This document shows, in pieces, positions 1-64,000 of a stretch of DNA of 64,000 nucleotides. This DNA is from Rubripirellula tenax. Its GTDB lineage: Bacteria > Planctomycetota > Planctomycetia > Pirellulales > Pirellulaceae. The stretch lies in the NCBI RefSeq assembly GCF_007860125.1, contig NZ_SJPW01000002.1:248001-312000 (forward strand), in the 5' to 3' direction. Position 1 is the stretch's first letter. Every line of letters begins with the position of its first letter. Made by a program: the position numbers and the translations under genes. A model generated the notes under the pieces. It was not told the DNA's origin, searched no databases, and was given only the letters and a program-made list of their open reading frames with translations.

Positions 1-1331
1 TGTTCGGTCTCGGTGTGGCCTCCATTCGTCAGCACAACGGTCTCGTTCAGATACAGATCACCGCTCGGATTGTGTTTGCGAGCCAGCTTGAACCAGTCGG
101 CGGCCACTTCGACGCCGCCGACTTCGTTCATGAATTCTTCGTTGTAGCGAAGCTCGTTCGCGACGTCCCACTCCGTCACGCCGCGCGCCATGTAGGCTCG
201 CGTTGCACGTGGGATGTGCGCATTCATCTTCTCAAGCAACTCGGGTTTGGGAATGTTGAACCACTCCGGCGGTGTCGCCGTCCATCCGGGATAAACGAGC
301 AAGTGGCCTCGCGCGGGCATCGAATTTGCTTGTGCCCAGTCCGCCAATCGAAAGTAGTCGGCTCGCGATTTCGGATTGCGCCATCCCCAATCCGCCAGAT
401 ATGCGGGCAGCGTGACGAAGTTGTATCGCTTAAGCACTTCGTCGCGATAGCGAATCGCATCCTCGGTATCGCCAAGCATCCGTCCACCGACAAATGTTCC
501 GAATCGCCATGCGTGTCGTTTTTGAACGATGGCAATATCGGCATCGACAACGGGTTTGCCTTCGGCATCGATAACATTGATCGCAATCGGGCGTTTGCGA
601 ATCTGTTCAATTCGTGAATCGGCGTCTTTACGCCAAGCAGCGTCGATTTCTCGCCCGGGCCAAGTGATTCCATCGACGGCCAATTGGTCGGTGGGCGTGT
701 CCGGCGGGAACACATCAAGCGAAACGCTGTAGATCTCGACGACTTGAGCCTTTGCGGCCAGATGGACACTCAGGATGAATTCACCGGGCTCAAAATCACC
801 GGGGCTGATGACGCTGCGCCGGAAGGTTTGCAGTTCGGTTGTCGGATGGATGCGTCCACCTTCGCTGCCCTTTTTTTCCGGTACCGATGATTCGGCATAG
901 ACACCGACATCGCCGACATCGGTTCGCTCGCCGGTGATACGAAGACGCAGCGAATACGCCAACAGATCACCCTTGCGAATGCGGCCGGTGTTGGCGGGTG
1001 AATGGTGTAAAACGGACCAATTTTTCTCGCCCTGTTCAGGCACGTCGACACGAAGTGCGGCGGAGCCGTCGGCGCGGCGGACGATCGATTTTGTACCCCG
1101 ATCGCCGAGAAAGACCTTCATCTGATCAGGCGGAATCGGCGAGATGATGGTATGGCCCTGGTTTTTCAGTTCCGGGCTGTCGGGATCCTGAGCGCTGCGA
1201 TCCTGAGCGCTGGGATCCTGAGCGCTGGGATCCTGAGCGCTGGGATCCTGAGCAGTGACTTCACCGACCAGCAAACAGATCAGCAGCACGGCCACATTCG
1301 TCGTAACACTGAAAACGGACTTCGAATTCAT
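1..1331 (-). CDS. Secreted GH10 endo-xylanase-like glycoside hydrolase (partial, C-terminus beyond window)
   Basis: Reading leftward from an ATG at 1331 gives an open frame that runs off the window edge without a stop (443 codons visible). The first ~27 residues form a signal peptide (basic start, hydrophobic core, ending near GEVTAQ). A low-complexity DPSAQ linker and a ~180-residue beta-rich, carbohydrate-module-like region follow. The catalytic part starts near residue 290. GH10 landmarks are visible: RGHLLVYPGW (family: RGHTLVWH) and TEWDVANE, whose last Glu (about residue 393) matches the acid/base. The nucleophile Glu would lie beyond the window. It is likely an exported endo-beta-1,4-xylanase or relative acting on plant or algal polysaccharide. 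It is the last gene of a minus-strand run that begins with two purine nucleoside phosphorylases, 68 bp after the preceding gene. Confidence 0.8.
   Translation of the reverse strand, partial: MNSKSVFSVTTNVAVLLICLLVGEVTAQDPSAQDPSAQDPSAQDRSAQDPDSPELKNQGHTIISPIPPDQMKVFLGDRGTKSIVRRADGSAALRVDVPEQGEKNWSVLHHSPANTGRIRKGDLLAYSLRLRITGERTDVGDVGVYAESSVPEKKGSEGGRIHPTTELQTFRRSVISPGDFEPGEFILSVHLAAKAQVVEIYSVSLDVFPPDTPTDQLAVDGITWPGREIDAAWRKDADSRIEQIRKRPIAINVIDAEGKPVVDADIAIVQKRHAWRFGTFVGGRMLGDTEDAIRYRDEVLKRYNFVTLPAYLADWGWRNPKSRADYFRLADWAQANSMPARGHLLVYPGWTATPPEWFNIPKPELLEKMNAHIPRATRAYMARGVTEWDVANELRYNEEFMNEVGGVEVAADWFKLARKHNPSGDLYLNETVVLTNGGHTETE
1182..1256. repeat. Five-unit 15-bp in-frame tandem repeat coding a DPSAQ linker
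   Basis: Five adjacent copies of gggatcctgagcgct (plus-strand spelling). Unit 2 differs by one base (gcg for ggg) and unit 5 ends in agt. The period is a multiple of three, so on the minus strand it encodes AQDPS/AQDRS repeats between the signal peptide and the first domain of the GH10 protein. Copy number could vary without breaking the frame. Confidence 0.95.
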
Positions 1332-1399
1332 GAAGTACTTTCGAATGAAGGGCAATCGAAGGCTGGACGAACGGATCGTTCTGCCGCTCTTCGTCGGCG

Positions 1400-2554
1400 T
1401 CAAGCTTTGTTGCCGAACGTGACGTGTGGAACGCCAAGGGCTTTGCTCCACACGGCATCGAGCGAGGCAAGGGACTCGTTGATCGCGGTATGGCTGATCG
1501 AATGGGAAAGGCCATCGAAACGCTCAATCGTTTCGTCCAGTTGTTGCTTGACCCACTGGATCAGCGCAGGATCTTGAGTCGAGCGACTGGTTTTGAATCC
1601 CATTCGTGCGGCGTTCGTTTGAAGTTGCGCTTCGTCTGCCTTGTCCAAGATCGGATCGCACCAATCGTCGATGGCCACGCCGGAGGCTCCCAAAGCGATC
1701 AGCTTGACGGCGTCGTCGGCCGTGATCTCGCCGGGCACGATCCATAGCGGCAATTCGGGGACGCCTTCGTGCTTCATCCATTGCCGAGCCCTGCGAGTCA
1801 TTGCTGCGATCGCAAGTCCATCCAAGTCGTCGTCATCGGCTCTCAGAATGACTCCGTCGGGTTGTTGTTTGATCACCTGCGGCAATTCTTGATCGAGTCG
1901 ATAGGGTGACATCGAAACAAAGACCGCTGCGTTTGGCGACAATTCGCGAATCTGGCCCAGCTTTGAACTCAAGTGCGCAAGCGATTGCACATCGGGCGGG
2001 AACGTTGCCGCCGGCACCCAACCACCACCGGCCAGCGGTTGGTCATCCGCCGTGGCTTCCCATCTTGCGATTTGCTCGGGCGAATACGCGAAGCGTCCCG
2101 TTTCGTCACGAGCGACGGTCAAGCGAACATCGATGATGGTCGCACCATCAAAGTCGCTTGGCACCAATCCGTACCGTTCGGGTCGGTAGGGAACGATGCG
2201 AGGTAGACTTTGCAGTGCGCATGAGTCGGCGGATTTGACGGATTCTTCGCCCACAAAATGCGCTGAATGGAATGCCGAGGTGCTGCCGTAACCCGCAACG
2301 TCACGCTGCAACAACGAAACGGGAATTCCATATTGTGCGACGGCGCGAGCGACCACGTCGGCCGAATCCACATCGACCCAATGCCACGGCGGATCGTACC
2401 AAAACAGTGGCCGGCGGATCGGAACTTCGACACCATCGACTCGTTTGATTGCACGAACAAACGATTGCGTCGGAGCACACGTCCACGGCGTTCCGGTGGC
2501 AGGCGGCACCAGGGTGAGCGATGCGAACCGAGATTTTTTCTGAGAGGAATCCAT
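1400..2554 (-). CDS. Degenerate glutamate-synthase FMN-domain-like TIM-barrel protein
   Basis: 384 aa, no signal peptide. Residues ~225-310 (DGVILRADDDD, VPGEITADDAVKLIALGASGVAIDD) resemble the last strands of the FMN-binding barrel of glutamate synthase large subunit, where a GGI-type loop and an ALGA segment hold the flavin phosphate. I see no Cys cluster for the 3Fe-4S centre of true GltB and no clear catalytic site, so it may be a diverged or structural partner. It starts 27 bp after the stop of the GXGXG gene, and together the two look like a split glutamate-synthase C-terminal half, as known in archaea where FMN and GXGXG domains are separate proteins. The assignment rests on fold-level similarity and context only. 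Confidence 0.45.
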   Translation of the reverse strand: MDSSQKKSRFASLTLVPPATGTPWTCAPTQSFVRAIKRVDGVEVPIRRPLFWYDPPWHWVDVDSADVVARAVAQYGIPVSLLQRDVAGYGSTSAFHSAHFVGEESVKSADSCALQSLPRIVPYRPERYGLVPSDFDGATIIDVRLTVARDETGRFAYSPEQIARWEATADDQPLAGGGWVPAATFPPDVQSLAHLSSKLGQIRELSPNAAVFVSMSPYRLDQELPQVIKQQPDGVILRADDDDLDGLAIAAMTRRARQWMKHEGVPELPLWIVPGEITADDAVKLIALGASGVAIDDWCDPILDKADEAQLQTNAARMGFKTSRSTQDPALIQWVKQQLDETIERFDGLSHSISHTAINESLASLDAVWSKALGVPHVTFGNKA

Positions 2555-2581
2555 ATTTGTGCCGGTAAAGAGTTGGGCGAA

Positions 2582-3352
2582 CTAGCGCCACTTGGGGTTC
2601 ACTTCGCCCCGACTGGCTTCCTCGGCGATCAACATTGCTTCGGGAACAATTCGCCGAAATTCTTTGGCATCTCCACGAATCGATGCGTTGATCAGCAACA
2701 ACCCCAGTCGCAATTGCTCTCGCTTCCGTAGCGGCGCCTCGACGACTCCATCGGCCAGGCTTTTTGCCTTGCCTCGCATGAATACCGTTACGTTGCTCAT
2801 CGCGTCGCCGACACGTTCGCCTGCGTCGCCTCCGATGACGATCATGCCACCCAGTGCACCCACGCCGCATTCGTCGCCAACATTGCCGCGGACGAAGATG
2901 TTACCGCCTCGCATCGCCGCCCCACATCGGTCGCCGGCCGATCCATAGACGGCAAGCGTTCCACCCGACATGGTGGCTCCTGCGCCAACGCCCGCGTCGC
3001 CGCGAATGCGAACGGCGCCGCTGACCAAGCCTTCCGCAATTCCGTTTCCCACCGAACCGGTCAAACGCACATCAAGCTGGCCACACCAAGCGAACGCGTA
3101 ATCGCCCAGTGGTCCGTCGACTTGAATCCGAACCGGATGGTCGATCCGCATCATTGCATAATGCTGGCCCGCAGCACCGACGATCTGGACCTGGGTCAGC
3201 TTCTCGTCGTCGGGCGCGGCTTGAACCGAAAGGATCGATGTTCGCAATCGTTCGTTTCCGAGTTCCTGGATCAAGAACGTATGATCCGGCGACGAAAGTA
3301 TATCGCCCGCGGACGAAGGTGTTTCGGCTCTGTTTGCGGGATCGCCAGTCAT
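2582..3352 (-). CDS. Stand-alone GXGXG-domain protein (GltB C-terminal / FwdC-like)
   Basis: 256 aa, dominated by a right-handed beta-helix of GxxGxxxG repeats between about residues 80 and 200 (GSVGNGIAEG, GDAGVGAGATMSGG, GSAGDRCGAAMRGG, GNVGDECGVGALGG, GDAGERVGDAM). This is the GXGXG fold of the glutamate synthase alpha C-terminus and of formylmethanofuran dehydrogenase subunit C. Such proteins are often misnamed tributyrin esterase; no esterase triad is visible. The fold normally has a structural and inter-domain role rather than a complete active site. It lies 30 bp after the PNP gene and 27 bp before the FMN-barrel-like gene, consistent with one transcript. FwdC/FhcC is an alternative, but no other C1-transfer gene lies nearby. 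Confidence 0.7.
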   Translation of the reverse strand: MTGDPANRAETPSSAGDILSSPDHTFLIQELGNERLRTSILSVQAAPDDEKLTQVQIVGAAGQHYAMMRIDHPVRIQVDGPLGDYAFAWCGQLDVRLTGSVGNGIAEGLVSGAVRIRGDAGVGAGATMSGGTLAVYGSAGDRCGAAMRGGNIFVRGNVGDECGVGALGGMIVIGGDAGERVGDAMSNVTVFMRGKAKSLADGVVEAPLRKREQLRLGLLLINASIRGDAKEFRRIVPEAMLIAEEASRGEVNPKWR

Positions 3353-3382
3353 GACGGGTAAACCGATGGAACGAACGACAAA

Positions 3383-4225
3383 TTAGAGGCTGGTGCTAAG
3401 AAATGTCCGCAAGACACCGCGAACAATCGCTTCCATCTTAACCTCTGCAGCGCGACCAGCGTGCAGCACTTCCTCATGATTTGCTTTTACCGCTTGGTCG
3501 GGGTTGGCAACGTTGCTGACCATGGACAGCCCAAGGATCCGCATCCCCAGCGATGAAGCCGCCAATACTTCGGGTACGGTGCTCATTCCGACCACGTCGG
3601 CGCCGATCCGACGCATCATCCGATATTCGGCGCGCGTTTCGTAGTTGGGGCCCAGTGTTGCGAGGTACGTTCCCGGATAGGCGTCGAAGCCTTCCCGGAT
3701 CGCGACCCCCAAGGCCGTGGCGGAAAGAATTGGATCGTAAGTGTTCGCCGGCCGAGTGAAATGTGGCGGATCGAGCTGAACGCTCCTTTCACGGTTCGAA
3801 GCGTCTTCACGGTCGACAACGTGCGGGCCCATCAAGTTGATGTGATCTTGAATCACGACGATGTTGCCGACGCGCAACTTGGGGCTGACACCGCCAGCCG
3901 CGTTGCTGACGATCAGCGATCTGCATCCCAGCGAGTGCATCACTGCGACCGGGAACGCGACTTCGGTGTTCGACCAACCCTCGTAACGGTGAAAACGTCC
4001 CGCCATCGTTACGACCGGCACCGATTCGATTGTGCCCAGAATCAACTGGCCCCGATGGCCGGCGGCGGTTGATGTGCCGAAGCCGGGGATATCGTGAAAG
4101 GGAATGGCCGTGGGCGATTCGATCTTTTCGGCCAAGCCACCCAGTCCGCTGCCCAGGATGATGGCCACGACCGGACGCAGATCGTGTTCGGAACGGATGA
4201 AGTCGGCAGCTTTCGTTGTGAGCAT
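3383..4225 (-). CDS. Purine nucleoside phosphorylase, PNP-I (6-oxopurine type)
   Basis: The ATG at 4225 (MLTTKAADFI) is chosen over longer frames because it lies 4 bases after the upstream paralogue's stop and matches the family start; 280 aa is typical of trimeric PNP. Catalyses phosphorolysis of inosine/guanosine to base and ribose-1-phosphate in purine salvage. Motifs: phosphate-binding GSGLGGL, HRG in TAAGHRGQL, GRFHRYEG, SNAAGG, PNYETRAE (purine-binding Glu) and GMSTVPE. The specificity position (human Asn243) is Asn238 in SMVSNVAN, which favours hypoxanthine and guanine. It is immediately downstream of a second PNP and upstream of the GXGXG gene. Confidence 0.93.
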   Translation of the reverse strand: MLTTKAADFIRSEHDLRPVVAIILGSGLGGLAEKIESPTAIPFHDIPGFGTSTAAGHRGQLILGTIESVPVVTMAGRFHRYEGWSNTEVAFPVAVMHSLGCRSLIVSNAAGGVSPKLRVGNIVVIQDHINLMGPHVVDREDASNRERSVQLDPPHFTRPANTYDPILSATALGVAIREGFDAYPGTYLATLGPNYETRAEYRMMRRIGADVVGMSTVPEVLAASSLGMRILGLSMVSNVANPDQAVKANHEEVLHAGRAAEVKMEAIVRGVLRTFLSTSL

Positions 4226-4229
4226 GAAA

Positions 4230-5069
4230 TCAGGCGATCCGAGTCTGGCCGACTTCCCCGACGATGCCTTTGACGACCGACACCAATCGCGGCGCCGCTT
4301 CATTGGCGGTTGCGATGATCTCGTCGACGTTCGCGGGCTTCAACGCGTCGGCCAAACACATGTCGGTGATCACGCTCAGCCCGATCGTCTTCAATCCACA
4401 ATGGACGGCAACGATCGTTTCGGGAACCGTGCTCATGCCAACCACGTCGGCCCCGATCGTTCGCAGGAACCGATATTCGGCGCGGGTTTCCAAGTTCGGA
4501 CCGGCGACGGCAACGAACACTCCTTTGTGCAGCCCCTGGCCTAGATCTCGCCCGATTTGGATGACTCGATCGACCCACATTGGATCGTAGCATTCGCACA
4601 TATCAGGAAAACGCGGTCCCAGTCGATCGTCGTTGATGCCGATCAACGGGTTGTCACCCATCAAGTTGATTTGGTCTTCGATGACCATGATGTCGCCCCC
4701 GCGATAGTACGGATTCAATCCGCCACATGCGTTGCTGACGATCATCAGTTCGCAGCCGAGTTCTTTGAAGACGCGCACGGGTAACGTGATCTGTTTCAGC
4801 GGGTACCCCTCGTACATATGAAACCGTCCCTCCATCGCGACGACGGGTACGCCGGCAAGCTTCCCACACACCAAACGTCCGCGGTGGCTGGTTGCCGTCG
4901 ATGTCGGAAAGTGGGGGATATCGCCGTACTCGATCGACGCCTCGACGTCGATCTCTTCCACAATTCCGCCCAGCCCGGTTCCCAGGATGATGCCGACTTT
5001 GGGGATGCTGGAAAACTGACTGCGAATCGCGGCGGCGGATTCCTGGATTTTGTCGTAGAGGTCAAGCAT
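4230..5069 (-). CDS. Purine nucleoside phosphorylase paralogue with Asp at the base-specificity site
   Basis: The start at 5069 (MLDLYDKIQE) gives 279 aa; longer in-frame starts add a tail unlike the family. It has the PNP-I signature: GTGLGGIVEE, TATSHRGRL, GRFHMYEGYP, SNACGG, PNLETRAE and GMSTVPE. At the position of human PNP Asn243 it has Asp236 (SVITDMC, aligned to SMVSNVA of its neighbour). In the related MTA phosphorylases this position is Asp and contacts a 6-amino group, so adenosine-type substrates are plausible (inference). Its other motifs (GMSTVPE) are PNP-like, not MTAP-like. First gene of the leftward run; its stop and the next ATG are 4 bases apart. A 207-bp region separates it from the divergent ATPase gene. 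Confidence 0.88.
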   Translation of the reverse strand: MLDLYDKIQESAAAIRSQFSSIPKVGIILGTGLGGIVEEIDVEASIEYGDIPHFPTSTATSHRGRLVCGKLAGVPVVAMEGRFHMYEGYPLKQITLPVRVFKELGCELMIVSNACGGLNPYYRGGDIMVIEDQINLMGDNPLIGINDDRLGPRFPDMCECYDPMWVDRVIQIGRDLGQGLHKGVFVAVAGPNLETRAEYRFLRTIGADVVGMSTVPETIVAVHCGLKTIGLSVITDMCLADALKPANVDEIIATANEAAPRLVSVVKGIVGEVGQTRIA

Positions 5070-5276
5070 GGCGGATGGGCGATCGAAGCATGAACGGAAA
5101 CAAGAGACACGTGGAATGCGAACACGAAAATTAGACCACGACAAGGATAATGATTGTAGCGGTGTGTCGGGGATGCTGATCATCGCCTGTTCACCAGCCT
5201 GCCACCCATCCGCTACAACAGAGCGCAACCATGTGTCTTTGAAACCTGTCACCAGATCTTTGAAACCATCGCTCCC

Positions 5277-7712
5277 ATGCCCGCACCAAGCCCCGAAGTT
5301 TTCGAGAAGCTCGCTTCGTTCTACCTAGGCCGTCACTACGACTTGACCGGCGGCGTCTTGAAGGACGACCTGCTGATGTATGACGCAAAAGACCTTTGCA
5401 CGCACGCGATGTGTGTCGGAATGACGGGCAGCGGCAAGACGGGCTTGTGTCTATCGCTTCTTGAAGAAGCCGCCATCGACGGGATTCCGGCAATTTGCGT
5501 TGATCCCAAGGGCGACTTAGCGAACTTGCTATTGACGTTTCCCGATATGCGTCCCGAAGATTTCAAGCCGTGGTTGGAACAGGCCGATGCAGCTCGCAAG
5601 GGAAAAACGCTTGACGAGTTGGCGACCGACACTGCCGGAATGTGGAAAAAGGGACTCGCGTCGTGGGGCCAAACGCCGGAACGAGTTCGCAAGTTCAAGG
5701 ACGCTGTCGATATCGCCGTCTACACGCCGGGCAGCAACACGGGACTGCCATTAACGGTGCTCAAAAGCTTCGATGCGCCGCCGAAGGAAATGCTCGGCGA
5801 CAGCGACGCGATGCGCGAACGTGTCACCGGCGCAGCGTCGGGGCTTTTAACGCTACTGGGCATCGAAGCGGACCCGCTGCTTTCCCGCGAACACATTTTG
5901 ATCTCATCGATTTTCGACCACTGCTGGCGAGAGGGCCGCAATGTTTCGATTGGCGACTTGATCGGCTTGATCCAATCGCCGCCGCTGAAGCGAGTCGGCG
6001 TGTTGGATTTGGATTCGTTCATGTCGGCCGCGGATCGGTCGAAGTTGGCGATGACGCTGAACAACCTGCTGGCGTCACCGGCCTTTTCAACGTGGTTGGA
6101 CGGCGAGCCGCTGTCGATCAAAAATCTGCTGTATACGCCGGAGGGCAAGCCGCGGCTGACGATTCTGTCGATCGCCCACCTGAGCGACAGCGAGCGGATG
6201 TTTTTCGTCACGATCTTGTTGAATGAATTGCTCGCGTGGATGCGAACGCAGAGCGGCACCAGTTCGTTGCGTGCGATGTTCTATATGGACGAAGTCGCCG
6301 GGTATTTTCCGCCCGTTAAGAATCCGCCGACGAAGCCACCGATGTTGACGCTGCTCAAACAAGCCCGCGCATTCGGATTGGGCATCACGTTGGCGACCCA
6401 GAACCCCGTCGATTTGGATTACAAGGGTTTGTCCAACATCGGCACCTGGTTCTTGGGACGATTGCAAACCGAACGAGACAAGGCGCGCGTGCTGGAAGGA
6501 CTCGAAGGCGCGGCAGTCCAGTCGGGCAAGCCGTTCGACCGAAACCGAATGGAACAAATGCTGGCCTCGCTGGGCAATCGCGTCTTTCTAATGAACAACG
6601 TTCACGATGACGGCCCCAGTGTGTTTCAGACTCGTTGGGCGATGTCGTTCTTGGCGGGTCCCCTTGCGCGTGACCAGATCGTGCGGCTGATGGCGGATCG
6701 CAAATCCAAAATGGAGAAAGCGACGACTGACCAAGGCGAATCGGTCCAAGGACAATCGGCGACTCCGTCACGTCCGGTCGCTCCCCAAGGCGTCGAAGAA
6801 AAGTTCTTGGCACCGATGGTCGTTGCGGCGAGTGATTCACGCTTGGTGTATCGACCGTCCATTTATGCCGAAGGATCGCTGCACTATGTTCGCAGTAGCG
6901 CCGACGTGGATACCTGGATCGACGAAAAACGGATCATGTCCTGCGCTAACGGCGTGCCCGACGACTTGTGGGAAACCAGTAAGCCCATGCCGGTCGACGC
7001 GGACGTTTCCAGCGAACCCGACGCGGAATACCAGTTCGCCGATCTGCCTACCGAAATGCTAAGCAAGTCCAACTTCGGATCGTTCGAGAAAAAGTTCAAG
7101 GACTATCTGTACCGTCACCACACGATGACTTTGTACAAGGGTCCGCTGATCAAGGAATACGCGCCGGCCGGATCGACAGAAATAGAAGCTCGCAACCACT
7201 TCAAACAGTCGGCCCGGGAAGCGCTCGACATGGAAACCGAAAAATTGCGAGACAAATACGCGAGCAAGATGAAGGCCATCAACGACAAGATGCAAACTGC
7301 GCAAGATCGCGTGGACCGCGAAGCCGAGCAATACAATCAGGCGAAAATGTCATCGATCATTTCGGTCGGCGCGTCGATCTTGGGTGCGTTTTTGGGCAAC
7401 AAGGTCGCTAGCCGCACCAACGTGTCAAAAGTTTCGACGGCGGCGCGAGGCGCCAGCCGCGCCGCGCAACAACGAAGCGACGTTGTTCGCGCTGAAGAGA
7501 CTCTGAAGCAATTGGCGATGGACATGCAAGATCTTGACGCGGAACTGAACGAAGAACTGAAGGCGTTGGGCGACAAGTATCGAGTCGAGGATTGGGAGCT
7601 CGAATCGTTGACGATCCCTCCGCGAAAAAGCGATTTGAAGGTCACCGACCCGATCATCCTGTGGACCCCCTGGCAAGTCGATGGAAGCGGAATCGCTACG
7701 CCGATGTATTGA
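5277..7712 (+). CDS. HerA/DUF87-like P-loop ATPase with C-terminal coiled coil
   Basis: 811 aa, no signal peptide. Walker A GMTGSGKT is at residues 48-55, followed by DPKGDLANLL. Walker B is in AMFYMDE (Asp338-Glu339). The sensor-like ATQNPVDLDYKGLSN and the following arginine-rich stretch are typical of HerA/VirB4/FtsK-class ring ATPases. The C-terminal third carries a charged helical segment (~640-690), a small Gly/Ala helix (ISVGASILGAFLG, near 693-706) and another coiled coil (~720-780). It probably forms a hexameric ring moving a nucleic acid or protein substrate. No NurA nuclease or secretion partner is adjacent, so the role is open. The stop codon sits inside a 16-bp tandem duplication. 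Confidence 0.75.
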   Translation: MPAPSPEVFEKLASFYLGRHYDLTGGVLKDDLLMYDAKDLCTHAMCVGMTGSGKTGLCLSLLEEAAIDGIPAICVDPKGDLANLLLTFPDMRPEDFKPWLEQADAARKGKTLDELATDTAGMWKKGLASWGQTPERVRKFKDAVDIAVYTPGSNTGLPLTVLKSFDAPPKEMLGDSDAMRERVTGAASGLLTLLGIEADPLLSREHILISSIFDHCWREGRNVSIGDLIGLIQSPPLKRVGVLDLDSFMSAADRSKLAMTLNNLLASPAFSTWLDGEPLSIKNLLYTPEGKPRLTILSIAHLSDSERMFFVTILLNELLAWMRTQSGTSSLRAMFYMDEVAGYFPPVKNPPTKPPMLTLLKQARAFGLGITLATQNPVDLDYKGLSNIGTWFLGRLQTERDKARVLEGLEGAAVQSGKPFDRNRMEQMLASLGNRVFLMNNVHDDGPSVFQTRWAMSFLAGPLARDQIVRLMADRKSKMEKATTDQGESVQGQSATPSRPVAPQGVEEKFLAPMVVAASDSRLVYRPSIYAEGSLHYVRSSADVDTWIDEKRIMSCANGVPDDLWETSKPMPVDADVSSEPDAEYQFADLPTEMLSKSNFGSFEKKFKDYLYRHHTMTLYKGPLIKEYAPAGSTEIEARNHFKQSAREALDMETEKLRDKYASKMKAINDKMQTAQDRVDREAEQYNQAKMSSIISVGASILGAFLGNKVASRTNVSKVSTAARGASRAAQQRSDVVRAEETLKQLAMDMQDLDAELNEELKALGDKYRVEDWELESLTIPPRKSDLKVTDPIILWTPWQVDGSGIATPMY

Positions 7713-7732
7713 GGGTCCGATGTATTGAGGGG
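7701..7732. repeat. 16-bp tandem duplication across the ATPase stop codon
   Basis: Two adjacent copies, ccgatgtattgagggt and ccgatgtattgagggg (15 of 16 identical). The first contains the TGA stop of the ATPase gene (7710-7712) and the second repeats the same TGA out of frame. It lies between convergent genes, 17 bases before the trpD stop. Confidence 0.95.
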
Positions 7733-7748
7733 TCAGGCGGATTGGGCG

Positions 7749-8768
7749 TTAGCCTCGCAGTTGCTCTAACTTCGCGGTCGCCATACCGGCATCGATGCTG
7801 CGAGCCGCAAGCGTAACCCCTTCACCGACGTTGGCTACTTTGCCAACCAACAACAGCGCCGCCGCCGTCCCCGCCAGGACCGCGTCGCGCGTGGGTCCCG
7901 GTTCGCCCGCGAAGATCCGCGAGATGATTGATGCACTCTCGGCGGGGTCGATCGCTGCCAAAGCGTCGGCCGTGCAAGGCGAAAGCCCAAAGTCCTGCGG
8001 TGACCAAGTCAGCGTCTTCTTGCCTTCGGTTTGGACTTCGATGGCGGTCGTGACTCCATCGAGCGAGACTTCGTCTTGACCGTCCGACGCGTGGATCACG
8101 AATGATCGTGTGGTGCCAAGCTGGGCGATCGCCGCGGCGACCTTCGCTTGTGCATCGGGCGACGACGTGCCGAGCAATTGGTGGGTGGCGCCGGCCGGGT
8201 TGCAAAGCGGTCCCAACAAGTTGAACAGCGTCTTGACGCCCAACTTGCGACGTACTCCGACGACGTGCCGCATGGCTGGGTGCAACTTGGCGGCGAAACA
8301 GAAACAAATACCGATCGCATCCAATCGCTCGGCGACCGCGTCGGCATCCGATTCGATCCGTACGCCCAGTTCTTCCAAGACATCGGCCGATCCGGTACGG
8401 CTAGTCGCTTTTCGGTTGCCATGCTTGGCCACGGCGACACCGCTGGCGGCGGCCACGATCGCGACAGCGGTGCTGATATTGAACGTGCCGCTACCGCTGC
8501 CGCCGGTGCCACAGGTATCCAAAAGGACATCGTGTTTGTGAGGTATCCGCGTCATATGTCGCCGCATCGCGCGGGCCGCACCGACCAGCTCGGATACGGA
8601 TTCCCCCTTGGCCCGCAGTGCCAACAGCAATTCGGCGACGACATCATCGCCGGCTTCGCCCCTCAGCATTGCGTCGATCAGGTCGCTGGTCTGGTCGACC
8701 GAGAGATCTTCGCCTGCGACGGCCTGGCGGATGGCGGCTGGGAAAGCGGAATGAGCGTTTTCGGACAT
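7749..8768 (-). CDS. trpD: Anthranilate phosphoribosyltransferase
   Basis: 339 aa, the usual length for TrpD. Transfers the phosphoribosyl group of PRPP to anthranilate in tryptophan synthesis; cytosolic. The PRPP-binding loop GTGGSGSGTFNIST is at about 87-100. KHGNRKATSRTGSADVLEEL follows and holds the family's anthranilate- and PRPP-contacting residues, then the Mg-binding DGQDEVSLDG region. The N-terminal helical domain (DLSVDQTSDLIDAML) is complete. No other trp gene is adjacent. It is convergent with the ATPase gene and divergent from a nucleoside hydrolase. Start ATG at 8768. Confidence 0.96.
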   Translation of the reverse strand: MSENAHSAFPAAIRQAVAGEDLSVDQTSDLIDAMLRGEAGDDVVAELLLALRAKGESVSELVGAARAMRRHMTRIPHKHDVLLDTCGTGGSGSGTFNISTAVAIVAAASGVAVAKHGNRKATSRTGSADVLEELGVRIESDADAVAERLDAIGICFCFAAKLHPAMRHVVGVRRKLGVKTLFNLLGPLCNPAGATHQLLGTSSPDAQAKVAAAIAQLGTTRSFVIHASDGQDEVSLDGVTTAIEVQTEGKKTLTWSPQDFGLSPCTADALAAIDPAESASIISRIFAGEPGPTRDAVLAGTAAALLLVGKVANVGEGVTLAARSIDAGMATAKLEQLRG

Positions 8769-8874
8769 CGGCGGATGGTCGTCGTTGGTGGTGGCGGACG
8801 GCAGAGAAAGGAAAGCGTACGGACGCCCAAAATTCGGGGTCGCTGAAACAACGCGATAATTCTAGACTTTAGCG

Positions 8875-9816
8875 ATGAGCCGCAAGATTATCATCGACTG
8901 TGACCCGGGAATCGACGACGCCATTGCGATCGCGATCGCCCTATTTGACCCTCGTTTAGACGTTTTGGCGATCACATCGACTGCCGGAACGGTCGAGGCG
9001 GACCAAGCCACCCGAAACGTGACGGCGATCGTGCATCATCTCGATCCCGCCCGCTATCCGCGGATCGGGATGGCCACCGCGATTACAGGGGCTCCCGTGC
9101 TAGACGACAGCCATTTGAACGGCAGCAACGGGCTGGGCGATTTTCTTTTCGATTCCCCAGGACGCCAGAATCCGACGGCCAGCGAGAAAATCATCGGCGA
9201 TCTCGTCCACCAAAACCCCAACGAAATCACGCTGGTGTGTTTGGGACCGCTGACCAATTTGGCTCGGCTATGCCGTCGTGACCCGATGGCGATCCCGCTG
9301 ATCAACAACGTCGTGATCAGCGGCGGGTCGGTCGGGTATCCCGGAAACGCCACGCCAGTCGCCGAACGCAACATCTTCTTTGACCCGATCAGCGCGAGCG
9401 AGATTTTTTCATCCGCGACCACGAAAAGTCTGGTGCCGCTGGACGTGACCGAAGAGGTTCTGTTCGGCGTTGATTTGTTGGAAGACTTGCCGTCGAAGTT
9501 CACCCGAGCGGGGATGCTGTTGCACAAGTTGCTGCCGTTTGCGTTCCGCACCGCGCACCAGAAATTGGGTCGCGAACTGATCCCACTCTATGACGCGACA
9601 ACGTTGCTAAGCGTTGTTGAACCGGACCTGTTTCAATGGGAAGCGATGGCCGGCCGCGTGGAAACGCGAGGCGAATTGACTTGCGGTCAAACCGTATTCG
9701 ACCAACGACTGCGTCCAGAGTGGCCCATGAATATGGAAGTCGCAATCGAAGTCGACAGCGAAGAAGTGCAAGCAGCAATCAAGCGATTGATGCGGTACGC
9801 CGGACAACAAACGTGA
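8875..9816 (+). CDS. Inosine/uridine-preferring nucleoside hydrolase
   Basis: 313 aa, standard for the IUNH family. Hydrolyses the N-glycosidic bond of ribonucleosides to base plus ribose; cytosolic salvage. The N-terminal Ca-binding signature DCDPGIDDA (Asp8, Asp10, Asp14, Asp15) is intact, and GNATPVAERNIFFDPISA is the expected substrate-binding loop. The distal Asp near the C-terminus is in PLYDATT, where the family normally has a His (HD or PLHDP); this may shift specificity. With the PNP pair 4 kb away it makes purine/nucleoside salvage a local theme, though it is not in the same operon. Substrate cannot be fixed from sequence. Confidence 0.9.
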   Translation: MSRKIIIDCDPGIDDAIAIAIALFDPRLDVLAITSTAGTVEADQATRNVTAIVHHLDPARYPRIGMATAITGAPVLDDSHLNGSNGLGDFLFDSPGRQNPTASEKIIGDLVHQNPNEITLVCLGPLTNLARLCRRDPMAIPLINNVVISGGSVGYPGNATPVAERNIFFDPISASEIFSSATTKSLVPLDVTEEVLFGVDLLEDLPSKFTRAGMLLHKLLPFAFRTAHQKLGRELIPLYDATTLLSVVEPDLFQWEAMAGRVETRGELTCGQTVFDQRLRPEWPMNMEVAIEVDSEEVQAAIKRLMRYAGQQT

Positions 9817-9820
9817 TCAA

Positions 9821-9876
9821 CCGAGGTTACTGGGCCGAGGTTACTGGGCCGAGGTTACTGGGCCGAGGTTACTGAA
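9821..9876. repeat. Four-unit 14-bp tandem repeat containing the secretin stop codon
   Basis: Four adjacent copies of ccgaggttactggg (the last ends in gaa) fill the gap between the convergent nucleoside hydrolase and secretin genes. The final unit holds the TAA stop of the minus-strand secretin (9869-9871), and every other unit carries the same trinucleotide. Confidence 0.97.
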
Positions 9877-11428
9877 CCAAGCCGCTCGGGTAAGGAATCC
9901 GGGTCAGTTCGCGAGTGGCGAAGTCGGGAACCGCTTCCTCGAAACCGATGATCTCTTGTTGTCGCGGGCCGACGCAGTCGTGAATCACGTGCGTGACCAG
10001 CGCGACGACCAGTTCGTTGCGGCGAGACTCTTCGGCTTTACGTCGAAACAGGTGCCCCAGGATCGGGATTTTCCCCACCCACGGAATCATCGATTGGCTT
10101 TGTAGATTTTCTTCGCGAATCAGGCCACCGATCACAACGCCGCCACCGTCGGGAATCATGATCGTCGTCTGCACTTCGGTTGTTTCTTCTTCCGGAAAGC
10201 CGTTCTGCAGAATCTTGCCACCGGAAACTTTGGGCAGCACCGTCATCAGCACATTTCCGTCATCGGTGATCACCGGACGCACGGTCAAAACGATACCAAC
10301 CTCCAGAAACTCGACGGACTGGACCGTCGTCGTTTGCGTCGTCGTCGAAACAGAATAAGGCAATCGTTGGCCGATCTGGATCTTCGCTTCTTGATGATTG
10401 ATGACCGACAACTTTGGAGACGCGAGTGTCCGCGAATTGGTACATGACTCGATCATTTCCACCAATCCGGTCAAGTCGTTGCCCTTGATCCGCAGCGCAA
10501 CAGTTGGTTCGGTTGTCGATCCGTCGGTGAATCCCGTTCCTTGCAATTCAATGCCGCTGTTGTTGACTCGCGCCATAGCAAGCAGGTCGACGCCGTGCCT
10601 TTCTTCATTGGTCAAAGAGATTTGCAACACATGGGCTTCGATCAGAACTTGCTTCGGTGGCACATCGATCTGGGCAATGTATTGTGCGATTCGTTGGTGC
10701 GCCGCGGCGGTGTCTTCGACCACAAGCACTTCGCGAGTTCGCAATTGGTCCGCCGGCGCCGCTTCGCTGGCAAAGGCATTGCCGACTTGCGACAGCAAGC
10801 TTGTCGCCACCGGTTCGATATCTTTCGCGGCGACGTAATCCAGCGGATAGACTTGCAAGAATCGACCCTGCACACGCGGGTCCATGCCAGCCGACGAGGC
10901 GCCCGTCACGTACAACAAATTCCCAACACGGTGCCACGAAAACCCGGCGACACCCAAGATGGCATCCAGCACTTCGTCCAACCGCGCGCCACGAATGCTG
11001 ACGGTGACCGGGCCGGCGATGTCGGGCGCGACGACCAGATTCAATCCGTGGTGGTCGGCAATCATCCGCAGCACCGAAGTTAACTCTGCACCGGTTGCGA
11101 TCAACGTGACCAGATCATCGGCCGACGACAGATCCACACCCTCGACGGGCGCGGGTCGATTCACCCGAATCAGATCTGCCACCTGCAGCGTCGCCGACGC
11201 CGTGACTTCGGCAGCGTCGACCTGTGCGTCCACCTGCTCGATCGTTCCCAGCTTCAACCAATCGGGAATCTCCGAGGCTGAGACGACTTGGCTTTGAGGA
11301 TCCAAAACGAACGGCGCCGTCGCGGCTTCACCCGTATAGCCCGCCGGTGATTGGGCGTTGATCGACGCGCAGCAAGCAATCCAAAACAACGCGACTCTGC
11401 CCAACAAGGATGCTCGAATCAGGTGCAT
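9869..11428 (-). CDS. Secretin-family outer-membrane channel (GspD/PilQ-like)
   Basis: 519 aa. Signal peptide at ~1-25. An STN-like domain is at ~105-175 (ELTSVLRMIADHHGLNLVVAPDI, GARLDEVLDAIL), then a short N-domain (LQVYPLDYVAAKDIEPVATSLL), then the secretin core at ~265-490. Secretin landmarks: PPKQVLIEAHVLQI, SPKLSVINHQEAKI, LEVGIVLTVRPVI, GGVVIGGLIRE, VPWVGKIPILGHLFRR-like (here IPWVGKIPILGHLFRR) and NELVVALVTHVI. It should form a multimeric outer-membrane pore for a type II/IV-pilus-like or related system. No ATPase, pseudopilin or inner-membrane partner lies next to it. The stop codon lies in a tandem repeat. Confidence 0.9.
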   Translation of the reverse strand: MHLIRASLLGRVALFWIACCASINAQSPAGYTGEAATAPFVLDPQSQVVSASEIPDWLKLGTIEQVDAQVDAAEVTASATLQVADLIRVNRPAPVEGVDLSSADDLVTLIATGAELTSVLRMIADHHGLNLVVAPDIAGPVTVSIRGARLDEVLDAILGVAGFSWHRVGNLLYVTGASSAGMDPRVQGRFLQVYPLDYVAAKDIEPVATSLLSQVGNAFASEAAPADQLRTREVLVVEDTAAAHQRIAQYIAQIDVPPKQVLIEAHVLQISLTNEERHGVDLLAMARVNNSGIELQGTGFTDGSTTEPTVALRIKGNDLTGLVEMIESCTNSRTLASPKLSVINHQEAKIQIGQRLPYSVSTTTQTTTVQSVEFLEVGIVLTVRPVITDDGNVLMTVLPKVSGGKILQNGFPEEETTEVQTTIMIPDGGGVVIGGLIREENLQSQSMIPWVGKIPILGHLFRRKAEESRRNELVVALVTHVIHDCVGPRQQEIIGFEEAVPDFATRELTRIPYPSGLVQ

Positions 11429-11655
11429 GGATCACTAACGGGTAAAACCTCACAATTGGCTCGATCCGAATAATCGGACCAGTCCACCGCAAGAAGTATC
11501 GGCACCTGACCAAACGCGAATCGCGACAATTTCGTCAAAAGAAGCGAGCGCTCACGGTTTCGTTGATTCAGTTTCCCGCAAACCGTTCGCCCGCGTGTTA
11601 CGATAACCGCCGCTTTTACCAACCCAATGCCCCATTTCGCCCAGGTGGTCGCGTC

Positions 11656-13803
11656 GTGAAACACGTTCGCTCTTTGCTTTCACTGCACTCCGCTTTCGCG
11701 CTCAGTCGACTTTGCTTTCGGTCGCTGCTTTTCGGCATCGCCGTCACGACGATGCCGATCGCGACGTCGTCGCTGTTTGCTGATACGCCCGATGCCGTTG
11801 CCTACGACGTCGTCATCTATGGTGGCACCAGCGCAGCGATCACGACGGCGGTTCAAACGAAACGGATGGGCAAGTCGGTCATCGTGGTCTGCCCCGACAA
11901 GCACCTCGGCGGTTTGACATCCGGCGGTTTGGGATGGACCGACTCGGGTAACAAGAATGCCGTTGGCGGACTCAGTCGCGATTTTTATCATCGCGTTTGG
12001 AAACACTACCAAAACCCCGATGCGTGGAATTGGCAACCGCAATCGGAGTTCGGCACGCGCAATCAAAGTCCACCGGGCCCTGACGGCGATGGCGGGACAA
12101 TGTGGGTCTTCGAGCCTCATGTTGCCGAGCAAATTTTTGACGACTGGATGGCCGAGTATCAAATCCCCGTCTTTCGCGATCAATGGATCGATCGATCGCC
12201 CGGCGGTGTGGTGATGCGAAACGGGCGGATCGAATCTTTTCGTACCCAAAGCGGTCAAACGTACCGTGGCAAGATGTTCGTCGACGTGACGTACGAAGGC
12301 GATCTGATGGCCGCTGCCGGCATCGATTACCACGTCGGACGAGAGGCGGCCAAGAAATACGATGAATCGTTTGGCGGTGTCCAAACCGGCGTGTTCCACC
12401 ATGCTCACTTCTTTGCGAAGCCGATTTCACCCTACGTTGTGCCCAATGATCCGGCCAGCGGACTGTTGCCGCGAATCAGCGCCGATCCACCCGGCAATTT
12501 CGCCGACGGCGATAATCGGGTCCAAGCGTATTGTTTCCGGATGTGCTTGACCAACGTCGAAGCGAACCGTCGACCGTTCCCGCGCCCCGCCGGCTATGAC
12601 GCATCCCAGTACGAATTATTGTTGCGAGTTTTTGAATCGGGATGGCGCGATCAGTTCAAAAAATTCGATCGGATGCCCAATCATAAAACCGACACGAACA
12701 ACCATGGTCCCTTCAGTACTGACAACATCGGCATGAACTTCGATTATCCCGATGCAGACTATGATCGACGTCGCGAGATCATTGCCGAACACGAAACGTA
12801 CCAGAAGGGCTTGATGTACTTCATGGCGAACGATCCCAGAGTGCCCGCCGAGGTTCGCAACGCGATGTCAAAGTGGGGACTCCCCAAAGACGAGTTCCCC
12901 GACACCGACGGATGGCCACATCAACTGTATGTTCGCGAAGCACGTCGCATGATTGGTGAATACATCATGACCGAGCATGACTGCTTGGACAAAAAGCCAA
13001 CGCCCGATTCGATCGGCATGGGATCTTACACGCTCGATTCTCACAACGTCCAACGTTACGTCACTCCGGACGGATGGGTCCAAAACGAAGGCGACGTCGG
13101 TGTACACACGCCGCGTGCGTACGAGATCGCGTTTGGGTCCATCGTTCCTAAGAAATCTCAGTGCCAAAACCTGCTCGTTCCCGTTTGTGTGTCCTCAAGT
13201 CACATGGCGTTCGGGTCGATTCGCATGGAGCCCGTTTTCATGGTTCTGGGCCAATCGGCGGCGACTGCGGCTTGTTTGTCCATCGACCAAGATCAGCCAG
13301 TCCAAGACTTACCCTACGAGACGCTCAAGAAGCGGTTGGTCGATGACGGCCAGGTGCTGGAACTAGAATCAACCGATGAACATCCTTCCAATAAAATGGA
13401 AGGCGTTGTCATCGATGACTCGCGGGCGATTCTGAAGGGCGCCTGGACACCGTCGCATACCAACAAACCCTTTGTGGACTCGGGGTATCGTCACAACCGA
13501 AACATGGCCGACGGAGGAATTTCGGCTACGTTTCAGACTCCTTTGGATACCGGACGCTACCGAGTCCGGATGTCTTATCCGCCCAACTCGAATCGCGCCA
13601 CCCAGGTTCCCGTAACCGTCGTCCACGATGGTGGTGAAACGACGATTCGGATCAACCAACGTCAACGGCCATCGGTCGATGGGCTCTTCGTCGACTTGGG
13701 AATTTTTTCGTTTACGGATTCCGGCGTGGTTCGTGTCGACACCCAGGACACCGATGGCTTCGTTGTGATTGATGCTGTCCAGTTTCGGAAATTGGACGAA
13801 TAG
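11656..13803 (+). CDS. Secreted FAD-dependent oxidoreductase with golvesin-like C-terminal domain
   Basis: The GTG at 11656 is chosen because it places a signal peptide (VKHVRSLLSLH to SSLFADT) at the N-terminus; an in-frame TTG at 11563 would give a long, less likely leader. About 715 aa. The dinucleotide-binding start YDVVIYGGTSAAI, then LGGLTSGGLGWTDSGN, GGLSRDFYHR and FVDVTYEGDLMAAAG are features of the FAD_oxidored family common in planctomycetes. The last ~110 residues (ISATFQTPLDTGRYRVRMSYPP to VVIDAVQF) look like the golvesin/xylan-lyase CBD-like domain. Probable periplasmic oxidation of a sugar-derived compound; substrate unknown. Divergent from the secretin gene and followed at 124 bp by an exported Gfo/Idh/MocA protein. 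Confidence 0.85.
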   Translation: MKHVRSLLSLHSAFALSRLCFRSLLFGIAVTTMPIATSSLFADTPDAVAYDVVIYGGTSAAITTAVQTKRMGKSVIVVCPDKHLGGLTSGGLGWTDSGNKNAVGGLSRDFYHRVWKHYQNPDAWNWQPQSEFGTRNQSPPGPDGDGGTMWVFEPHVAEQIFDDWMAEYQIPVFRDQWIDRSPGGVVMRNGRIESFRTQSGQTYRGKMFVDVTYEGDLMAAAGIDYHVGREAAKKYDESFGGVQTGVFHHAHFFAKPISPYVVPNDPASGLLPRISADPPGNFADGDNRVQAYCFRMCLTNVEANRRPFPRPAGYDASQYELLLRVFESGWRDQFKKFDRMPNHKTDTNNHGPFSTDNIGMNFDYPDADYDRRREIIAEHETYQKGLMYFMANDPRVPAEVRNAMSKWGLPKDEFPDTDGWPHQLYVREARRMIGEYIMTEHDCLDKKPTPDSIGMGSYTLDSHNVQRYVTPDGWVQNEGDVGVHTPRAYEIAFGSIVPKKSQCQNLLVPVCVSSSHMAFGSIRMEPVFMVLGQSAATAACLSIDQDQPVQDLPYETLKKRLVDDGQVLELESTDEHPSNKMEGVVIDDSRAILKGAWTPSHTNKPFVDSGYRHNRNMADGGISATFQTPLDTGRYRVRMSYPPNSNRATQVPVTVVHDGGETTIRINQRQRPSVDGLFVDLGIFSFTDSGVVRVDTQDTDGFVVIDAVQFRKLDE

Positions 13804-13926
13804 CGGTGCGGCGAAAATCGGGTTTTCCCCGCTGCAACGCGAACTTGATTCGGCCACGATGTAGAATGAGTGTCCTTCGCAAGAAGATCCAACATCCCGC
13901 CCAGTCCCATTCACGGAATTTTTAAG

Positions 13927-15366
13927 ATGAACCGTTTGAACCGCCGTCATTTCCTCGTCACCGCGGTGGCCGCCGGAGCAGCGACGGCGTCGTCGCCAAG
14001 CGTGTTGCGAGCAGCTAACGCGAACGGCGAAATCAATCTGGGTTTCATCAGTTGCGGTGGTCGCGCCGGACAGTTGATGGATCAATTCAGCAAGGTCGAC
14101 GGCGTCAACATCGCCGGACTGTGTGACGTCGACGAAGGCCGGTTAGCGGCGGCGAAAAAGAAGTACTCGAAAGCCGAAACGTTCCAAGACATGCGCGACC
14201 TGATCGCCGTCGACAGCATCGATGCGATCGTCGTAGCGACGTGCAACCACTGGCACTGTCTGGCCGCGATTTGGGCGATGGAAGCGGGCAAAGACGTGTA
14301 CGTTGAAAAACCACTTTCGCATTCACAATGGGAAGGTCGGCAAACCGTCGCAGCGGCGCGCAAGTACAACAAAATTTGTCAAATCGGAACTCAACAACGT
14401 TCGGACCCGATGCAGGCCGAGATCAAAAAGTTTCTACATGAAGAAAAAGGACTCGGCGAAATCCAATCGGCGCGAGTCAATCGATACGGCATCCGTGGAC
14501 CGATCGGCAAACGAGACACGCCGCTGGAAATTGACAAGAATGTCGCCTACGACATGTGGCTCGGCCCGGCCCAAGACCAACCGATCTTTCGCAACAACTT
14601 GCACTACGATTGGCACTGGGATTGGAATACCGGCAGCGGCGAGATGGGCAACTGGGGCGTTCACGTTTTGGACGATGTCCGTAACACCGTTTTCCAAGAT
14701 TCCGTTTCGCTTCCGAAACAGATCCTCGGTGGTGGCGGCCGAATTGCTTACAACGATGCGGGCCAGTCGCCCAACGTTCACTTTGCGTACTTCGACACCG
14801 GGAACATTCCGGTTGTGATCGGGCTATCCAATTTGCCAGCCGCACCGGGCGGTAAAAAGTCGCCCTCGAAACCAGGCCCCGACAGCGGCTACGTCGCCTA
14901 TTGCGAAGGCGGTCGGTACGAAGGTCAACGCGGGCGCGGCACGGCGTTTGACAACGACGGAAAGAAAATTCGCACGTTCAAAGGCAGCGGCGATGTGAAA
15001 CATCAAGCCAACTTCATCGAGGCGGTGCGTGCGCAAGATCGTTCGCTATTGAATGCAGACATTTCAATCGGCAACGACAGTACCGGATGGTGCAACTTAG
15101 CGAACATCGCGTTTCGCGCCGGTCAATCGGCAAGTCCCGATCGCGTTAGTGCAGTCGATAACCCTCAGTGGGAATCGCTGTTGGGCGAAATGACCGATCA
15201 CTTGAAGGCATACGATATGTCGCTGGCCAGCGATGAAATTCATGTCAGTCCGTTGCTGTCGCTGGACACCAAGACGGAACAGTTCACCGGTGAAGGTAGC
15301 GAGACGGCCAACGCGATGTTGCGTCGCCAATACCGAAAGGGCTACGAAGTCCCCGAGATCGTTTGA
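13927..15366 (+). CDS. Tat-exported Gfo/Idh/MocA-family oxidoreductase
   Basis: 479 aa from the ATG at 13927. The N-terminus has a twin-arginine signal (NRRHFLVTAVAAGAA). The NAD(P)-binding Rossmann region reads LGFISCGGRAGQLM, followed by NHWHCLAAIWAMEAGKDVYVEKP with the family EKP motif, and IGTQQRS. The second half is the usual alpha/beta substrate domain (WHWDWNTGSGEMGNWGVH). This subfamily is expanded in planctomycetes and is thought to act on sugars or glycosides in the periplasm. The preceding FAD oxidoreductase and following glycosidase-like gene fit a carbohydrate context. The stop codon begins a 16-bp tandem repeat. Confidence 0.9.
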   Translation: MNRLNRRHFLVTAVAAGAATASSPSVLRAANANGEINLGFISCGGRAGQLMDQFSKVDGVNIAGLCDVDEGRLAAAKKKYSKAETFQDMRDLIAVDSIDAIVVATCNHWHCLAAIWAMEAGKDVYVEKPLSHSQWEGRQTVAAARKYNKICQIGTQQRSDPMQAEIKKFLHEEKGLGEIQSARVNRYGIRGPIGKRDTPLEIDKNVAYDMWLGPAQDQPIFRNNLHYDWHWDWNTGSGEMGNWGVHVLDDVRNTVFQDSVSLPKQILGGGGRIAYNDAGQSPNVHFAYFDTGNIPVVIGLSNLPAAPGGKKSPSKPGPDSGYVAYCEGGRYEGQRGRGTAFDNDGKKIRTFKGSGDVKHQANFIEAVRAQDRSLLNADISIGNDSTGWCNLANIAFRAGQSASPDRVSAVDNPQWESLLGEMTDHLKAYDMSLASDEIHVSPLLSLDTKTEQFTGEGSETANAMLRRQYRKGYEVPEIV

Positions 15367-15411
15367 TCTACTGGTTTGCTGATCCACTGGTTTACTGATC
15401 CATTGGCCTGG
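15364..15411. repeat. Three-unit degenerate 16-bp repeat starting at the stop codon
   Basis: Three consecutive 16-base units beginning tgatctactggtttgc, tgatccactggtttac and tgatccattggcctgg. The first TGA is the stop of the Gfo/Idh/MocA gene and each later unit begins with TGA again. It occupies almost all the space before the convergent gene ending at 15418. Confidence 0.9.
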
Positions 15412-15417
15412 TGCGGG

Positions 15418-16959
15418 CTACTGCGTTGTACCCGCCCAGTCCAAGACGGCTTTCAGCTTCGGCGAAGATTCTGAATCTTCGTCGGCGAATTGCGTTAGCC
15501 CCCAACTGCCGTACTTGGACCAAGTGCCGGTGGATGCGAACAAGCAAATCAGCCGACCGTGGTTGTCTTGCCAAGCAGCCAAGTAGTCGCGGTATAGATC
15601 GCCCATGCGATCGTCGGAATTGACGTCGTGCAACAACTTGGTCAACTTTTCGTTGTCCATCGCCGCGCCGATGCCGACGAAGTGCTGACCGGCTTCATAG
15701 GCCATCAATGCCAGCCCATTCTGTTCGGCGACGCGGTAGTTATCGCGGATGTGTCCGATCGTTTCGGGAAGAATCTCGCGACGGGCTTTTTCAAAGATGC
15801 CGTCGACACCAAGGGCAAGTGTCTCGTCGATCTTTTCGGGAAACACATTCATGCCCATGTACGGCGCGATGGCGATCGCATCGGCTTCCCCATCTTTGAG
15901 CGCGGCTTGGACGATCTGCCCAGCGACATAGGCGTTTGCCGATTGCGACGGCAGCACACGAATCAAACGCTCGGCTCCGCCGAAAACGTCTTCAAAGATT
16001 TTGAAGACTTCGATCGAACGCTTGCCCGTATAACTCCAACCGGCTTCCCAAGATTTCGCTGCGAGTTTCAATTCGACGCCGCGCTCCTGAACGTGGTGAC
16101 ACTGCGAAAATTGGCCGTTCCAAACTTCGTTGGAATACTCGACGACAATGCATTGGCCCCTGTCCAGTGATTCGTGAATCACAGTCGCCATGTGACGCAC
16201 CGCTTCATCAGTCGCCAAGTGCGGCACACACACCCAAGGCGATTGGTTCGTGCGATTGGCAAAGTCGCAAATCACTTCCAGCGGCAATCCGTGCTCGGTC
16301 CAATTGGCGTCGTCCATCGACGGGAAGTCGTCGGCGTTTGTGATGGTCGAGTTGTTGGTGTGTTGCCAATCCATGCTGCGGAAGGCCTTCATCAACGACC
16401 ACATCGCTAAGAAATCGGGCCGCCACGGATTGTCTTGATAGACGCCTTCGAAACCCGGCATGACTAGCCGAATGTTGTGAATGTGATTGCCCGGTTCGAC
16501 CTCGCGAATGCGCACCCAGATCGGGCCACGACTGGCATCCACCTTGACGGAAAAGTTTCCTGGACCGTTCTGTTTCGTGATCGAGCCTGCGCCACCGATC
16601 TCGATCCGCCCTGAACCGTCGTGCATCAACGTGTAGATACCGCTGGGGTAACGACCGCTTTCGATATTACAAACCGGCGTTTCGGCCCACGCGTCTTTGG
16701 CCAGTCTGGTGACGTAGCCGCTGGGATCCAATTCCAATTCGGGGCCCTGTCCCCAGCCCGCGCCTTCGGTTTGAGAAATCCATTTGCGGGACGTTCGAAA
16801 TACGTCAACGAAAGGAAGCTCTGAGGCATAGTCGGTCGGTCCCGAAAAATTGATGCCGGCGGCCGACTTCAACAATTCGTCGCGATCCGCTGCCGTAGCC
16901 ACTAGGCCAAGCATCAAAAAACATCCCACCAGGGATCTACGCAAGAACAACATTTTCAA
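15418..16959 (-). CDS. Exported glycoside-hydrolase-like protein (clan A-like barrel)
   Basis: 513 aa with a signal peptide (MKMLFLRRSLVGCFLMLGLVATAA). An N-terminal beta-rich domain runs to ~150. The rest looks like a TIM barrel: NPWRPDFLAMWSLMKAFRSMDW, WVCVPHLATDEAVRHMA, then IVVEYSNEVWNGQFSQC, where the Asn-Glu pair resembles the acid/base of clan GH-A enzymes, and ALMAYEAGQHF, where a Glu could be the nucleophile. Similar planctomycete proteins are usually labelled cellulose-binding or hypothetical. Function is inferred from these two Glu motifs only; I cannot assign a GH family. It is convergent with the Gfo/Idh/MocA gene. Confidence 0.6.
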   Translation of the reverse strand: MKMLFLRRSLVGCFLMLGLVATAADRDELLKSAAGINFSGPTDYASELPFVDVFRTSRKWISQTEGAGWGQGPELELDPSGYVTRLAKDAWAETPVCNIESGRYPSGIYTLMHDGSGRIEIGGAGSITKQNGPGNFSVKVDASRGPIWVRIREVEPGNHIHNIRLVMPGFEGVYQDNPWRPDFLAMWSLMKAFRSMDWQHTNNSTITNADDFPSMDDANWTEHGLPLEVICDFANRTNQSPWVCVPHLATDEAVRHMATVIHESLDRGQCIVVEYSNEVWNGQFSQCHHVQERGVELKLAAKSWEAGWSYTGKRSIEVFKIFEDVFGGAERLIRVLPSQSANAYVAGQIVQAALKDGEADAIAIAPYMGMNVFPEKIDETLALGVDGIFEKARREILPETIGHIRDNYRVAEQNGLALMAYEAGQHFVGIGAAMDNEKLTKLLHDVNSDDRMGDLYRDYLAAWQDNHGRLICLFASTGTWSKYGSWGLTQFADEDSESSPKLKAVLDWAGTTQ

Positions 16960-17060
16960 ACCACTTCACGAAACGGGGAAACAAGCCGACAGCGTGAAAG
17001 AACTATAGTCGGGACACCCAGGTGTGTGCCCCGCTTGGTCGCAGGCCGAATCAACGATAC

Positions 17061-18107
17061 TTACGGAATCGATTTCGAGGCGGCCGGTTGCTCGCGACTG
17101 GCACAGTGCAGCGCCCCAAGTCCCCACACCAATTCGCGACAATCGATCGGTTCGGGACGGATGCCGCTCAATTCGCCCAAAATCCCGATCGCGTGATCAT
17201 CGGTGCCTGCGCCGAACGTGGGAACCAACAATCGATCCTTGCCCAATCGCAAGAAATTGCAATAACTTTCGGGCACACGTTGGCCCGACACTTCGCGGGC
17301 CGGTGGGATCGGCAATCGGTGGACGTTGACTCGCGGTTTGGTGGCGTCGCTCCACAAATGCAGTTGCCTAAAATTGTCTTCTAGGCCAGCGTGATTGGGA
17401 TCGTTTTCGTCGTCGGCGACTGCGACGACGACATTTTCCGGGTCAATGAAGCGGGCCAGTTGATCGATGTGTCCATCGGTGTCATCACCGTCCAGTCCAC
17501 CACCGTCCAACCATACGATTTCGGTGACGCCAAGTCGGCGGTGCAGTTCTTGCGAGATCTGAGCCTTGGTCCAGCCTGGGTTCCGGGCCTCGGTGATCAG
17601 GCACCCAGGTGTGGTCAGCATTCGTCCGCGACCGTCGAACTCCATCGCGCCGCCCTCGACGCACATTCGGCTGGTCGCGACGGCAAGGTTTTGGTCCCCG
17701 GCGATTTTCAGCGCCGCGGCATCGTCGTCATCCCAAGGCGGATATTTCCCGCCCCACGCGTTGTACCGCCAATTGACGGCGTGGACCTTGCCGCTGTGAC
17801 GATTGACGACGAACGTCGGACCATAGTCGCGGATCCAAGCGTCGTTGGTCGGGATATCGACGATATCGATGTTGGCGATCCCCTCGATCGCAGCCTGGCA
17901 CGATGCCGCGACTTCACCCGATGCCAAGATTCGCACGGGCGTCGACTGGGCGATTTTTCGAACCCAATCCACATAGAAAGCGGGAATGGCGTTGAAGCGT
18001 CCGGGCCACGTGTCGACCGAATGCGGCCAAGCCAACCAAACGCACTGGATCGGTTCCCACTCGGCGGGCACCCGCAAGTCGGCGGGCAGTTCTTGCGGTG
18101 CGTTCAT
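17061..18107 (-). CDS. aguA: Agmatine deiminase / peptidyl-arginine deiminase family
   Basis: The ATG at 18107 (MNAPQELPADL) is preferred over an in-frame GTG five codons upstream; 348 aa. Converts agmatine to N-carbamoylputrescine plus ammonia in putrescine synthesis. Family features: AEWEPIQCVWLAWPH near the start, NDAWIRDYGPTF (guanidino-binding Asp), EGGAMEFDG, DTDGHIDQLARF with the catalytic His, and the catalytic Cys335 in GLGALHCASREQP near the C-terminus. No carbamoylputrescine amidase lies next to it in this window. Cytosolic, monocistronic as far as visible. Confidence 0.92.
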   Translation of the reverse strand: MNAPQELPADLRVPAEWEPIQCVWLAWPHSVDTWPGRFNAIPAFYVDWVRKIAQSTPVRILASGEVAASCQAAIEGIANIDIVDIPTNDAWIRDYGPTFVVNRHSGKVHAVNWRYNAWGGKYPPWDDDDAAALKIAGDQNLAVATSRMCVEGGAMEFDGRGRMLTTPGCLITEARNPGWTKAQISQELHRRLGVTEIVWLDGGGLDGDDTDGHIDQLARFIDPENVVVAVADDENDPNHAGLEDNFRQLHLWSDATKPRVNVHRLPIPPAREVSGQRVPESYCNFLRLGKDRLLVPTFGAGTDDHAIGILGELSGIRPEPIDCRELVWGLGALHCASREQPAASKSIP

Positions 18108-18196
18108 ATCGATCCGGTGCACATCAAATAAAGCGAGCAGTCCCGTCGAATGCGAGCAGGTCCCATCCGGCGAATCTTCGAGCTTGGATGGCCAGA

Positions 18197-18487
18197 CTAT
18201 TCGGGTTTGATCTCTTCCTTCACCTTTTGGATGAAGTGCGGAGATTTGCCGCCTTTGCTCAATTCTTCGGCTCGTTTTTGGGCGTCTTTCTTCTGGTCGA
18301 ATTCAAAGACGGCGACGCGTTTGAGGTTCTGGCTGAACACGCCCCAGTACAATCGCAATCGGACGTCCGCAGCGGCTTTTTTGGTCCGCTTGGAGGACTT
18401 CTTTTTGGTCTTCTGGTCTGTAATTAGCTTTTCGGCAGCTTCGGCCTCGGCAGCTTTTGCCTTGCGACTGACGACCTTGCGGGCCAT
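18197..18487 (-). CDS. Small basic conserved-type hypothetical protein
   Basis: 96 aa, very rich in Lys and Ala. Residues 1-40 are a disordered-looking basic/acidic tail (MARKVVSRKAKAAEAEAAEK, then KKKSSKRTKK). Residues 41-90 look folded: RLRLYWGVFSQNLKRVAVFEF, a predicted beta hairpin, followed by a charged helix (DQKKDAQKRAEELS). I do not recognise a named family. The basic tail suggests a nucleic-acid or ribosome partner, but that is inference. It has a clean ATG and sits alone, 376 bp from the hpf gene. Confidence 0.7.
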   Translation of the reverse strand: MARKVVSRKAKAAEAEAAEKLITDQKTKKKSSKRTKKAAADVRLRLYWGVFSQNLKRVAVFEFDQKKDAQKRAEELSKGGKSPHFIQKVKEEIKPE

Positions 18488-18863
18488 GGATCAAGCGGGG
18501 GGTTCGAGGAATGCGGATCCACAGAAATGGAATCGGTTCGTTCCCTAAGTTAGCATGCCGCCGGCGTTTTTGTCACGGGGAGGCTCTCGCGTGATCGAGC
18601 CGTGGATAACACGAGAGTCGCCGCCGCGACAAGTCGAGCGGCTGGATGCAGAATTTACCGCATTTTGTGACGTTCTTAGGGATCGCCGCGTCCGTAAAAA
18701 GTGGCGTGCCAGATAGTGCAAAAGGATCGCTATTCCTGGGCGACGATGTCGCTTATGCTTAATGAGAGAGAAAAAGGAGTTGTTCCGACTTGCCTCATTC
18801 GACTTTGCTTGAAGGGCAACCTGGGCAACTTGACGTTCAAATCACCGATGGAGTAGAGGCAAC
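18488..18863. other. Intergenic region upstream of hpf, with a possible leader ORF
   Basis: 376 bp between the divergent small basic gene and hpf. No RNA gene was recognised. A strong Shine-Dalgarno AAGGAG (18774-18779) stands 10 bases before a TTG at 18790. That TTG opens a 63-codon frame ending at 18981, which overlaps the start of hpf in another frame. The hpf ATG has its own GAGG four bases upstream. Confidence 0.6.
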
Positions 18864-19205
18864 ATGCAGGTCAACGTTTCGGCACGTCACGGCAGTTTGC
18901 AGCCCGGAGATCAACCGCTCATCGTCGAGAAGGTGGAAAAGCTCCGCCGACTATACGATCGGATCAATGCCATCGAAGTGACGATTGACCTGAAACAACT
19001 CGACAAGCCTTCGGTGGAAGTCATCGTTTCGGCAGAACACGCCGAGGATTGTTTGGCAACCGCAGAGGCCACCACCGTGATCGCGGCACTTGATGCAGTG
19101 ATCCCGAAAGTGGAGCAGCAACTACGCCGTTTAAAAGAAAAGAAGACTGGTCACCGAGCCACCGGACACAAGCATATCGATCCGGTCGTCGCTGACGAAG
19201 ATTGA
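18864..19205 (+). CDS. hpf: Ribosome hibernation promoting factor, short form (HPF/RaiA)
   Basis: 113 aa. The N-terminal part (MQVNVSARHGSL, VEKVEKLRRLYDRI, EVTIDLKQLDKPSVEVIVSAEH) matches the beta-alpha-beta-beta-beta-alpha fold of short HPF/YfiA, which binds the 30S decoding channel and stalls ribosomes in slow growth. There is no C-terminal dimerisation domain of long HPF; the tail is a short charged extension (GHRATGHKHIDPVVADED). As in proteobacteria it is followed by a ptsN-like gene, 132 bp downstream. Start supported by GAGG four bases upstream. Confidence 0.9.
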   Translation: MQVNVSARHGSLQPGDQPLIVEKVEKLRRLYDRINAIEVTIDLKQLDKPSVEVIVSAEHAEDCLATAEATTVIAALDAVIPKVEQQLRRLKEKKTGHRATGHKHIDPVVADED

Positions 19206-19337
19206 CATTTACCGCACGCTCTCTTAGTCCCAGCCCGATCGGGAACACAATCGGCCGTGTCTTGCCTTCGGATTCAATCCTTGGCAATACAGATTCGATG
19301 GGACGCCGGAGAGTCACAGACGAGGAATCGCCCCCCC

Positions 19338-19817
19338 ATGAAGTTCGCAGATTTTATTACGACCAAGGCCATTCGGGCCGAGCTCAAATCACAAACCAAA
19401 GACGCGGTCATCGAAGAACTGGTTCAAGCGCTGCTTGATGCCGGTGAAATCAATGCCGATCAACGTGACGACATCATTTCGTCGATCATGAAGCGGGAAG
19501 AACTCGGCAGCACCGGCATCGGCCGCGGTGTCGCAGTTCCCCACACGAAACACCCCAGCGTTCAAAAGCTAGTGGGTACTGTTGGCGTCAGCGAAAGCGG
19601 CGTCGATTTTGATTCGCTCGATGGAGAGCGTGTTCAGCTGTTCTTTTTGTTGATCAGCCCGCCCGAACGACCCGGCGATCACCTCCGCGCGCTCGAAAAT
19701 ATTTCACGTCAACTTCGCGACGATACGTTCTGTCGATTTTTGAAGCAGAGCAAGACGCCCGATGACATTCAGCAATTGCTGCAAGAAGCTGACGACAATC
19801 AGTTCGTGTCTGGCTAA
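19338..19817 (+). CDS. PTS EIIA domain protein (PtsN/fructose-type)
   Basis: The ATG at 19338 (MKFADFITT) gives 159 aa, the length of a single EIIA-Ntr/Fru domain. The phospho-accepting His69 is in GRGVAVPHTKHPS, followed by the typical PVQLFFLLISP-like strand (VQLFFLLISPPERPGDHL). It probably receives phosphate from HPr and acts as a regulator, since no EIIB or EIIC gene is nearby. GAGGA stands upstream, separated from the ATG by a spacer that ends in seven C residues. The stop overlaps the HPr start by one base (taatga), implying translational coupling. Confidence 0.9.
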   Translation: MKFADFITTKAIRAELKSQTKDAVIEELVQALLDAGEINADQRDDIISSIMKREELGSTGIGRGVAVPHTKHPSVQKLVGTVGVSESGVDFDSLDGERVQLFFLLISPPERPGDHLRALENISRQLRDDTFCRFLKQSKTPDDIQQLLQEADDNQFVSG

Positions 19818-20122
19818 TGAGTAACGACGCCTCACTCACCCGAATCGTGGTTGTCCGAAATGCCGAAGGGCTGCACGCCCGGCCGGCAGATTTGTTGGTC
19901 CGTTTGGCCAGCAAATATCAGGCGACCATCATGATTGGCAAAAACAGTGAATGGGTCGATTGTAAAAGCATCTTGTCGCTTTTGACGCTGGGTGCTTCGC
20001 AGGGGACGGAGCTTTCCGTCTCGGCTTCCGGTGATGACGCCGCGGATGCCATCGATTCAATCGCAGCACTGTTCGAGGCGGGATTCGACGACAATAACGG
20101 GACCAAAGGAGTTGATTCGTGA
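19817..20122 (+). CDS. ptsH: Phosphocarrier protein HPr
   Basis: 101 aa. The active-site His20 lies in AEGLHARPADLLV and the regulatory Ser51 in CKSILSLLTLG. Both sit five residues later than the classical His15 and Ser46, because of a short N-terminal extension. It relays phosphate from enzyme I to EIIA. Keeping the Ser suggests regulation by an HPr kinase/phosphorylase, which I do not see in this window. Its ATG overlaps the EIIA stop. A 236-bp gap follows before enzyme I. Confidence 0.95.
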   Translation: MSNDASLTRIVVVRNAEGLHARPADLLVRLASKYQATIMIGKNSEWVDCKSILSLLTLGASQGTELSVSASGDDAADAIDSIAALFEAGFDDNNGTKGVDS

Positions 20123-20358
20123 TCTCGAATCAGGAATTCGACATCGCGGGTCGTTGACGCATCGGCGCAGCTCATTGCTGGGCCTTGGTCTCTTCTAACC
20201 CTTACAACTTATCAAACGAAATACTTGATGGATTGCGTCACGAAAGCAGTGCTGCCTAGGCAGTTCCGCTCGCATGCAGATGCCGGGTTCGTTGCGGCTT
20301 GCCCGCGATGGAACAACGGTGTCGCCGATGCGCGTGCGTCTCGGTCTGTCCCACGACG

Positions 20359-22104
20359 ATGGTCGAACTGCAAGGTATCCCTGTCTCGCCAGGAGTCGCT
20401 ATCGGTCCGGCACTAGTGTTGGATGCGGATGGTTACCAAATTCCTCGCTCTATGCTGCCCGCCGAAGAGGCGGACCAGGAGTACGCGCGCCTGCAGACCG
20501 CCGTCGACGCCGTGTCGGCGCGATTGGAAAACAGCCGCTTAGAAACTTCCGCCGTGGCCGGCGAACACACCGGCGACATCTTCGCGGCCCAGTTGCAAAT
20601 GCTGCATGATCCGCGTTTGCATGCGGAACTGCGGCGTCGAATTTGCAACGAAAACCTAACGGCGGCGTATTCGGTCAATCGCGTCCTCCACAACTATGCC
20701 GCCGCGCTGCGTCGACTCTCCAACCCGATGTTGGCCGACCGCGCCGAAGACGTGCTGGATATCGAAAAGCAGCTGCTGCTAGAACTTGGCGCCGTCACTC
20801 GCGGGCCGATGTCGGAATTGACCGAGCCCGTGATCGTGCTCTCCCATGTTCTGACGCCCAGCGAAACAGCGAACTTGGATCGGCGCTACGTTCGCGGTTT
20901 CGCGACCGAAACCGGTGGCCCGGGCGGGCATACCGCCATCGTCGCCAAGGGTTTGGAATTGCCAGCCGTCGTCGGAATTGGCGCATTCATGGACCAAGTC
21001 GGCGCCGGCGACCGAGTCATCGTCGACGGGGATCGCGGCCGCGTCATCATCAATCCCGATGAAGAAACGCTCAAGAATTATCGCCAACGGCTCAAGCAAC
21101 GCAATTCTTTAAGCGAGCGATTGGCCGAACTTCGCGACCTGCCAGCCGAAACGGCCGATGGCGTTCGCATTCGACTGAGTGCCAATATCGAGTTCCCCTA
21201 CGAGACGGCCGCGGCACTCGAGCGTGGCGCCGATGGCATCGGACTGTATCGGACCGAGTTCCTTTACCTGTCCAGCGACGAAGAGCCCAGTGAAGAAGAT
21301 CACTACCGCGCCTACAGCGAAGTCGTTCGCGATATGGGCGGTCGACCCGTCGTGATTCGGACGCTGGATTTGGGCGCGGACAAGATGGGGCACCGACCGC
21401 TGACCGAACAAGAACACAATCCGTTCTTGGGTTTGCGAAGTATCCGATTGTCGCTGCGAAACCTAGATCTGTTCCGACCCCAACTGCGTGCGATCTTGCG
21501 AGCCGCGGTATACGGTGACGTTCGCGTGATGTTCCCGCTGATCACAACGATCGCCGAACTACGCCAAGCGCGCATGTTGCTGAACTTGGTCGCCGAAGAT
21601 TTGAATGACGCGGGCATTCCGTACCGCGGTGATATCCCGGTCGGCATGATGGTGGAAGTCCCCGCCGCCGTGATGATGCTCGACCATTTTGTTCGCGAAG
21701 TCGACTTCATTTCGATCGGGACCAACGACCTCGCCCAGTACACGTTGGCCGTCGACCGAAGCAACGAATCCGTAGCCGACCTTTACCAGTCAAGCGACCC
21801 GGCAGTGCTACGGCTGATCCGCCACTGTGTCCAGGTCGCGGATGAATCGAAAACGCCGCTGGCCGTATGTGGTGAAATGAGCAGCATGCCGGCGCGGGCA
21901 CTGTTGCTGTTGGGCATGGGTGTTCGCAACTTGAGTGTGCCGCCGTCGAGTTTGCCACGTGTCAAGAAAGCGATTCGCAGCGTCACGGTCCAACAGTGTT
22001 GTGAGATCGCCGAGCGCGTCATGAAGCTCGAAGCCGCCCGCGACGTGGATATGTATTTGCTCGACCGACTCGGCAGTTTGGTGCCCGAATTGGTTGTTAC
22101 TTAA
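20359..22104 (+). CDS. ptsI: PTS enzyme I (phosphoenolpyruvate-protein phosphotransferase)
   Basis: The start at 20359 (MVELQGIPVSPG) matches the family N-terminus; 581 aa. Phosphorylates HPr using PEP. Order: N-terminal HPr-binding helical domain with phosphohistidine His191 in TGGPGGHTAIVAKGLELPAVVG-type context, then the PEP-binding barrel with GIGLYRTEFLY, RTLDLGADKM, NPFLGLRSIR, MFPLITTIAELRQA, GMMVEVPAA, DFISIGTNDLAQY and the Cys of AVCGEMSS. There is no GAF domain, so it is EI-type rather than EI-Ntr. The residues before the active His (GGPGG) differ from the more common GGRTS. Confidence 0.95.
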   Translation: MVELQGIPVSPGVAIGPALVLDADGYQIPRSMLPAEEADQEYARLQTAVDAVSARLENSRLETSAVAGEHTGDIFAAQLQMLHDPRLHAELRRRICNENLTAAYSVNRVLHNYAAALRRLSNPMLADRAEDVLDIEKQLLLELGAVTRGPMSELTEPVIVLSHVLTPSETANLDRRYVRGFATETGGPGGHTAIVAKGLELPAVVGIGAFMDQVGAGDRVIVDGDRGRVIINPDEETLKNYRQRLKQRNSLSERLAELRDLPAETADGVRIRLSANIEFPYETAAALERGADGIGLYRTEFLYLSSDEEPSEEDHYRAYSEVVRDMGGRPVVIRTLDLGADKMGHRPLTEQEHNPFLGLRSIRLSLRNLDLFRPQLRAILRAAVYGDVRVMFPLITTIAELRQARMLLNLVAEDLNDAGIPYRGDIPVGMMVEVPAAVMMLDHFVREVDFISIGTNDLAQYTLAVDRSNESVADLYQSSDPAVLRLIRHCVQVADESKTPLAVCGEMSSMPARALLLLGMGVRNLSVPPSSLPRVKKAIRSVTVQQCCEIAERVMKLEAARDVDMYLLDRLGSLVPELVVT

Positions 22105-22130
22105 AACCCTAGCCTTTGAATCTTTGATTC

Positions 22131-22976
22131 GTGACCGAAACTTCCACCACCACCGATGAACTGACCAACGCAGGCGATGACTCGTCCGCGGCGATGTGCG
22201 CTCAGCAGCGCATTCGGTACCGGGTGCGGTTCGCAAAGACGGGATTGCTGCGTTGGATCGGTCATCAAGACATGATCCGATTGTGGGAACGGATCGCCCG
22301 TCGCGCCGACTTGAAACTGTCGATGACCGAAGGCTTCACACCCAAGCCGCGGTTCGTATTTCCGTCGGCGTTGGCGCTGGGCGCCGAGGGCGTCAACGAA
22401 GTCGTTGAGATCGAGTTGGCGGAATCGATCGCGCCCACCGAGATGCTCAATCGCTTGGTCCGCGACAACCAACCGGGGCTGTCGATCAACCGCGTTTCCC
22501 GATTGCCCGACGGTTTTGGCAAGGCCCAACTGATACGAACCGATTATCGCGTGTCTGCGCCGACCGGCGTGGATGGCCACGACGTGGTCATCAATTGGAA
22601 CCGGATCGGCGAATCGATCGACGCCCTGTTGTCAAAAGAATCGATCACGATCGAGCGAAAAAAGAAGGCCGTCACGCTGGTGGTCCAACAACAGATTCAC
22701 GAACTTCGCGTCGACGACGAATCGATCGTGTTGTCGTTGATCGCAACCAACTCTGCATCGCTGCGCCCCAACGATGTGTTAACGCTGCTTAGCCTTGACA
22801 ATTGGATCGACGGCGGAGCCACGATCACACGAACCAACGTCCACTTGGACAACGAATTTGAAACCAGCGATCTCGACGAGATCGCTACCCGTAAACAATC
22901 ACCGCCAGCGTCCATGCGATTGACGCAAACTTTGCAATCGCATCAAGCCGGCCCAACACCCGTAAGAGGTGCTTAA
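22131..22976 (+). CDS. DUF2344 / TIGR03936-type radical-SAM-linked protein
   Basis: GTG start at 22131; 281 aa. Conserved segments of the family are YRVRFAKTGLLRWIGHQDMIRLWERIARRA-like and MTEGFTPKPRFVFPSALALGAEG. In many bacteria this domain is fused or adjacent to a TIGR03960 radical SAM protein and next to RNase G/E. Here it stands alone and ends two bases before the RNase G/E start (TAA, cg, ATG), so the two are almost certainly co-translated. Its function is unknown; the recurrent link to RNase G points to RNA or ribosome metabolism (inference). About 60 C-terminal residues look unstructured. Confidence 0.85.
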   Translation: MTETSTTTDELTNAGDDSSAAMCAQQRIRYRVRFAKTGLLRWIGHQDMIRLWERIARRADLKLSMTEGFTPKPRFVFPSALALGAEGVNEVVEIELAESIAPTEMLNRLVRDNQPGLSINRVSRLPDGFGKAQLIRTDYRVSAPTGVDGHDVVINWNRIGESIDALLSKESITIERKKKAVTLVVQQQIHELRVDDESIVLSLIATNSASLRPNDVLTLLSLDNWIDGGATITRTNVHLDNEFETSDLDEIATRKQSPPASMRLTQTLQSHQAGPTPVRGA

Positions 22977-22978
22977 CG

Positions 22979-24583
22979 ATGAAAAAAGAAATGCTGATCA
23001 ATGTGCTGCAACCCGAAGAGTGCCGCATAGCCGTGTTGGAAAACAACCGGCTGGAAGAACTGTACATGGAACGCAAAAGCGTCGAAGCGTTTGCGGGCAA
23101 CATTTACCGCGGCAAAATCGTCAATCTTGAACCCAGTATCCAAGCGGCATTCGTCGACTTTGGCGTTGGTCGAAATGGATTCCTGCACATCAGCGATGTC
23201 GAACCCCAATACTTTCGCCAAGGCGGTTACGACCCTGCCGAAGTGATGCGTGAATCGGACGAGATGGCCGAAGTGGCCGCCAAGCGAGCTCGCGAATCTG
23301 GCCGTGGATCCAAGCACGCATTCAAGGGCGGTCGCCCTCGTGTCAAACCTCCGATTCAAGAAATTTTTCGACGCGGCGACGAAGTCTTGGTGCAAGTCAT
23401 CAAAGAAGGCATTGGTACCAAGGGGCCGACGCTTAGCACCTACATTTCGATCCCCGGTCGTTACTTGGTGTTGATGCCGTCGCTGCTTCGCGTCGGTGTC
23501 AGCCGCAAGATCGAAGACGAAGATGATCGCAAGCGATTGAAGCGATGCCTGTTGGCGCTCAACCCGCCCAAGGGACTCGGCTTCATCGTTCGTACCGCCG
23601 GAGCGGGTCGCAAAGAGAACGAACTCGAAAATGACCTCGAGTACTTGCTGCGACTTTGGAAAGCGATCGTCAAACGGATCAAGTCAACGACCGAACCGGG
23701 CGTGATCTACGAAGAAAGCGATCTGATCATCCGAACCATCCGGGACATCTACAGCGATGACATCGATCAAATTTTGGTCGACGAAAAAGAGTCGTACGAG
23801 AAGGCCCGTGACTTCTTGAAGATGTGCATGCCGCGAGTCGTCGAACGGCTGAAATTCTATGACAGCGACGTGCCACTGTTCCACAAGTACAAGTTGGAAC
23901 AAGAGATCGTGAAGATCAACACTCGCCAAGTTCAGTTGCGTGACGGCGGCTCGATCGTGATCGATCCCACCGAAGCGTTGGTTGCGATCGACGTCAACAG
24001 CGGCAATTTCCGCGGCAACGATTCGGCGGAAGAAAACGCTTTCCGACTGAATATGGCGGCGGCGAAAGAAATCGCGCGTCAATTACGACTGCGTGACCTT
24101 GGCGGCGTGATCGTCAATGACTTCATCGACATGCGCAAAGAAAGCCACCGCCGCAAAGTCGAACGCACTCTGCGGGATGCGATGGCGACGGACCGCGCGC
24201 GAACCAAAATCTTGCGGACGAGTCCGTTCGGTTTGATCGAGATGACCCGTCAACGGATTCGTCCGAGTCTGAAACGGAGCATTTACAACGATTGCCCTTG
24301 CTGCGAAGGACGCGGGTTGGTCAAGACGGCCGAGAGCATGTCGATCGAGGTGATCCGGACTTTGGCGCTTGCGTCGAAGAACACGCACATCGAACGGGTC
24401 ACGATCCGAGTCAACGATCAAGTCGCCGCGCACCTGAACAACCGCAAGCGTCGGGACGTCATGCTATTGGAAGACACCGGAAAGATGTCCGTACAGATTC
24501 TGGGCAGCGAAGCGCTCTACCCCGAACACCTCGAACTCGATTGCCGCGACAAAAACGGCGAACGCGTCGAGATCGATAGCTGA
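22979..24583 (+). CDS. rng: Ribonuclease G/E
   Basis: 534 aa, RNase G-sized, without the long C-terminal scaffold of E. coli RNase E. Endoribonuclease for rRNA 5' maturation and mRNA decay. An S1 domain ([22 protein letters not shown]) carries an extra ~50-residue basic insertion ([15 protein letters not shown] to [17 protein letters not shown]). RNase-H-like and catalytic motifs follow: [13 protein letters not shown] and [11 protein letters not shown], which contain the two Mg-binding Asp. The Zn-link is CPCCEGRG. Starts two bases after the DUF2344 gene. Confidence 0.95.
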
Positions 24584-24603
24584 GGGAGGAGTTTACAGGC
24601 GTC

Positions 24604-24697
24604 AGGTTTCAGGCAACAGGATTTGCTTGGAACCGACGCTGCACCACCTCTACCTATTTGCTGTTTCCTAAAACCTGTCACCTGAAACCTGTTGCCT
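24604..24697. repeat. Imperfect inverted repeat between rng and pdxJ
   Basis: The left arm aggtttcaggcaacagg (24604-24620) is complementary to cctgtcacctgaaacct (24674-24690) at 15 of 17 positions. The same left region (24611-24623) also pairs with 24685-24697 at 12 of 13. The right arm ends nine bases before the pdxJ ATG, so folding could affect pdxJ initiation or end rng transcription. Confidence 0.7.
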
Positions 24698-24705
24698 ACT
24701 CCGCC

Positions 24706-25428
24706 ATGATCGAACTCGGCGTCAACATTGATCACGTCGCGACCGTGCGTCAGGCTCGGCGGACGTATGAACCCGATCCGGTCGTTGCCGCGGCGCTGGC
24801 CGAACAGGGTGGCGCCGACGGGATCACGTTTCACCTGCGCGAAGATCGACGTCACATTCAAGATCGCGACGTCGAGATCCTGAAAGCGACGGTGACAGTG
24901 AAGACGAATTTCGAGTTGGCGTGCGCCGACGAAGTCGTCGCGATCTGTTGTCGCACGCAACCGAATTGGGGATTGTTGGTACCCGAGAGTCGCGAAGAAG
25001 TGACGACCGAGGGTGGATTGAATGTGACCGGAGATGCGGGTCGCGTCAAAGCCGCCGTCGCACGATTGAAAGAAGCCGGTATTTTGGTGAGCCTATTCAT
25101 CGACCCGGATCTGGATCAGGTCCGCGCGTCTGCCGAATTGGGCGTCGACGCAGTCGAACTGCACACCGGGCCGTACGCGATCGCAGGTCGAGAAGATCAA
25201 AAACGAGAACTCGACCGTTTGGCCGCCGCTGGACGCGAGGTCACCGCCGCGGGCATGCGACTGCACGCCGGGCACGGGCTGAACTACATCAATGTTCGCG
25301 ACGTTGCGAAGCTGCCCGATATGATCGAGCTGAATATCGGCCACTCGATCGTCAGCCGGGCGGTCATGGTCGGCATGAAAGAGGCTGTTTCGGAGATGCG
25401 GCGAATTTTGGATCTTTGCGCGCCGTAG
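24706..25428 (+). CDS. pdxJ: Pyridoxine 5'-phosphate synthase
   Basis: The start at 24706 ([18 protein letters not shown]) matches the family; 240 aa. Condenses 1-deoxyxylulose 5-phosphate with 3-amino-2-oxopropyl phosphate, the last ring-forming step of DXP-dependent vitamin B6 synthesis. Signature segments are all present: [36 protein letters not shown]-like [49 protein letters not shown], and [12 protein letters not shown]. The upstream region contains inverted repeats close to the start codon. Confidence 0.96.
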
Positions 25429-25460
25429 GTTAGACCAGTCCTTTAACCAAGAAACGTTTG

Positions 25461-26411
25461 ATGATGACACGACTTTCGATTCCATTGGGACTGTTGATTG
25501 CTTTCGGTTCGTCCGCGATCGCGGAAGAGAAGCGTGTTGGCGAACGTCGAGCACCGGCGCCGACAGTTTCAAGTGATCAGCTGCGGGGGATTTTCTTTGA
25601 CGACCTGAGCGAGGCAATACGAGGCGAGCGACCATTGCTGTCGACGCTTCGCAAGTCAGCCGAAGCGATGCAATCGAAGGCCGCATCGAAAGTCGCCAGC
25701 AGCGATGGCGAGCCGACCAACGATACGTGGTCGCGATTGATTTCACCGGTATCGTTGGAGGACGAGGTGAAACGAGTCCGTCTGCATTTCGATTCGATCG
25801 TCACAACGCCCGGCGCGTTCAACAGCGGTGGATATCAAGATGCTCGTTTGGATCTGACCGTTTTGGCGACACTGTTTGCCATCATCCACGAACACTCCGC
25901 GGACGTTCGGTGGAAGAGCGACGCACCCGCCGCCCGTGACCTGTTGGCCAGAACAGCATTCAACTGCAAAGCCGGTTCGACGCAAGTGTTCAACGAGGCA
26001 AAATTACGCAAGGCCGACTTGCAGGACTTGGTGTCGGGCACGGGGCTGAACTCTCGCGATGCCGAACCCGAAAACGTATGGACTGAAATCGCGGACCGTT
26101 CGCCGTTGATGGAATACGCCGAGCGGTTGATCGGATCTCTGGAAGGGAACAGTCGCGACGCGGCGGCGATCGCCGAGAATGTTGACGCCGTTCGTCGAGA
26201 CGCAGAACTGATTTCGGCGCTGGGCGAAGTGTTGACCAAAGAAGGAATGGACGAAGCCGACGACGATGACTACGCCAACCTGAGCCGGGCGATGATCAGC
26301 GAGTCCAAGCAAGTCGTCGCGGCGATCGAACGAGCGGATTTCGACGGAGCCCGTTCGGGCGTTAGTCTGATCCGCGGGCGCTGCGATGCTTGCCACGAGC
26401 AATACAGGTAA
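25461..26411 (+). CDS. Exported protein with C-terminal CXXCH haem site (cytochrome c'-like)
   Basis: The ATG at 25461 gives 316 aa with a signal peptide (MMTRLSIPLGLLIAFGSSAIA). The protein is mostly helical, with several amphipathic helices. The only haem-binding motif is Cys308-Asp-Ala-Cys311-His312, five residues from the C-terminus, in a final helix. A C-terminal CXXCH on the last helix is the hallmark of four-helix-bundle cytochromes c' and c556. The protein is about twice the family length, and a related four-helix unit may precede the haem domain. Probable periplasmic electron carrier or gas sensor (inference). Its stop lies in a 16-bp duplication. Confidence 0.65.
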   Translation: MMTRLSIPLGLLIAFGSSAIAEEKRVGERRAPAPTVSSDQLRGIFFDDLSEAIRGERPLLSTLRKSAEAMQSKAASKVASSDGEPTNDTWSRLISPVSLEDEVKRVRLHFDSIVTTPGAFNSGGYQDARLDLTVLATLFAIIHEHSADVRWKSDAPAARDLLARTAFNCKAGSTQVFNEAKLRKADLQDLVSGTGLNSRDAEPENVWTEIADRSPLMEYAERLIGSLEGNSRDAAAIAENVDAVRRDAELISALGEVLTKEGMDEADDDDYANLSRAMISESKQVVAAIERADFDGARSGVSLIRGRCDACHEQYR

Positions 26412-26431
26412 CCCGCAATACAGGTAACCCG
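26400..26431. repeat. Perfect 16-bp tandem duplication across the stop codon
   Basis: Two identical copies of caatacaggtaacccg. The first contains the TAA stop (26409-26411) of the cytochrome c'-like gene and the second repeats it out of frame. Confidence 0.97.
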
Positions 26432-26524
26432 ACGCGAATCGCAGACAGTATCGATCAGGGGCCGTTTACGAAGTAGAATACGGATCGATCCCGCGAACCC
26501 GATTCTCTTCCCTCGTCGTCCAAA

Positions 26525-27304
26525 ATGCCAATCCAAGTCAAGTGTCAGTGCGGCAAAGCACTCAATATTCCCGATACGATGGCTGGAAAAGCGGTCAAAT
26601 GTCCGGGGTGTGCGACCACGGTTCGCGTCCCCGGAGGCGCACCGCCGGCGGCTCAGCCAACGGCCGCGAGGCCTGCTGCGGCTCCGGAAAACAGTCGGAT
26701 GGACGACCTGTTTAACGAAGAAGGCTTTTCCGCCCAGGTCGCTCAGGTCTGTCCGGCCTGCCGTGTCGAAATGACTGCCGGATCAGTATTCTGCACCAAG
26801 TGTGGCTTCCACAAGGAGCAGGGCGTCCGGATGGAGGCTCACAAAACCGCGGGCGTCGACATCAGCCACGGCACACTGGCTTTGATGAAAGCCAAGGCCG
26901 ACATGGCGAAAGCCAAGAAGCTTGACGATGCCGTTTTGGCCGGGGCCGGCATGCCATGGTGGATGCTGGCGTTGGTCCTGTTCATGTTGATGAGCGGATT
27001 GTGCATCGCCGTTTTGGCCGTCAACGCGTCGCGCCGTATCGACGAAACCATTTCGTTCAACCCGATGGGTACGTTCTTGATCCTAGCCGGATCGGCGTTC
27101 ACCACATTCGGGATTGGCGCGTACGGGATGATCGTGATCCACGCGTTCAAGGAAGAGATGAAAAAAGGTTTCCTTGCGATCCTGCCGCCCTACGCGATCT
27201 ACCACGTGTTCAAAAACGGGAAGGCCACATGGAAATTCCTAGCCGGTTGCATCGTGATGCTTGGCGTCGGAATTTCCTTGATCGTCGCAGGCGGAAACCA
27301 GTAG
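26525..27304 (+). CDS. Zinc-ribbon membrane protein
   Basis: 259 aa. The N-terminal zinc ribbon has Cys7-x-Cys9 and Cys26-x-x-Cys29 (KCQCGKALNI, KCPGC). A Pro/Ala linker follows, then a second ribbon (VCPACRVEM, FCTKCGFH). A charged helix leads to three or four membrane segments: MPWWMLALVLFMLMSGLCIAVLAV, GTFLILAGSAFTTFGIGAYGMIVI and LAGCIVMLGVGISLIVAG. This architecture is frequent in planctomycetes, but I know no assigned function. The ribbons are probably cytoplasmic. Followed directly by an inverted repeat that may end transcription. Confidence 0.75.
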   Translation: MPIQVKCQCGKALNIPDTMAGKAVKCPGCATTVRVPGGAPPAAQPTAARPAAAPENSRMDDLFNEEGFSAQVAQVCPACRVEMTAGSVFCTKCGFHKEQGVRMEAHKTAGVDISHGTLALMKAKADMAKAKKLDDAVLAGAGMPWWMLALVLFMLMSGLCIAVLAVNASRRIDETISFNPMGTFLILAGSAFTTFGIGAYGMIVIHAFKEEMKKGFLAILPPYAIYHVFKNGKATWKFLAGCIVMLGVGISLIVAGGNQ

Positions 27305-27311
27305 TCTAACT

Positions 27312-27405
27312 GCCTGGTGAAAAAGGGGTCTGACCCTCTCCGACGTTTCGACTTCACAATGTTTCAGCAACGGCTCCAAAGGGTCAGACCCCTTTTTCAA
27401 CAGGC
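27312..27405. mobile_element. 94-bp inverted-repeat element (MITE/REP-like)
   Basis: The arms 27312-27337 and 27380-27405 are 26 bases each and complementary except for one position; the inner 20 are perfect (27318-27337 with 27380-27399). The core contains the small palindrome gggtctgaccc flanked by A and T runs, around a 42-base unpaired centre. No coding capacity. It sits between convergent genes and could also act as a bidirectional terminator. Confidence 0.6.
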
Positions 27406-27420
27406 TGCTAAACGTGACGA

Positions 27421-28275
27421 CTATTGCTTGGTGGGTAAGACCGCGCTGGCGGGCATCACCGTTGGACGGGTTGCCCGCTTCATCATCGGAATATCCAACG
27501 ATGGTGTGTTGCCGCCTTCTGCGATCATCCGCGTCGGCGTTCTAGAATCCGACGGAACGTTGATGGCGGGAGCTCCGGTGCGTTCAATGGGAACTTGCCG
27601 GCGGGCAATCGTCGTTGTCGTAAGTCCCGATTGACGAGGGCCACCATCGGCAGCCGCGCGGAACTGCTGATACTGTGGTGACATCCGCGCGAGTTCTTCT
27701 TCGGGCGACTTGGCGACTTTCGCGCCTGGCAACTGGACCGTCGCCGGAACGCCCTGGATCAGCTTGCCCTCGGCCGTCCGAAACGACGTGACCAACGATA
27801 CTCGTCGCTGTTCGCCGCCGATCGCATCCCAGGGGACCCACACGCTGTAGGAAGCGCCCAGATCCGTTTGGCTGAAGTGACGTGTGAATTGTTCGGGAGT
27901 AAACTCGAATCGTTTCGCGCCCTTTTCAGCAGACGCGACCGTGTCATCGAATCCGTGAATGATCAGAGTGCCATCGACAGGAACGGGACGAGACTTTTCG
28001 TCATAGAAGAACACGCGTCCGCCGAAACCGCGGGTGGGCGTGCGTCCGGTTTGAACCAACGTATCGGGCGTCCAAGTGGCAGCCATCTTGACCGGGTTCG
28101 GATACGGTTCGGGCGCCTCGTCGCTCTTCTTTCCGACGAACGGAATTCGATCGAGGAACGACTTCTCAGCCTTGTCGGTTTTCTCTGGCTTTTTTTGCAT
28201 CGTTGCACAGCCAACGGAGCTGATCGAGATCAGCAGCGCGGCCGAAGTGGCGAATTGTCGTCGTGAGATTCGCAT
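27421..28275 (-). CDS. Exported lipoprotein paired with the giant secretin
   Basis: 284 aa. The N-terminus combines RRQF with a hydrophobic stretch ending in the lipobox SSVGC (Cys23), so it is probably a lipoprotein. Residues 60-185 are a beta-rich domain (ATWTPDTLVQTGRTPTRGFGGRVFFYDE, VDGTLIIHGFDD, GASYSVWVPWDAIGGEQRRVSLVTSF). The rest is a Pro/Thr-rich tail. Family unknown to me. It follows the giant secretin on the same strand at 165 bp, which makes it a candidate pilotin or accessory of that channel (inference). Two short hairpins lie in the gap. Confidence 0.7.
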   Translation of the reverse strand: MRISRRQFATSAALLISISSVGCATMQKKPEKTDKAEKSFLDRIPFVGKKSDEAPEPYPNPVKMAATWTPDTLVQTGRTPTRGFGGRVFFYDEKSRPVPVDGTLIIHGFDDTVASAEKGAKRFEFTPEQFTRHFSQTDLGASYSVWVPWDAIGGEQRRVSLVTSFRTAEGKLIQGVPATVQLPGAKVAKSPEEELARMSPQYQQFRAAADGGPRQSGLTTTTIARRQVPIERTGAPAINVPSDSRTPTRMIAEGGNTPSLDIPMMKRATRPTVMPASAVLPTKQ

Positions 28276-28362
28276 CTTTGAATCCGTTCAAGATAGGGTC
28301 AATTGGGTCGTTTGATCTCTCACTCACTTGCGATCTGCAAAAGTGAGTCCATTGGTACCCGC

Positions 28363-28390
28363 TTGCTCAACGGGCGGTTGCGTTGAACAA
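28363..28390. terminator. Hairpin between giant secretin and lipoprotein genes
   Basis: Stem ttgctcaacg / cgttgaacaa (nine of ten pairs) with an 8-base loop, after the secretin stop on the minus strand. A second stem ctcactt / aagtgag lies at 28323-28347. There is no long T run, so it may be an attenuator or RNA-stability hairpin rather than a full terminator. Confidence 0.35.
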
Positions 28391-28440
28391 GTGCGGTTGT
28401 CAAAGACCAACCATGCGGTGGTCGATCTTCGTGCCATCGA

Positions 28441-31400
28441 TCACTCGTTGTTGAGCATTCCTTGCTCACCGGATCCGATGCGGATCGGACGCGGACGAGG
28501 GGTTACACCGGAGCTTGACGGGTTTTTGTTGGCATCAACGGCTCGATCAATCCAACTGACTTGGTTGGTCCCGGTCGAAAATCCGTTGGATGCCTGCGGC
28601 AACTCGTTCGGCATCGCTGGGATCGGCGTCGCTGGCAATACCGGCGCGGCGGGTGTCGGAATTGATCCACTCGGCGCGTATCGGGGATCGGTATAGAGCC
28701 CAGACCCCATTGCAGGGGCCTCGATCACCGACTGAGGCAGTCCCTGTGTGCCGAAGTTCCTATCCGACATCATGATCGATCGGGAATCAATCATTGCGCC
28801 GTCAACGCCCATGCCTGTCGAATCGTAGTAGGGCGTTACCGATCCATCACCCTGCATGGTGTCGTGAATGATGACTTCATCAACAGTCGGTTGCAGGTCG
28901 GGATAGATCACGGCACCAGTGGCCGGTCCCCACAACCCGTATCCGCCGCTCAGCCCAACATCGCCGTGTGCTTCGACCACGTCGGCCAAGCACCAGCTCA
29001 TGCGGCTCGATTCGGTTTGCTTGATGTACTCGAGGTCTTCTTCGCCGGTGACCAACATGGGCGTCAGCACGACCAACAGCTCATTACGAGTTTCGGTTTC
29101 CTGTTCGTACTTAAAGAAGTAGCCCAGCAACGGAATGTCGGCCAAGTAAGGGACTCGGCGGCTGAACTGCGATCGTTGTTTTTGAATCAGTCCACCAAAC
29201 ACAACGGTCTGGCCGCTGTACGCGGCCACGACAGATTGAGCCGTGGTGCGAATGATGTCGTCGATGATGATCACGGATCCGTCGCCGGAGGGAATCGGTG
29301 TTCCATTGGCGTTGTCTCGAGCGGATCGAGTCGCATCGACGGTCATGATGATTAAGCCGTCGCTGCCCACACGAGGTCGAACGCTTAGAATCAGACCAAC
29401 CTCAATGTCTTCGGTTGAAACCAAGGTGCCCGTGACGTTTTGCGTTACGTCACGAATCCGAGCGACTTGACGCCCCACTTGCACATAGCCTTCGGTATTG
29501 TCCATCGTCATGAGTTGCGGGCGACTAAGAATTTGCAGTCGGTTGGCATCTTGCAACGTACGAAGTAACAGACTGACCGAATCGCTGGCCGCACTCAGCA
29601 CGAAACCGCCGTAACCGAGTGCCGAGTTTGTCGTTCCGACGCCGAAGCTCGAAACGCCGCGGCCGGCAATATTATTTTGACCAAACGAGTTAACGTTGGG
29701 TTGATTGATATTGTTGAAGTTGAACCCCGGTGCACTGGGTGCGTTGGCCCCCGGAAAAGCGCCCGCGGCAATGCCGCGGTCATAGACCAACGAGTCTTGT
29801 AAGCCGACTTCACCGCCGATTTCAAACGCATCATCCAGCGAGACTTCGGCGAGCAGCACCTTGATCAATACCATCGGTGGACGACGGTCCAGGCGGTCTA
29901 TCATCCGACGCACGTCTTCATACATACGCGGCGATACGCTCAACAGGACGCTGTTGGTGACCGGTTCGGCAACTACGATCAAGTCACGATCGGGCAAGTC
30001 GAACGGACCGAGTCCTTGTTGGAATTGTTGAATGGTATTGACCGTTTGCGTGCGTTGCTGGACGTAACTGGTCAGCGCCGTGGCGACGTCGGCGGCCGCC
30101 TGGTGACGCAACCAAATCACTTCGGTGATGCGTTCGGCAAACCCTTGGCTATCCAAACGCAGCAGGATGCTTTCGACCACGTCCAAGTCATCCGCCGAAC
30201 CACTGGCGATGATCGCGTTGGTCCGTTGATCGGTGCTGAAGCGGAGCGGCACCAACGAATTGTCGCCGCCGGCACTGCTGGACGGTAATCCGCCAAGGTT
30301 GCCTGCACCGACACTGGTGCCGCTGGTCGCAGCCTCGGTGCCGAACAAGTCTTGTAACGCGGTCGTCAATTGCAGCGCGTCACCGTTTTCGATCGTAAAC
30401 ACTTTGACCAGTGATTCGACGCCTGGTGCACGGTCGAGTTGACGAATCAATTCGCCGATCAACGACATGCTGGCGGCCGGTGCCCGAACAACAATCGAAT
30501 TGGCACCCGTATCGGCGGTGATGACGGCGCCGGCCAAGATTCCCGAATCGAGCAATTGGTTGCTGTCCGAATCTACACTGACGATCGAAAGCGTCGTTGA
30601 AGGTCGCGTCAGATTATCGTCCGTGCCCCCCTCGCCTTCGCCGTTGATGGCCGACTGAATCACCGGCGCCAAGTCTTCGGCGATTGCGTTGGACAACGGG
30701 AAGATTTTGATTTGGCTTTGTGCGGCAATTTGCTGAACGTCAAGATCGTTGATCAATCGGGTGACTTCTTCCAAGTCACGCGGTGCGGCGCTGATGATCA
30801 ACGAGTTGGTGCGATAATCCGCCAAGACGCGAACCCTTGGCCCTAGGGCAGGACGCAAGTCATCGCCCGATCCGGGACGGTCGGCAAAGAAGCTCTGAAT
30901 GGTTTGCTCCGCGTCGACGGCCGAAGCGTGTTGCAATCGAAACACTCGCAAACGACTGGTATCGGCGACGGGCGTATCGATCTTCGCGATCAAGTCCATC
31001 AAGCTGCGAATCGCTTCGGTCCGGCCGATCAACAACAACGCATTGGGCGAATCCAGCGCCGTGATACTGACCTCGCCTTGACGAGCGGACAACACATCGG
31101 TGTAGAGCTGTTGCAGCAGTGTAGCGACGGCGTTGCTGTCGGCATGCTGTAGTTGCGCGACTTCGACATCGGGCTTGGTGACTTCGCTTTGCTCTTCGAT
31201 CTGTTTGATCACGTCCATGACGCGTTGAACATCTCGCTTTGCACCTCGGATGATGATCGTACCGAGTTCAGGAACGAATTGAATTTGGGTGTCACCGATC
31301 ACACCGGCGCCGCCTTCGTCCGTCGCAGCTCCATCGGGCAATTGCTCGGCCGGAACGTTGGCGGTCGCGGCCCCGCCTTGGGCGCCCGGTGGCTGCTGGA

Positions 31401-32121
31401 AGACTGCGTTGCGAAATGGTGATCCGGCCCGCAACGGAGCCGCGGCCATGGTTTGACCCGGACGACTTTCCAGATCTTTCAGCAACCGAATCGCACGTTG
31501 AATCGGCGCCGGTTCGGCCTTTTGTAACTTCATCACTTCCGTCGTATCGCCGGAAATTTCGCGATTCTGGTCCAACGTTGTGATCATCTTTTCCCAGCCC
31601 GCGATCGACGGGGTCGGGGCGATGACGGTCACCGAGTTGTTGCGACGATCAACCTCGACAGTCGTTCCGCCAAGTGGGACCGAGGCCAATTGGAATGACG
31701 CACGTTCGCCATTGCGGCTGGTGGTGACGCTTAGGGGCACGTTCGAAAGGTGCTGTAAGTCGTCTTCGAACTCGCGCCACGTGATCTGCTTTAGCGTGAC
31801 GTTCAACGGCGAGCGACCTTCGGCCGACGATGCTGTTGCAACGTGCGATGCCACCAGCGATTGGACCTCGCGTTCAATGTCTGTCTGCATGCCGGCGGGC
31901 GCCATGATCAACAATTGCTGGTTCTTCTCGTCCGATGCGATCTGAACGCCCGGCGTCTCGCGGAACTGAAGACTCAGTTTCGTTGCGATCAGCTTGGCAT
32001 GCTCGGCCGGAACGGCAAGTGTTCTCAGTTGTGGCTCGCCTGCGGTCTGCGCGGATGCTACCGGCGCGGCACCGAATGCAAAAGCGGTCATCATGACAAG
32101 GGAAGCTAGTGAGCGGCGCAT
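28441..32121 (-). CDS. Giant secretin with multiple N-domains
   Basis: 1226 aa, about twice a normal GspD. Signal peptide 1-24. At least five, perhaps seven, secretin N-type repeats fill residues ~30-790. Each starts like VEVAQLQHADSNAVATLLQ, LRVFRLQHASAVDAEQTIQ, IKIFPLSNAIAEDLAPVIQ, VKVFTIENGDALQLTTALQ or TEVIWLRHQAAADVATALT, followed by a strand with TNSLIIS or ALLLIG. The secretin core (~800-1060) has MVLIKVLLAEV, ILSRPQLMTMDNTEG, EVGLILSVRPRV, TVVFGGLIQ, VPYLADIPLLGYFFKYE and NELLVVLTPML. A ~165-residue Pro/Gly-rich tail follows. A giant secretin-like channel has been proposed for planctomycete crateriform envelope pores. Confidence 0.88.
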   Translation of the reverse strand: MRRSLASLVMMTAFAFGAAPVASAQTAGEPQLRTLAVPAEHAKLIATKLSLQFRETPGVQIASDEKNQQLLIMAPAGMQTDIEREVQSLVASHVATASSAEGRSPLNVTLKQITWREFEDDLQHLSNVPLSVTTSRNGERASFQLASVPLGGTTVEVDRRNNSVTVIAPTPSIAGWEKMITTLDQNREISGDTTEVMKLQKAEPAPIQRAIRLLKDLESRPGQTMAAAPLRAGSPFRNAVFQQPPGAQGGAATANVPAEQLPDGAATDEGGAGVIGDTQIQFVPELGTIIIRGAKRDVQRVMDVIKQIEEQSEVTKPDVEVAQLQHADSNAVATLLQQLYTDVLSARQGEVSITALDSPNALLLIGRTEAIRSLMDLIAKIDTPVADTSRLRVFRLQHASAVDAEQTIQSFFADRPGSGDDLRPALGPRVRVLADYRTNSLIISAAPRDLEEVTRLINDLDVQQIAAQSQIKIFPLSNAIAEDLAPVIQSAINGEGEGGTDDNLTRPSTTLSIVSVDSDSNQLLDSGILAGAVITADTGANSIVVRAPAASMSLIGELIRQLDRAPGVESLVKVFTIENGDALQLTTALQDLFGTEAATSGTSVGAGNLGGLPSSSAGGDNSLVPLRFSTDQRTNAIIASGSADDLDVVESILLRLDSQGFAERITEVIWLRHQAAADVATALTSYVQQRTQTVNTIQQFQQGLGPFDLPDRDLIVVAEPVTNSVLLSVSPRMYEDVRRMIDRLDRRPPMVLIKVLLAEVSLDDAFEIGGEVGLQDSLVYDRGIAAGAFPGANAPSAPGFNFNNINQPNVNSFGQNNIAGRGVSSFGVGTTNSALGYGGFVLSAASDSVSLLLRTLQDANRLQILSRPQLMTMDNTEGYVQVGRQVARIRDVTQNVTGTLVSTEDIEVGLILSVRPRVGSDGLIIMTVDATRSARDNANGTPIPSGDGSVIIIDDIIRTTAQSVVAAYSGQTVVFGGLIQKQRSQFSRRVPYLADIPLLGYFFKYEQETETRNELLVVLTPMLVTGEEDLEYIKQTESSRMSWCLADVVEAHGDVGLSGGYGLWGPATGAVIYPDLQPTVDEVIIHDTMQGDGSVTPYYDSTGMGVDGAMIDSRSIMMSDRNFGTQGLPQSVIEAPAMGSGLYTDPRYAPSGSIPTPAAPVLPATPIPAMPNELPQASNGFSTGTNQVSWIDRAVDANKNPSSSGVTPRPRPIRIGSGEQGMLNNE

Positions 32122-32404
32122 CCGCGACCACCTTTTGGACCGAGAGAAAACGAAGGATCAAAACGCGGACCTCCGAAGAGCGCTCGCCCGCTTATCCGGA
32201 CTCATCGTCGAAACAGGCACAATCGCTACAGTCAAAATCGCGTGCGGGCGTAGGAATCGAGACGTGTTTCACGCCATTGGTGGGTGGAACCGTACGCAAC
32301 CGTGCGTTGACTCGCTTTCCGTCTTGACGCGGCCGAGCGATTTCAGCGACCGTCCGGTTCAAACGCCGAGATTCTTGAACGGAAATCGGTGAAATGAGCA
32401 AGAA
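32122..32404. promoter_or_regulatory. Divergent promoter region, giant secretin / BBP7 barrel
   Basis: 283 bp between two divergent envelope-protein genes, so both promoters must lie here. I see no RNA gene or clear repeat and no convincing -35/-10 pair. GAGGAG-like bases lie just before the barrel's start codon. Confidence 0.4.
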
Positions 32405-33763
32405 ATGTTGAGGAGAATCCGCTTGAGTCCTCGTCGGTCTATCGTTGTCGCTTTGTGGCTGATTTGCGTGCATTCGCTGATCGCGTCGCACGTGTTTGCG
32501 CAGGGCAATTATCTGGGCCCCGGTCCCGTCGTCGTCAATAACTCCTTCACGTCAAGCGGCGACCCCTACGCCAGCAACTTGGCCCAGGCCAGTCAATGGT
32601 TGCCAAGCGGCGAAGCGATATTCGGACGCCCCAACTTCAGCACGCCCAATCTGGGCGGTTACCTGCCCGGGCCGATGACGATCGCGGATCGTTTGTGGGT
32701 ACGGACCGAGTACCTGCAATGGTGGACCGAGGGGATGGACGTTCCCTCGCTCGTGACCACCGGCCCCGCTACTTCGGCTCGAACGCAAGCCGGCGTGTTA
32801 GGACAGCCTGGAACGAACACGTTGTTCGGTGGTGGTGAAATCAATGGCGACTCGTCACCGGGTATCCGGTTTCGATCAGGCTTCTGGCTGACACCCCAAG
32901 CCACGTTTGCTATCGAGGGTGAGTACTTTCAATTACTGGGCAACCAAAGTGATGACTACCGCGGATCGGGCAACGGCAGCAGCGTCTTGGCACGCCCCTT
33001 TTTCGACGTCAGCCGCGGTTTCGACACGGCCCAATTGATTTCGTTTCGAGATACCGCTTCGGGATCAATCGCCATCGATTCGGACACGGACTTCAAATCA
33101 TTTTTGATCAACGGTCGAGCCGGGTTGTGCCCGACGGGCATCTGCAATGCGAACGGAGAAACGGATCGCATCGATTGGATCATTGGCTATCGTTACATGA
33201 AGCTCGACGATCGACTAGGTTTCAACGAACGAATCACATCACTGATCCCCACCGCGCCCGGGACCATCGCGATCAACGAATCGTTTCGGACCAGCAACGA
33301 GTTCCGTGGCTTGCAGTTGGGCGTTGTTCACCAAGCCAACTTCAAACGTGCTTGGTTGGAATCGTTGCTCCGCGTCGCGGTAGGCAACAACAAACGATCA
33401 ACGGACATTCGCGGAAGAACGGCCATTACTGAAAACGGCGTTACCGAAAATTACAACGGCGGCCTACTTGCGCAACGAACCAACATTGGCAACTTCGAGC
33501 AGGACGAGTTCACGATGATCCCCGAGGTCGGGTTCACCCTTGGCATCCGCCTTACCGATTGGCTGGACGCGACCGTCGGCTACACGATGGTGTACTTCCC
33601 CAACGTCGTGCGTGCAGGCGATCAAATCGACACAGACGTCAACAGCAATCTGTTCCCACCGGAAGATCCCGCCGTGACCGACGGACTTCGACCGCTGTTC
33701 AAACCAGTGGAAAGCCAATATTGGGCCCACGGACTGAACCTCGGTGCCGAGCTACGATTCTAG
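32405..33763 (+). CDS. BBP7-family outer-membrane beta-barrel protein
   Basis: 452 aa. The signal peptide ends near SHVFAQG. IADRLWVRTEYLQWWTEGM, with paired Trp, is the BBP7 signature. Then come GEINGDSSPGIRFRSGFWLTPQATFAIEGEYFQL, IDWIIGYRYMKLDDRLGF, TSNEFRGLQLGVVHQANF-type strand pairs and a terminal strand ending in Glu-Leu-Arg-Phe. A C-terminal aromatic residue is typical of BAM-inserted barrels. The family is almost confined to Planctomycetota and supports the taxonomic call. Role: outer-membrane structural protein or porin, not established. Confidence 0.88.
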   Translation: MLRRIRLSPRRSIVVALWLICVHSLIASHVFAQGNYLGPGPVVVNNSFTSSGDPYASNLAQASQWLPSGEAIFGRPNFSTPNLGGYLPGPMTIADRLWVRTEYLQWWTEGMDVPSLVTTGPATSARTQAGVLGQPGTNTLFGGGEINGDSSPGIRFRSGFWLTPQATFAIEGEYFQLLGNQSDDYRGSGNGSSVLARPFFDVSRGFDTAQLISFRDTASGSIAIDSDTDFKSFLINGRAGLCPTGICNANGETDRIDWIIGYRYMKLDDRLGFNERITSLIPTAPGTIAINESFRTSNEFRGLQLGVVHQANFKRAWLESLLRVAVGNNKRSTDIRGRTAITENGVTENYNGGLLAQRTNIGNFEQDEFTMIPEVGFTLGIRLTDWLDATVGYTMVYFPNVVRAGDQIDTDVNSNLFPPEDPAVTDGLRPLFKPVESQYWAHGLNLGAELRF

Positions 33764-33828
33764 ATCGACGCGTCGGCGTCGCCGAATGCCGCTTTCGTTT
33801 CCAGTCGGTCTCTACGGAACCCCATTCC

Positions 33829-35127
33829 CTACGGAAGCAACGACGCGCACATCAGTTCGTTGTCGTTCCTCGCATAGATATGCCCGTTGGCGATCGCGGG
33901 ATGCGACCACGTCACGCCGCCGCGTTTGGGCAGTTGTTTCCGCGTCGGTGCCAGCAGTTTGGTGCGGGAGTGTTCTTGGTAGCCGGCCGGTGACAGCGTG
34001 GCGAAAATCAACTCGCCTTGATCGTTCTGCATGATTTCACGATCACCATCGCGGATCGTGTGGATCGTCGCCCACCTCGCTTTGGGTACCGCCGTCGTGT
34101 CCTCCCAAACGCGATCGCCCGTGGCAATATCCAAACATCGCAGTTGTCCGTAGCTGTCGGTGCCATAGATGTGATCGCCCTTGATCAACGGATTGCTGAT
34201 CATGCAATGAAGCGCGTCGGTGTTGATTTCATCGGTGCCGGCGCGATGCCAGACTTTCTGGGCCGTCAATTCGTCCTTGGAAAAGCGAATCAACATGGAT
34301 CCGTCATAGAACGACGACACGAACAACAGGTCGTCGGCCACGACGGGCGTGGGGACGCCGATCGGCATATTTCGCGGTAGCATTTCGACCCGCCAATGGA
34401 CTCGGCCGGACTTTGGATCCAAGCCGCTGATGCTGGCACCGGTCCAGACCACGGCAACGTCTTGACCGGCTTGACGAATCAGAATCGGCGAACTGTAGCC
34501 GGCCGGTTCATCGATCGACCGCCAACTTTCTTTTCCGGTCCAAAGGTCGAACGCGACCACACACGCGTCGCCAGCGCCGGCAACGACTTGGATCACCAAA
34601 TCCTTGTAGACCAACGGTGCGGCGGTGATCCCCCAGATCGGCATGCGGGCATCGTAGGCCTTTCGCAAATCGTGTTGCCACCGGATCGTCCCATCGGAAG
34701 CAGCGAAACAAATCAATTGACCTGCGGCACCGACCGAGATTGCCGAGTCGCCGTGAATCGTCACCGACGCACGAGGGCCGGCGCGATAGCCGATATCGCC
34801 GTAAACCGCCGGGTACGAGTGCTTCCAAACTTCTTGACCGGTTTCGGCGTCAAAGCACAAGACGCGTTCGATCTCGGTGTCGTCTTGATCAAGCCCACGA
34901 TCAGTCACGTACACACGGCCATTGGCAACGGTTGGACCACTGTAGCCGGCACCAATTTCAACCGTCCATTTGCGTGGCAGGTGTCCGTCGGGAAGTGCTT
35001 GCATCAAGCCCGGTTCGTCGATCCGCCCGTCGCGATCGATGCCGCGCCACTGGGGCCAATCGTCGGCAACTGCGGTTGCGGTCACTACGATGCAAGCGAT
35101 GAAAGTACGCGCGACGTTACCAAACAA
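33829..35127 (-). CDS. Exported PQQ-like beta-propeller protein
   Basis: 432 aa from a TTG at 35127; no later start keeps the signal peptide (FIACIVVTATAVADD). DWPQWRG after the signal and blades with AxDAETGQEVWKHSY, ASDGTIRWQHDL, DLWTGKESWRSI, GLDPKSGRVHWRV and DIATGDRVWED mark an eight-bladed PQQ-dehydrogenase-type propeller. The typical enzyme residues for PQQ/Ca binding are not apparent, so it probably serves as a binding or assembly propeller (BamB-like) rather than a dehydrogenase. Convergent with the BBP7 gene at 65 bp. Confidence 0.82.
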   Translation of the reverse strand: MFGNVARTFIACIVVTATAVADDWPQWRGIDRDGRIDEPGLMQALPDGHLPRKWTVEIGAGYSGPTVANGRVYVTDRGLDQDDTEIERVLCFDAETGQEVWKHSYPAVYGDIGYRAGPRASVTIHGDSAISVGAAGQLICFAASDGTIRWQHDLRKAYDARMPIWGITAAPLVYKDLVIQVVAGAGDACVVAFDLWTGKESWRSIDEPAGYSSPILIRQAGQDVAVVWTGASISGLDPKSGRVHWRVEMLPRNMPIGVPTPVVADDLLFVSSFYDGSMLIRFSKDELTAQKVWHRAGTDEINTDALHCMISNPLIKGDHIYGTDSYGQLRCLDIATGDRVWEDTTAVPKARWATIHTIRDGDREIMQNDQGELIFATLSPAGYQEHSRTKLLAPTRKQLPKRGGVTWSHPAIANGHIYARNDNELMCASLLP

Positions 35128-35172
35128 AAGACGACTCGATTATGGTGGAAGTGAGCGAACGGAATCCCAAAA

Positions 35173-36528
35173 TCAAACGGTTGCCGGATGGACGTACGGC
35201 TTGCGATATTCACGTTGAAGCAAGGCGGTGGCTTCGGCATCGTCGACGGCGGTGTGGGTCGCCGGGTCGAACTCGATCGAACGGCCAATCGCTGATGAAA
35301 CGTTCGCCATGATGCACGACGCGCTACTGATGTGCCCTTGCTCGATGTCGGCGACGGGGTTGCTTCGCGCATCCACGGCGGCAAGGAAATCTCGCATGTG
35401 ACCGCGAATCGCGGACGCGACATGCAGTTCAAGGTTCCACTTCTCTTTATCGCTCGCATCCGTCGGATACTTGTCCAATTCGATCAACGCCTCACCTTGG
35501 ATCTTTTGGCCACCGCCGCGGGGAATGAAGTCGAATCGATTGACGCTCAATTTCAACGTCCCCTTCGTTCCGTAAATGATGCCTGCCCAGGGATACTGTG
35601 GATCCGGCGCGTCACCCCAACTGCGGTGTGTCCACACGACATCTAAATCGTCGAAGTCAAAGGTGGCCGTTTGCGTGTCCGAGATGTTCGCTTTGGATTC
35701 GGTGTCGACCAGAATGCCGCCGCTGCTGGCGATATGCTTGGGCCATCCGAGTCCTAATTGCCAACGCACCATATCCAACATGTGAACGCACATGTCGCCA
35801 ACGATTCCGTTGCCGTATTCCATGAACGCTCGCCACGACCGGGGATGAACCAATTCATTGTAAGGACGCATCGGCGCGGGTCCCGTCCATGCGTCGTAAT
35901 CGAGATGCTTTGGCGGATTCGAGTCGGGCGGGTTCTTATTGGCCCGCATGTGGTAGTAACAACACACTTCCGCGTGCGCGATGTCGCCCAGCAATCCCGC
36001 GTCGACGACCTGGGTCTTGGCATCGATCAAGTGAGGCGTGCTGCGGCGTTGGGTCCCGACTTGGACGACCCGTCCGGTGCGGCGTGCCGCGTCCAGCATC
36101 GCTTTGCTTTCCAGCACATCGCAACCGGTCGGCTTTTGCACATAAACGTCGGCGCCCGCTTGGACCGCAGCGATCATCGTCAATGCGTGCCAGTGGTCCG
36201 GCGTTGCGATCAACACGATGTCCAAATCTTTTTCGGCCAACATGTCCACATAGTTGGCATAGGTACGGGGCCGCTTTTTCGATACTTGGCGTGACTCGAT
36301 CAAATCGGCTGCCTGCGCAAGCATCTGCGAATCGACATCGCACAGCGACACCACTTCGACGGGCTCGACGTTCATCAACTGCAGCAAATCACACTTGCCA
36401 TACCATCCGCAACCGATCAGCCCCACGCGCCGCGGCTTGGAACCAGCGGCGGCGTACGCACGCGTCTGCGTGGCAGCAACCGTGGCGGCAGCCAACGTGG
36501 CGCCCGTCAAGAAGTTTCGTCGATCCAT
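35173..36528 (-). CDS. Tat-exported Gfo/Idh/MocA-family oxidoreductase
   Basis: The start at 36528 (MDRRNFLTGATLAAATVAA) gives a twin-arginine signal; 451 aa. Rossmann region VGLIGCGWYGKCDLLQL, then IATPDHWHALTMIAAVQAGADVYVQKP, where the family EKP motif is QKP, then VQVGTQRRS. C-terminal substrate domain: GNGIVGDMCVHMLDMVRWQL and WTHRSWGDAPDP. Probable periplasmic sugar/inositol-type oxidoreductase; substrate unknown. It is 84 bp downstream of the DUF1571 gene on the same strand. Distinct from, and only distantly similar to, the one at 13927. Confidence 0.9.
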   Translation of the reverse strand: MDRRNFLTGATLAAATVAATQTRAYAAAGSKPRRVGLIGCGWYGKCDLLQLMNVEPVEVVSLCDVDSQMLAQAADLIESRQVSKKRPRTYANYVDMLAEKDLDIVLIATPDHWHALTMIAAVQAGADVYVQKPTGCDVLESKAMLDAARRTGRVVQVGTQRRSTPHLIDAKTQVVDAGLLGDIAHAEVCCYYHMRANKNPPDSNPPKHLDYDAWTGPAPMRPYNELVHPRSWRAFMEYGNGIVGDMCVHMLDMVRWQLGLGWPKHIASSGGILVDTESKANISDTQTATFDFDDLDVVWTHRSWGDAPDPQYPWAGIIYGTKGTLKLSVNRFDFIPRGGGQKIQGEALIELDKYPTDASDKEKWNLELHVASAIRGHMRDFLAAVDARSNPVADIEQGHISSASCIMANVSSAIGRSIEFDPATHTAVDDAEATALLQREYRKPYVHPATV

Positions 36529-36612
36529 GGTCGTTCCGAATCTGTGATGTTGAGTGTGCGAGCTGTGTCGGCGGCCGCGCACGGGGCGCCGAACGCCTCT
36601 CATGATACTCGA

Positions 36613-37500
36613 TCAGAACTTCGGAAAACGGTAGCTCGGGTTCTTGGTGTCGAAGTCGATATCCGTCAAACCCACGTTCGTTTCCAAATCGTGGTAGGCA
36701 TAGGACTCCAGCAGCGGAGCCTCGGTTTCCCCTGGAACCGGCCACCCGAAACTGCGATAGCTGAGGATCCACTCCCGTTCGGGGTCGATCACAATTTCGG
36801 CTCTCGAGAAATCATCCTCGGTGCCGTTGGGCCGCTTGCGTCGGACTTCGATCCGTTGGGTGTCGCGATCATCGAATCGATGGCCATCGGTGATTGTCAC
36901 CGTGACATCGGAATCATCGCGATCGACTTCGCCCCGCTCGATCAGCTTTTCAACCAGCTTGACCAATCCGATCTCACTGATCGGAAACCGTTGTCCTTGC
37001 ATGGCAATCATTCCATTGGGATCCAACCAGATCGTTTTCAGACCCAGAATCATGCCTACTTCGTGGACCGCCATCTTACCGTCATACAAGTCTTCGCCCC
37101 AAAGAACCTCGCGTCCAGCAACGGCCGCCGGCGAATTGAAGTGTAGATAAACGCGGCGTGGTGATCGATTGTCAGGGCCACCGAATCGAGTCTGAACCCG
37201 CATCGAAATTTCAGATGGCTCGCTCAGATTCCCTGAGGTGTCTCGCTCTTGCTTCACGAAACGCGCGGTGTAGTCGTCTAGCTCTTGCTTCATTCGCCGC
37301 AGCGAGGCGTTCGCCTTGTCCAGCACCATCGCCATTGTCGGCGCGTTGTCGCCCACGTTCGTGGTCAGCGTGGATACCGAATCGGGTGCATCGACATGTA
37401 TCGCAACGCTCGTCGACTCGGCGGACGATGTCTGACCCCGTCGCCACAACATGACGATCGCAACAATCGCCAAACTGCCGATCAATATTTTTTTGAACAT
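36613..37500 (-). CDS. DUF1571-type exported protein
   Basis: The start at 37500 (MFKKILIGSLAIVAIVMLW) gives a signal-anchor; 295 aa. Residues ~75-290 form a lipoprotein-carrier-like domain: LRRMKQELDDYTARFVKQERDTSG, SMRVQTRFG, RRVYLHFNSPAAVAGREVLWGEDLYDGKM, TIWLDPNG and a terminal YHDLETNVGLTDIDFDTKNPSYRF. This matches DUF1571, a family common in planctomycetes and resembling LolA/outer-membrane lipoprotein-sorting folds. Function unproved; possible periplasmic lipid or lipoprotein carrier (inference). Confidence 0.75.
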   Translation of the reverse strand: MFKKILIGSLAIVAIVMLWRRGQTSSAESTSVAIHVDAPDSVSTLTTNVGDNAPTMAMVLDKANASLRRMKQELDDYTARFVKQERDTSGNLSEPSEISMRVQTRFGGPDNRSPRRVYLHFNSPAAVAGREVLWGEDLYDGKMAVHEVGMILGLKTIWLDPNGMIAMQGQRFPISEIGLVKLVEKLIERGEVDRDDSDVTVTITDGHRFDDRDTQRIEVRRKRPNGTEDDFSRAEIVIDPEREWILSYRSFGWPVPGETEAPLLESYAYHDLETNVGLTDIDFDTKNPSYRFPKF

Positions 37501-37691
37501 GTGAACGGAACCACCTGGACTCGGAAACTTATTTGTCAAAAGGCAATAGAAGAAAATCTGTCGCTGCACCGCAACGGCGCATGGTTGTCCGGTCGCCAAA
37601 CATTCGTGGCCCGTCAATCGCTCGCTAAACTTGTAAGCGAGGACTGCCGAGCCACGATGATTGGACCTGAACTTGGAATCGCCGCCAATGA

Positions 37692-39398
37692 CTAGAACTG
37701 GTTCGGCGCGCCGCCTTGACGCGACTGCATTACCGCGGCCGAGATGGCGCGAAGGAGTCCTTCGCCGATCCGTATCGCCGATGATTGGCCGTTCTCGATG
37801 CTGGACTGGACGACGGTCAAGCGACCTTGGTCCGGTGCGGCGTTCAAGGCGCTGATCATGGCCGAGATCACTTCGTTCGATTCGATCGAATTGGCGTACT
37901 CGAGAATCGGCAACAGCGTCATCTTCAATTGGCCCACGGGACGATCGGCACCTTGGTCGAGCGTGCTTTTGTCGATCAATTCCTTCATCATGTACTCGCT
38001 GTTGTCACCGACGGCAACATAGACGGCCTTGGGACCGGTACCGATGTGAACTCGCAGCGTGTCACCAAAGACCTTGCGGGCTTCGTCTTCTTTGGCTGGC
38101 ACATCAGCTTCGATGACATGCATGGCAACGTCTTTGTAATTCGAAACGTCAAATTTGAATCGCGGAGCGCCATTCTCGTTCTTGACCTTCTCAGCCAAAT
38201 CTTTGACGATCTGTGCGGCTTCGTTTCCGTCGGCAACGAACGCGCCGGAAACAAAGTTGAAGTCGTTTTGGTCGGCAAGCAAAAGGGCACCAAAATCGGC
38301 GCGGCCTTCTTCGATCGTCGCCACCGCCAAGTCGGCCAAACGGTCGACCATGGTGCGGATGTCGTCGCGTTGCTGTGGCGTCAGTTCGTCTTCGTTTTCA
38401 AGTGCGCCGCCAAGCGAGGCTAACGTGCTCTTGAGTGTCGTGCGTGTGTACTCAACCGCTTCGGGGCTGATCGACGTCGCACCGTGGTAATACGCTGCGG
38501 CGTCGTCGCGAATGACCGATGCGAATTGGGACGGAATCGGCTGCTGGCCGCCGTAGATGGCTGCCAAGGTGGTTCCGGCAACGGCGGTGAAGGAAGTATC
38601 GATAGCAATCTGTTTGGCTTGTTGATCGATATTCAACCCGAACTGCAGTGTGTCGGTTTCGTTGAAGAACTGCTCCAGTTGCTTCATGGATTGGTCGGCC
38701 AAGTCGCGGGCCGAATCGGATTCAGCGCCGTCTTGCGAGTCCATTGCTTGATCAAACCCTTGACGGATTTGCGCGACGAGCATGTTGCGAGTCTCCGCAG
38801 GCACTTGCTGCATTTGCAAACGAAACGCCAAATCGAAATCGTTCCCCAAGCCGTTGAACAATGCGGTCGGATCGGCCGGTGCAAGATCTAGCAGATCCTT
38901 ACGTGACGCCATTGCGGCCCACGATCCCATCTGGCGGATGTAGACCGTGTTGGCGCCCACGGCGATGACCAGCGTACCGTCGTCGAGTTCATCGGCGGGG
39001 CCGGTTTGGCCTTCGAGACGCTTCAGGATCGACTTTACGTCGTTGGTCGGGATGACCGCAATCGGTTGCGGTGCGCCATCGACCAAGGGAACAAGCACAC
39101 CGATCGGCGAGTCCATGTCGATGCCTTGGGTGAACGTTCCGGCCAACATCGCAAACATGCCGCCAGCCTGGGGTTGACCGACCGCGCTGGACACATAATT
39201 GATGTCCTGCATCAGTTTGTTGATCGAAGCAATCGTCACCACCAAAACTGGCTTCGTCGCATTGGCGGTGGCCGAGGGAGCCTTATCAAGCTGCAAACGT
39301 TCTTGTGCCTTGACCGGCGACGCAATCAACAAACATGCGAACAATCCTGCCGCCGCAGCCAGCCTGCGAAGGCGAGACGATTGATTCCACAAATCCAT
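37692..39398 (-). CDS. Large exported hypothetical protein
   Basis: 568 aa. Signal peptide 1-32 (RRLAAAAGLFACLLIASPVKAQ). The body is a mix of strands and long helices without Cys. Recurrent segments include KPVLVVTIASINKLMQDINYVSSAVGQP, SPIGVLVPLVDGAPQPIAVIPTNDVKSILKRLEG, LADQSMKQLEQFFNETDTLQFGLNIDQQ and VYVAVGDNSEYMMKELIDK. I do not recognise a named domain; proteins with this layout are seen as long hypothetical secreted proteins in planctomycetes. Same strand as the DUF1571 gene with a 191-bp gap. It is probably periplasmic or surface-located. Confidence 0.65.
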   Translation of the reverse strand: MDLWNQSSRLRRLAAAAGLFACLLIASPVKAQERLQLDKAPSATANATKPVLVVTIASINKLMQDINYVSSAVGQPQAGGMFAMLAGTFTQGIDMDSPIGVLVPLVDGAPQPIAVIPTNDVKSILKRLEGQTGPADELDDGTLVIAVGANTVYIRQMGSWAAMASRKDLLDLAPADPTALFNGLGNDFDLAFRLQMQQVPAETRNMLVAQIRQGFDQAMDSQDGAESDSARDLADQSMKQLEQFFNETDTLQFGLNIDQQAKQIAIDTSFTAVAGTTLAAIYGGQQPIPSQFASVIRDDAAAYYHGATSISPEAVEYTRTTLKSTLASLGGALENEDELTPQQRDDIRTMVDRLADLAVATIEEGRADFGALLLADQNDFNFVSGAFVADGNEAAQIVKDLAEKVKNENGAPRFKFDVSNYKDVAMHVIEADVPAKEDEARKVFGDTLRVHIGTGPKAVYVAVGDNSEYMMKELIDKSTLDQGADRPVGQLKMTLLPILEYANSIESNEVISAMISALNAAPDQGRLTVVQSSIENGQSSAIRIGEGLLRAISAAVMQSRQGGAPNQF

Positions 39399-39899
39399 GG
39401 TTCCAAAATCCTAAAAGGGGAGAGAGCAGTTGATCGGGGTCACTTTTGACCACCGAGAAGTTTCATTTGAATTCGACGCCCAGCCGGCGGAAAACCGCGC
39501 TGATGCAAAGCCTTACCCGCCGAACGCACCCAAAGTTTCGCCAGTTGGTCGAAATCCGGCAAGCTGCCACGTCGGGACGCTCCGGTTTTCGCCTCTTAAT
39601 CTAGCGCAGATCGGCCTTCGAGCAGCGGAACTCGTCGTCGGCTCGTCAATCCAGTCGAATTCGCAGACGTAAACATCGACCAATGGCTGATCGCGCCGGT
39701 TGCTGGACCTCTTTGCAGGACCCGGAACCGCTTCGACAGAAATGGCCAGAGCAAACGATCCGACGACCGCAAGCCGCGGAGGCTCAAATGGAGAGACAGG
39801 CACCCTCAAGACGCCAATATCGGCAGCAACAGAGACTGCCCGAGACCGATCAACGTTGAATGCGGACCAAAACATGGTCACTGCCGAAACGGATCAGTG
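39399..39899. other. 501-bp intergenic region between infA and the exported hypothetical gene
   Basis: No gene is supported here. A 122-codon minus-strand frame (39513-39881) starts 18 bases after infA, but it uses codons rare in the neighbours (AGG, AGA, TTA) and matches nothing I know. It must contain the promoter for the exported gene ending at 37692. No repeat or structured RNA was recognised. Confidence 0.5.
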
Positions 39900-40121
39900 C
39901 TAGCGTTCGCGATAGGTGATTCGACCCTTGGTCAAATCGTACGGTGACAATTCGACGCGGACCTTATCGCCCGGAACGATCCGAATGAAGTGCTTACGCA
40001 TCCGTCCAGCGACGTGCGCCATCACTTCGCTTCCCGTTTCCAATTGGACACGGAATCGTGTGTTTGCAAGAGCCTGTGTGACTGTGCCTTCGACTTCGAA
40101 AGCATCTTCTTTCTTTCCCAA
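39900..40121 (-). CDS. infA: Translation initiation factor IF-1
   Basis: 73 aa, the family's usual length. It is an OB-fold protein that occupies the ribosomal A site during initiation: [47 protein letters not shown], with [21 protein letters not shown] at the end. There is no ATG. The TTG at 40121 is chosen because GAGG lies seven bases upstream, whereas a TTG two codons earlier would leave one base. It is 263 bp downstream of rpsI on the same strand. Confidence 0.94.
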
Positions 40122-40384
40122 AATCAATCCTCAACGAACGGTAAGTCTGTAAACCTGAGGCGAAAACGGCCTAGGTTGCCGTGGAATTCCGGCCGTCCAT
40201 CGACGACCGTCGCGAGCTCAGAATAAGCCAATCCCTACCAAATTGGCAGGTCATACGCCTCATGCTGGTTGAACAGTGCAAATTTCCGGCCATAGGTCGC
40301 GAAACTGTCCATTTCACAACCAAAGAACCGAAAAACTGCTCGCGAAATTCCGTTGAGACACCACTCGCCGGGTGAATTTCCGAA

Positions 40385-40798
40385 TTAACGCTTGCTGAAC
40401 TGGACACCACGACGGGCACCGCGAAGACCAGGCTTCTTTCGTTCCTTCATGCGCGAATCTCGCGTCAGGAAGCTGCCTTCTCGCATCGGGTCGTGCAATG
40501 TTTCGTCAAAGCTGCACAGGGCACGAGCCAAGCCCATGCGTACCGCGCCACTTTGGCCGGTCATTCCGCCACCACCGACGCGAACAACGACATCCACCTT
40601 TTCCGCGTGATCGGCCGCTTCGAGCGTTTGCATGATCGCGGCTCGATGTTGATCGTTGACGAAGTATTGCTCGATCGAAAGGCTGTTGATCGTGATCTTG
40701 CCGCTGCCGGCACGTACACGAACGCGAGCGACGCTGCTTTTGCGGCGACCAGTGCCGAGGGCGTCCCCGTTGATTTTGTCCTTTTTGACGGCGATCAT
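40385..40798 (-). CDS. rpsI: 30S ribosomal protein S9 (uS9)
   Basis: 137 aa. LGTGRRKSSVARVRVRAGSGKITIN, then VRVGGGGMTGQSGAVRMGLARAL and the C-terminal DSRMKERKKPGLRGARRGVQFSKR-type tail are diagnostic of S9; the basic tail contacts P-site tRNA. It follows rplM by 106 bp in the conserved rplM-rpsI order. The N-terminal ~15 residues (MIAVKKDKINGDA) are an extension compared with E. coli. Confidence 0.97.
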   Translation of the reverse strand: MIAVKKDKINGDALGTGRRKSSVARVRVRAGSGKITINSLSIEQYFVNDQHRAAIMQTLEAADHAEKVDVVVRVGGGGMTGQSGAVRMGLARALCSFDETLHDPMREGSFLTRDSRMKERKKPGLRGARRGVQFSKR

Positions 40799-40904
40799 AA
40801 GTTTCGAGCGTTTGTGATGGAGGATTTAGGTGATTTTTTGAGAGCGAGCAGCAAAAACTGCCCAGCAAAAAGACTCATTTTCAACGAACAGAAGCGTCGA
40901 AGGA

Positions 40905-41354
40905 CTAGGCCTTCTTGCTGGTTCGCTTCAACTCTTGTGGCGATTGTGCGGTGTGAGGATGCTCTGGACCGGCATAGATCTTCAGCTTTTTGATCATTTG
41001 ATAAGCCAGCTTGTTCTTTGGCAACATCCGGCGAACCGCGTGAAAGATCAGGTCTTCGGGCTTACGATCCAGGCGATCGCCGTAGCTTTCCAGACGCAGA
41101 CCGGTGTAGCCCGTGTACCACGTGTAGTGGCGGGCATCCATTTTGCGACCGGTCATCTTGATCTTGTCAGCGTTGGTGACGACCACGAAATCGCCACAAT
41201 CGACGTGAGGCGTGTACTGCGGGCGATGCTTGCCCATCAGAACGACAGCGATATCGCTTGCCAAACGTCCCAGCACCTCATCGGTGGCGTCGACGACGTG
41301 CCATTGCTTTTCGACTTGGTCAGGTTTGGCGATGAAAGTTGGTTGAGCGACCAC
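40905..41354 (-). CDS. rplM: 50S ribosomal protein L13 (uL13)
   Basis: 149 aa. QWHVVDATDEVLGRLASDIAVVLMGKHRPQYTPHVDCGDFVVV and KMTGRKMDARHYTWYTGYTGLR are characteristic of L13, followed by the conserved RKPEDLIFHAVRRMLPKN segment. First gene of the rplM-rpsI pair; an early 50S assembly protein. Start ATG at 41354. The promoter should be within the 153 bp upstream, before the photolyase stop. Confidence 0.97.
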   Translation of the reverse strand: MVAQPTFIAKPDQVEKQWHVVDATDEVLGRLASDIAVVLMGKHRPQYTPHVDCGDFVVVTNADKIKMTGRKMDARHYTWYTGYTGLRLESYGDRLDRKPEDLIFHAVRRMLPKNKLAYQMIKKLKIYAGPEHPHTAQSPQELKRTSKKA

Positions 41355-41507
41355 GGGATATGACTTGTTTTTAGCGTTCTATTCGGAATCGAATCAAATG
41401 GGAATCCACGCGAGCCGCCGTTATCCGACGACGGGGCGACCTGCGAAGAATCGGGGAATTTATCGATACCCGCTTAGATAGGCAAGGCCTTTTGGCATGA
41501 AAGATCG

Positions 41508-42977
41508 CTAATTCACGTCGGAAAAACGCCGCAAATAGGACTTCAGCCTCAATTTTTTCTGCGCGCTGTCGCTGGTCATGTAGCGGACGCTGCCAAAGAT
41601 GGGCCGTTTGGGGCCCCAGGCACGGTCGTATCGACCGAGCACCCAAAAGATGCCGTTGTAGGAATTCGGGTCTCGCCCGTCGAGGCCGTATTTGTTGTTG
41701 AGGTGGATCATGATGTCCAGCGCGATCTGCGGAGTGGGCGTCCACTGCAAGATCTTTTTGCCCCACAGCATCCGCATGTAATTGTGCATCACGCCTGTGC
41801 GAACAATCTCTCGCTGGGCCGCATTCCAGATTTCATCACCGGTTTCGGCCGCTTCAAGCTGATCCAGCGTGTACGTTTCCGGCCTGGGGTCCGACAACGT
41901 TGAAGCCAGCGTGGCCTTGGCCCAATCGGGCAGCGATTCGAACTTGTCGTAATTCTCAGGCTGGCGAAACGACAGGTTGAACCCCATTTCTCGCCACGTC
42001 AGCACTTGATCCAAGAACGCTTCGGCCGCTTCGCTGGTATTCCAAAATCCGTGGTTTTTTCCATTGGCGGGCGACGCTTTGTCGGGTGTCCAGTTTTCAC
42101 GCTCTAGCAACCGCAACACCAGCTCGTGTGCCGAAAGATGGCCGAAGTGCAAATGCGGACTCAGTCCCGATGTCGCATATTCATCGGGATGGTTTCGGTC
42201 ATCGTTGTAGACGTCGATCGTCGTTGTGACGAAACGATTCAATCGTGCGCCAGCATCAACCGATCCGCCGCGAACGGTGGGACTGGGCACGACGGTGTGG
42301 TCGATCGGGATTTTCGATAACCCGTCGCCGTCGAGCAAGTTTTCCAAATCGGCGGCCGGCCAACGCTTGGTGATTTTGACGGGCAACTTCTCGAGCCGCG
42401 GAAGTTTGACGCCGCCAAGCGGATCTTCTTTGGGCGTTTCCATCAATACGTCCAGCACGTTTTTCTGCATCCAACGGCGATAGCTGTGGGCGACCGTGAA
42501 CGTCCGGTCGGGTCGTCGCAATGGCATCACGCCGTTGCTATCCACCAGTTCCAGCCGCGCGGGAATACGGTCTTTCACCGCCGCGATCATGTGAGGCAAA
42601 AAGAAGCACGGATATTCGTCGGCCACGACCGTACATGCCCGCTCGGCCAACCGATGCAGCAGCGGCGTGCCGTCGCCGGGCCGTGGTTCGACGTAGGGGA
42701 AATAGGTGACGGGCTTCTTTGCGAACGATGCCGCGTTGTCTCGCATACCCTCGATGACAAACCGATGCAACCGATCGCTGGCCCATGAGTATCGAACCCG
42801 CAGCGGCTCGAAAATGACCAGCGGCTTGCCGAACTGTTTCGCCCGATCCACGGCATGCTGCAGCGAAAAATTATACCGCGATCGTCGAAATGCGATCATC
42901 CAGTACAGCACATAATCGCCATCGGGACGGACGGCGTGATCGTTGGCGTGCGTATGACGAATCGTTGGAATTGCCAT
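41508..42977 (-). CDS. phr: Class II CPD photolyase
   Basis: 489 aa. Repairs cyclobutane pyrimidine dimers with blue light using FAD. N-terminal photolyase domain: YVLYWMIAFRRSRYNFSLQHAVDRA. C-terminal FAD domain with the class II signatures GLSPHLHFGHLSAHE, FLDQVLTWREMGFNL, GVMHNYMRMLWGKKILQWTP, LNNKYGLDGRDPNSYNGIFWVLGRYDRAWGP-type text and RPIFGSVRYM. The Trp residues expected for class II electron transfer are plausible but were not individually assigned. The gene starts six bases after a response-regulator/HATPase gene, so it is probably co-transcribed with it. Confidence 0.94.
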   Translation of the reverse strand: MAIPTIRHTHANDHAVRPDGDYVLYWMIAFRRSRYNFSLQHAVDRAKQFGKPLVIFEPLRVRYSWASDRLHRFVIEGMRDNAASFAKKPVTYFPYVEPRPGDGTPLLHRLAERACTVVADEYPCFFLPHMIAAVKDRIPARLELVDSNGVMPLRRPDRTFTVAHSYRRWMQKNVLDVLMETPKEDPLGGVKLPRLEKLPVKITKRWPAADLENLLDGDGLSKIPIDHTVVPSPTVRGGSVDAGARLNRFVTTTIDVYNDDRNHPDEYATSGLSPHLHFGHLSAHELVLRLLERENWTPDKASPANGKNHGFWNTSEAAEAFLDQVLTWREMGFNLSFRQPENYDKFESLPDWAKATLASTLSDPRPETYTLDQLEAAETGDEIWNAAQREIVRTGVMHNYMRMLWGKKILQWTPTPQIALDIMIHLNNKYGLDGRDPNSYNGIFWVLGRYDRAWGPKRPIFGSVRYMTSDSAQKKLRLKSYLRRFSDVN

Positions 42978-42983
42978 CAGCGA

Positions 42984-43928
42984 CTAATTGTCGTCGTTCC
43001 CTTCAACTTCTGCTTCAGCGGCCTTTTCTTCGGCCGTTTTCTTGCGTTTGATCATCGTGATTTCGTTGCCCGCGTCGTTGTGGATGACGTCGTCCATGAA
43101 AGCGCGGATCAAAAGCAGGCCGCGGCCACCGGCACGCTCTAGATTCTCGGCACTGGTCGGATCACGCAAATCGGCATAGCTAAACCCGTTGCCTTCGTCG
43201 CGAATCTTAAACACTGCCTGCTGGGGCGTCGTGTGAAGCTCGACGTGCAATAGACGATCGCTGTAGGGCGACTGTGTTTTCCGCAGCGCGATCATGTCGA
43301 CGTACGCTTTTCCATCATCAACTTGACGCAGGTCAGATTCAATTTCTAGGTTGCCATGGATGATCGCATTGACGAGCGCTTCGTCCAGTGCCATCGCGAC
43401 TTGCATCCGTTCGCCGTCATCGAACAGATCCATTTCGACGATTGCCGATTCCAACCGAGCGATGATGTGGGGCACCAACGTTTCGTCGTTTCCCAGCTGC
43501 AGCTTCAACGAACTTTCGACGGCAAACTTGGCAACTTCCCGAACCGATCGTGCGGCCTGGTTGACCGACAATACTTGGCGAACGACCGGGCAAAGCGTGT
43601 TCAGGATGATGCGTTTGGGGACGTAGCTGGACGCACCGCGACGCAGTGCGTCGGCGGCCACGTCTTCGCTGCCCTCGGCGGTCGTCAACACGATCTGCAA
43701 GCCGGGATGACTGTACTTGAGCGTTTCAACCAATTCCAAACCCGACATGCCGGGCATCTCTAAATCGGTCACGACCAACAACGGAAGCTCCAACGCGATC
43801 GCCGCGATGGCGGCTTCCGCGTTTTCGACCGTGCGGACGGCAAATCCATCCTGCTCCAACACAATTTGCATCTGGCGCCGCTGCGTCGGGCTATCGTCGA
43901 CAACCAAAATGTGAGAAGTGTCGGTCAT
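42984..43928 (-). CDS. Response regulator fused to RsbW-like HATPase
   Basis: The start at 43928 (MTDTSHILVVDDS) gives 314 aa. REC domain 1-120: Asp11-Asp12, phosphoacceptor Asp55 in VTDLEMPGMSG, LTTAEG, and Lys in SYVPKR. A helical linker follows. A GHKL ATPase occupies ~180-300: N box in ALDEALVNAIIHGN, RDEGNGFSY and GGRGLLLIRAFMDDV. The HATPase is of the anti-sigma serine-kinase (RsbW/SpoIIAB) type, with no phospho-accepting His domain. It probably couples a phosphorelay to a partner switch or serine phosphorylation. An acidic tail ends the protein. Located directly upstream of photolyase. Confidence 0.88.
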   Translation of the reverse strand: MTDTSHILVVDDSPTQRRQMQIVLEQDGFAVRTVENAEAAIAAIALELPLLVVTDLEMPGMSGLELVETLKYSHPGLQIVLTTAEGSEDVAADALRRGASSYVPKRIILNTLCPVVRQVLSVNQAARSVREVAKFAVESSLKLQLGNDETLVPHIIARLESAIVEMDLFDDGERMQVAMALDEALVNAIIHGNLEIESDLRQVDDGKAYVDMIALRKTQSPYSDRLLHVELHTTPQQAVFKIRDEGNGFSYADLRDPTSAENLERAGGRGLLLIRAFMDDVIHNDAGNEITMIKRKKTAEEKAAEAEVEGNDDN

Positions 43929-44125
43929 AAAGATTGATTGAAGAGGCGTCGATGAGAGTTTCGGCGAGACCATCATTCTAGCGAGTCGGTCGCATCGATG
44001 GGGCGTCAAGTCATTGCAAACCGCTTTCGACGACCATTCCGAATTCTCGCGCTGTTCCGCAGTCTCGTTTGTCTCGGGTACGATGCATCGAGCATACTGC
44101 CCCCGTTCGCGATTGAAAGCCGATC

Positions 44126-45385
44126 TTGCCACGTCGCCGCTCCCCCGTCCGTGCTCCTTTTCTGCTGGCCGTTGCTTCGGTTGCGATCGGTGTCGCGGCC
44201 TATATCTTCGGATTAGCGTGGATCCAAGCTGCAAGCAACCCATTCTATCAGCCTAGTGATCTGTGGATCCCCCGGACGATCGACATGGTCGTGCTGGGGT
44301 GGAGCTTTTGGGTTGCGTCGTCGATCGGCAGCTTTCTGAACGTCGTCGCATGGCGGATGCCACGCGGTGAGGGCGTCGGTGGACGTTCGTATTGCCCGCG
44401 GTGCAAGAGCCAGCTTCGTGCCAAGGACAACTTTCCCGTTTTCGGATGGCTGGCCTTGGGCGGCCGATGCCGGACGTGCCGGTTACCGATCTCGCCTCGC
44501 TACCCGATTGTCGAGGCCGTTGTCGGCACGTCGTTAACGATCGTCGCGATCGGCCAACTGTATCGATTGAGTTTGCCGGGGCAAAGCAGTCACTGGCACG
44601 GCGGACCATCGTGGACACCGATCATCGACCAGCCGATGTTGGTGGTGCTGCTGTTTCATGTCTTTGCCCTGTCCGTCGGTTGGGCCATGGCACTGATTCG
44701 TTACGACAAGAATTCGATTCCGCCCAAGTTGACGTTCGTTGGTCTGGGGATCGTCGTGGTGGCGATGGTTACGTATCCGCGATTGATCGTGGTGCCATGG
44801 CAAAGCGGTCCGACGTCCCCCGAGATTTGGTTGGGACCTAGCCTGTACGTCAACGTTGGCGTCCGAGTGCTGACGTCGTTGGTTGCCGCGGCGTTGATCG
44901 GTCGCTCGCTGGCACGTGCGTTTTGTCCGGCCGCTGACCCGAAACAAGATCCGCTGGGTCGATCGACGCGGCGGTTGATGGACTTGATCGCCATCATGGC
45001 GGTGCCCGCGTTGATCGTGGGATGGCAGTCGTCGCCGGCAGTTGCCGTGGTGGCCACGCTGATCGCGGTTTTCCTGCGCAGATTTTTCACGCGAAGTACC
45101 GATGGCCTTGGTGCGTTTGCTTTGGCGATCCCCGTCACGTTGACGTTGGCAATTTTCGCGTGGCGATTTTTGATCGGCCAAGCTTGGTGGCCCAGTCCCG
45201 CCAATGCCGGACCATGGGCCATCATCGGCTGGTCGGCCGCGATCCTGTTGGTGCCACTGTGGATTCGCGATCGAGAAGTCGCCCGCGTGATCCCGCCGGC
45301 CATGGTGGATGAAGATGATGAAACTGGCGAAGATGAAGATGACGATGACGAGTCGCCCGAACCCGGTGCATCGATTCAACCCTAA
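44126..45385 (+). CDS. Prepilin-peptidase-like membrane protein with doubtful A24 active site
   Basis: TTG start at 44126; 419 aa, many membrane helices. The N-terminal methylase-like domain of prepilin peptidases is clear: IGSFLNVVAWRMPRGEG, then the zinc site CPRCKSQLRAKDNFPVFGWLALGGRCRTCRLPISPRYPIVE-type layout (Cys-x-x-Cys twice). The peptidase half should supply an Asp in a DLD-type motif and a GxGD motif. I find only RYDKNSIPPKLT at the first site and nothing like GxGD at the second, and extra helices and an acidic tail (DEDDETGEDEDDDDE) follow. It may have lost proteolysis. Overlaps the convergent GNAT gene by 4 bp. Confidence 0.72.
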   Translation: MPRRRSPVRAPFLLAVASVAIGVAAYIFGLAWIQAASNPFYQPSDLWIPRTIDMVVLGWSFWVASSIGSFLNVVAWRMPRGEGVGGRSYCPRCKSQLRAKDNFPVFGWLALGGRCRTCRLPISPRYPIVEAVVGTSLTIVAIGQLYRLSLPGQSSHWHGGPSWTPIIDQPMLVVLLFHVFALSVGWAMALIRYDKNSIPPKLTFVGLGIVVVAMVTYPRLIVVPWQSGPTSPEIWLGPSLYVNVGVRVLTSLVAAALIGRSLARAFCPAADPKQDPLGRSTRRLMDLIAIMAVPALIVGWQSSPAVAVVATLIAVFLRRFFTRSTDGLGAFALAIPVTLTLAIFAWRFLIGQAWWPSPANAGPWAIIGWSAAILLVPLWIRDREVARVIPPAMVDEDDETGEDEDDDDESPEPGASIQP

Positions 45386-45933
45386 CCCTTCGGGCGCGGC
45401 CTCAGTTGACAGAACAACGCCTTCTTTTGATCGGGAAGCGAAAAGTCGAAGCCGCAGCCTTGCAAGAACTTTTCCGACGAACTGATCGCCATCACTTCCA
45501 TCACGTTCAAGTCCTTGGCCCGGTTGACGCAGTGGCGAACCAGCGCGCGGCCCACTCCGGTGCCTTGGCACTGATGATGGACGGCCAAGCATTGCAGTTC
45601 GGCCAACTTGGGGCTGTAGATTTCGACGGCCGAGAATCCGACCAGTTGCACTTCGTCATCGCCGTCCATTCGCACCGCGACGAACCCGTGACGGGTCAGT
45701 TCGATGATTTCGGCTTCCGTACGGGCCAACAGCAGCGACTGCATAACGTATGGACGCATCAACGCGTGAATCGCTTCGGCGTCGCTGGGCAATGCCTGCC
45801 GAATCACGATTCCCGGCGGCATCGGCAAGCCAGCGGGGTCCCCGTGACCGCTGGATGACTCGGACGTTTGCGGCACTTCGTTATCCGGTTCGGTGGAATC
45901 CAAGATGGACGTCTCGTTAGACAAAGGGTACAC
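45382..45933 (-). CDS. GNAT-family N-acetyltransferase (ArgA-like C-terminal type)
   Basis: GTG start at 45933; 183 aa. The first ~38 residues are an unstructured acidic leader. The GNAT core includes VIRQALPSDAEAIHALMRPYV, LVGFSAVEIYSPKLAELQCLAVHHQCQGTGVGRALVRHCVNRA, where QCQGTGVG is the acetyl-CoA pyrophosphate loop, and ends in KALFCQLRP. It resembles the acetyltransferase domain of N-acetylglutamate synthases, including the LLLARTEAEI segment, but lacks the kinase-like domain. Starts six bases after aroDE. Possible role in arginine synthesis (inference). Confidence 0.75.
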   Translation of the reverse strand: MYPLSNETSILDSTEPDNEVPQTSESSSGHGDPAGLPMPPGIVIRQALPSDAEAIHALMRPYVMQSLLLARTEAEIIELTRHGFVAVRMDGDDEVQLVGFSAVEIYSPKLAELQCLAVHHQCQGTGVGRALVRHCVNRAKDLNVMEVMAISSSEKFLQGCGFDFSLPDQKKALFCQLRPRPKG

Positions 45934-45939
45934 CCGAAC

Positions 45940-47433
45940 TCAGTTGTTCAACTGGACGGGGTTGGTGGCTTGCTTGATCGTGTCTCGCATCAATTGCATC
46001 GGCGCTTCCTTGCCGGTAAACAGTTTGTACTGATACGCGGCTTGCCGAACAAACATATCGATTCCCGTAATGACCCGGCACTGTGCCCTTCTGGCATCTT
46101 TGATCAGCAACGTGTTCTCGGGGTTGTAAACCGTATCGAACACCGCCACGAACTGGTTCAAGGCCGATGCCTTGAACGGCGAACTGTCAACGTCCGGATG
46201 CATTCCAACCGGTGTGCCGTTGACCAGCAACCGAATGCGTTGATCGTGACGTTCGTCCCATTCGATCGCGCGGCATCCCAGTTCCGCGGCCATGATCTGT
46301 GCCCGCTCGAGCGTTCGCGATGCGATCAACACTTCACAGTGACGCTGTTTCAAGCCCCACGCGATCGCTCGCGAAACACCGCCGGCACCCAGAACCAGCG
46401 CCGTGATGCCTTGCATCGGGCGTTCCAGTTTCCTGTCGACCTTGAACAACTCTTCGATACAGTCCATCGCTGCGCGGTAATCGGTGTTGTAACCGAGAAC
46501 TTCTTTTTCATGAAAAATCAGCGTATTGACCGCGCCGATGCCCGTTGCACTGGATTCGGCTTGCGTGCATTCGTCGACCGCATGCTCTTTGTGCGGGATC
46601 GTCACGCTCAAACCACGAATGCCAAGTTCATCGCAGTTGTTGACGAAGTTGGGGAAGTCGCTTTTGGTGATTCGGAACGGCAGGTAGCGGGCGTTGATTC
46701 CCTGCTGCTCGAACGCCTTGTTGTGGATCAACGGACTGTGACTGTGAGCGACCGGATCGGCAACGACGCCAAAAATTTCGGTGTCTTCATTGATTTCGTT
46801 GTAACGATAGAGCGACTTCATCTCTTTCCATTCCAACAGCCCCGGTGCCATCTTTTTGTCTTTGCTGAACGTCGCATAGGTGAACGGCGACCCGAGTCGA
46901 TCGGCCATGATCCGCGTGATCATGCCCGTCTCGCCCATGCAGATGCCGATCGTCGGCACTTTGGCCTCTTTGACCAATTTCATCATTCGCAAATTGTCGC
47001 TGAACGAGTTGGCCATCGTCGCGATCTTGACGATGTCCGCATCTTCTTCTGCCATCGCCGCGTGCAGGTCTTCCAGATTGTCCGGCGTCTCTTGAAAATC
47101 GTGATAGCTGATGATCCGCTTGGTCGTACCGTAACGCGGGATCTGGGCGGCCACGTCGGCTTCGATGTCAACGTATTCGACGCCCGTTGCGATCGCACTG
47201 CGCAGCAACGTCATCCGTTCCGCTTCGGTCTTCATCCATCGACCGCCATCACCTCGACGGCGAACCGTCACGACGACGGGGCCCGGTCGGGCGTCGATCA
47301 GCCGCTTCAGGCTGACGGCGCGGCCGATGTAGTCCAGTCGCAGTTCAACCAATTCGGCGCCTTGCTCCACCAAGAATTGATGTTCGGCGATCATCCGCGT
47401 GTGGCGGGCACGTCCGAGAGTGACACAAATCAT
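45940..47433 (-). CDS. aroDE: Bifunctional 3-dehydroquinate dehydratase / shikimate dehydrogenase
   Basis: 497 aa fusion. Residues ~1-215 are a type I dehydroquinase: GAELVELRLDY, VVVTVRRRGDGG, ISYHDF (His) and the Schiff-base Lys136 in ADIVKIATMA. Residues ~218-497 are shikimate dehydrogenase: GVVADPVAHSHSPLIHN, the catalytic Lys282 in SVTIPHKEHAV, Asp318 in GYNTDY, and the NADP loop GAGGVSRA. The fusion catalyses two consecutive steps of the shikimate pathway, an arrangement typical of plants and also found in planctomycetes and chlamydiae. Probably co-transcribed with the GNAT gene. Confidence 0.95.
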   Translation of the reverse strand: MICVTLGRARHTRMIAEHQFLVEQGAELVELRLDYIGRAVSLKRLIDARPGPVVVTVRRRGDGGRWMKTEAERMTLLRSAIATGVEYVDIEADVAAQIPRYGTTKRIISYHDFQETPDNLEDLHAAMAEEDADIVKIATMANSFSDNLRMMKLVKEAKVPTIGICMGETGMITRIMADRLGSPFTYATFSKDKKMAPGLLEWKEMKSLYRYNEINEDTEIFGVVADPVAHSHSPLIHNKAFEQQGINARYLPFRITKSDFPNFVNNCDELGIRGLSVTIPHKEHAVDECTQAESSATGIGAVNTLIFHEKEVLGYNTDYRAAMDCIEELFKVDRKLERPMQGITALVLGAGGVSRAIAWGLKQRHCEVLIASRTLERAQIMAAELGCRAIEWDERHDQRIRLLVNGTPVGMHPDVDSSPFKASALNQFVAVFDTVYNPENTLLIKDARRAQCRVITGIDMFVRQAAYQYKLFTGKEAPMQLMRDTIKQATNPVQLNN

Positions 47434-47473
47434 AAAACGATACTGAAAAAGTAAACGAAACGGCTGGTGGCCC

Positions 47474-47503
47474 CAGAGCTTATAATCGCAGAGCCTATAA
47501 TAG
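47474..47503. repeat. 15-bp tandem repeat duplicating a TATAAT hexamer
   Basis: Copies cagagcttataatcg and cagagcctataatag lie back to back. Each contains TATAAT (47481-47486 and 47496-47501). They lie between the divergent aroDE and propeller genes, 80-100 bases before the latter's ATG. No good -35 hexamer is visible at 17 bases, so promoter function is uncertain. Confidence 0.8.
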
Positions 47504-47581
47504 AGTCGGTTGATCCTGCGAGCGGGGGTGCGTTTTTCCCGCAGCTAGAAAGTTACTTCAGCGTTTGCCAATGAGTTGTTG

Positions 47582-48727
47582 ATGCCCCGTCGCCTTTTTC
47601 CGGTTTTTCTGTTCGGGATTCCGATCATGGCCGCCATTCTTGCTGTGTCAAATTGGGCGGACGATCCCGGCGGCTCCGACGATTGGCCATTGCCGCGCGG
47701 GGACGCCCAATCAACCGGCTCGACCACGATGGACGTACCGAGTGACTTGATGGTTCGCTGGGAATTCAGGGCGGACGATGCAATTGAGACGACGCCAGTC
47801 GTCGCCGGCGGCCGAGTCTTCGTTGCCGACGTGATGGGCAAACTTTACGCGATCGATCAAGCCACCGGCAAAGGCATTTGGAGCAACGACTACGATACGG
47901 GCTTCATCGCCGCCGCAGCAGTCCAAGAAGGGACGCTCGTGATCGGCGACGTCGAGGGAAATCTGTACGCCGTGGATGCGGCGACGGGCCAACCGAAATG
48001 GAAACAATCTACCGAAGGCGAGATCAACGGCTCGGCTGCCTTTTTCGGCGACCAAGTCCTGGTCACCAGCCAGGACGGCAATCTGTACTGTTTTCGACTT
48101 GCCGACGGTACACGGGTTTGGACCTACCCGACGGATGATCAAATCCGCTGCAGTCCGACCGTTGCCGGTGATCGGACGTTCCTGGGTGGGTGCGACGGAC
48201 GGCTGCATGTCGTCGATCTGAACACTGGCAAAGCGATCGGCGAACCGCTGCCGCTGGACGGACCGACCGGAAGTACCGCAGCGGTGCGAGGCGAAAAGGC
48301 GTTTGTACCGATCATGGACGGCGCCGTGTTCGCGTTCGATTGGAAGACATCTCAACAGCTTTGGCGCTACGAAGACGAGGAGGCTGCGCAGGAATACCGC
48401 AGCAGCGCCGCGGTCAGCGACGAATGGGTGATTGTTAGCAGCCAGCGGAAACAAGTCGACGCGATCTCGATCGCGACGGGGAAGCGAGTTTGGCGGCACA
48501 CCCTTCGTCGCCGCGCCGACGCATCCCCCGTAATCGCCGGATCTGACGTCTTCATCGCCGCGACGGACGGGCGGTTGGTTCGACTGTCCCTTGCCGACGG
48601 GACGGACGAAAAATGGAGCTACGAAATCCGTGGCTCGTTCCTTGCCGCCCCGGCGATTGCCAATCATCAGCTCTTCATCGCCGATGAAGATGGCGTGGTA
48701 AGATGTTTTGCCGGGAACGGGAATTAG
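47582..48727 (+). CDS. PQQ-like beta-propeller protein, membrane-anchored or exported
   Basis: The ATG at 47582 gives 381 aa. N-terminal signal or anchor (RRLFPVFLFGIPIMAAILAVSNWA). Seven or eight blades with the propeller signature: AIDQATGKGIWSNDY, AVDAATGQPKWKQS, CFRLADGTRVWTYP, VVDLNTGKAIGEP, AFDWKTSQQLWRYE, AISIATGKRVWRH and a closing CFAGNGN. DDWPLPRGDAQSTGST at the start is typical of planctomycete members of this class. BamB-like scaffolding is the closest known role; no catalytic residues are apparent. It stands alone before the radical SAM operon. Confidence 0.85.
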   Translation: MPRRLFPVFLFGIPIMAAILAVSNWADDPGGSDDWPLPRGDAQSTGSTTMDVPSDLMVRWEFRADDAIETTPVVAGGRVFVADVMGKLYAIDQATGKGIWSNDYDTGFIAAAAVQEGTLVIGDVEGNLYAVDAATGQPKWKQSTEGEINGSAAFFGDQVLVTSQDGNLYCFRLADGTRVWTYPTDDQIRCSPTVAGDRTFLGGCDGRLHVVDLNTGKAIGEPLPLDGPTGSTAAVRGEKAFVPIMDGAVFAFDWKTSQQLWRYEDEEAAQEYRSSAAVSDEWVIVSSQRKQVDAISIATGKRVWRHTLRRRADASPVIAGSDVFIAATDGRLVRLSLADGTDEKWSYEIRGSFLAAPAIANHQLFIADEDGVVRCFAGNGN

Positions 48728-48801
48728 AGTAGAACGATATCCCTGCCCTGGCTTCCCGCCAAACTCTGGTCCCTTTCATTCTCCCCCGCCAAAGTAAAAC
48801 G

Positions 48802-50118
48802 ATGTCCTCCGACGCCACCTCTAAGAAAACCGAAGTCGGAAGCTACTTCATTTCGAACTATCCACCCTACAGCCAGTGGAACAAAGACCAACTGCCCAAC
48901 GTCCGCGAAGCCTTACACGGTCCGGCAAAAGAGGACACGCCGCTGGGGCTGTATCTGCACATCCCGTTCTGTCGAAAACGCTGTAAGTTCTGTTACTTCA
49001 AGGTTTTTACGGACGTCAACGCCGCCGAAGTCCAGCGTTACGTGGACGCCTTGTGCAATGAAATCTCGATGGTCAGCCAGTTGGAGGTCATGAAGGGACG
49101 CCCCTTCCGATTTGTGTATTTCGGCGGCGGCACACCAAGTTTCCTATCACCCAAACAATTGACCAAGCTCGCCGATCGACTGCGTGAACACATCACCTGG
49201 GATGGCGCCGAAGAAGTCACCTTCGAATGCGAACCGGGAACGCTCAGCGAAACCAAAGTCAAAACGTTGCGTGACGAGCTTGGTGTGACGCGACTGAGTC
49301 TGGGCATCGAAAACTTCGACGACAAGATTCTGGAAGAGAACGGTCGCGCCCACCTGTCCAAGCAAGTCTTCAACGCGTGGCAATGGATCACCGATGCGAA
49401 GATCCCCAACGTCAACATCGACTTGATCTCGGGAATGGTCGGCGAGACGTGGGACAACTGGAAACAGAACGTCGTCAAGACGTTGGAACTGTCACCCGAA
49501 AGCGTAACGATCTACCAAATGGAATTGCCGTTCAATACCGTCTACAGCAAAGACATCCTAGGCAACAAAGTCGAAAGCCCCGTCGCGGACTGGCAAACCA
49601 AACGCGATTGGGTCGAGTACGCCTTCGACGAATTTGGCAAGCACGGCTATAGCGTCAGCAGCGCCTACACGGTCGTCAAAGATCCATCGAAGGTCAACTT
49701 CAGCTACCGTGACAACCTTTGGCAGGGCGCCGATCTGTTGGCGACTGGGATCGCAAGCTTCGGCCACGCCAGCGGAGTCCACTACCAAAACGTCGCCGAA
49801 CTGGAAACGTATCTCAGCACCATCGAATCCGGCGAACTACCACTCGGTCGCGGCTTCGTGCCCACCGAACACCAAAAACTGGTTCGCGAAATGATCCTTT
49901 TGCTCAAACGAGGCTATTTGAAAACGGATTACTTTGCCAACAAGTTCGGCGTCGATATCGTTGCCCAATGGCGGGACGTTTGGAACGGTTACGTCGACGA
50001 AGGCTTGGCGAAGATCGAACGCGACGAGATTCATTTGACCACCGAAGGATTGTTGCGAGTCGATTCGCTGCTGCCAGCGTTCTTCGAGCCTGAACACCAA
50101 GGGGTTCGCTACACGTGA
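48802..50118 (+). CDS. HemW/HemN-like radical SAM protein
   Basis: 438 aa. The 4Fe-4S cluster motif is Cys57-x3-Cys61-x2-Cys64 in HIPFCRKRCKFCYFK. YFGGGTPSFLSPKQLTKL, TFECEPGTLSETKVKTL, RLSLGIENFDDKILEENGRAH and NVNIDLISGMVGETWDNW are hallmarks of the coproporphyrinogen-oxidase-like family. The C-terminal HemN-type domain is present. Family members include the oxidase HemN, the haem chaperone HemW and relatives of other function, so haem synthesis is not certain. Its stop overlaps the next gene's GTG by 4 bases; that gene encodes a lipoyl-carrier protein, unusual company for HemW. Confidence 0.85.
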   Translation: MSSDATSKKTEVGSYFISNYPPYSQWNKDQLPNVREALHGPAKEDTPLGLYLHIPFCRKRCKFCYFKVFTDVNAAEVQRYVDALCNEISMVSQLEVMKGRPFRFVYFGGGTPSFLSPKQLTKLADRLREHITWDGAEEVTFECEPGTLSETKVKTLRDELGVTRLSLGIENFDDKILEENGRAHLSKQVFNAWQWITDAKIPNVNIDLISGMVGETWDNWKQNVVKTLELSPESVTIYQMELPFNTVYSKDILGNKVESPVADWQTKRDWVEYAFDEFGKHGYSVSSAYTVVKDPSKVNFSYRDNLWQGADLLATGIASFGHASGVHYQNVAELETYLSTIESGELPLGRGFVPTEHQKLVREMILLLKRGYLKTDYFANKFGVDIVAQWRDVWNGYVDEGLAKIERDEIHLTTEGLLRVDSLLPAFFEPEHQGVRYT

Positions 50119-50582
50119 GCGACCCCGAGTCATTCGAGTTCGCGATGGGCGAATTCACGGCAACGTTCCCACGTGACCGACATTACGCCACCAATCACAT
50201 GTGGGCGGCCGAAACATCACCGGCCCGGTTTCGCTTCGGCCTGACCGGGTACGCCGTGCGTTTGCTGCAAGACGTTTATTTCTTGGATTGGATTGTCGAC
50301 GTGCCTGCGGTGATTGTGGCTCGCGCACACATCGGATCGATCGAAAGCAAGAAGGCCGAGAGCGATCTGTATGCGCCGCTGGGCGGGAAAGTGGTTGCGA
50401 TCAACGATGTCGTCATGGCAGACCCCTCGCTTATCAACGCAGACCCGTACGGCGACGGTTGGATGATCGAAATCGAATCGTCCGCGTCCGAACGTTTGCT
50501 CGATCCCGACGGCTACGCCGCACATTTGATCCAAGCCTGGGACGTGGCCCAGCGAACGATCAAGGGCCAAGCAAATACTTGA
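50115..50582 (+). CDS. GcvH-like lipoyl-carrier protein
   Basis: GTG start inside the preceding stop region; 155 aa, slightly longer than GcvH (~128). HIGSIESKKAESDLYAPLGG matches the GcvH loop ESVKAASDIYAP, placing the lipoylated residue at Lys80, followed by the GcvH-type VVAINDVVMADPSLINADPYGDGWMIEIE-like text. The N-terminal half (TNHMWAAETSPARFRFGLTGYAVRLLQDVYFLDW) differs from the HEW motif of standard GcvH. No gcvT or gcvP is adjacent. Translational coupling to a HemW-like radical SAM enzyme suggests a specialised carrier rather than glycine cleavage (inference). Confidence 0.82.
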   Translation: MSDPESFEFAMGEFTATFPRDRHYATNHMWAAETSPARFRFGLTGYAVRLLQDVYFLDWIVDVPAVIVARAHIGSIESKKAESDLYAPLGGKVVAINDVVMADPSLINADPYGDGWMIEIESSASERLLDPDGYAAHLIQAWDVAQRTIKGQANT

Positions 50583-50661
50583 GCGCGGCAATACGTTAGC
50601 CCAAGGGCTTTCCGTCGGTCTCGCCAGGATCAGAAAAACGTAAAGCCGATCGCGCCCTCGA

Positions 50662-51630
50662 ATGCGGATCGTGACACTCTCAAAACCGAAAGCCTGGCCT
50701 GTGAATCTTGCCGCCAACACGTCACTTCCCCACGCCCGGTTTCGCGGGATCGTTCCGCCGCTGATCACACCGCTCAAAGCCCGCGACGAACTGGATGCCG
50801 ACGGGTTGGCACGGTTGATCGAACACGTCATCAACGGCGGTGTCGCCGGCGTCTTCATCCTGGGCACGACCGGCGAAGCACCCAGCTTGAGCTATCGCCT
50901 TCGTCGCGAAATGATCTCGGAAACCACTCGGTTGGTCGACAGGCGCGTTCCCGTTTTAGTCGGTGTCACCGATACCGCGTTCGTTGAATCGATCAACCTT
51001 GCCGTCCACGCGGCCCAGTGCAATGCCGACGCAGCGGTGCTGACGACGCCCTACTATTTTCCCGCCGGCCAAACCGAACTGACCTCATATGTCCAAAACA
51101 TCCAACCACAGATTCCGCTACCGTTGATGCTGTACAACATGCCGCAATTGACGAAGGTGTGGTTCGAGATCGAGACGCTGCGAACATTGTCGTCGATCGA
51201 AGACATCGTTGGAGTTAAAGACAGCAGCGGTGACATGGACTACTTCGCAAAACTGTGCGAGCTGAAACAAACCCGTCCGGACTGGTCGATCCTGCTGGGC
51301 CCCGAAGCCATGCTCGCCGAAGCTCATGCACTCGGCGCCGACGGCGGAGTCAACGGCGGCGCCAACGTGGCGCCACAATTGTTCGTCCAGTGTTTCGAAT
51401 CGCTCCTCGCCGGCGATGCCCGCAACGTCGAATCGCTCCAGCAAAGCATCCTTCGCTTTCAAGACATCTACGAGATTGGCAAATACGCCTCGCGACACAT
51501 CAAAGCAACCAAAGCGGCGGCGTCTTTGATGGAGATCTGCAGCGACTTACCCGCCGATCCGTTTCACGCTTTCCGAGAACCCGAGCGGCAACGGGTCGCG
51601 GACATCTTGAAGAGCATCGGTTTACTGTGA
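50662..51630 (+). CDS. DapA/NanA-family aldolase (N-acetylneuraminate lyase superfamily)
   Basis: 322 aa from the ATG at 50662; a GTG at 50701 is possible. Class I aldolase barrel: [14 protein letters not shown], the catalytic Tyr158 in LYNMPQ and the Schiff-base Lys186 in [10 protein letters not shown]. The DapA Arg after the Tyr (YNVPSRT) is replaced (YNMPQLTK), so lysine synthesis is unlikely. Known alternatives in the family are sialate lyase, 2-keto-3-deoxy-sugar aldolases and hydratase-aldolases. It is 52 bp upstream of an FG-GAP/sialidase-like gene, which makes a nonulosonic-acid or sugar-acid aldolase attractive (inference). Confidence 0.85.
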
Positions 51631-51682
51631 ACGTCGACCGTGACGGTCACAACCCAAACTCTATCAACGACGAACGATCCCG

Positions 51683-54682
51683 ATGAGAATCCCAACCCTC
51701 TCGCTGGCGTACATGATTTGTCTGTCGTCGATATTGGTTGCCGATGACGCGACGTGGAAACTAAGACCGCTCGCATACAATCACCCGGGTTTAGAAGTCG
51801 ATCTGGGGGTGGGACTGTGGGCGTATCCGATCCCGATCGACTATGACCAAGACGGCGACATGGACTTGTTGGTGGCTTGTCCGGACAAGCCGACCAATGG
51901 TGTCCACTACTTCGAAAACCTGTCGCAAGATCCCAAACTTGCGATGCCCGTCTTCAAGGCGCCCGTACGTTTGGGTGACGCGGCACATTACATGTTGATG
52001 AGCAAAATCGGTGACGAATCCGTCATTCTAAAACCGGGGAACGAGTACCGACGTGATCCCGAGACGGGTGAATTCGATTTCGCCAAGCCTCGTAAGATCG
52101 ACGCAGTGTCGAATCCGAATCATGAATCCAACGGCCGCACCCGAGCGAACATGTGGCGCTATGTTGACTATGACAACGATGGCGATCACGACATTGTCGT
52201 CGGGTCCGGCGACTGGACGGAACTGGGTTGGGATCACGCCTACGACAGTTCGGGAACTTGGCGGAACGGTCCCTTGCACGGATACGTCTATGTCATGCGG
52301 AACGAAGGCACCGATCAGTCGCCCAAGTACAGCGACACTCCGTTTCGAGTCCAAGCCGCTGGTGGTGATGTCGATGTCTACGGCTGGCCTTGCCCCAACT
52401 TCGCCGATTTCGACAACGACGGCGATCTGGATCTGCTGTGTGGCGAGTTCATGGACGGATTCACCTACTTTCGAAACATCGGCACGGCAACGGATCCGAT
52501 TTATGCAGCGGGCCAGAAACTGAACGCAGCCGATGGCCGGCCTTTGGTCATGCACCTGCAAATGATCACGCCAACGGCGATCGATTGGGACACCGACGGA
52601 GACTTGGACTTGATCGTCGGCGACGAAGACGGTCGCGTCGCACTGGTCGAGAACACGGGGCGGTTCCAAGACGGTGCACCGGAGTTCGCACCACCGAAGT
52701 ACTTCCGCCAAGAAGCCGACACGTTGAAGTTTGGCGCCCTGGCGACGCCGTTCGCGTATGACTGGGACAATGACGGCGACGAAGACATTCTGTGCGGAAA
52801 CACGGCCGGCTCGATCGGACTGTTTGAAAACTTGGGCGCCGGTGCTGGCGGGCTGCCCAAGTGGACCGCGCCGAAACGGTTGAACGTCAAGGCCGCCGAT
52901 GGATCCAGTCAGCCGTTTCGCGTGATGGCGGGCGACAACGGCTCGATCCAAGGACCCTGTGAAGCCAAGTGGGGCTATACGACGCTGTCGGTGGCCGATT
53001 GGGATGCCGATGGCGACGGCGACATCGTCTTCAACTCCATTTTGTCGCGAATCGGATTGCTGATGAACGAAGGGGGAACGTTGGTCGAGCAAGAGTTTGA
53101 TACCGGCCTGAATGAATCACCGCCGGCCTGGTACTGGTGGCAAACGAAATCCGGTTCGGCGCTAACGCAGTGGCGAACAACTCCGGTCGCGATCGACTTC
53201 GACGGCGACGGCGGACTGGACTTGGTGATGCTGGACCAACAGGGCTATTTGACGCTGCGTTCGTCCGGTGGACCGGCGCGACGCATTTTCGTTGACGAAG
53301 ACAATCAACCGCTGCGATTGAATGCGGGGACGTGCGGCCGTTCGGGGCGAGTCAAGCTAGCCGTCGCGGATTGGGATGGCGATTCGCGACTCGACGTTTT
53401 CGTGAATTCGGAAAACGCGATCTGGTACCGCAATTGCGAAGACCGCGACGGCAAAATTGTGTTGAAGAAGATCGGAAACCTGGCCGACCGAAACGTGGCG
53501 GGACATACATCGAGCCCCGCGATCTGTGATTTCGATCGCGATGGAAAACCGGATCTATTGGTTGGTAGCGAGAACGGGCGGATCTATCACCTGCATCACA
53601 AGGACGCCATAAAATATTCGGCGGGTCAAATCGAATCGCGTCCGGCCATCGCTGCCCCGCCCGGCCGTTTCCAAGGATTCGTCAGCGAAGATTTCATCTT
53701 CACGAAAGCAGACTTCAAACAGTGCCATGCTTCGACGATCTGCCAAACCACCCGAGGACTCGTCACGGCTTGGTTCGGCGGAACCAAAGAAGGCGACGAT
53801 GATGTCCGAATTTGGACCAGCTATCACGACGGGCTTCAGTGGTCCAAACCGATCGCGATCGCCGATGGAATCCAGCACGACGGACTGCGTTACCCGTGCT
53901 GGAACCCTGTTCTCTTTCAACCACCGGGGGACGGGCCGACGATGCTGTTCTTCAAAGTCGGTCCGAGTCCGAAAGCTTGGTGGGGTGAAGTCATGGTCAG
54001 CTACGATCGCGGACGCACGTTCGTCGATCGCCGGCGGTTGCCCGAGGGCATCGTGGGCCCCGTACGCTGCAAGCCGATCCTGATCGATGGTGGCAGGCGG
54101 TTGCTGTGCGGATCATCAACCGAAGACGAGGGCTGGCGAGTCCATTTCGAATCGGTCGGTATCGTTGATGGTGAAATCAACGACCGCTGGAAACGAATCG
54201 GCCCCATCGATGGCAATGAATCATTCCGTGCGATCCAGCCGACGTTTCTGACCCACGCCGACGGACGCCTGCAAGTGCTCTGTCGCACCCAAGAAGACGT
54301 CATCGCAACAAGCGAATCAGCAGACATTGGCAAGACTTGGACAAAACTTGTCGCAACAAGGTTGCCCAATCCGAATTCGGGAATCGACGCGGTATCGCTT
54401 TCCGATGGTCGCCATCTGTTGGTCTACAACCCGTTGACATCGGGTATCACCGGATGGGGCAAACGCAGTTCCCTTGCACTCGCGATTTCAAACGACGGGC
54501 ATAAATGGTCCGAAGTCGGGTTGATCGAAAAGGACAAGGCATCCGAGTTCAGTTATCCCGCCGTCGTGCAAACCAGCGATGGTCTGGTTCACGTGACGTA
54601 CACCCACCGGCGAACCGAAATCAAACACGTCGTCATCGATCCGTCCCAAATTTCGGATCCGCCAATCGTTGCGGACCGCTAG
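51683..54682 (+). CDS. Secreted FG-GAP propeller fused to sialidase-like domain
   Basis: 999 aa. Signal peptide ~1-20. At least nine FG-GAP/VCBS calcium loops: DYDQDGDMDLL, DYDNDGDHDIV, DFDNDGDLDLL, DWDTDGDLDLI, DWDNDGDEDIL, DWDADGDGDIV, DFDGDGGLDLV, DWDGDSRLDVF and DFDRDGKPDLL, spread over ~40-650. From ~670 to the end is a sialidase-like propeller with Asp-box motifs (SYDRGRTF, SESADIGKTW, SNDGHKW) and an arginine-rich start (GTKEGDDDVRIW). It may act on sialylated or other acidic glycans at the cell surface. Likely in an operon with the NanA/DapA-like gene. The stop overlaps the convergent sulfatase gene. Confidence 0.85.
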   Translation: MRIPTLSLAYMICLSSILVADDATWKLRPLAYNHPGLEVDLGVGLWAYPIPIDYDQDGDMDLLVACPDKPTNGVHYFENLSQDPKLAMPVFKAPVRLGDAAHYMLMSKIGDESVILKPGNEYRRDPETGEFDFAKPRKIDAVSNPNHESNGRTRANMWRYVDYDNDGDHDIVVGSGDWTELGWDHAYDSSGTWRNGPLHGYVYVMRNEGTDQSPKYSDTPFRVQAAGGDVDVYGWPCPNFADFDNDGDLDLLCGEFMDGFTYFRNIGTATDPIYAAGQKLNAADGRPLVMHLQMITPTAIDWDTDGDLDLIVGDEDGRVALVENTGRFQDGAPEFAPPKYFRQEADTLKFGALATPFAYDWDNDGDEDILCGNTAGSIGLFENLGAGAGGLPKWTAPKRLNVKAADGSSQPFRVMAGDNGSIQGPCEAKWGYTTLSVADWDADGDGDIVFNSILSRIGLLMNEGGTLVEQEFDTGLNESPPAWYWWQTKSGSALTQWRTTPVAIDFDGDGGLDLVMLDQQGYLTLRSSGGPARRIFVDEDNQPLRLNAGTCGRSGRVKLAVADWDGDSRLDVFVNSENAIWYRNCEDRDGKIVLKKIGNLADRNVAGHTSSPAICDFDRDGKPDLLVGSENGRIYHLHHKDAIKYSAGQIESRPAIAAPPGRFQGFVSEDFIFTKADFKQCHASTICQTTRGLVTAWFGGTKEGDDDVRIWTSYHDGLQWSKPIAIADGIQHDGLRYPCWNPVLFQPPGDGPTMLFFKVGPSPKAWWGEVMVSYDRGRTFVDRRRLPEGIVGPVRCKPILIDGGRRLLCGSSTEDEGWRVHFESVGIVDGEINDRWKRIGPIDGNESFRAIQPTFLTHADGRLQVLCRTQEDVIATSESADIGKTWTKLVATRLPNPNSGIDAVSLSDGRHLLVYNPLTSGITGWGKRSSLALAISNDGHKWSEVGLIEKDKASEFSYPAVVQTSDGLVHVTYTHRRTEIKHVVIDPSQISDPPIVADR

Positions 54683-56211
54683 CGATCGGGTTGATCCCAG
54701 AATCGGTAGGGATCGTCCAGCCGGCGCATCTCGGCAAGCAAAAGTGCTTCCATTTTCGCCAATTGATCCGCGTAGCGAGGATCCTTAACCAAATTGGCCT
54801 GATTCGCATCCGGACGATGGCCCGTCATGGCGATCACGTCGGCGTGGCTGTGCGAGTCGATGAACTCGTGCGGGTTTTCCGCCAGATTGAAAAGTTGTTT
54901 TTCGCGGACGGTGCCATCCAAAACATCGTATTGAATCAGTTTCCAATCACCATCGATCACGCACCGCATTCCTGGTTTCGTGCCGCCGCAATAGCAACCG
55001 TACATCGTATCGCGAACCGTTTCTTGCTTACCCTCCACGACCGGACGGAAACTGATTCCTTCATTTGTTTGGGGCGCTTCGATCCCTGCGAAGTCGCAAA
55101 GCGTGGCCAGCACATCAAGCAAATAAACATTCCCGCGCACCCGCGTGCCCGATGGAATGCCGGGGCCTTTGACAATCATCGGCACTCGCCAAGTGTGTTC
55201 GTACAGGTTCTGTTTTCCCTGCAATCCGTGACGTCCGATTGCCATCCCGTGATCGGCGGTGTAGACGATGTAGGTGTTGTCCAGTTCGCCCATCGATTCC
55301 AATTTTTTGAGCACGCGGTCGATTTGGATGTCGATGTTTTCACTGCACGCGAACTCGCGACCCGTTTCGTTGCGGATCGTCGCCTCGTCGCGATTCTTCC
55401 AGACTCCGCTGACATGTTCTTCGTCGCGCAGACCGGGTTGCCCGTGGTGAAACGGATGTTCGGGCAGATAGCCGATCGGCAACTTCGGCTGATTCGGATT
55501 CAGCGCGGGCAACGATTTCGGATCACGGTGATTGGTCGCACCGTACTTGTTGAGCAATTCAGGCTTCCCGTCTCTTGTGTCGTGGGGATGCGAAAATCCG
55601 AAATAGATCAAGAACGGATCCTGGTCCTGTTTGGCCTCGCGCTGCCCCAGGTATTCCAAGACTTGTTGGGCATGCCAATGGCTTCCCGTTTCGTCCGTCC
55701 CGCCTCGCTTGACCGCATCGTGGACCACGGAAAATTGTTTGTTCGCTGCGTCGTACGAGTTGCCCGTTTTGCAGGTCCGCATCGTGTCGTATCCCGCGCG
55801 ATTAAAAACGGCTGCAAGCGTCGAGTCAACCAAGTTGGGCGGCACCAAATTCGGATCGGCTGCGTTGGGATTGTTCTTTGTGTTGTTGCGACGATCGGGG
55901 ATGTGCCACAACGTCCTTCCCGACATGATCATGTGTCGCGACGACGTACACACCGCACCGACCCAAGCGCCCATGTGCCGGGCCGAATCGATCACGGTCC
56001 CTTCGGCCGCCAATCGATCAAGCGTTGGCGTTTGCAATTCGGATTGCGGATTGTAAATCTTCAAGTCGTAAGGCGATTGGTCGTCCACCAAAATGAACAA
56101 GATGTTCGGTCGGCTTGAATCTTTCGAATCAGCCAACGCAAATCGGGCTGGAACGATCACGACCAGTCCAATCAGACCAAGTGACAACAACGACTTTCGG
56201 ACCCATGACAT
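54679..56211 (-). CDS. Exported sulfatase with variant formylglycine motif
   Basis: The start at 56211 (MSWVRKSLLSLG) gives a signal peptide; 510 aa. Arylsulfatase fold: RPNILFILVDDQSPYDL (metal Asp pair), then VCTSSRHMIMSGR with Cys88 at the formylglycine position, YIVYTADHGMAIGRHGLQGKQNLYEHTWRVPMIVKGPG with the distal Asp-His and Lys/His residues. The core motif is C-T-S-S-R, whereas the usual consensus needs Pro or Ala at position 3; maturation by FGE is therefore in doubt. Desulfation of sulfated polysaccharides is the usual role in planctomycetes. Confidence 0.88.
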   Translation of the reverse strand: MSWVRKSLLSLGLIGLVVIVPARFALADSKDSSRPNILFILVDDQSPYDLKIYNPQSELQTPTLDRLAAEGTVIDSARHMGAWVGAVCTSSRHMIMSGRTLWHIPDRRNNTKNNPNAADPNLVPPNLVDSTLAAVFNRAGYDTMRTCKTGNSYDAANKQFSVVHDAVKRGGTDETGSHWHAQQVLEYLGQREAKQDQDPFLIYFGFSHPHDTRDGKPELLNKYGATNHRDPKSLPALNPNQPKLPIGYLPEHPFHHGQPGLRDEEHVSGVWKNRDEATIRNETGREFACSENIDIQIDRVLKKLESMGELDNTYIVYTADHGMAIGRHGLQGKQNLYEHTWRVPMIVKGPGIPSGTRVRGNVYLLDVLATLCDFAGIEAPQTNEGISFRPVVEGKQETVRDTMYGCYCGGTKPGMRCVIDGDWKLIQYDVLDGTVREKQLFNLAENPHEFIDSHSHADVIAMTGHRPDANQANLVKDPRYADQLAKMEALLLAEMRRLDDPYRFWDQPDR

Positions 56212-56394
56212 CGAAGGACTCTTTGCGGAAGAAAGGGAAGGGGAGCGGCAAGACGGCAATCAGTCTAGTCGCAAGCCCTCGGCCGGTGGCGATCGCGGCC
56301 ACCGCAAACCATGCATTGACACCTCGCGATGTAGCGACATATATTATCTTATAGAACATTGGCCCGCCTAAAACTATGAAACAGGGAATCCGAC
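56212..56394. promoter_or_regulatory. Divergent promoter region, sulfatase / rhodanese operon
   Basis: 183 bp between divergent genes. The AT-rich stretch acatatattatcttatag (56336-56354) stands out against GC-rich surroundings and is a plausible -10 or regulator-binding area for the rhodanese operon. I cannot name a regulator. Confidence 0.35.
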
Positions 56395-56952
56395 GTGCAA
56401 ACCATCGATGTGAAACAATTAGCCGAGCGACAACGGTCCGCGCCGATCGATTTAATCGATGTACGCACGCCGGTCGAGTTTCGCGAAGTTCATGCCGTCG
56501 GTGCAGTGAACGTTCCGCTCGATACTCTTGACCCTGCCTCGATCGTTGGGGCGCGAAATGGCCGGTCCGATCAGCCGATTTACTTGATTTGCAAGACGGG
56601 AGGCCGCTCGAGTCGGGCCGCACAGAAGTTCATCGACGCGGGCTATGAAAATGTCATCAGCGTCGATGGTGGTACCGGTGCTTGGGACCAATCCGGGTTG
56701 CCGGTCAACCGCGGCAAGAAATCGATCTCGTTAGAACGACAAGTTCGTATCGTCGCCGGATTTTTGACACTCGTCGGCGCACTGCTTGGCTACTTCGTTC
56801 ACCCCGCGCTGGTCGGGATCTCGGCGTTTATTGGTGCCGGCTTGATGTTTGCCGGAATCACTGACACGTGCGGCATGGGCATGATGCTTGCCAAGATGCC
56901 TTGGAACAACTGTCGCGATACCGGTGCGTGCAGCGTCGACCGATCTGCGTAA
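56395..56952 (+). CDS. Membrane rhodanese, YgaP-like
   Basis: 185 aa. Rhodanese domain 1-105: IDLIDVRTPVEFREVHAVGAVNVPLD, with catalytic Cys66 in LICKTGGRSSRAA. A YgaP-type transmembrane domain follows (RQVRIVAGFLTLVGALLGYFVHP and LVGISAFIGAGLMFAGITDTCGMGMMLAKMPWN). Transfers sulfane sulfur, for example to thiocyanate or a protein Cys, at the inner membrane. First gene of a three-gene sulfur run; the next starts 60 bp downstream. Two extra Cys near the C-terminus (NNCRDTGACS) might take part in sulfur relay (inference). Confidence 0.92.
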   Translation: MQTIDVKQLAERQRSAPIDLIDVRTPVEFREVHAVGAVNVPLDTLDPASIVGARNGRSDQPIYLICKTGGRSSRAAQKFIDAGYENVISVDGGTGAWDQSGLPVNRGKKSISLERQVRIVAGFLTLVGALLGYFVHPALVGISAFIGAGLMFAGITDTCGMGMMLAKMPWNNCRDTGACSVDRSA

Positions 56953-57012
56953 CGGTGTCGCGAAAGAAATGACCGACGACCAAAATTTTATACAACGAAG
57001 GAAGCGAAATCG

Positions 57013-58662
57013 ATGAAGATTGTCATCATTGGCGGTGTCGCGGGCGGAGCATCGGCGGCGGCACGTGCTAGGCGTTTGTCTGATGACGCCGAAATCATTG
57101 TGCTAGAACGGGGGCCTCATCCCTCGTTTGCCAATTGTGGACTGCCCTACTACGTCGGCGGCGAGATTCAATCTCGCGATAAATTACTCGTCGCTCCCAT
57201 CGAAATGCTTCGCCAACGGCATCGGCTTGACGTGCGAGTTCACGCCGAAGTGATCGCGATCGACCGCCCGGCAAAGCAGGTCACCGTGCGCGACTTGGCC
57301 TCAGATCGTCAATACACCGAGTCGTATGACAAGCTGATCGTTTCGACGGGTGCCGCGCCGTTTCGGCCGCACATCCCCGGCATCGATTCGGATCGCGTCT
57401 TGGAACTTCGCGACTTGAACGATGCCGATCGCATGCACACCGTCGCCACATCCGGTTCGCGGAAAGCGGTGATCGTCGGTGCCGGCTTCATCGGCATCGA
57501 AGTCGCCGAGAATCTAAGACGCCGCAACATCGATGTCACCATCGTCGAATTGGCGGACCAGATCTTACCGCCGTGGGACCATGAGATGATGATCCCGATC
57601 CAAGATCACGTTCGCGAAAATGGCGTCGAGCTTTGTCTGCAGGATTCGGCCATCGGGTTTGATGAAACCGAAACGGGTTTGAACATCCGATTGCAATCCG
57701 GTGCGACGATCGCTGCTGACTTCGCCGTCGTTTGCATCGGCGTGCGACCGGAAAGCAAGCTCGCGATGGATGCTGGGATCGCATGCGGGCCGCGCGGCGG
57801 AATCGTCACGAGCGAACGGATGCAAACCAACGATCCGGACATCTACGCCGTCGGCGATGTCGCCGAAGTGATGGATTTTGTTACCAGACAACCCGTGCAG
57901 ATCCCCTTGGCAGGCCCGGCCAATCGTCAGGGACGGATCGCGGCCGATCACATTTTCGGACGCCCATCCGCCTATCGCGGAACGCAAGGGACCGCCATCG
58001 TCGGTGTGTTTGGAAAAACCGCCGCAATGACGGGACAGAGCGAGAAGTTGCTGCGCCGAAGTGAGACTCTTTACGAAAAGATCTACATCCATCCGACGGA
58101 CCACGCGGGCTACTATCCGGGCGCGGAAGTGATGACGCTCAAGCTGCTGTTCGATCCAAACACCGGCCACATTTTGGGCGCCCAAGGCGTGGGTACCCAT
58201 GGTGTTGATAAACGCATCGACGTGATCGCGACCGCCATCCAAGGCGGAATGACGGTTTTCGACTTGGAAGAAGTCGAATTGTGTTACGCGCCCCAGTACG
58301 GCCACGCCAAGGATGCCGTGAACATGGCCGGCTTTGTCGCGTCGGGTGTGGTGCGAGGCGATCAAACCGTCGTCCACGCGACCAGCGACCCTTCGGCGCC
58401 GCCGGTTTACGTGTTGGACGTACGCAGCGAATCTGAATTCACCGCCGGCCACATCCCAGATGCGACCAATATCCCGATCGAAGTGCTGAGGGATCGTACC
58501 GACGAGCTGCCTCGCGATCGAAAGATCATCGCGTATTGCAAAGTTGGCCAGCGAGGGTATTTGGCAACACGAGTGCTGATGCAACGCGGCTTCGATGTTT
58601 CCAACCTCAGCGGTGGATACTTATCATGGCGTCGTACGGCGGAAGCTTCTTCGACAACGTAG
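57013..58662 (+). CDS. CoA-disulfide-reductase-like flavoprotein fused to rhodanese
   Basis: 549 aa. FAD and NAD(P)H Rossmann domains: VIIGGVAGGASAAARAR, SFANCGLPYYVGG with active-site Cys42, VSTGAAPFRP, VIVGAGFIGIEVAENLRRR and YAVGDVAEV. A dimerisation domain (~330-440) and a rhodanese domain (~455-545) with Cys509 in AYCKVGQRGY follow. This CoADR-RHD architecture, known from Bacillus and Shewanella Npsr, reduces CoA-persulfide and polysulfide. Genes on both sides encode single rhodaneses, supporting a persulfide-handling operon. Confidence 0.95.
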   Translation: MKIVIIGGVAGGASAAARARRLSDDAEIIVLERGPHPSFANCGLPYYVGGEIQSRDKLLVAPIEMLRQRHRLDVRVHAEVIAIDRPAKQVTVRDLASDRQYTESYDKLIVSTGAAPFRPHIPGIDSDRVLELRDLNDADRMHTVATSGSRKAVIVGAGFIGIEVAENLRRRNIDVTIVELADQILPPWDHEMMIPIQDHVRENGVELCLQDSAIGFDETETGLNIRLQSGATIAADFAVVCIGVRPESKLAMDAGIACGPRGGIVTSERMQTNDPDIYAVGDVAEVMDFVTRQPVQIPLAGPANRQGRIAADHIFGRPSAYRGTQGTAIVGVFGKTAAMTGQSEKLLRRSETLYEKIYIHPTDHAGYYPGAEVMTLKLLFDPNTGHILGAQGVGTHGVDKRIDVIATAIQGGMTVFDLEEVELCYAPQYGHAKDAVNMAGFVASGVVRGDQTVVHATSDPSAPPVYVLDVRSESEFTAGHIPDATNIPIEVLRDRTDELPRDRKIIAYCKVGQRGYLATRVLMQRGFDVSNLSGGYLSWRRTAEASSTT

Positions 58663-58685
58663 CGACACACTCCAACGAGACAACG

Positions 58686-59222
58686 ATGAAATCAATTTTG
58701 CTAGCCATGGTTTGCTTTGCGTCGATGGCTTGTGGGCCGAACGCAACAATCACTCATGCGCAATTGGGCGGCTTCTTTGGCGGCAGTCCCCATGTCGCGA
58801 AAGTTGACGCCAAAGAACTCAACGCGATGTTGACGAAACAAAGCGATCTTGAGAAATCCGCCGAAGCAAGCGGCAAGCCGAAACCGACAGCCGACTTTGT
58901 TGTCGTGGACGTGCGAACGGATGCCGAGGTTAACGTCTCGGTGATTCCCGGCGCGATCACGAAGGCCGATTACGAGAAAAATCGAGACCGCTATGCCGGT
59001 CGAATGGTGATTCCGTACTGCACGATCGGCGGACGAAGCGGTCGCTATGCTTTGGAACTGCAAAAGCAAGGCATCCCGGTCAAGAACTTCAAAGGCAGCA
59101 TCTTGGAATGGGCTTCGGAAGAGCTACCGTTGGTGACGTTGGACGGAAAACCGACGACGCAAGTTCATATCTATAGTGACACCTACAGCGTTCCGCCGAT
59201 GTACCAACCGGTGACTCGCTAG
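58686..59222 (+). CDS. Exported rhodanese-like lipoprotein
   Basis: The ATG at 58686 gives 178 aa. The signal ends in a possible lipobox (FASMACGPN), or is cleaved after THAQ. The rhodanese core is ADFVVVDVRTDAEVNVSVIPGAI, with active Cys112 in IPYCTIGGRSGRYAL. The spacing from DVRT to Cys is longer than in classical rhodanese and holds a Tyr/Lys-rich helix (ADYEKNRDRYAG). Probably periplasmic. It follows the CoADR-rhodanese by 24 bp, giving one operon with rhodanese sites at the membrane, in the cytoplasm and in the periplasm. Overlaps the convergent PIG-L gene by 4 bp. Confidence 0.8.
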   Translation: MKSILLAMVCFASMACGPNATITHAQLGGFFGGSPHVAKVDAKELNAMLTKQSDLEKSAEASGKPKPTADFVVVDVRTDAEVNVSVIPGAITKADYEKNRDRYAGRMVIPYCTIGGRSGRYALELQKQGIPVKNFKGSILEWASEELPLVTLDGKPTTQVHIYSDTYSVPPMYQPVTR

Positions 59223-60178
59223 TCGACGTTCTCAAACAAATTGTCTTGATTGATCACATCGGGGCCGACGTTGCTGTTGAGCAAATGAAATCGCGTCGAC
59301 TCGGGGCACTCTTCTTTCATTTCTTGCGATTCGTGAAGCGCATTGGCTCGAGCCGCTAGGATGCGTGAGTTCCCGGGATGGTTGCCGCAGTCGAGTTCCC
59401 AGTGGTGGATGTGTTCGATGTCATACGATTCGTCATCGTTGACGGCAACGTACAACTTCTTCGGTGTCCACGGCGGCAACGACGACGCCGGCGATTGGGC
59501 ATGCGGGTCTTCAATGAACGCGGCGGCGTTGGTGTATTGATCGGCGCTGCCCGATGCATCCACCGCCAAGACCGCCGCTCGTGAAGCGGCCATGTGCTCG
59601 GGATTTCCGTTGTAACCGTTGACCGCCATGGTCACGACGACGTCAGGTCGGCATCGACGCATCTGTTGCACGACAAAGCCGACCACCTTGTCCTGGCCCC
59701 TCCACAATTCGAAGGCGGGATCGGTGGAACCCCACGGTTGCAGCCCCGACATGTCTTTGAATCGCGGCATGATCGGTTTGTAGTCGACGCCCGACATCAA
59801 TAACATCCGCGACAGTTCGCCTTCGCGGTAGTAACTGGGGTACAACGCATCGGCTGGGATCTTCGGAAATCGTGGGTAGTCCGAGTCGTCATAGCTGTAG
59901 TCGGGCGTGTCGTCGGCGCTAGCATGGTGGGGCAAGCCACTGCCCCACTCGCCGCTTGTCAGCGAAATGAATTTCACCTTCATGTTTCGGCAGGTCGCGT
60001 AGTACGCGATCAATCCGCCAAAGGTGCTCTCATCATCGGGATGCGCGACGACGACCATCAAGTCAAACTTGTCCGGGTCGGGTTGAAAACCATCGGGGAT
60101 TTGCGCAACCGCGATCGTCGGGAAAGCGATCATCGAAATCAGAATCGATAGGGAAGCGAGTCGAATCAAACGGTTCAT
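59219..60178 (-). CDS. Exported PIG-L family deacetylase
   Basis: 319 aa with signal peptide (LASLSILISMIAFPTIAVAQ). The zinc-binding motif is AHPDDE (His46, Asp48, Asp49, Glu50). The second region, MAVNGYNGNPEHMAASRA, supplies the further metal-binding His. The family (LmbE/MshB/GlcNAc-PI deacetylase) removes N-acetyl groups from N-acetylglucosamine-type sugars. An extracytoplasmic location and long inserts suggest it acts on envelope or environmental glycans; substrate not determinable. Convergent with the rhodanese operon. Confidence 0.88.
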   Translation of the reverse strand: MNRLIRLASLSILISMIAFPTIAVAQIPDGFQPDPDKFDLMVVVAHPDDESTFGGLIAYYATCRNMKVKFISLTSGEWGSGLPHHASADDTPDYSYDDSDYPRFPKIPADALYPSYYREGELSRMLLMSGVDYKPIMPRFKDMSGLQPWGSTDPAFELWRGQDKVVGFVVQQMRRCRPDVVVTMAVNGYNGNPEHMAASRAAVLAVDASGSADQYTNAAAFIEDPHAQSPASSLPPWTPKKLYVAVNDDESYDIEHIHHWELDCGNHPGNSRILAARANALHESQEMKEECPESTRFHLLNSNVGPDVINQDNLFENVD

Positions 60179-60247
60179 GCGAATCGGCGTGGGGCGTGAG
60201 GAAAGCGAAAGCGATTCCCCGATTCTAGTCCATCACAGTTCGTCGAA

Positions 60248-61846
60248 TCACATGCCATCGAATGCTTGCCCGCGAATGCCGTCGCCGTCGGTGTAATCTT
60301 GCGGAGCATCCAATCCGCCGGTCAGCAGCATTCCGTCAATCTTCGCCGACGCTTGAGCCAGTTTGCCTTTTGCGTCGATGAAGCGAATCGTCGATTCATA
60401 GAAGCTTCGACGGACGATCAAGACCTGCAAAAAATCCAGTTCGCCGGCACGGTAGGCTTCTTCGGATAGGTCCAGGCTTTTCTTGGCCTGGGGAATGATT
60501 TCCTGCTGGTACTTGTTGACCGATGCCATCGATGCTTCGAACTCTTGAGCGGTCCGCGCCAAACGCGACTTGATCGATTGCTCGACCCGTCTGACGTTCT
60601 CGAGGGCTCGCGTGTAGTCGGCGTAGGCGGCCGAGATGTTGCCTTGGTTTTGATTCCAAACCGGAATCGGCGCTGATAATTGAATGTTGATCATTCCGTG
60701 GTCCGTTCCATCGTCATAGCCCGCGCCGACTTGCGCGGTGAAGTTGGGGATCATTTGGACCTGTTGGCGTTTGAGCAGCGATTGCTTCTCGCACACCAAA
60801 GCGTTGGCGACCGTCAACTCGGGGCTGTTTGAAACAATTTGATCATACGCGGCGTCCCAGTTGGGCGTTTCGCCCGAGGGGTTCAGGTCCATCACCAAAC
60901 GCGCCGGCGTCGACGCTGACAAGCCGGCGATGGCGGCCAAGTCTTGCCAAGCGCCGCGGTACGCCGCCGCCGATTGTTCCGCGGCCAGGGTGACTTCGGA
61001 CAACAGCGTTTTCGATTGCAAGACTTCGATCAACGTGCCTTCCTCGGCCCGCTTGCGATCCTCGGCAACTTCGACGCCGCGGCGAGCCAGTTGTGCGAAA
61101 TCCAACGTGGCGTCCAATTGCTGTTGAGCCGCAACGGCTTCGAAGAAGCGAACTCGCACGTCCGTTAGCACGCGGTACCGTTGTGTTTCCATTTCGCCAC
61201 GCTGGGCCGACGACGTGTGCCCAAGGACTTCGCGGTTGATCGCAAGTTTGTCGCCGCGTACGAATTCTTGCTCGATGAACAAACCGTGCTGGTCGGTGTT
61301 TCGGTCGGCGATCTGTTGTCCGAAGTATCCAAGCGTCGGGTTCGGTCGCACCCCGACCTGGTACCGCAATCCCGATGCCTTCGTCGCGACGGCGCCGGCT
61401 GCCACCAAGGTCGGATTCCCTTCCAAGGCGAGTCGTTCGATATCGGCCAGCGTGTACGTCATTTCGTTCACGGGCGGCGGACTGGTGGATGTCAAATCAT
61501 CACGGCCTGCGGATATCTCGCCGCCGTCGGTCACGCCATTGTTCGCGTCTTCGATCGATGGAATCAGCGGTATCACGACGGGTTCCAGCGCCATCGGATC
61601 CGTGTCGACGGCAATGTCGCTGCTGGAGGTCGCAAAGGCGGAAGCCGAGTCGTCCGGTTGGGGTCGAGAATCGACTTCGAAATGAACCAGCGAAATGGAT
61701 TCGGTCGCAAAGGCGGCTTCGGCCAACGTTTCGGTCGGTTCGGAATGAAGGGTGCGGATGACGTGCGAGTCGGTGCCGCCCAACTGGGCGCATCCAGTCA
61801 TTGCAACCAAGGCAATCGCATGCGATCCAAGCTTGAAATTCTTCAT
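60248..61846 (-). CDS. TolC-family outer-membrane efflux protein (lipoprotein)
   Basis: The start at 61846 is chosen because GGAG lies five bases upstream; an adjacent ATG at 61849 is possible. About 532 aa. Signal with lipobox (ALVAMTGCAQ), a ~110-residue Ser/Asp-rich linker, then the duplicated TolC/CusC fold: ADIERLALEGNPTLVAAGAVATKASG, NPTLGYFGQQ, the long helices YRVLTDVRVRFFEAVAAQQQLD, and the second half from SPELTVANALVCEKQSLLKRQQVQMIPNFTAQVGAGYDDG. No RND pump or adaptor is adjacent. Likely outer channel of a tripartite efflux system encoded elsewhere. Confidence 0.85.
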   Translation of the reverse strand: MKNFKLGSHAIALVAMTGCAQLGGTDSHVIRTLHSEPTETLAEAAFATESISLVHFEVDSRPQPDDSASAFATSSSDIAVDTDPMALEPVVIPLIPSIEDANNGVTDGGEISAGRDDLTSTSPPPVNEMTYTLADIERLALEGNPTLVAAGAVATKASGLRYQVGVRPNPTLGYFGQQIADRNTDQHGLFIEQEFVRGDKLAINREVLGHTSSAQRGEMETQRYRVLTDVRVRFFEAVAAQQQLDATLDFAQLARRGVEVAEDRKRAEEGTLIEVLQSKTLLSEVTLAAEQSAAAYRGAWQDLAAIAGLSASTPARLVMDLNPSGETPNWDAAYDQIVSNSPELTVANALVCEKQSLLKRQQVQMIPNFTAQVGAGYDDGTDHGMINIQLSAPIPVWNQNQGNISAAYADYTRALENVRRVEQSIKSRLARTAQEFEASMASVNKYQQEIIPQAKKSLDLSEEAYRAGELDFLQVLIVRRSFYESTIRFIDAKGKLAQASAKIDGMLLTGGLDAPQDYTDGDGIRGQAFDGM

Positions 61847-61849
61847 CAT

Positions 61850-62136
61850 TTCTCCGACGCATCTCTGACTGGTCCGATTCCCACACTCAAAATAGGTATC
61901 GACCGCTTCAACCCGTACCAACGCGCCGAAGGCGAACCGGACCAACAAGAACAGCTGGGATATTCGGTGAATCGGACCAATTGTTACATTTTGCCATCTG
62001 ATGGCGCCGCGTCGATTCGTGAAACTGCCGGTGGGTCGACGGTGGTCCAAGGTTCGGCATCGTCAACGCTGTGGAGTTACCATGGCAGCTGCTTGATCGC
62101 TTCGGGCAACTTCTTTTTCGCAATTTGGAATCAACC
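61850..62136. promoter_or_regulatory. Divergent promoter region, TolC-like / acetylesterase
   Basis: 287 bp between divergent genes. Several out-of-frame starts exist upstream of the TolC-like gene, but none has a ribosome site as good as that at 61846. No RNA gene or repeat seen. Confidence 0.35.
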
Positions 62137-64000
62137 ATGAGCCTGCGTTTGCTTTCGCTTGTCGTTTTGTTCACCAGTTTCATCGGCGCGAACGTCCGTG
62201 CCGAAGTCAGGATGCCGGGCTTCTTTGGCGATCACATGGTGATCCAACAACAGAAAGAAATTCGCGTTTGGGGTTGGGCCGATCCGGGTGATTCGGTTGC
62301 CGTCGCGTTGGGTAATTCGCGGACAAAGTCCGTCGCGGATGACGCGGGCCGATGGGATGCGACATTGCCCGCGATGGAGGCGGGAAAGGAACCCCTGGCG
62401 TTGAAAGTCGAAGCATCCAACAAGATCGAATTCAAAGACGTATTGATCGGCGAAGTTTGGTTGTGCAGCGGACAATCCAACATGGAATGGATGGTCGCCA
62501 ACAGCACCAACGGAGCAGCCGAGGTCGCAGCGGCGGATCATCCGCTGCTTCGACACATCGCGATCGCAAAGCGTCCGTCGAATGTGCCGCTTGATGACGT
62601 CACTGCCCCCTGGCAAGTGTGTTCACCGGAAACGGCGGGCGGCTTTACTGCTTGTGGATACTTTATGGCTCGCCAGTTGCAGAAAGAGCTCGGCGTCCCT
62701 ATCGGTTTGATTCACTCGTCATGGGGTGGTACTCGAATCGAACCTTGGACGCCGCCGGTCGGATTCGAGCACGTCGAAGCGCTCGACGGCATCTACCAAT
62801 CGGTGCTGTCCCGAACACCGGGTACGTCGCAAAGCCGCAAGCTGATTGATCAACACATTGTCGCGACTCAGGCGTGGCTTGAAACGGCCGAGCAAGCGGT
62901 CGCCGCGGGCGGATTGCCCGACGCGAGTCCCAGCTATCCCGAATCGCTGGTGCCTTTCAAAACGCATCAAGATCCCACAATGCTTTACAACGGCATGATC
63001 CACGCGATGGTCGGGTATCCGATTCGCGGTGCGATTTGGTACCAGGGCGAATCGAACCATGGCGAAGGTGCGTTGTACACCGAAAAGATGAAAGCCCTGA
63101 TTGGTGGTTGGCGTCAAATTTGGGATCAAGGTGACTTCCCGTTCTACTTCGTTCAGATCGCGCCATTTCAATACGGCGCCGAGAATCCCGAGGTGCTGGC
63201 AACGTTCTGGGAAGCTCAATCGGCGGCGACCGAAATCCCCAACACAGCCATGGTGGTGACGAACGACATCGCGACGCTAAACGATATTCACCCGCCGAAC
63301 AAGCAAGACGTCGGATATCGATTGGCACTGTTGGCGCTGAAGAACGATTACGGACGCGACGTTGTCGCCCACAGTCCAACGATGGCGTCGATGGAAGTTC
63401 TCGACCGCGGGATCAAAATCATGTTCGACAACACGGGTGGCGGATTGAAAACGCGAGACGGAAATTCGGCGACTCATTTTGAAGTGATCGGCGCTGGCTC
63501 CGGCGGCTATCAACCCGCTACGGTCGCGATCGAAGGCGACGCGATTGTGCTTACCTCGGACAAGTGCGAGCAGCCCGTCGCGTTCCGATTTGCCTGGGAT
63601 AAGGTGGCAACGCCCAACCTGGTCGGTGGCACGGGACTGCCCGTCGGTGCGTTCCGCGACGGCGAGGAACCAAGTTTCTTGAACCAGTTGCCGATCGGCA
63701 AAGACTATCGTTTGGTGTACGACGTTGACCTCGCCAAACTGGGCAATTCGATCGCCTACGACGTCGACGAAAGTGATTCTGCGGGAGCATTTTCGAAGAT
63801 CGGATATCTATTGGAATTGCGTTCGAACGGAGAATCCGATCAGTCCGTCTTCGTGGCCGTCGCTGCTTTCACCGACGATGCGAAAAAGATCGGCATCCCA
63901 ACAGCAGCCTCGAATGCGATGTTTCAACAAACGTTCTCGTCGATGGATGTTTATTCCAACGTCACGGGAATCGTAACCGGAACCAGCATCGACACGGGCA
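62137..64000 (+). CDS. Exported sialate O-acetylesterase (partial, runs off window)
   Basis: The ATG at 62137 opens a frame of 621 codons with no stop by the window end. Signal peptide 1-22 ([18 protein letters not shown]). [25 protein letters not shown] is a typical N-terminal beta domain. The SGNH-type catalytic motif GQSNMEW carries nucleophile Ser114, and [13 protein letters not shown] and IWYQGESNH are the remaining conserved blocks of the SASA family. It removes O-acetyl groups from sialic acid or from other acetylated sugars such as xylan. With sialidase-like and NanA-like genes ~10 kb away it fits use of acetylated acidic glycans. Confidence 0.92.

Follow-up and report, generated by a model that had tools for sequence, protein, structure and literature searches.

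Introduction

In archaeal Borgs, the units of tandem repeats are reported to be divisible by three within ORFs but only in 14-38% of cases in intergenic DNA, and the repeats have independent origins (PMC9879509). Head-to-tail units in spacers as well as genes are common to these repeats and to the arrays described here; however, the Borg repeats are reported there as perfect, A-enriched and flanked by partial repeats, whereas one of our arrays (array 3) is imperfect. The heptamers GGGAATC and GGGGA(C/T)T of Xanthomonas and Nostoc are a further case, since some of them overlap stop codons, and polymerase slippage is discussed as a source (PMC4692102). Like our arrays, they are short tandem repeats near or over stops, but they are described as one G-rich 7-nt unit that recurs genome-wide, in contrast to the four units of 14-16 bp found here, which are not shared (PMC4692102). 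A survey of bacterial satellites, in which Rhodopirellula baltica is tabulated, reports that lengths divisible by three predominate and that others are common (PMC6749651). As in the present case, it covers tandem repeats in bacterial spacers and genes, but a large share of the surveyed satellites (42.6%) have units over 30 nt, in contrast to the shorter arrays of the window. The survey does not take up stop codons, a term with 0 occurrences in it.

The arrays lie in a window of 64 kb, by which we mean the whole stretch of DNA at issue (G000:C2:248001-312000), in a genome of 7.99 Mb assembled in 42 contigs. We read 2.05 Mb of this genome in all (C1:1-800000 and C2:1-1252000) and 400 kb each of the congeners G011 and G002, the latter a one-contig assembly, for a total of 2.85 Mb. 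Genes were called with a purpose-written script, which gave coding fractions of 0.82 and 0.77 on the two contigs of this genome, 0.79 in G011 and 0.66 in G002. Among the named relatives retrieved with the nucleoside hydrolase gene are Rubripirellula, Rhodopirellula and Neorhodopirellula (Planctomycetes).

Results

That four gene ends of the window lie inside short tandem repeats, as the sequence-only reading had proposed, is borne out by the sequence, by TRF and by the ORF ends. Array 1 (7701-7731, + strand) consists of 1.9 copies of a 16-bp unit with 100% matches and covers the stop codon of a HerA-like ATPase gene (7710-7712, +) in a convergent spacer of 36 bp. Array 2 (9821-9874, - strand), with 3.9 copies of a 14-bp unit and 100% matches, covers the stop of the secretin gene (9869-9871, - strand); it fills the 52-bp convergent spacer between this gene and the nucleoside hydrolase gene, starting 5 bp past the stop of the latter (gene end 9816). 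Array 3 (15364-15406, + strand) has 2.7 copies of a 16-bp unit and starts at the stop of the GFO_IDH_MocA gene (15364-15366, +), in a convergent spacer of 51 bp. Array 4 (26399-26431, + strand), with 2.1 copies of a 16-bp unit and 100% matches, covers the stop of the cytochrome c'-like gene (26409-26411, +) in a codirectional spacer of 113 bp. The genes of arrays 1 to 3 have Pfam matches to HerA-like, secretin and GFO_IDH_MocA, respectively, and the cytochrome c' match of the array 4 gene is slightly under the cut-off.

All four repeats were thus present as described, with the exception that array 3, at 88% matches in TRF the only one of the four below 100%, is imperfect and slightly shorter than the 3 x 16 bp claimed for it. 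Each array is less than 60 bp long, and in every one the extra copies are located past the stop. Two further statements of the earlier reading held in all four cases: the stop trinucleotide occurs once per copy, and no period is divisible by three, although four such periods out of four have a chance of about 0.2. The remnant of a third copy measures 0 bp in array 1 and 1 bp in array 4. Three of the arrays occupy convergent spacers that measure 36-52 bp, and there overlap with a stop is almost unavoidable for a unit of 14-16 bp.

The units had been called unrelated, which is correct for five of the six pairs; units 1 and 4, however, have TGTATTGMGGGT in common, on opposite strands. Their likeness is the best among the six pairs (shuffle P = 0.001). 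A hidden common motif (TTACTG, TACAGGTAA), suggested by likeness to the eye, was rejected, as the pair 1-4 alone beats shuffles. When the 126 non-coding units were compared with each other, 21 pairs scored at least 12, versus 1-3 in controls. Twelve of these belong to a heptamer family, five fall within G002, three join a G002 unit to a unit of this genome and one is of another kind; the four array units are absent from all 21. The unit pair of array 2 has no second site in the whole genome with up to 2 mismatches allowed. A dispersed family built on one shared unit, of the heptamer or REP kind, was also considered and set aside, as the many genomic sites that define such a family were found neither for array 2 genome-wide nor among the top unit pairs.

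The heptamer family is an observation in its own right. Arrays of the heptamer YAGGNNN number 38 in the 2.05 Mb read (37 non-coding), versus 2 in shuffles, and the four-unit pattern gives 74 + 66 matches genome-wide, overlaps counted, versus 0 + 1 for the reversed control. Facing pairs not more than 200 bp apart occur 12 times, and the opposite order 0 times. Both neighbouring genes lie within 30 bp in nine of the 12 pairs; one pair has its right gene 109 bp off, and two are far from called genes. The copy in the window (24596-24698) occupies the spacer between the RNase E/G gene and pdxJ and has a fold z of -5.24. The pattern is dense in G011 (72, control 0) and G021 (111, control 12), as well as in other families of the order (74 in G041, control 0; 529 in G040, control 195), and has no match in 12 of the 21 other genus members searched. 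The YAGGNNN heptamers are a dispersed hairpin element distinct from the four arrays, and no paper on this element turned up in the literature searched.

With the window included, the 649 kb of non-coding sequence hold 64 exact arrays with a period of 11-40, and the 2203 kb of coding sequence hold 32. After Markov shuffling, the non-coding part yields 0 such arrays versus the 64 real ones, and therefore arrays this long are not chance matches. The period is divisible by three in 31 of the 32 coding arrays and in 35 of the 64 non-coding ones; for TRF arrays the corresponding numbers are 116 of 134 and 60 of 126. The coding figure implies that frame-shifting duplications are purged from genes, while the non-coding figure of 35/64 exceeds one third and suggests that some of the “non-coding” arrays may lie in genes missed by the caller. 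Two features of minisatellites are present: head-to-tail units of about 10-60 bp beyond chance, by TRF and by the shuffle, which are either non-coding (here with the extra copies past the stop) or, if coding, in frame in 31 of 32 instances. In 52 of the exact non-coding arrays a third copy is either absent or shorter than 9 bp; it measures at least 3 bp in 20 of these and is absent from 23. By our own rough estimate, partial copies exceed what blunt joining would give by chance, and some of the arrays are probably due to slippage between short repeats.

Outside the window, we compared array starts with the stop-codon end of 842 genes with a downstream stretch of 80 bp or more. At a TRF score of at least 44, 10 arrays start in the 20-bp bin that contains the stop, [-20,0), and the four bins after it, each of 20 bp, have 5, 14, 3 and 5 starts; further inside the genes there are 3 in [-40,-20) and 1 in [-60,-40). 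The stop bin and the four that follow hold 8, 4, 10, 2 and 5 starts at a score of 50, and 4, 3, 7, 1 and 4 at a score of 60. In this respect the bin with the stop resembles the DNA immediately downstream, and the starts become fewer only at roughly one unit length within the gene.

A placement test, in which the unit of each array is put uniformly over the protein-neutral positions of its own spacer (those that leave both neighbours intact), gave a similar picture. Outside the window, in spacers of up to 300 bp, stop overlaps are 11/46 versus 8.6 expected at score 44, 8/34 versus 6.7 at score 50 and 4/22 versus 4.1 at score 60. With spacers of up to 1000 bp, the numbers are 15/89 versus 10.4 (P = 0.06), 12/65 versus 8.1 (P = 0.07) and 6/42 versus 5.2, respectively. 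In the window, all four arrays with a score of at least 50 cover stops, versus 2.85 expected (P = 0.11). Start codons, on the other hand, are covered less than expected (2 versus 5.5 and 5 versus 7.5 at score 44), as constraint on start sites would give. A genome-wide enrichment at stop codons, the test set in advance for the earlier reading, was therefore not found: in 2.05 of the 7.99 Mb and 0.8 Mb of two congeners there is no significant stop-specific excess over the allowed positions (lowest P = 0.06 in the placement test), and a small excess at stops is possible. A first null, with uniform placement over all uncalled DNA, had given 7/52 stop overlaps versus 1.94 (P = 0.005), 9/79 versus 2.86 at score 44 and 4/37 versus 1.53 at score 60 (P = 0.08). 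It was dropped because long uncalled stretches inflate the available space and because arrays extend beyond one unit. As a local cluster the four arrays of the window are mildly unusual: 4 non-coding arrays with a TRF score of at least 60 lie in 64 kb, versus 1.2 predicted from the 37 arrays in the other 1.99 Mb, a Poisson P of about 0.03 that was computed by hand and post hoc and concerns the number of arrays alone.

Are the same gene ends occupied in other species? Arrays with different units were found at 13 of 72 congener loci, namely 3/18 for nucleoside hydrolase, 5/16 for trpD, 2/20 for Gfo and 3/18 for the cytochrome; ten congeners bear other units at these four gene ends and the units differ between species at the same place. 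Three of the 13 cover a stop, two of them at trpD (G004 and G019) and one at the cytochrome (G020). The 72 leave out nucleoside hydrolase matches that end short of the C terminus or have less than 60 bp past the stop, a second Gfo copy of G004 and arrays with a period below 9 (an 8-bp array at the Gfo gene of G011); they retain the cytochrome pieces of G020 and G003, which have only 39 and 14 bp past the stop. A hot spot at these four gene ends was a candidate, as 13/72 looked high next to the pooled figure for this genome, G011 and G002, where 72 of 1590 gene ends bear an array, but it was rejected, since the relatives' own DNA gives 5/40. The latter figure comes from 20 pieces of 3 kb from 19 congeners, placed arbitrarily and not by random draw, in which two of the arrays cover a stop. 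Without G002 and G011 the comparison is 11/64 versus 5/40 (Fisher P = 0.59), and for these two alone it is 2/8 versus 29/422 (P = 0.11).

With one simple ORF caller, the density of non-coding arrays per kb is 0.30 and 0.23 on the contigs of this genome (window included), 0.27 in G011 and 0.40 in G002. It is 0.91 in the other congeners (7 arrays, 7.7 kb), 0.17 at 5 near loci (2 arrays), 0.34 at 60 other Planctomycetes loci (29 arrays), 0.38 at 8 loci of other phyla (5 arrays) and 0.05 in E. coli K-12 (1 array, 150 kb); this caller takes the longest ORFs as genes, as was also done for the 3-kb congener pieces, so some spacer DNA is counted as coding. The array density of this genome is unexceptional within its phylum.

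The C-terminal ends of three of the four proteins (ATPase, Gfo and cytochrome-like) coincide with those of the congeners. All 811 residues of the ATPase align in both G011 and G002. In peptides read by eye from the DNA, the Gfo protein ends in P-E-(I/L)-V-stop and the cytochrome-like protein in E-Q-Y-R-stop in this genome, G011 and G002 alike. For the secretin, the G002 match ends at residue 508 of 519, short of the C terminus.

Discussion

We consider it very probable that the four arrays are ordinary short tandem duplications, or intergenic minisatellites, which have been filtered by selection on the reading frame. An occasional copying or repair error would duplicate 10-20 bp head to tail, and later rounds would add copies. 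Selection would purge nearly all duplications that shift a frame within genes. A duplication that covers a stop would be harmless, because the upstream copy would retain the original 3' end and its stop, with the extra copies behind, and the allowed zone would thus extend into every gene by the length of one unit. Where convergent spacers are short, a unit of 14-16 bp could hardly avoid a stop, so that arrays would seem stop-linked. The data show where the arrays lie, the frame rule, the lack of a significant excess specific to stops and the different units that congeners bear at these places; how the duplications arise (by slippage or end joining), and how often, is our inference. Among the options raised by the sequence-only reading, duplication tolerated only past the stop is the one that gains support, from the coding arrays that are in frame in all but one case and from a stop bin no richer than the bins that follow it.

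Could the arrays instead reflect a duplication process tied to gene 3' ends, in which stop regions or convergent spacers would spawn arrays repeatedly through termination or through colliding convergent transcription? The 13/72 congener loci set against 72/1590 gene ends point in this direction, as do the 15 stop overlaps versus 10.4 at the loosest setting (P = 0.06) and, in spacers of 30-120 bp outside the window, 5 arrays in 89 convergent spacers and 9 in 275 codirectional ones (score 44). However, the contrast with arbitrary gene ends of the congeners fades to P = 0.59, in a comparison small enough for a two-fold effect to escape, the stop bin does not stand out from those past it, and in spacers of 120-300 bp convergent arrangements are no denser than codirectional ones (0.44 and 0.43 arrays per kb). 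Together with the lack of a significant stop excess (lowest P = 0.06), of an unusual fold and of any terminator-like site on the arrays, this makes a 3'-end process, the second option of the earlier reading, unlikely.

A function of the arrays in transcription termination, in mRNA 3' structure or as out-of-frame stops that catch shifted ribosomes is, in our judgement, very unlikely. In each of the four arrays, a period not divisible by three does add stops in other frames. Yet outside the window the period is a multiple of three in three of the ten stop-bin arrays, as by chance, and G011 and G002 are without an array at six of the eight loci examined in them. Five folds of the array regions do not surpass shuffles (z from -0.60 to 0.68) and 0 of 33 terminator-like sites lies on an array, so an intrinsic terminator, with its stable hairpin and T tract, was rejected for these places; Rfam has no family at threshold in 7000-27500. 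Copies created by the assembler, the remaining option, seem extremely improbable. In favour of this option, the genome is in 42 contigs, but the arrays are shorter than 60 bp, the same kind of array is seen in the one-contig assembly of G002, other units occur at the same gene ends in ten congeners, and three of the four genes end at the congeners' end positions.

We also gauged the bolder idea that convergent-gene 3' ends in the genus are hot spots, at which one species after another gains fresh, unrelated arrays and duplicated copies rebuild the gene ends. If true, this hot-spot reading would point to a coupling of duplication with the ends of transcription; it finds no support in the present data, and we hold it to be improbable. 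In the literature searched, by title or start of the abstract and with most subscription journals outside its scope, no paper dealt with a unit-length overhang at stops. Filtering of ordinary duplications by the reading frame, our preferred explanation, supplies a simple null for repeats that pile up at gene ends: an overhang of one unit length past the stop. Selection alone can make random mutation appear targeted, and the repeats found at stop codons trace the boundary of the region where a frame-shifting duplication does no harm.

A stretch of DNA behind the 16-bp array that spans the stop codon of the cytochrome c'-like gene (window 26399-26431) looks similar to the end of the corresponding gene in related species. 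At 26446-26477 it reads CAGTATCGATCAGG ... GAAGTAGAAT, and in two congeners (G011 and G002) the end of the cytochrome c'-like gene plus spacer reads CAGTATCGATAAGG ... GAAGTAGAAT; the similarity was judged by eye. These sequences give the impression that a former gene end persists as a leftover copy, with the present end encoding the same last residues in other codons. In a third congener (G020, locus L284), a 21-bp array covers the stop codon of the same gene, and a contig terminates within it (102 of 401 bases obtained). Therefore, arrays of this kind may break assemblies.

A separate, dispersed element of 60-147 bp consists of YAGGNNN heptamers in two arrays facing each other, which form a strong hairpin. 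Copies lie at window 24596-24698, between an RNase E/G gene and pdxJ, and elsewhere in the R. tenax genome at C1:394734-394845, C1:687813-687959 and C2:525105-525243. In 2.05 Mb of this genome there are 12 pairs of arrays in the facing orientation and none in the opposite order, and the element fills the spacer between two genes in 9 of the 12 cases. Its density is high in some members of the genus; 12 of the 21 other members searched gave no match.

Near the window start, at 1182-1253, a 15-bp unit (GGGATCCTGAGCGCT) is repeated in tandem 4.8 times; this array is intragenic according to the gene caller, and its period keeps the reading frame. Among 20 arbitrarily placed 3-kb pieces from congeners, 15 lack any tandem array with a score of at least 44, and pieces from G016 (L303) and G013 (L300) hold four and three such arrays, respectively. 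How many tandem arrays are present varies strongly with the location or the species.
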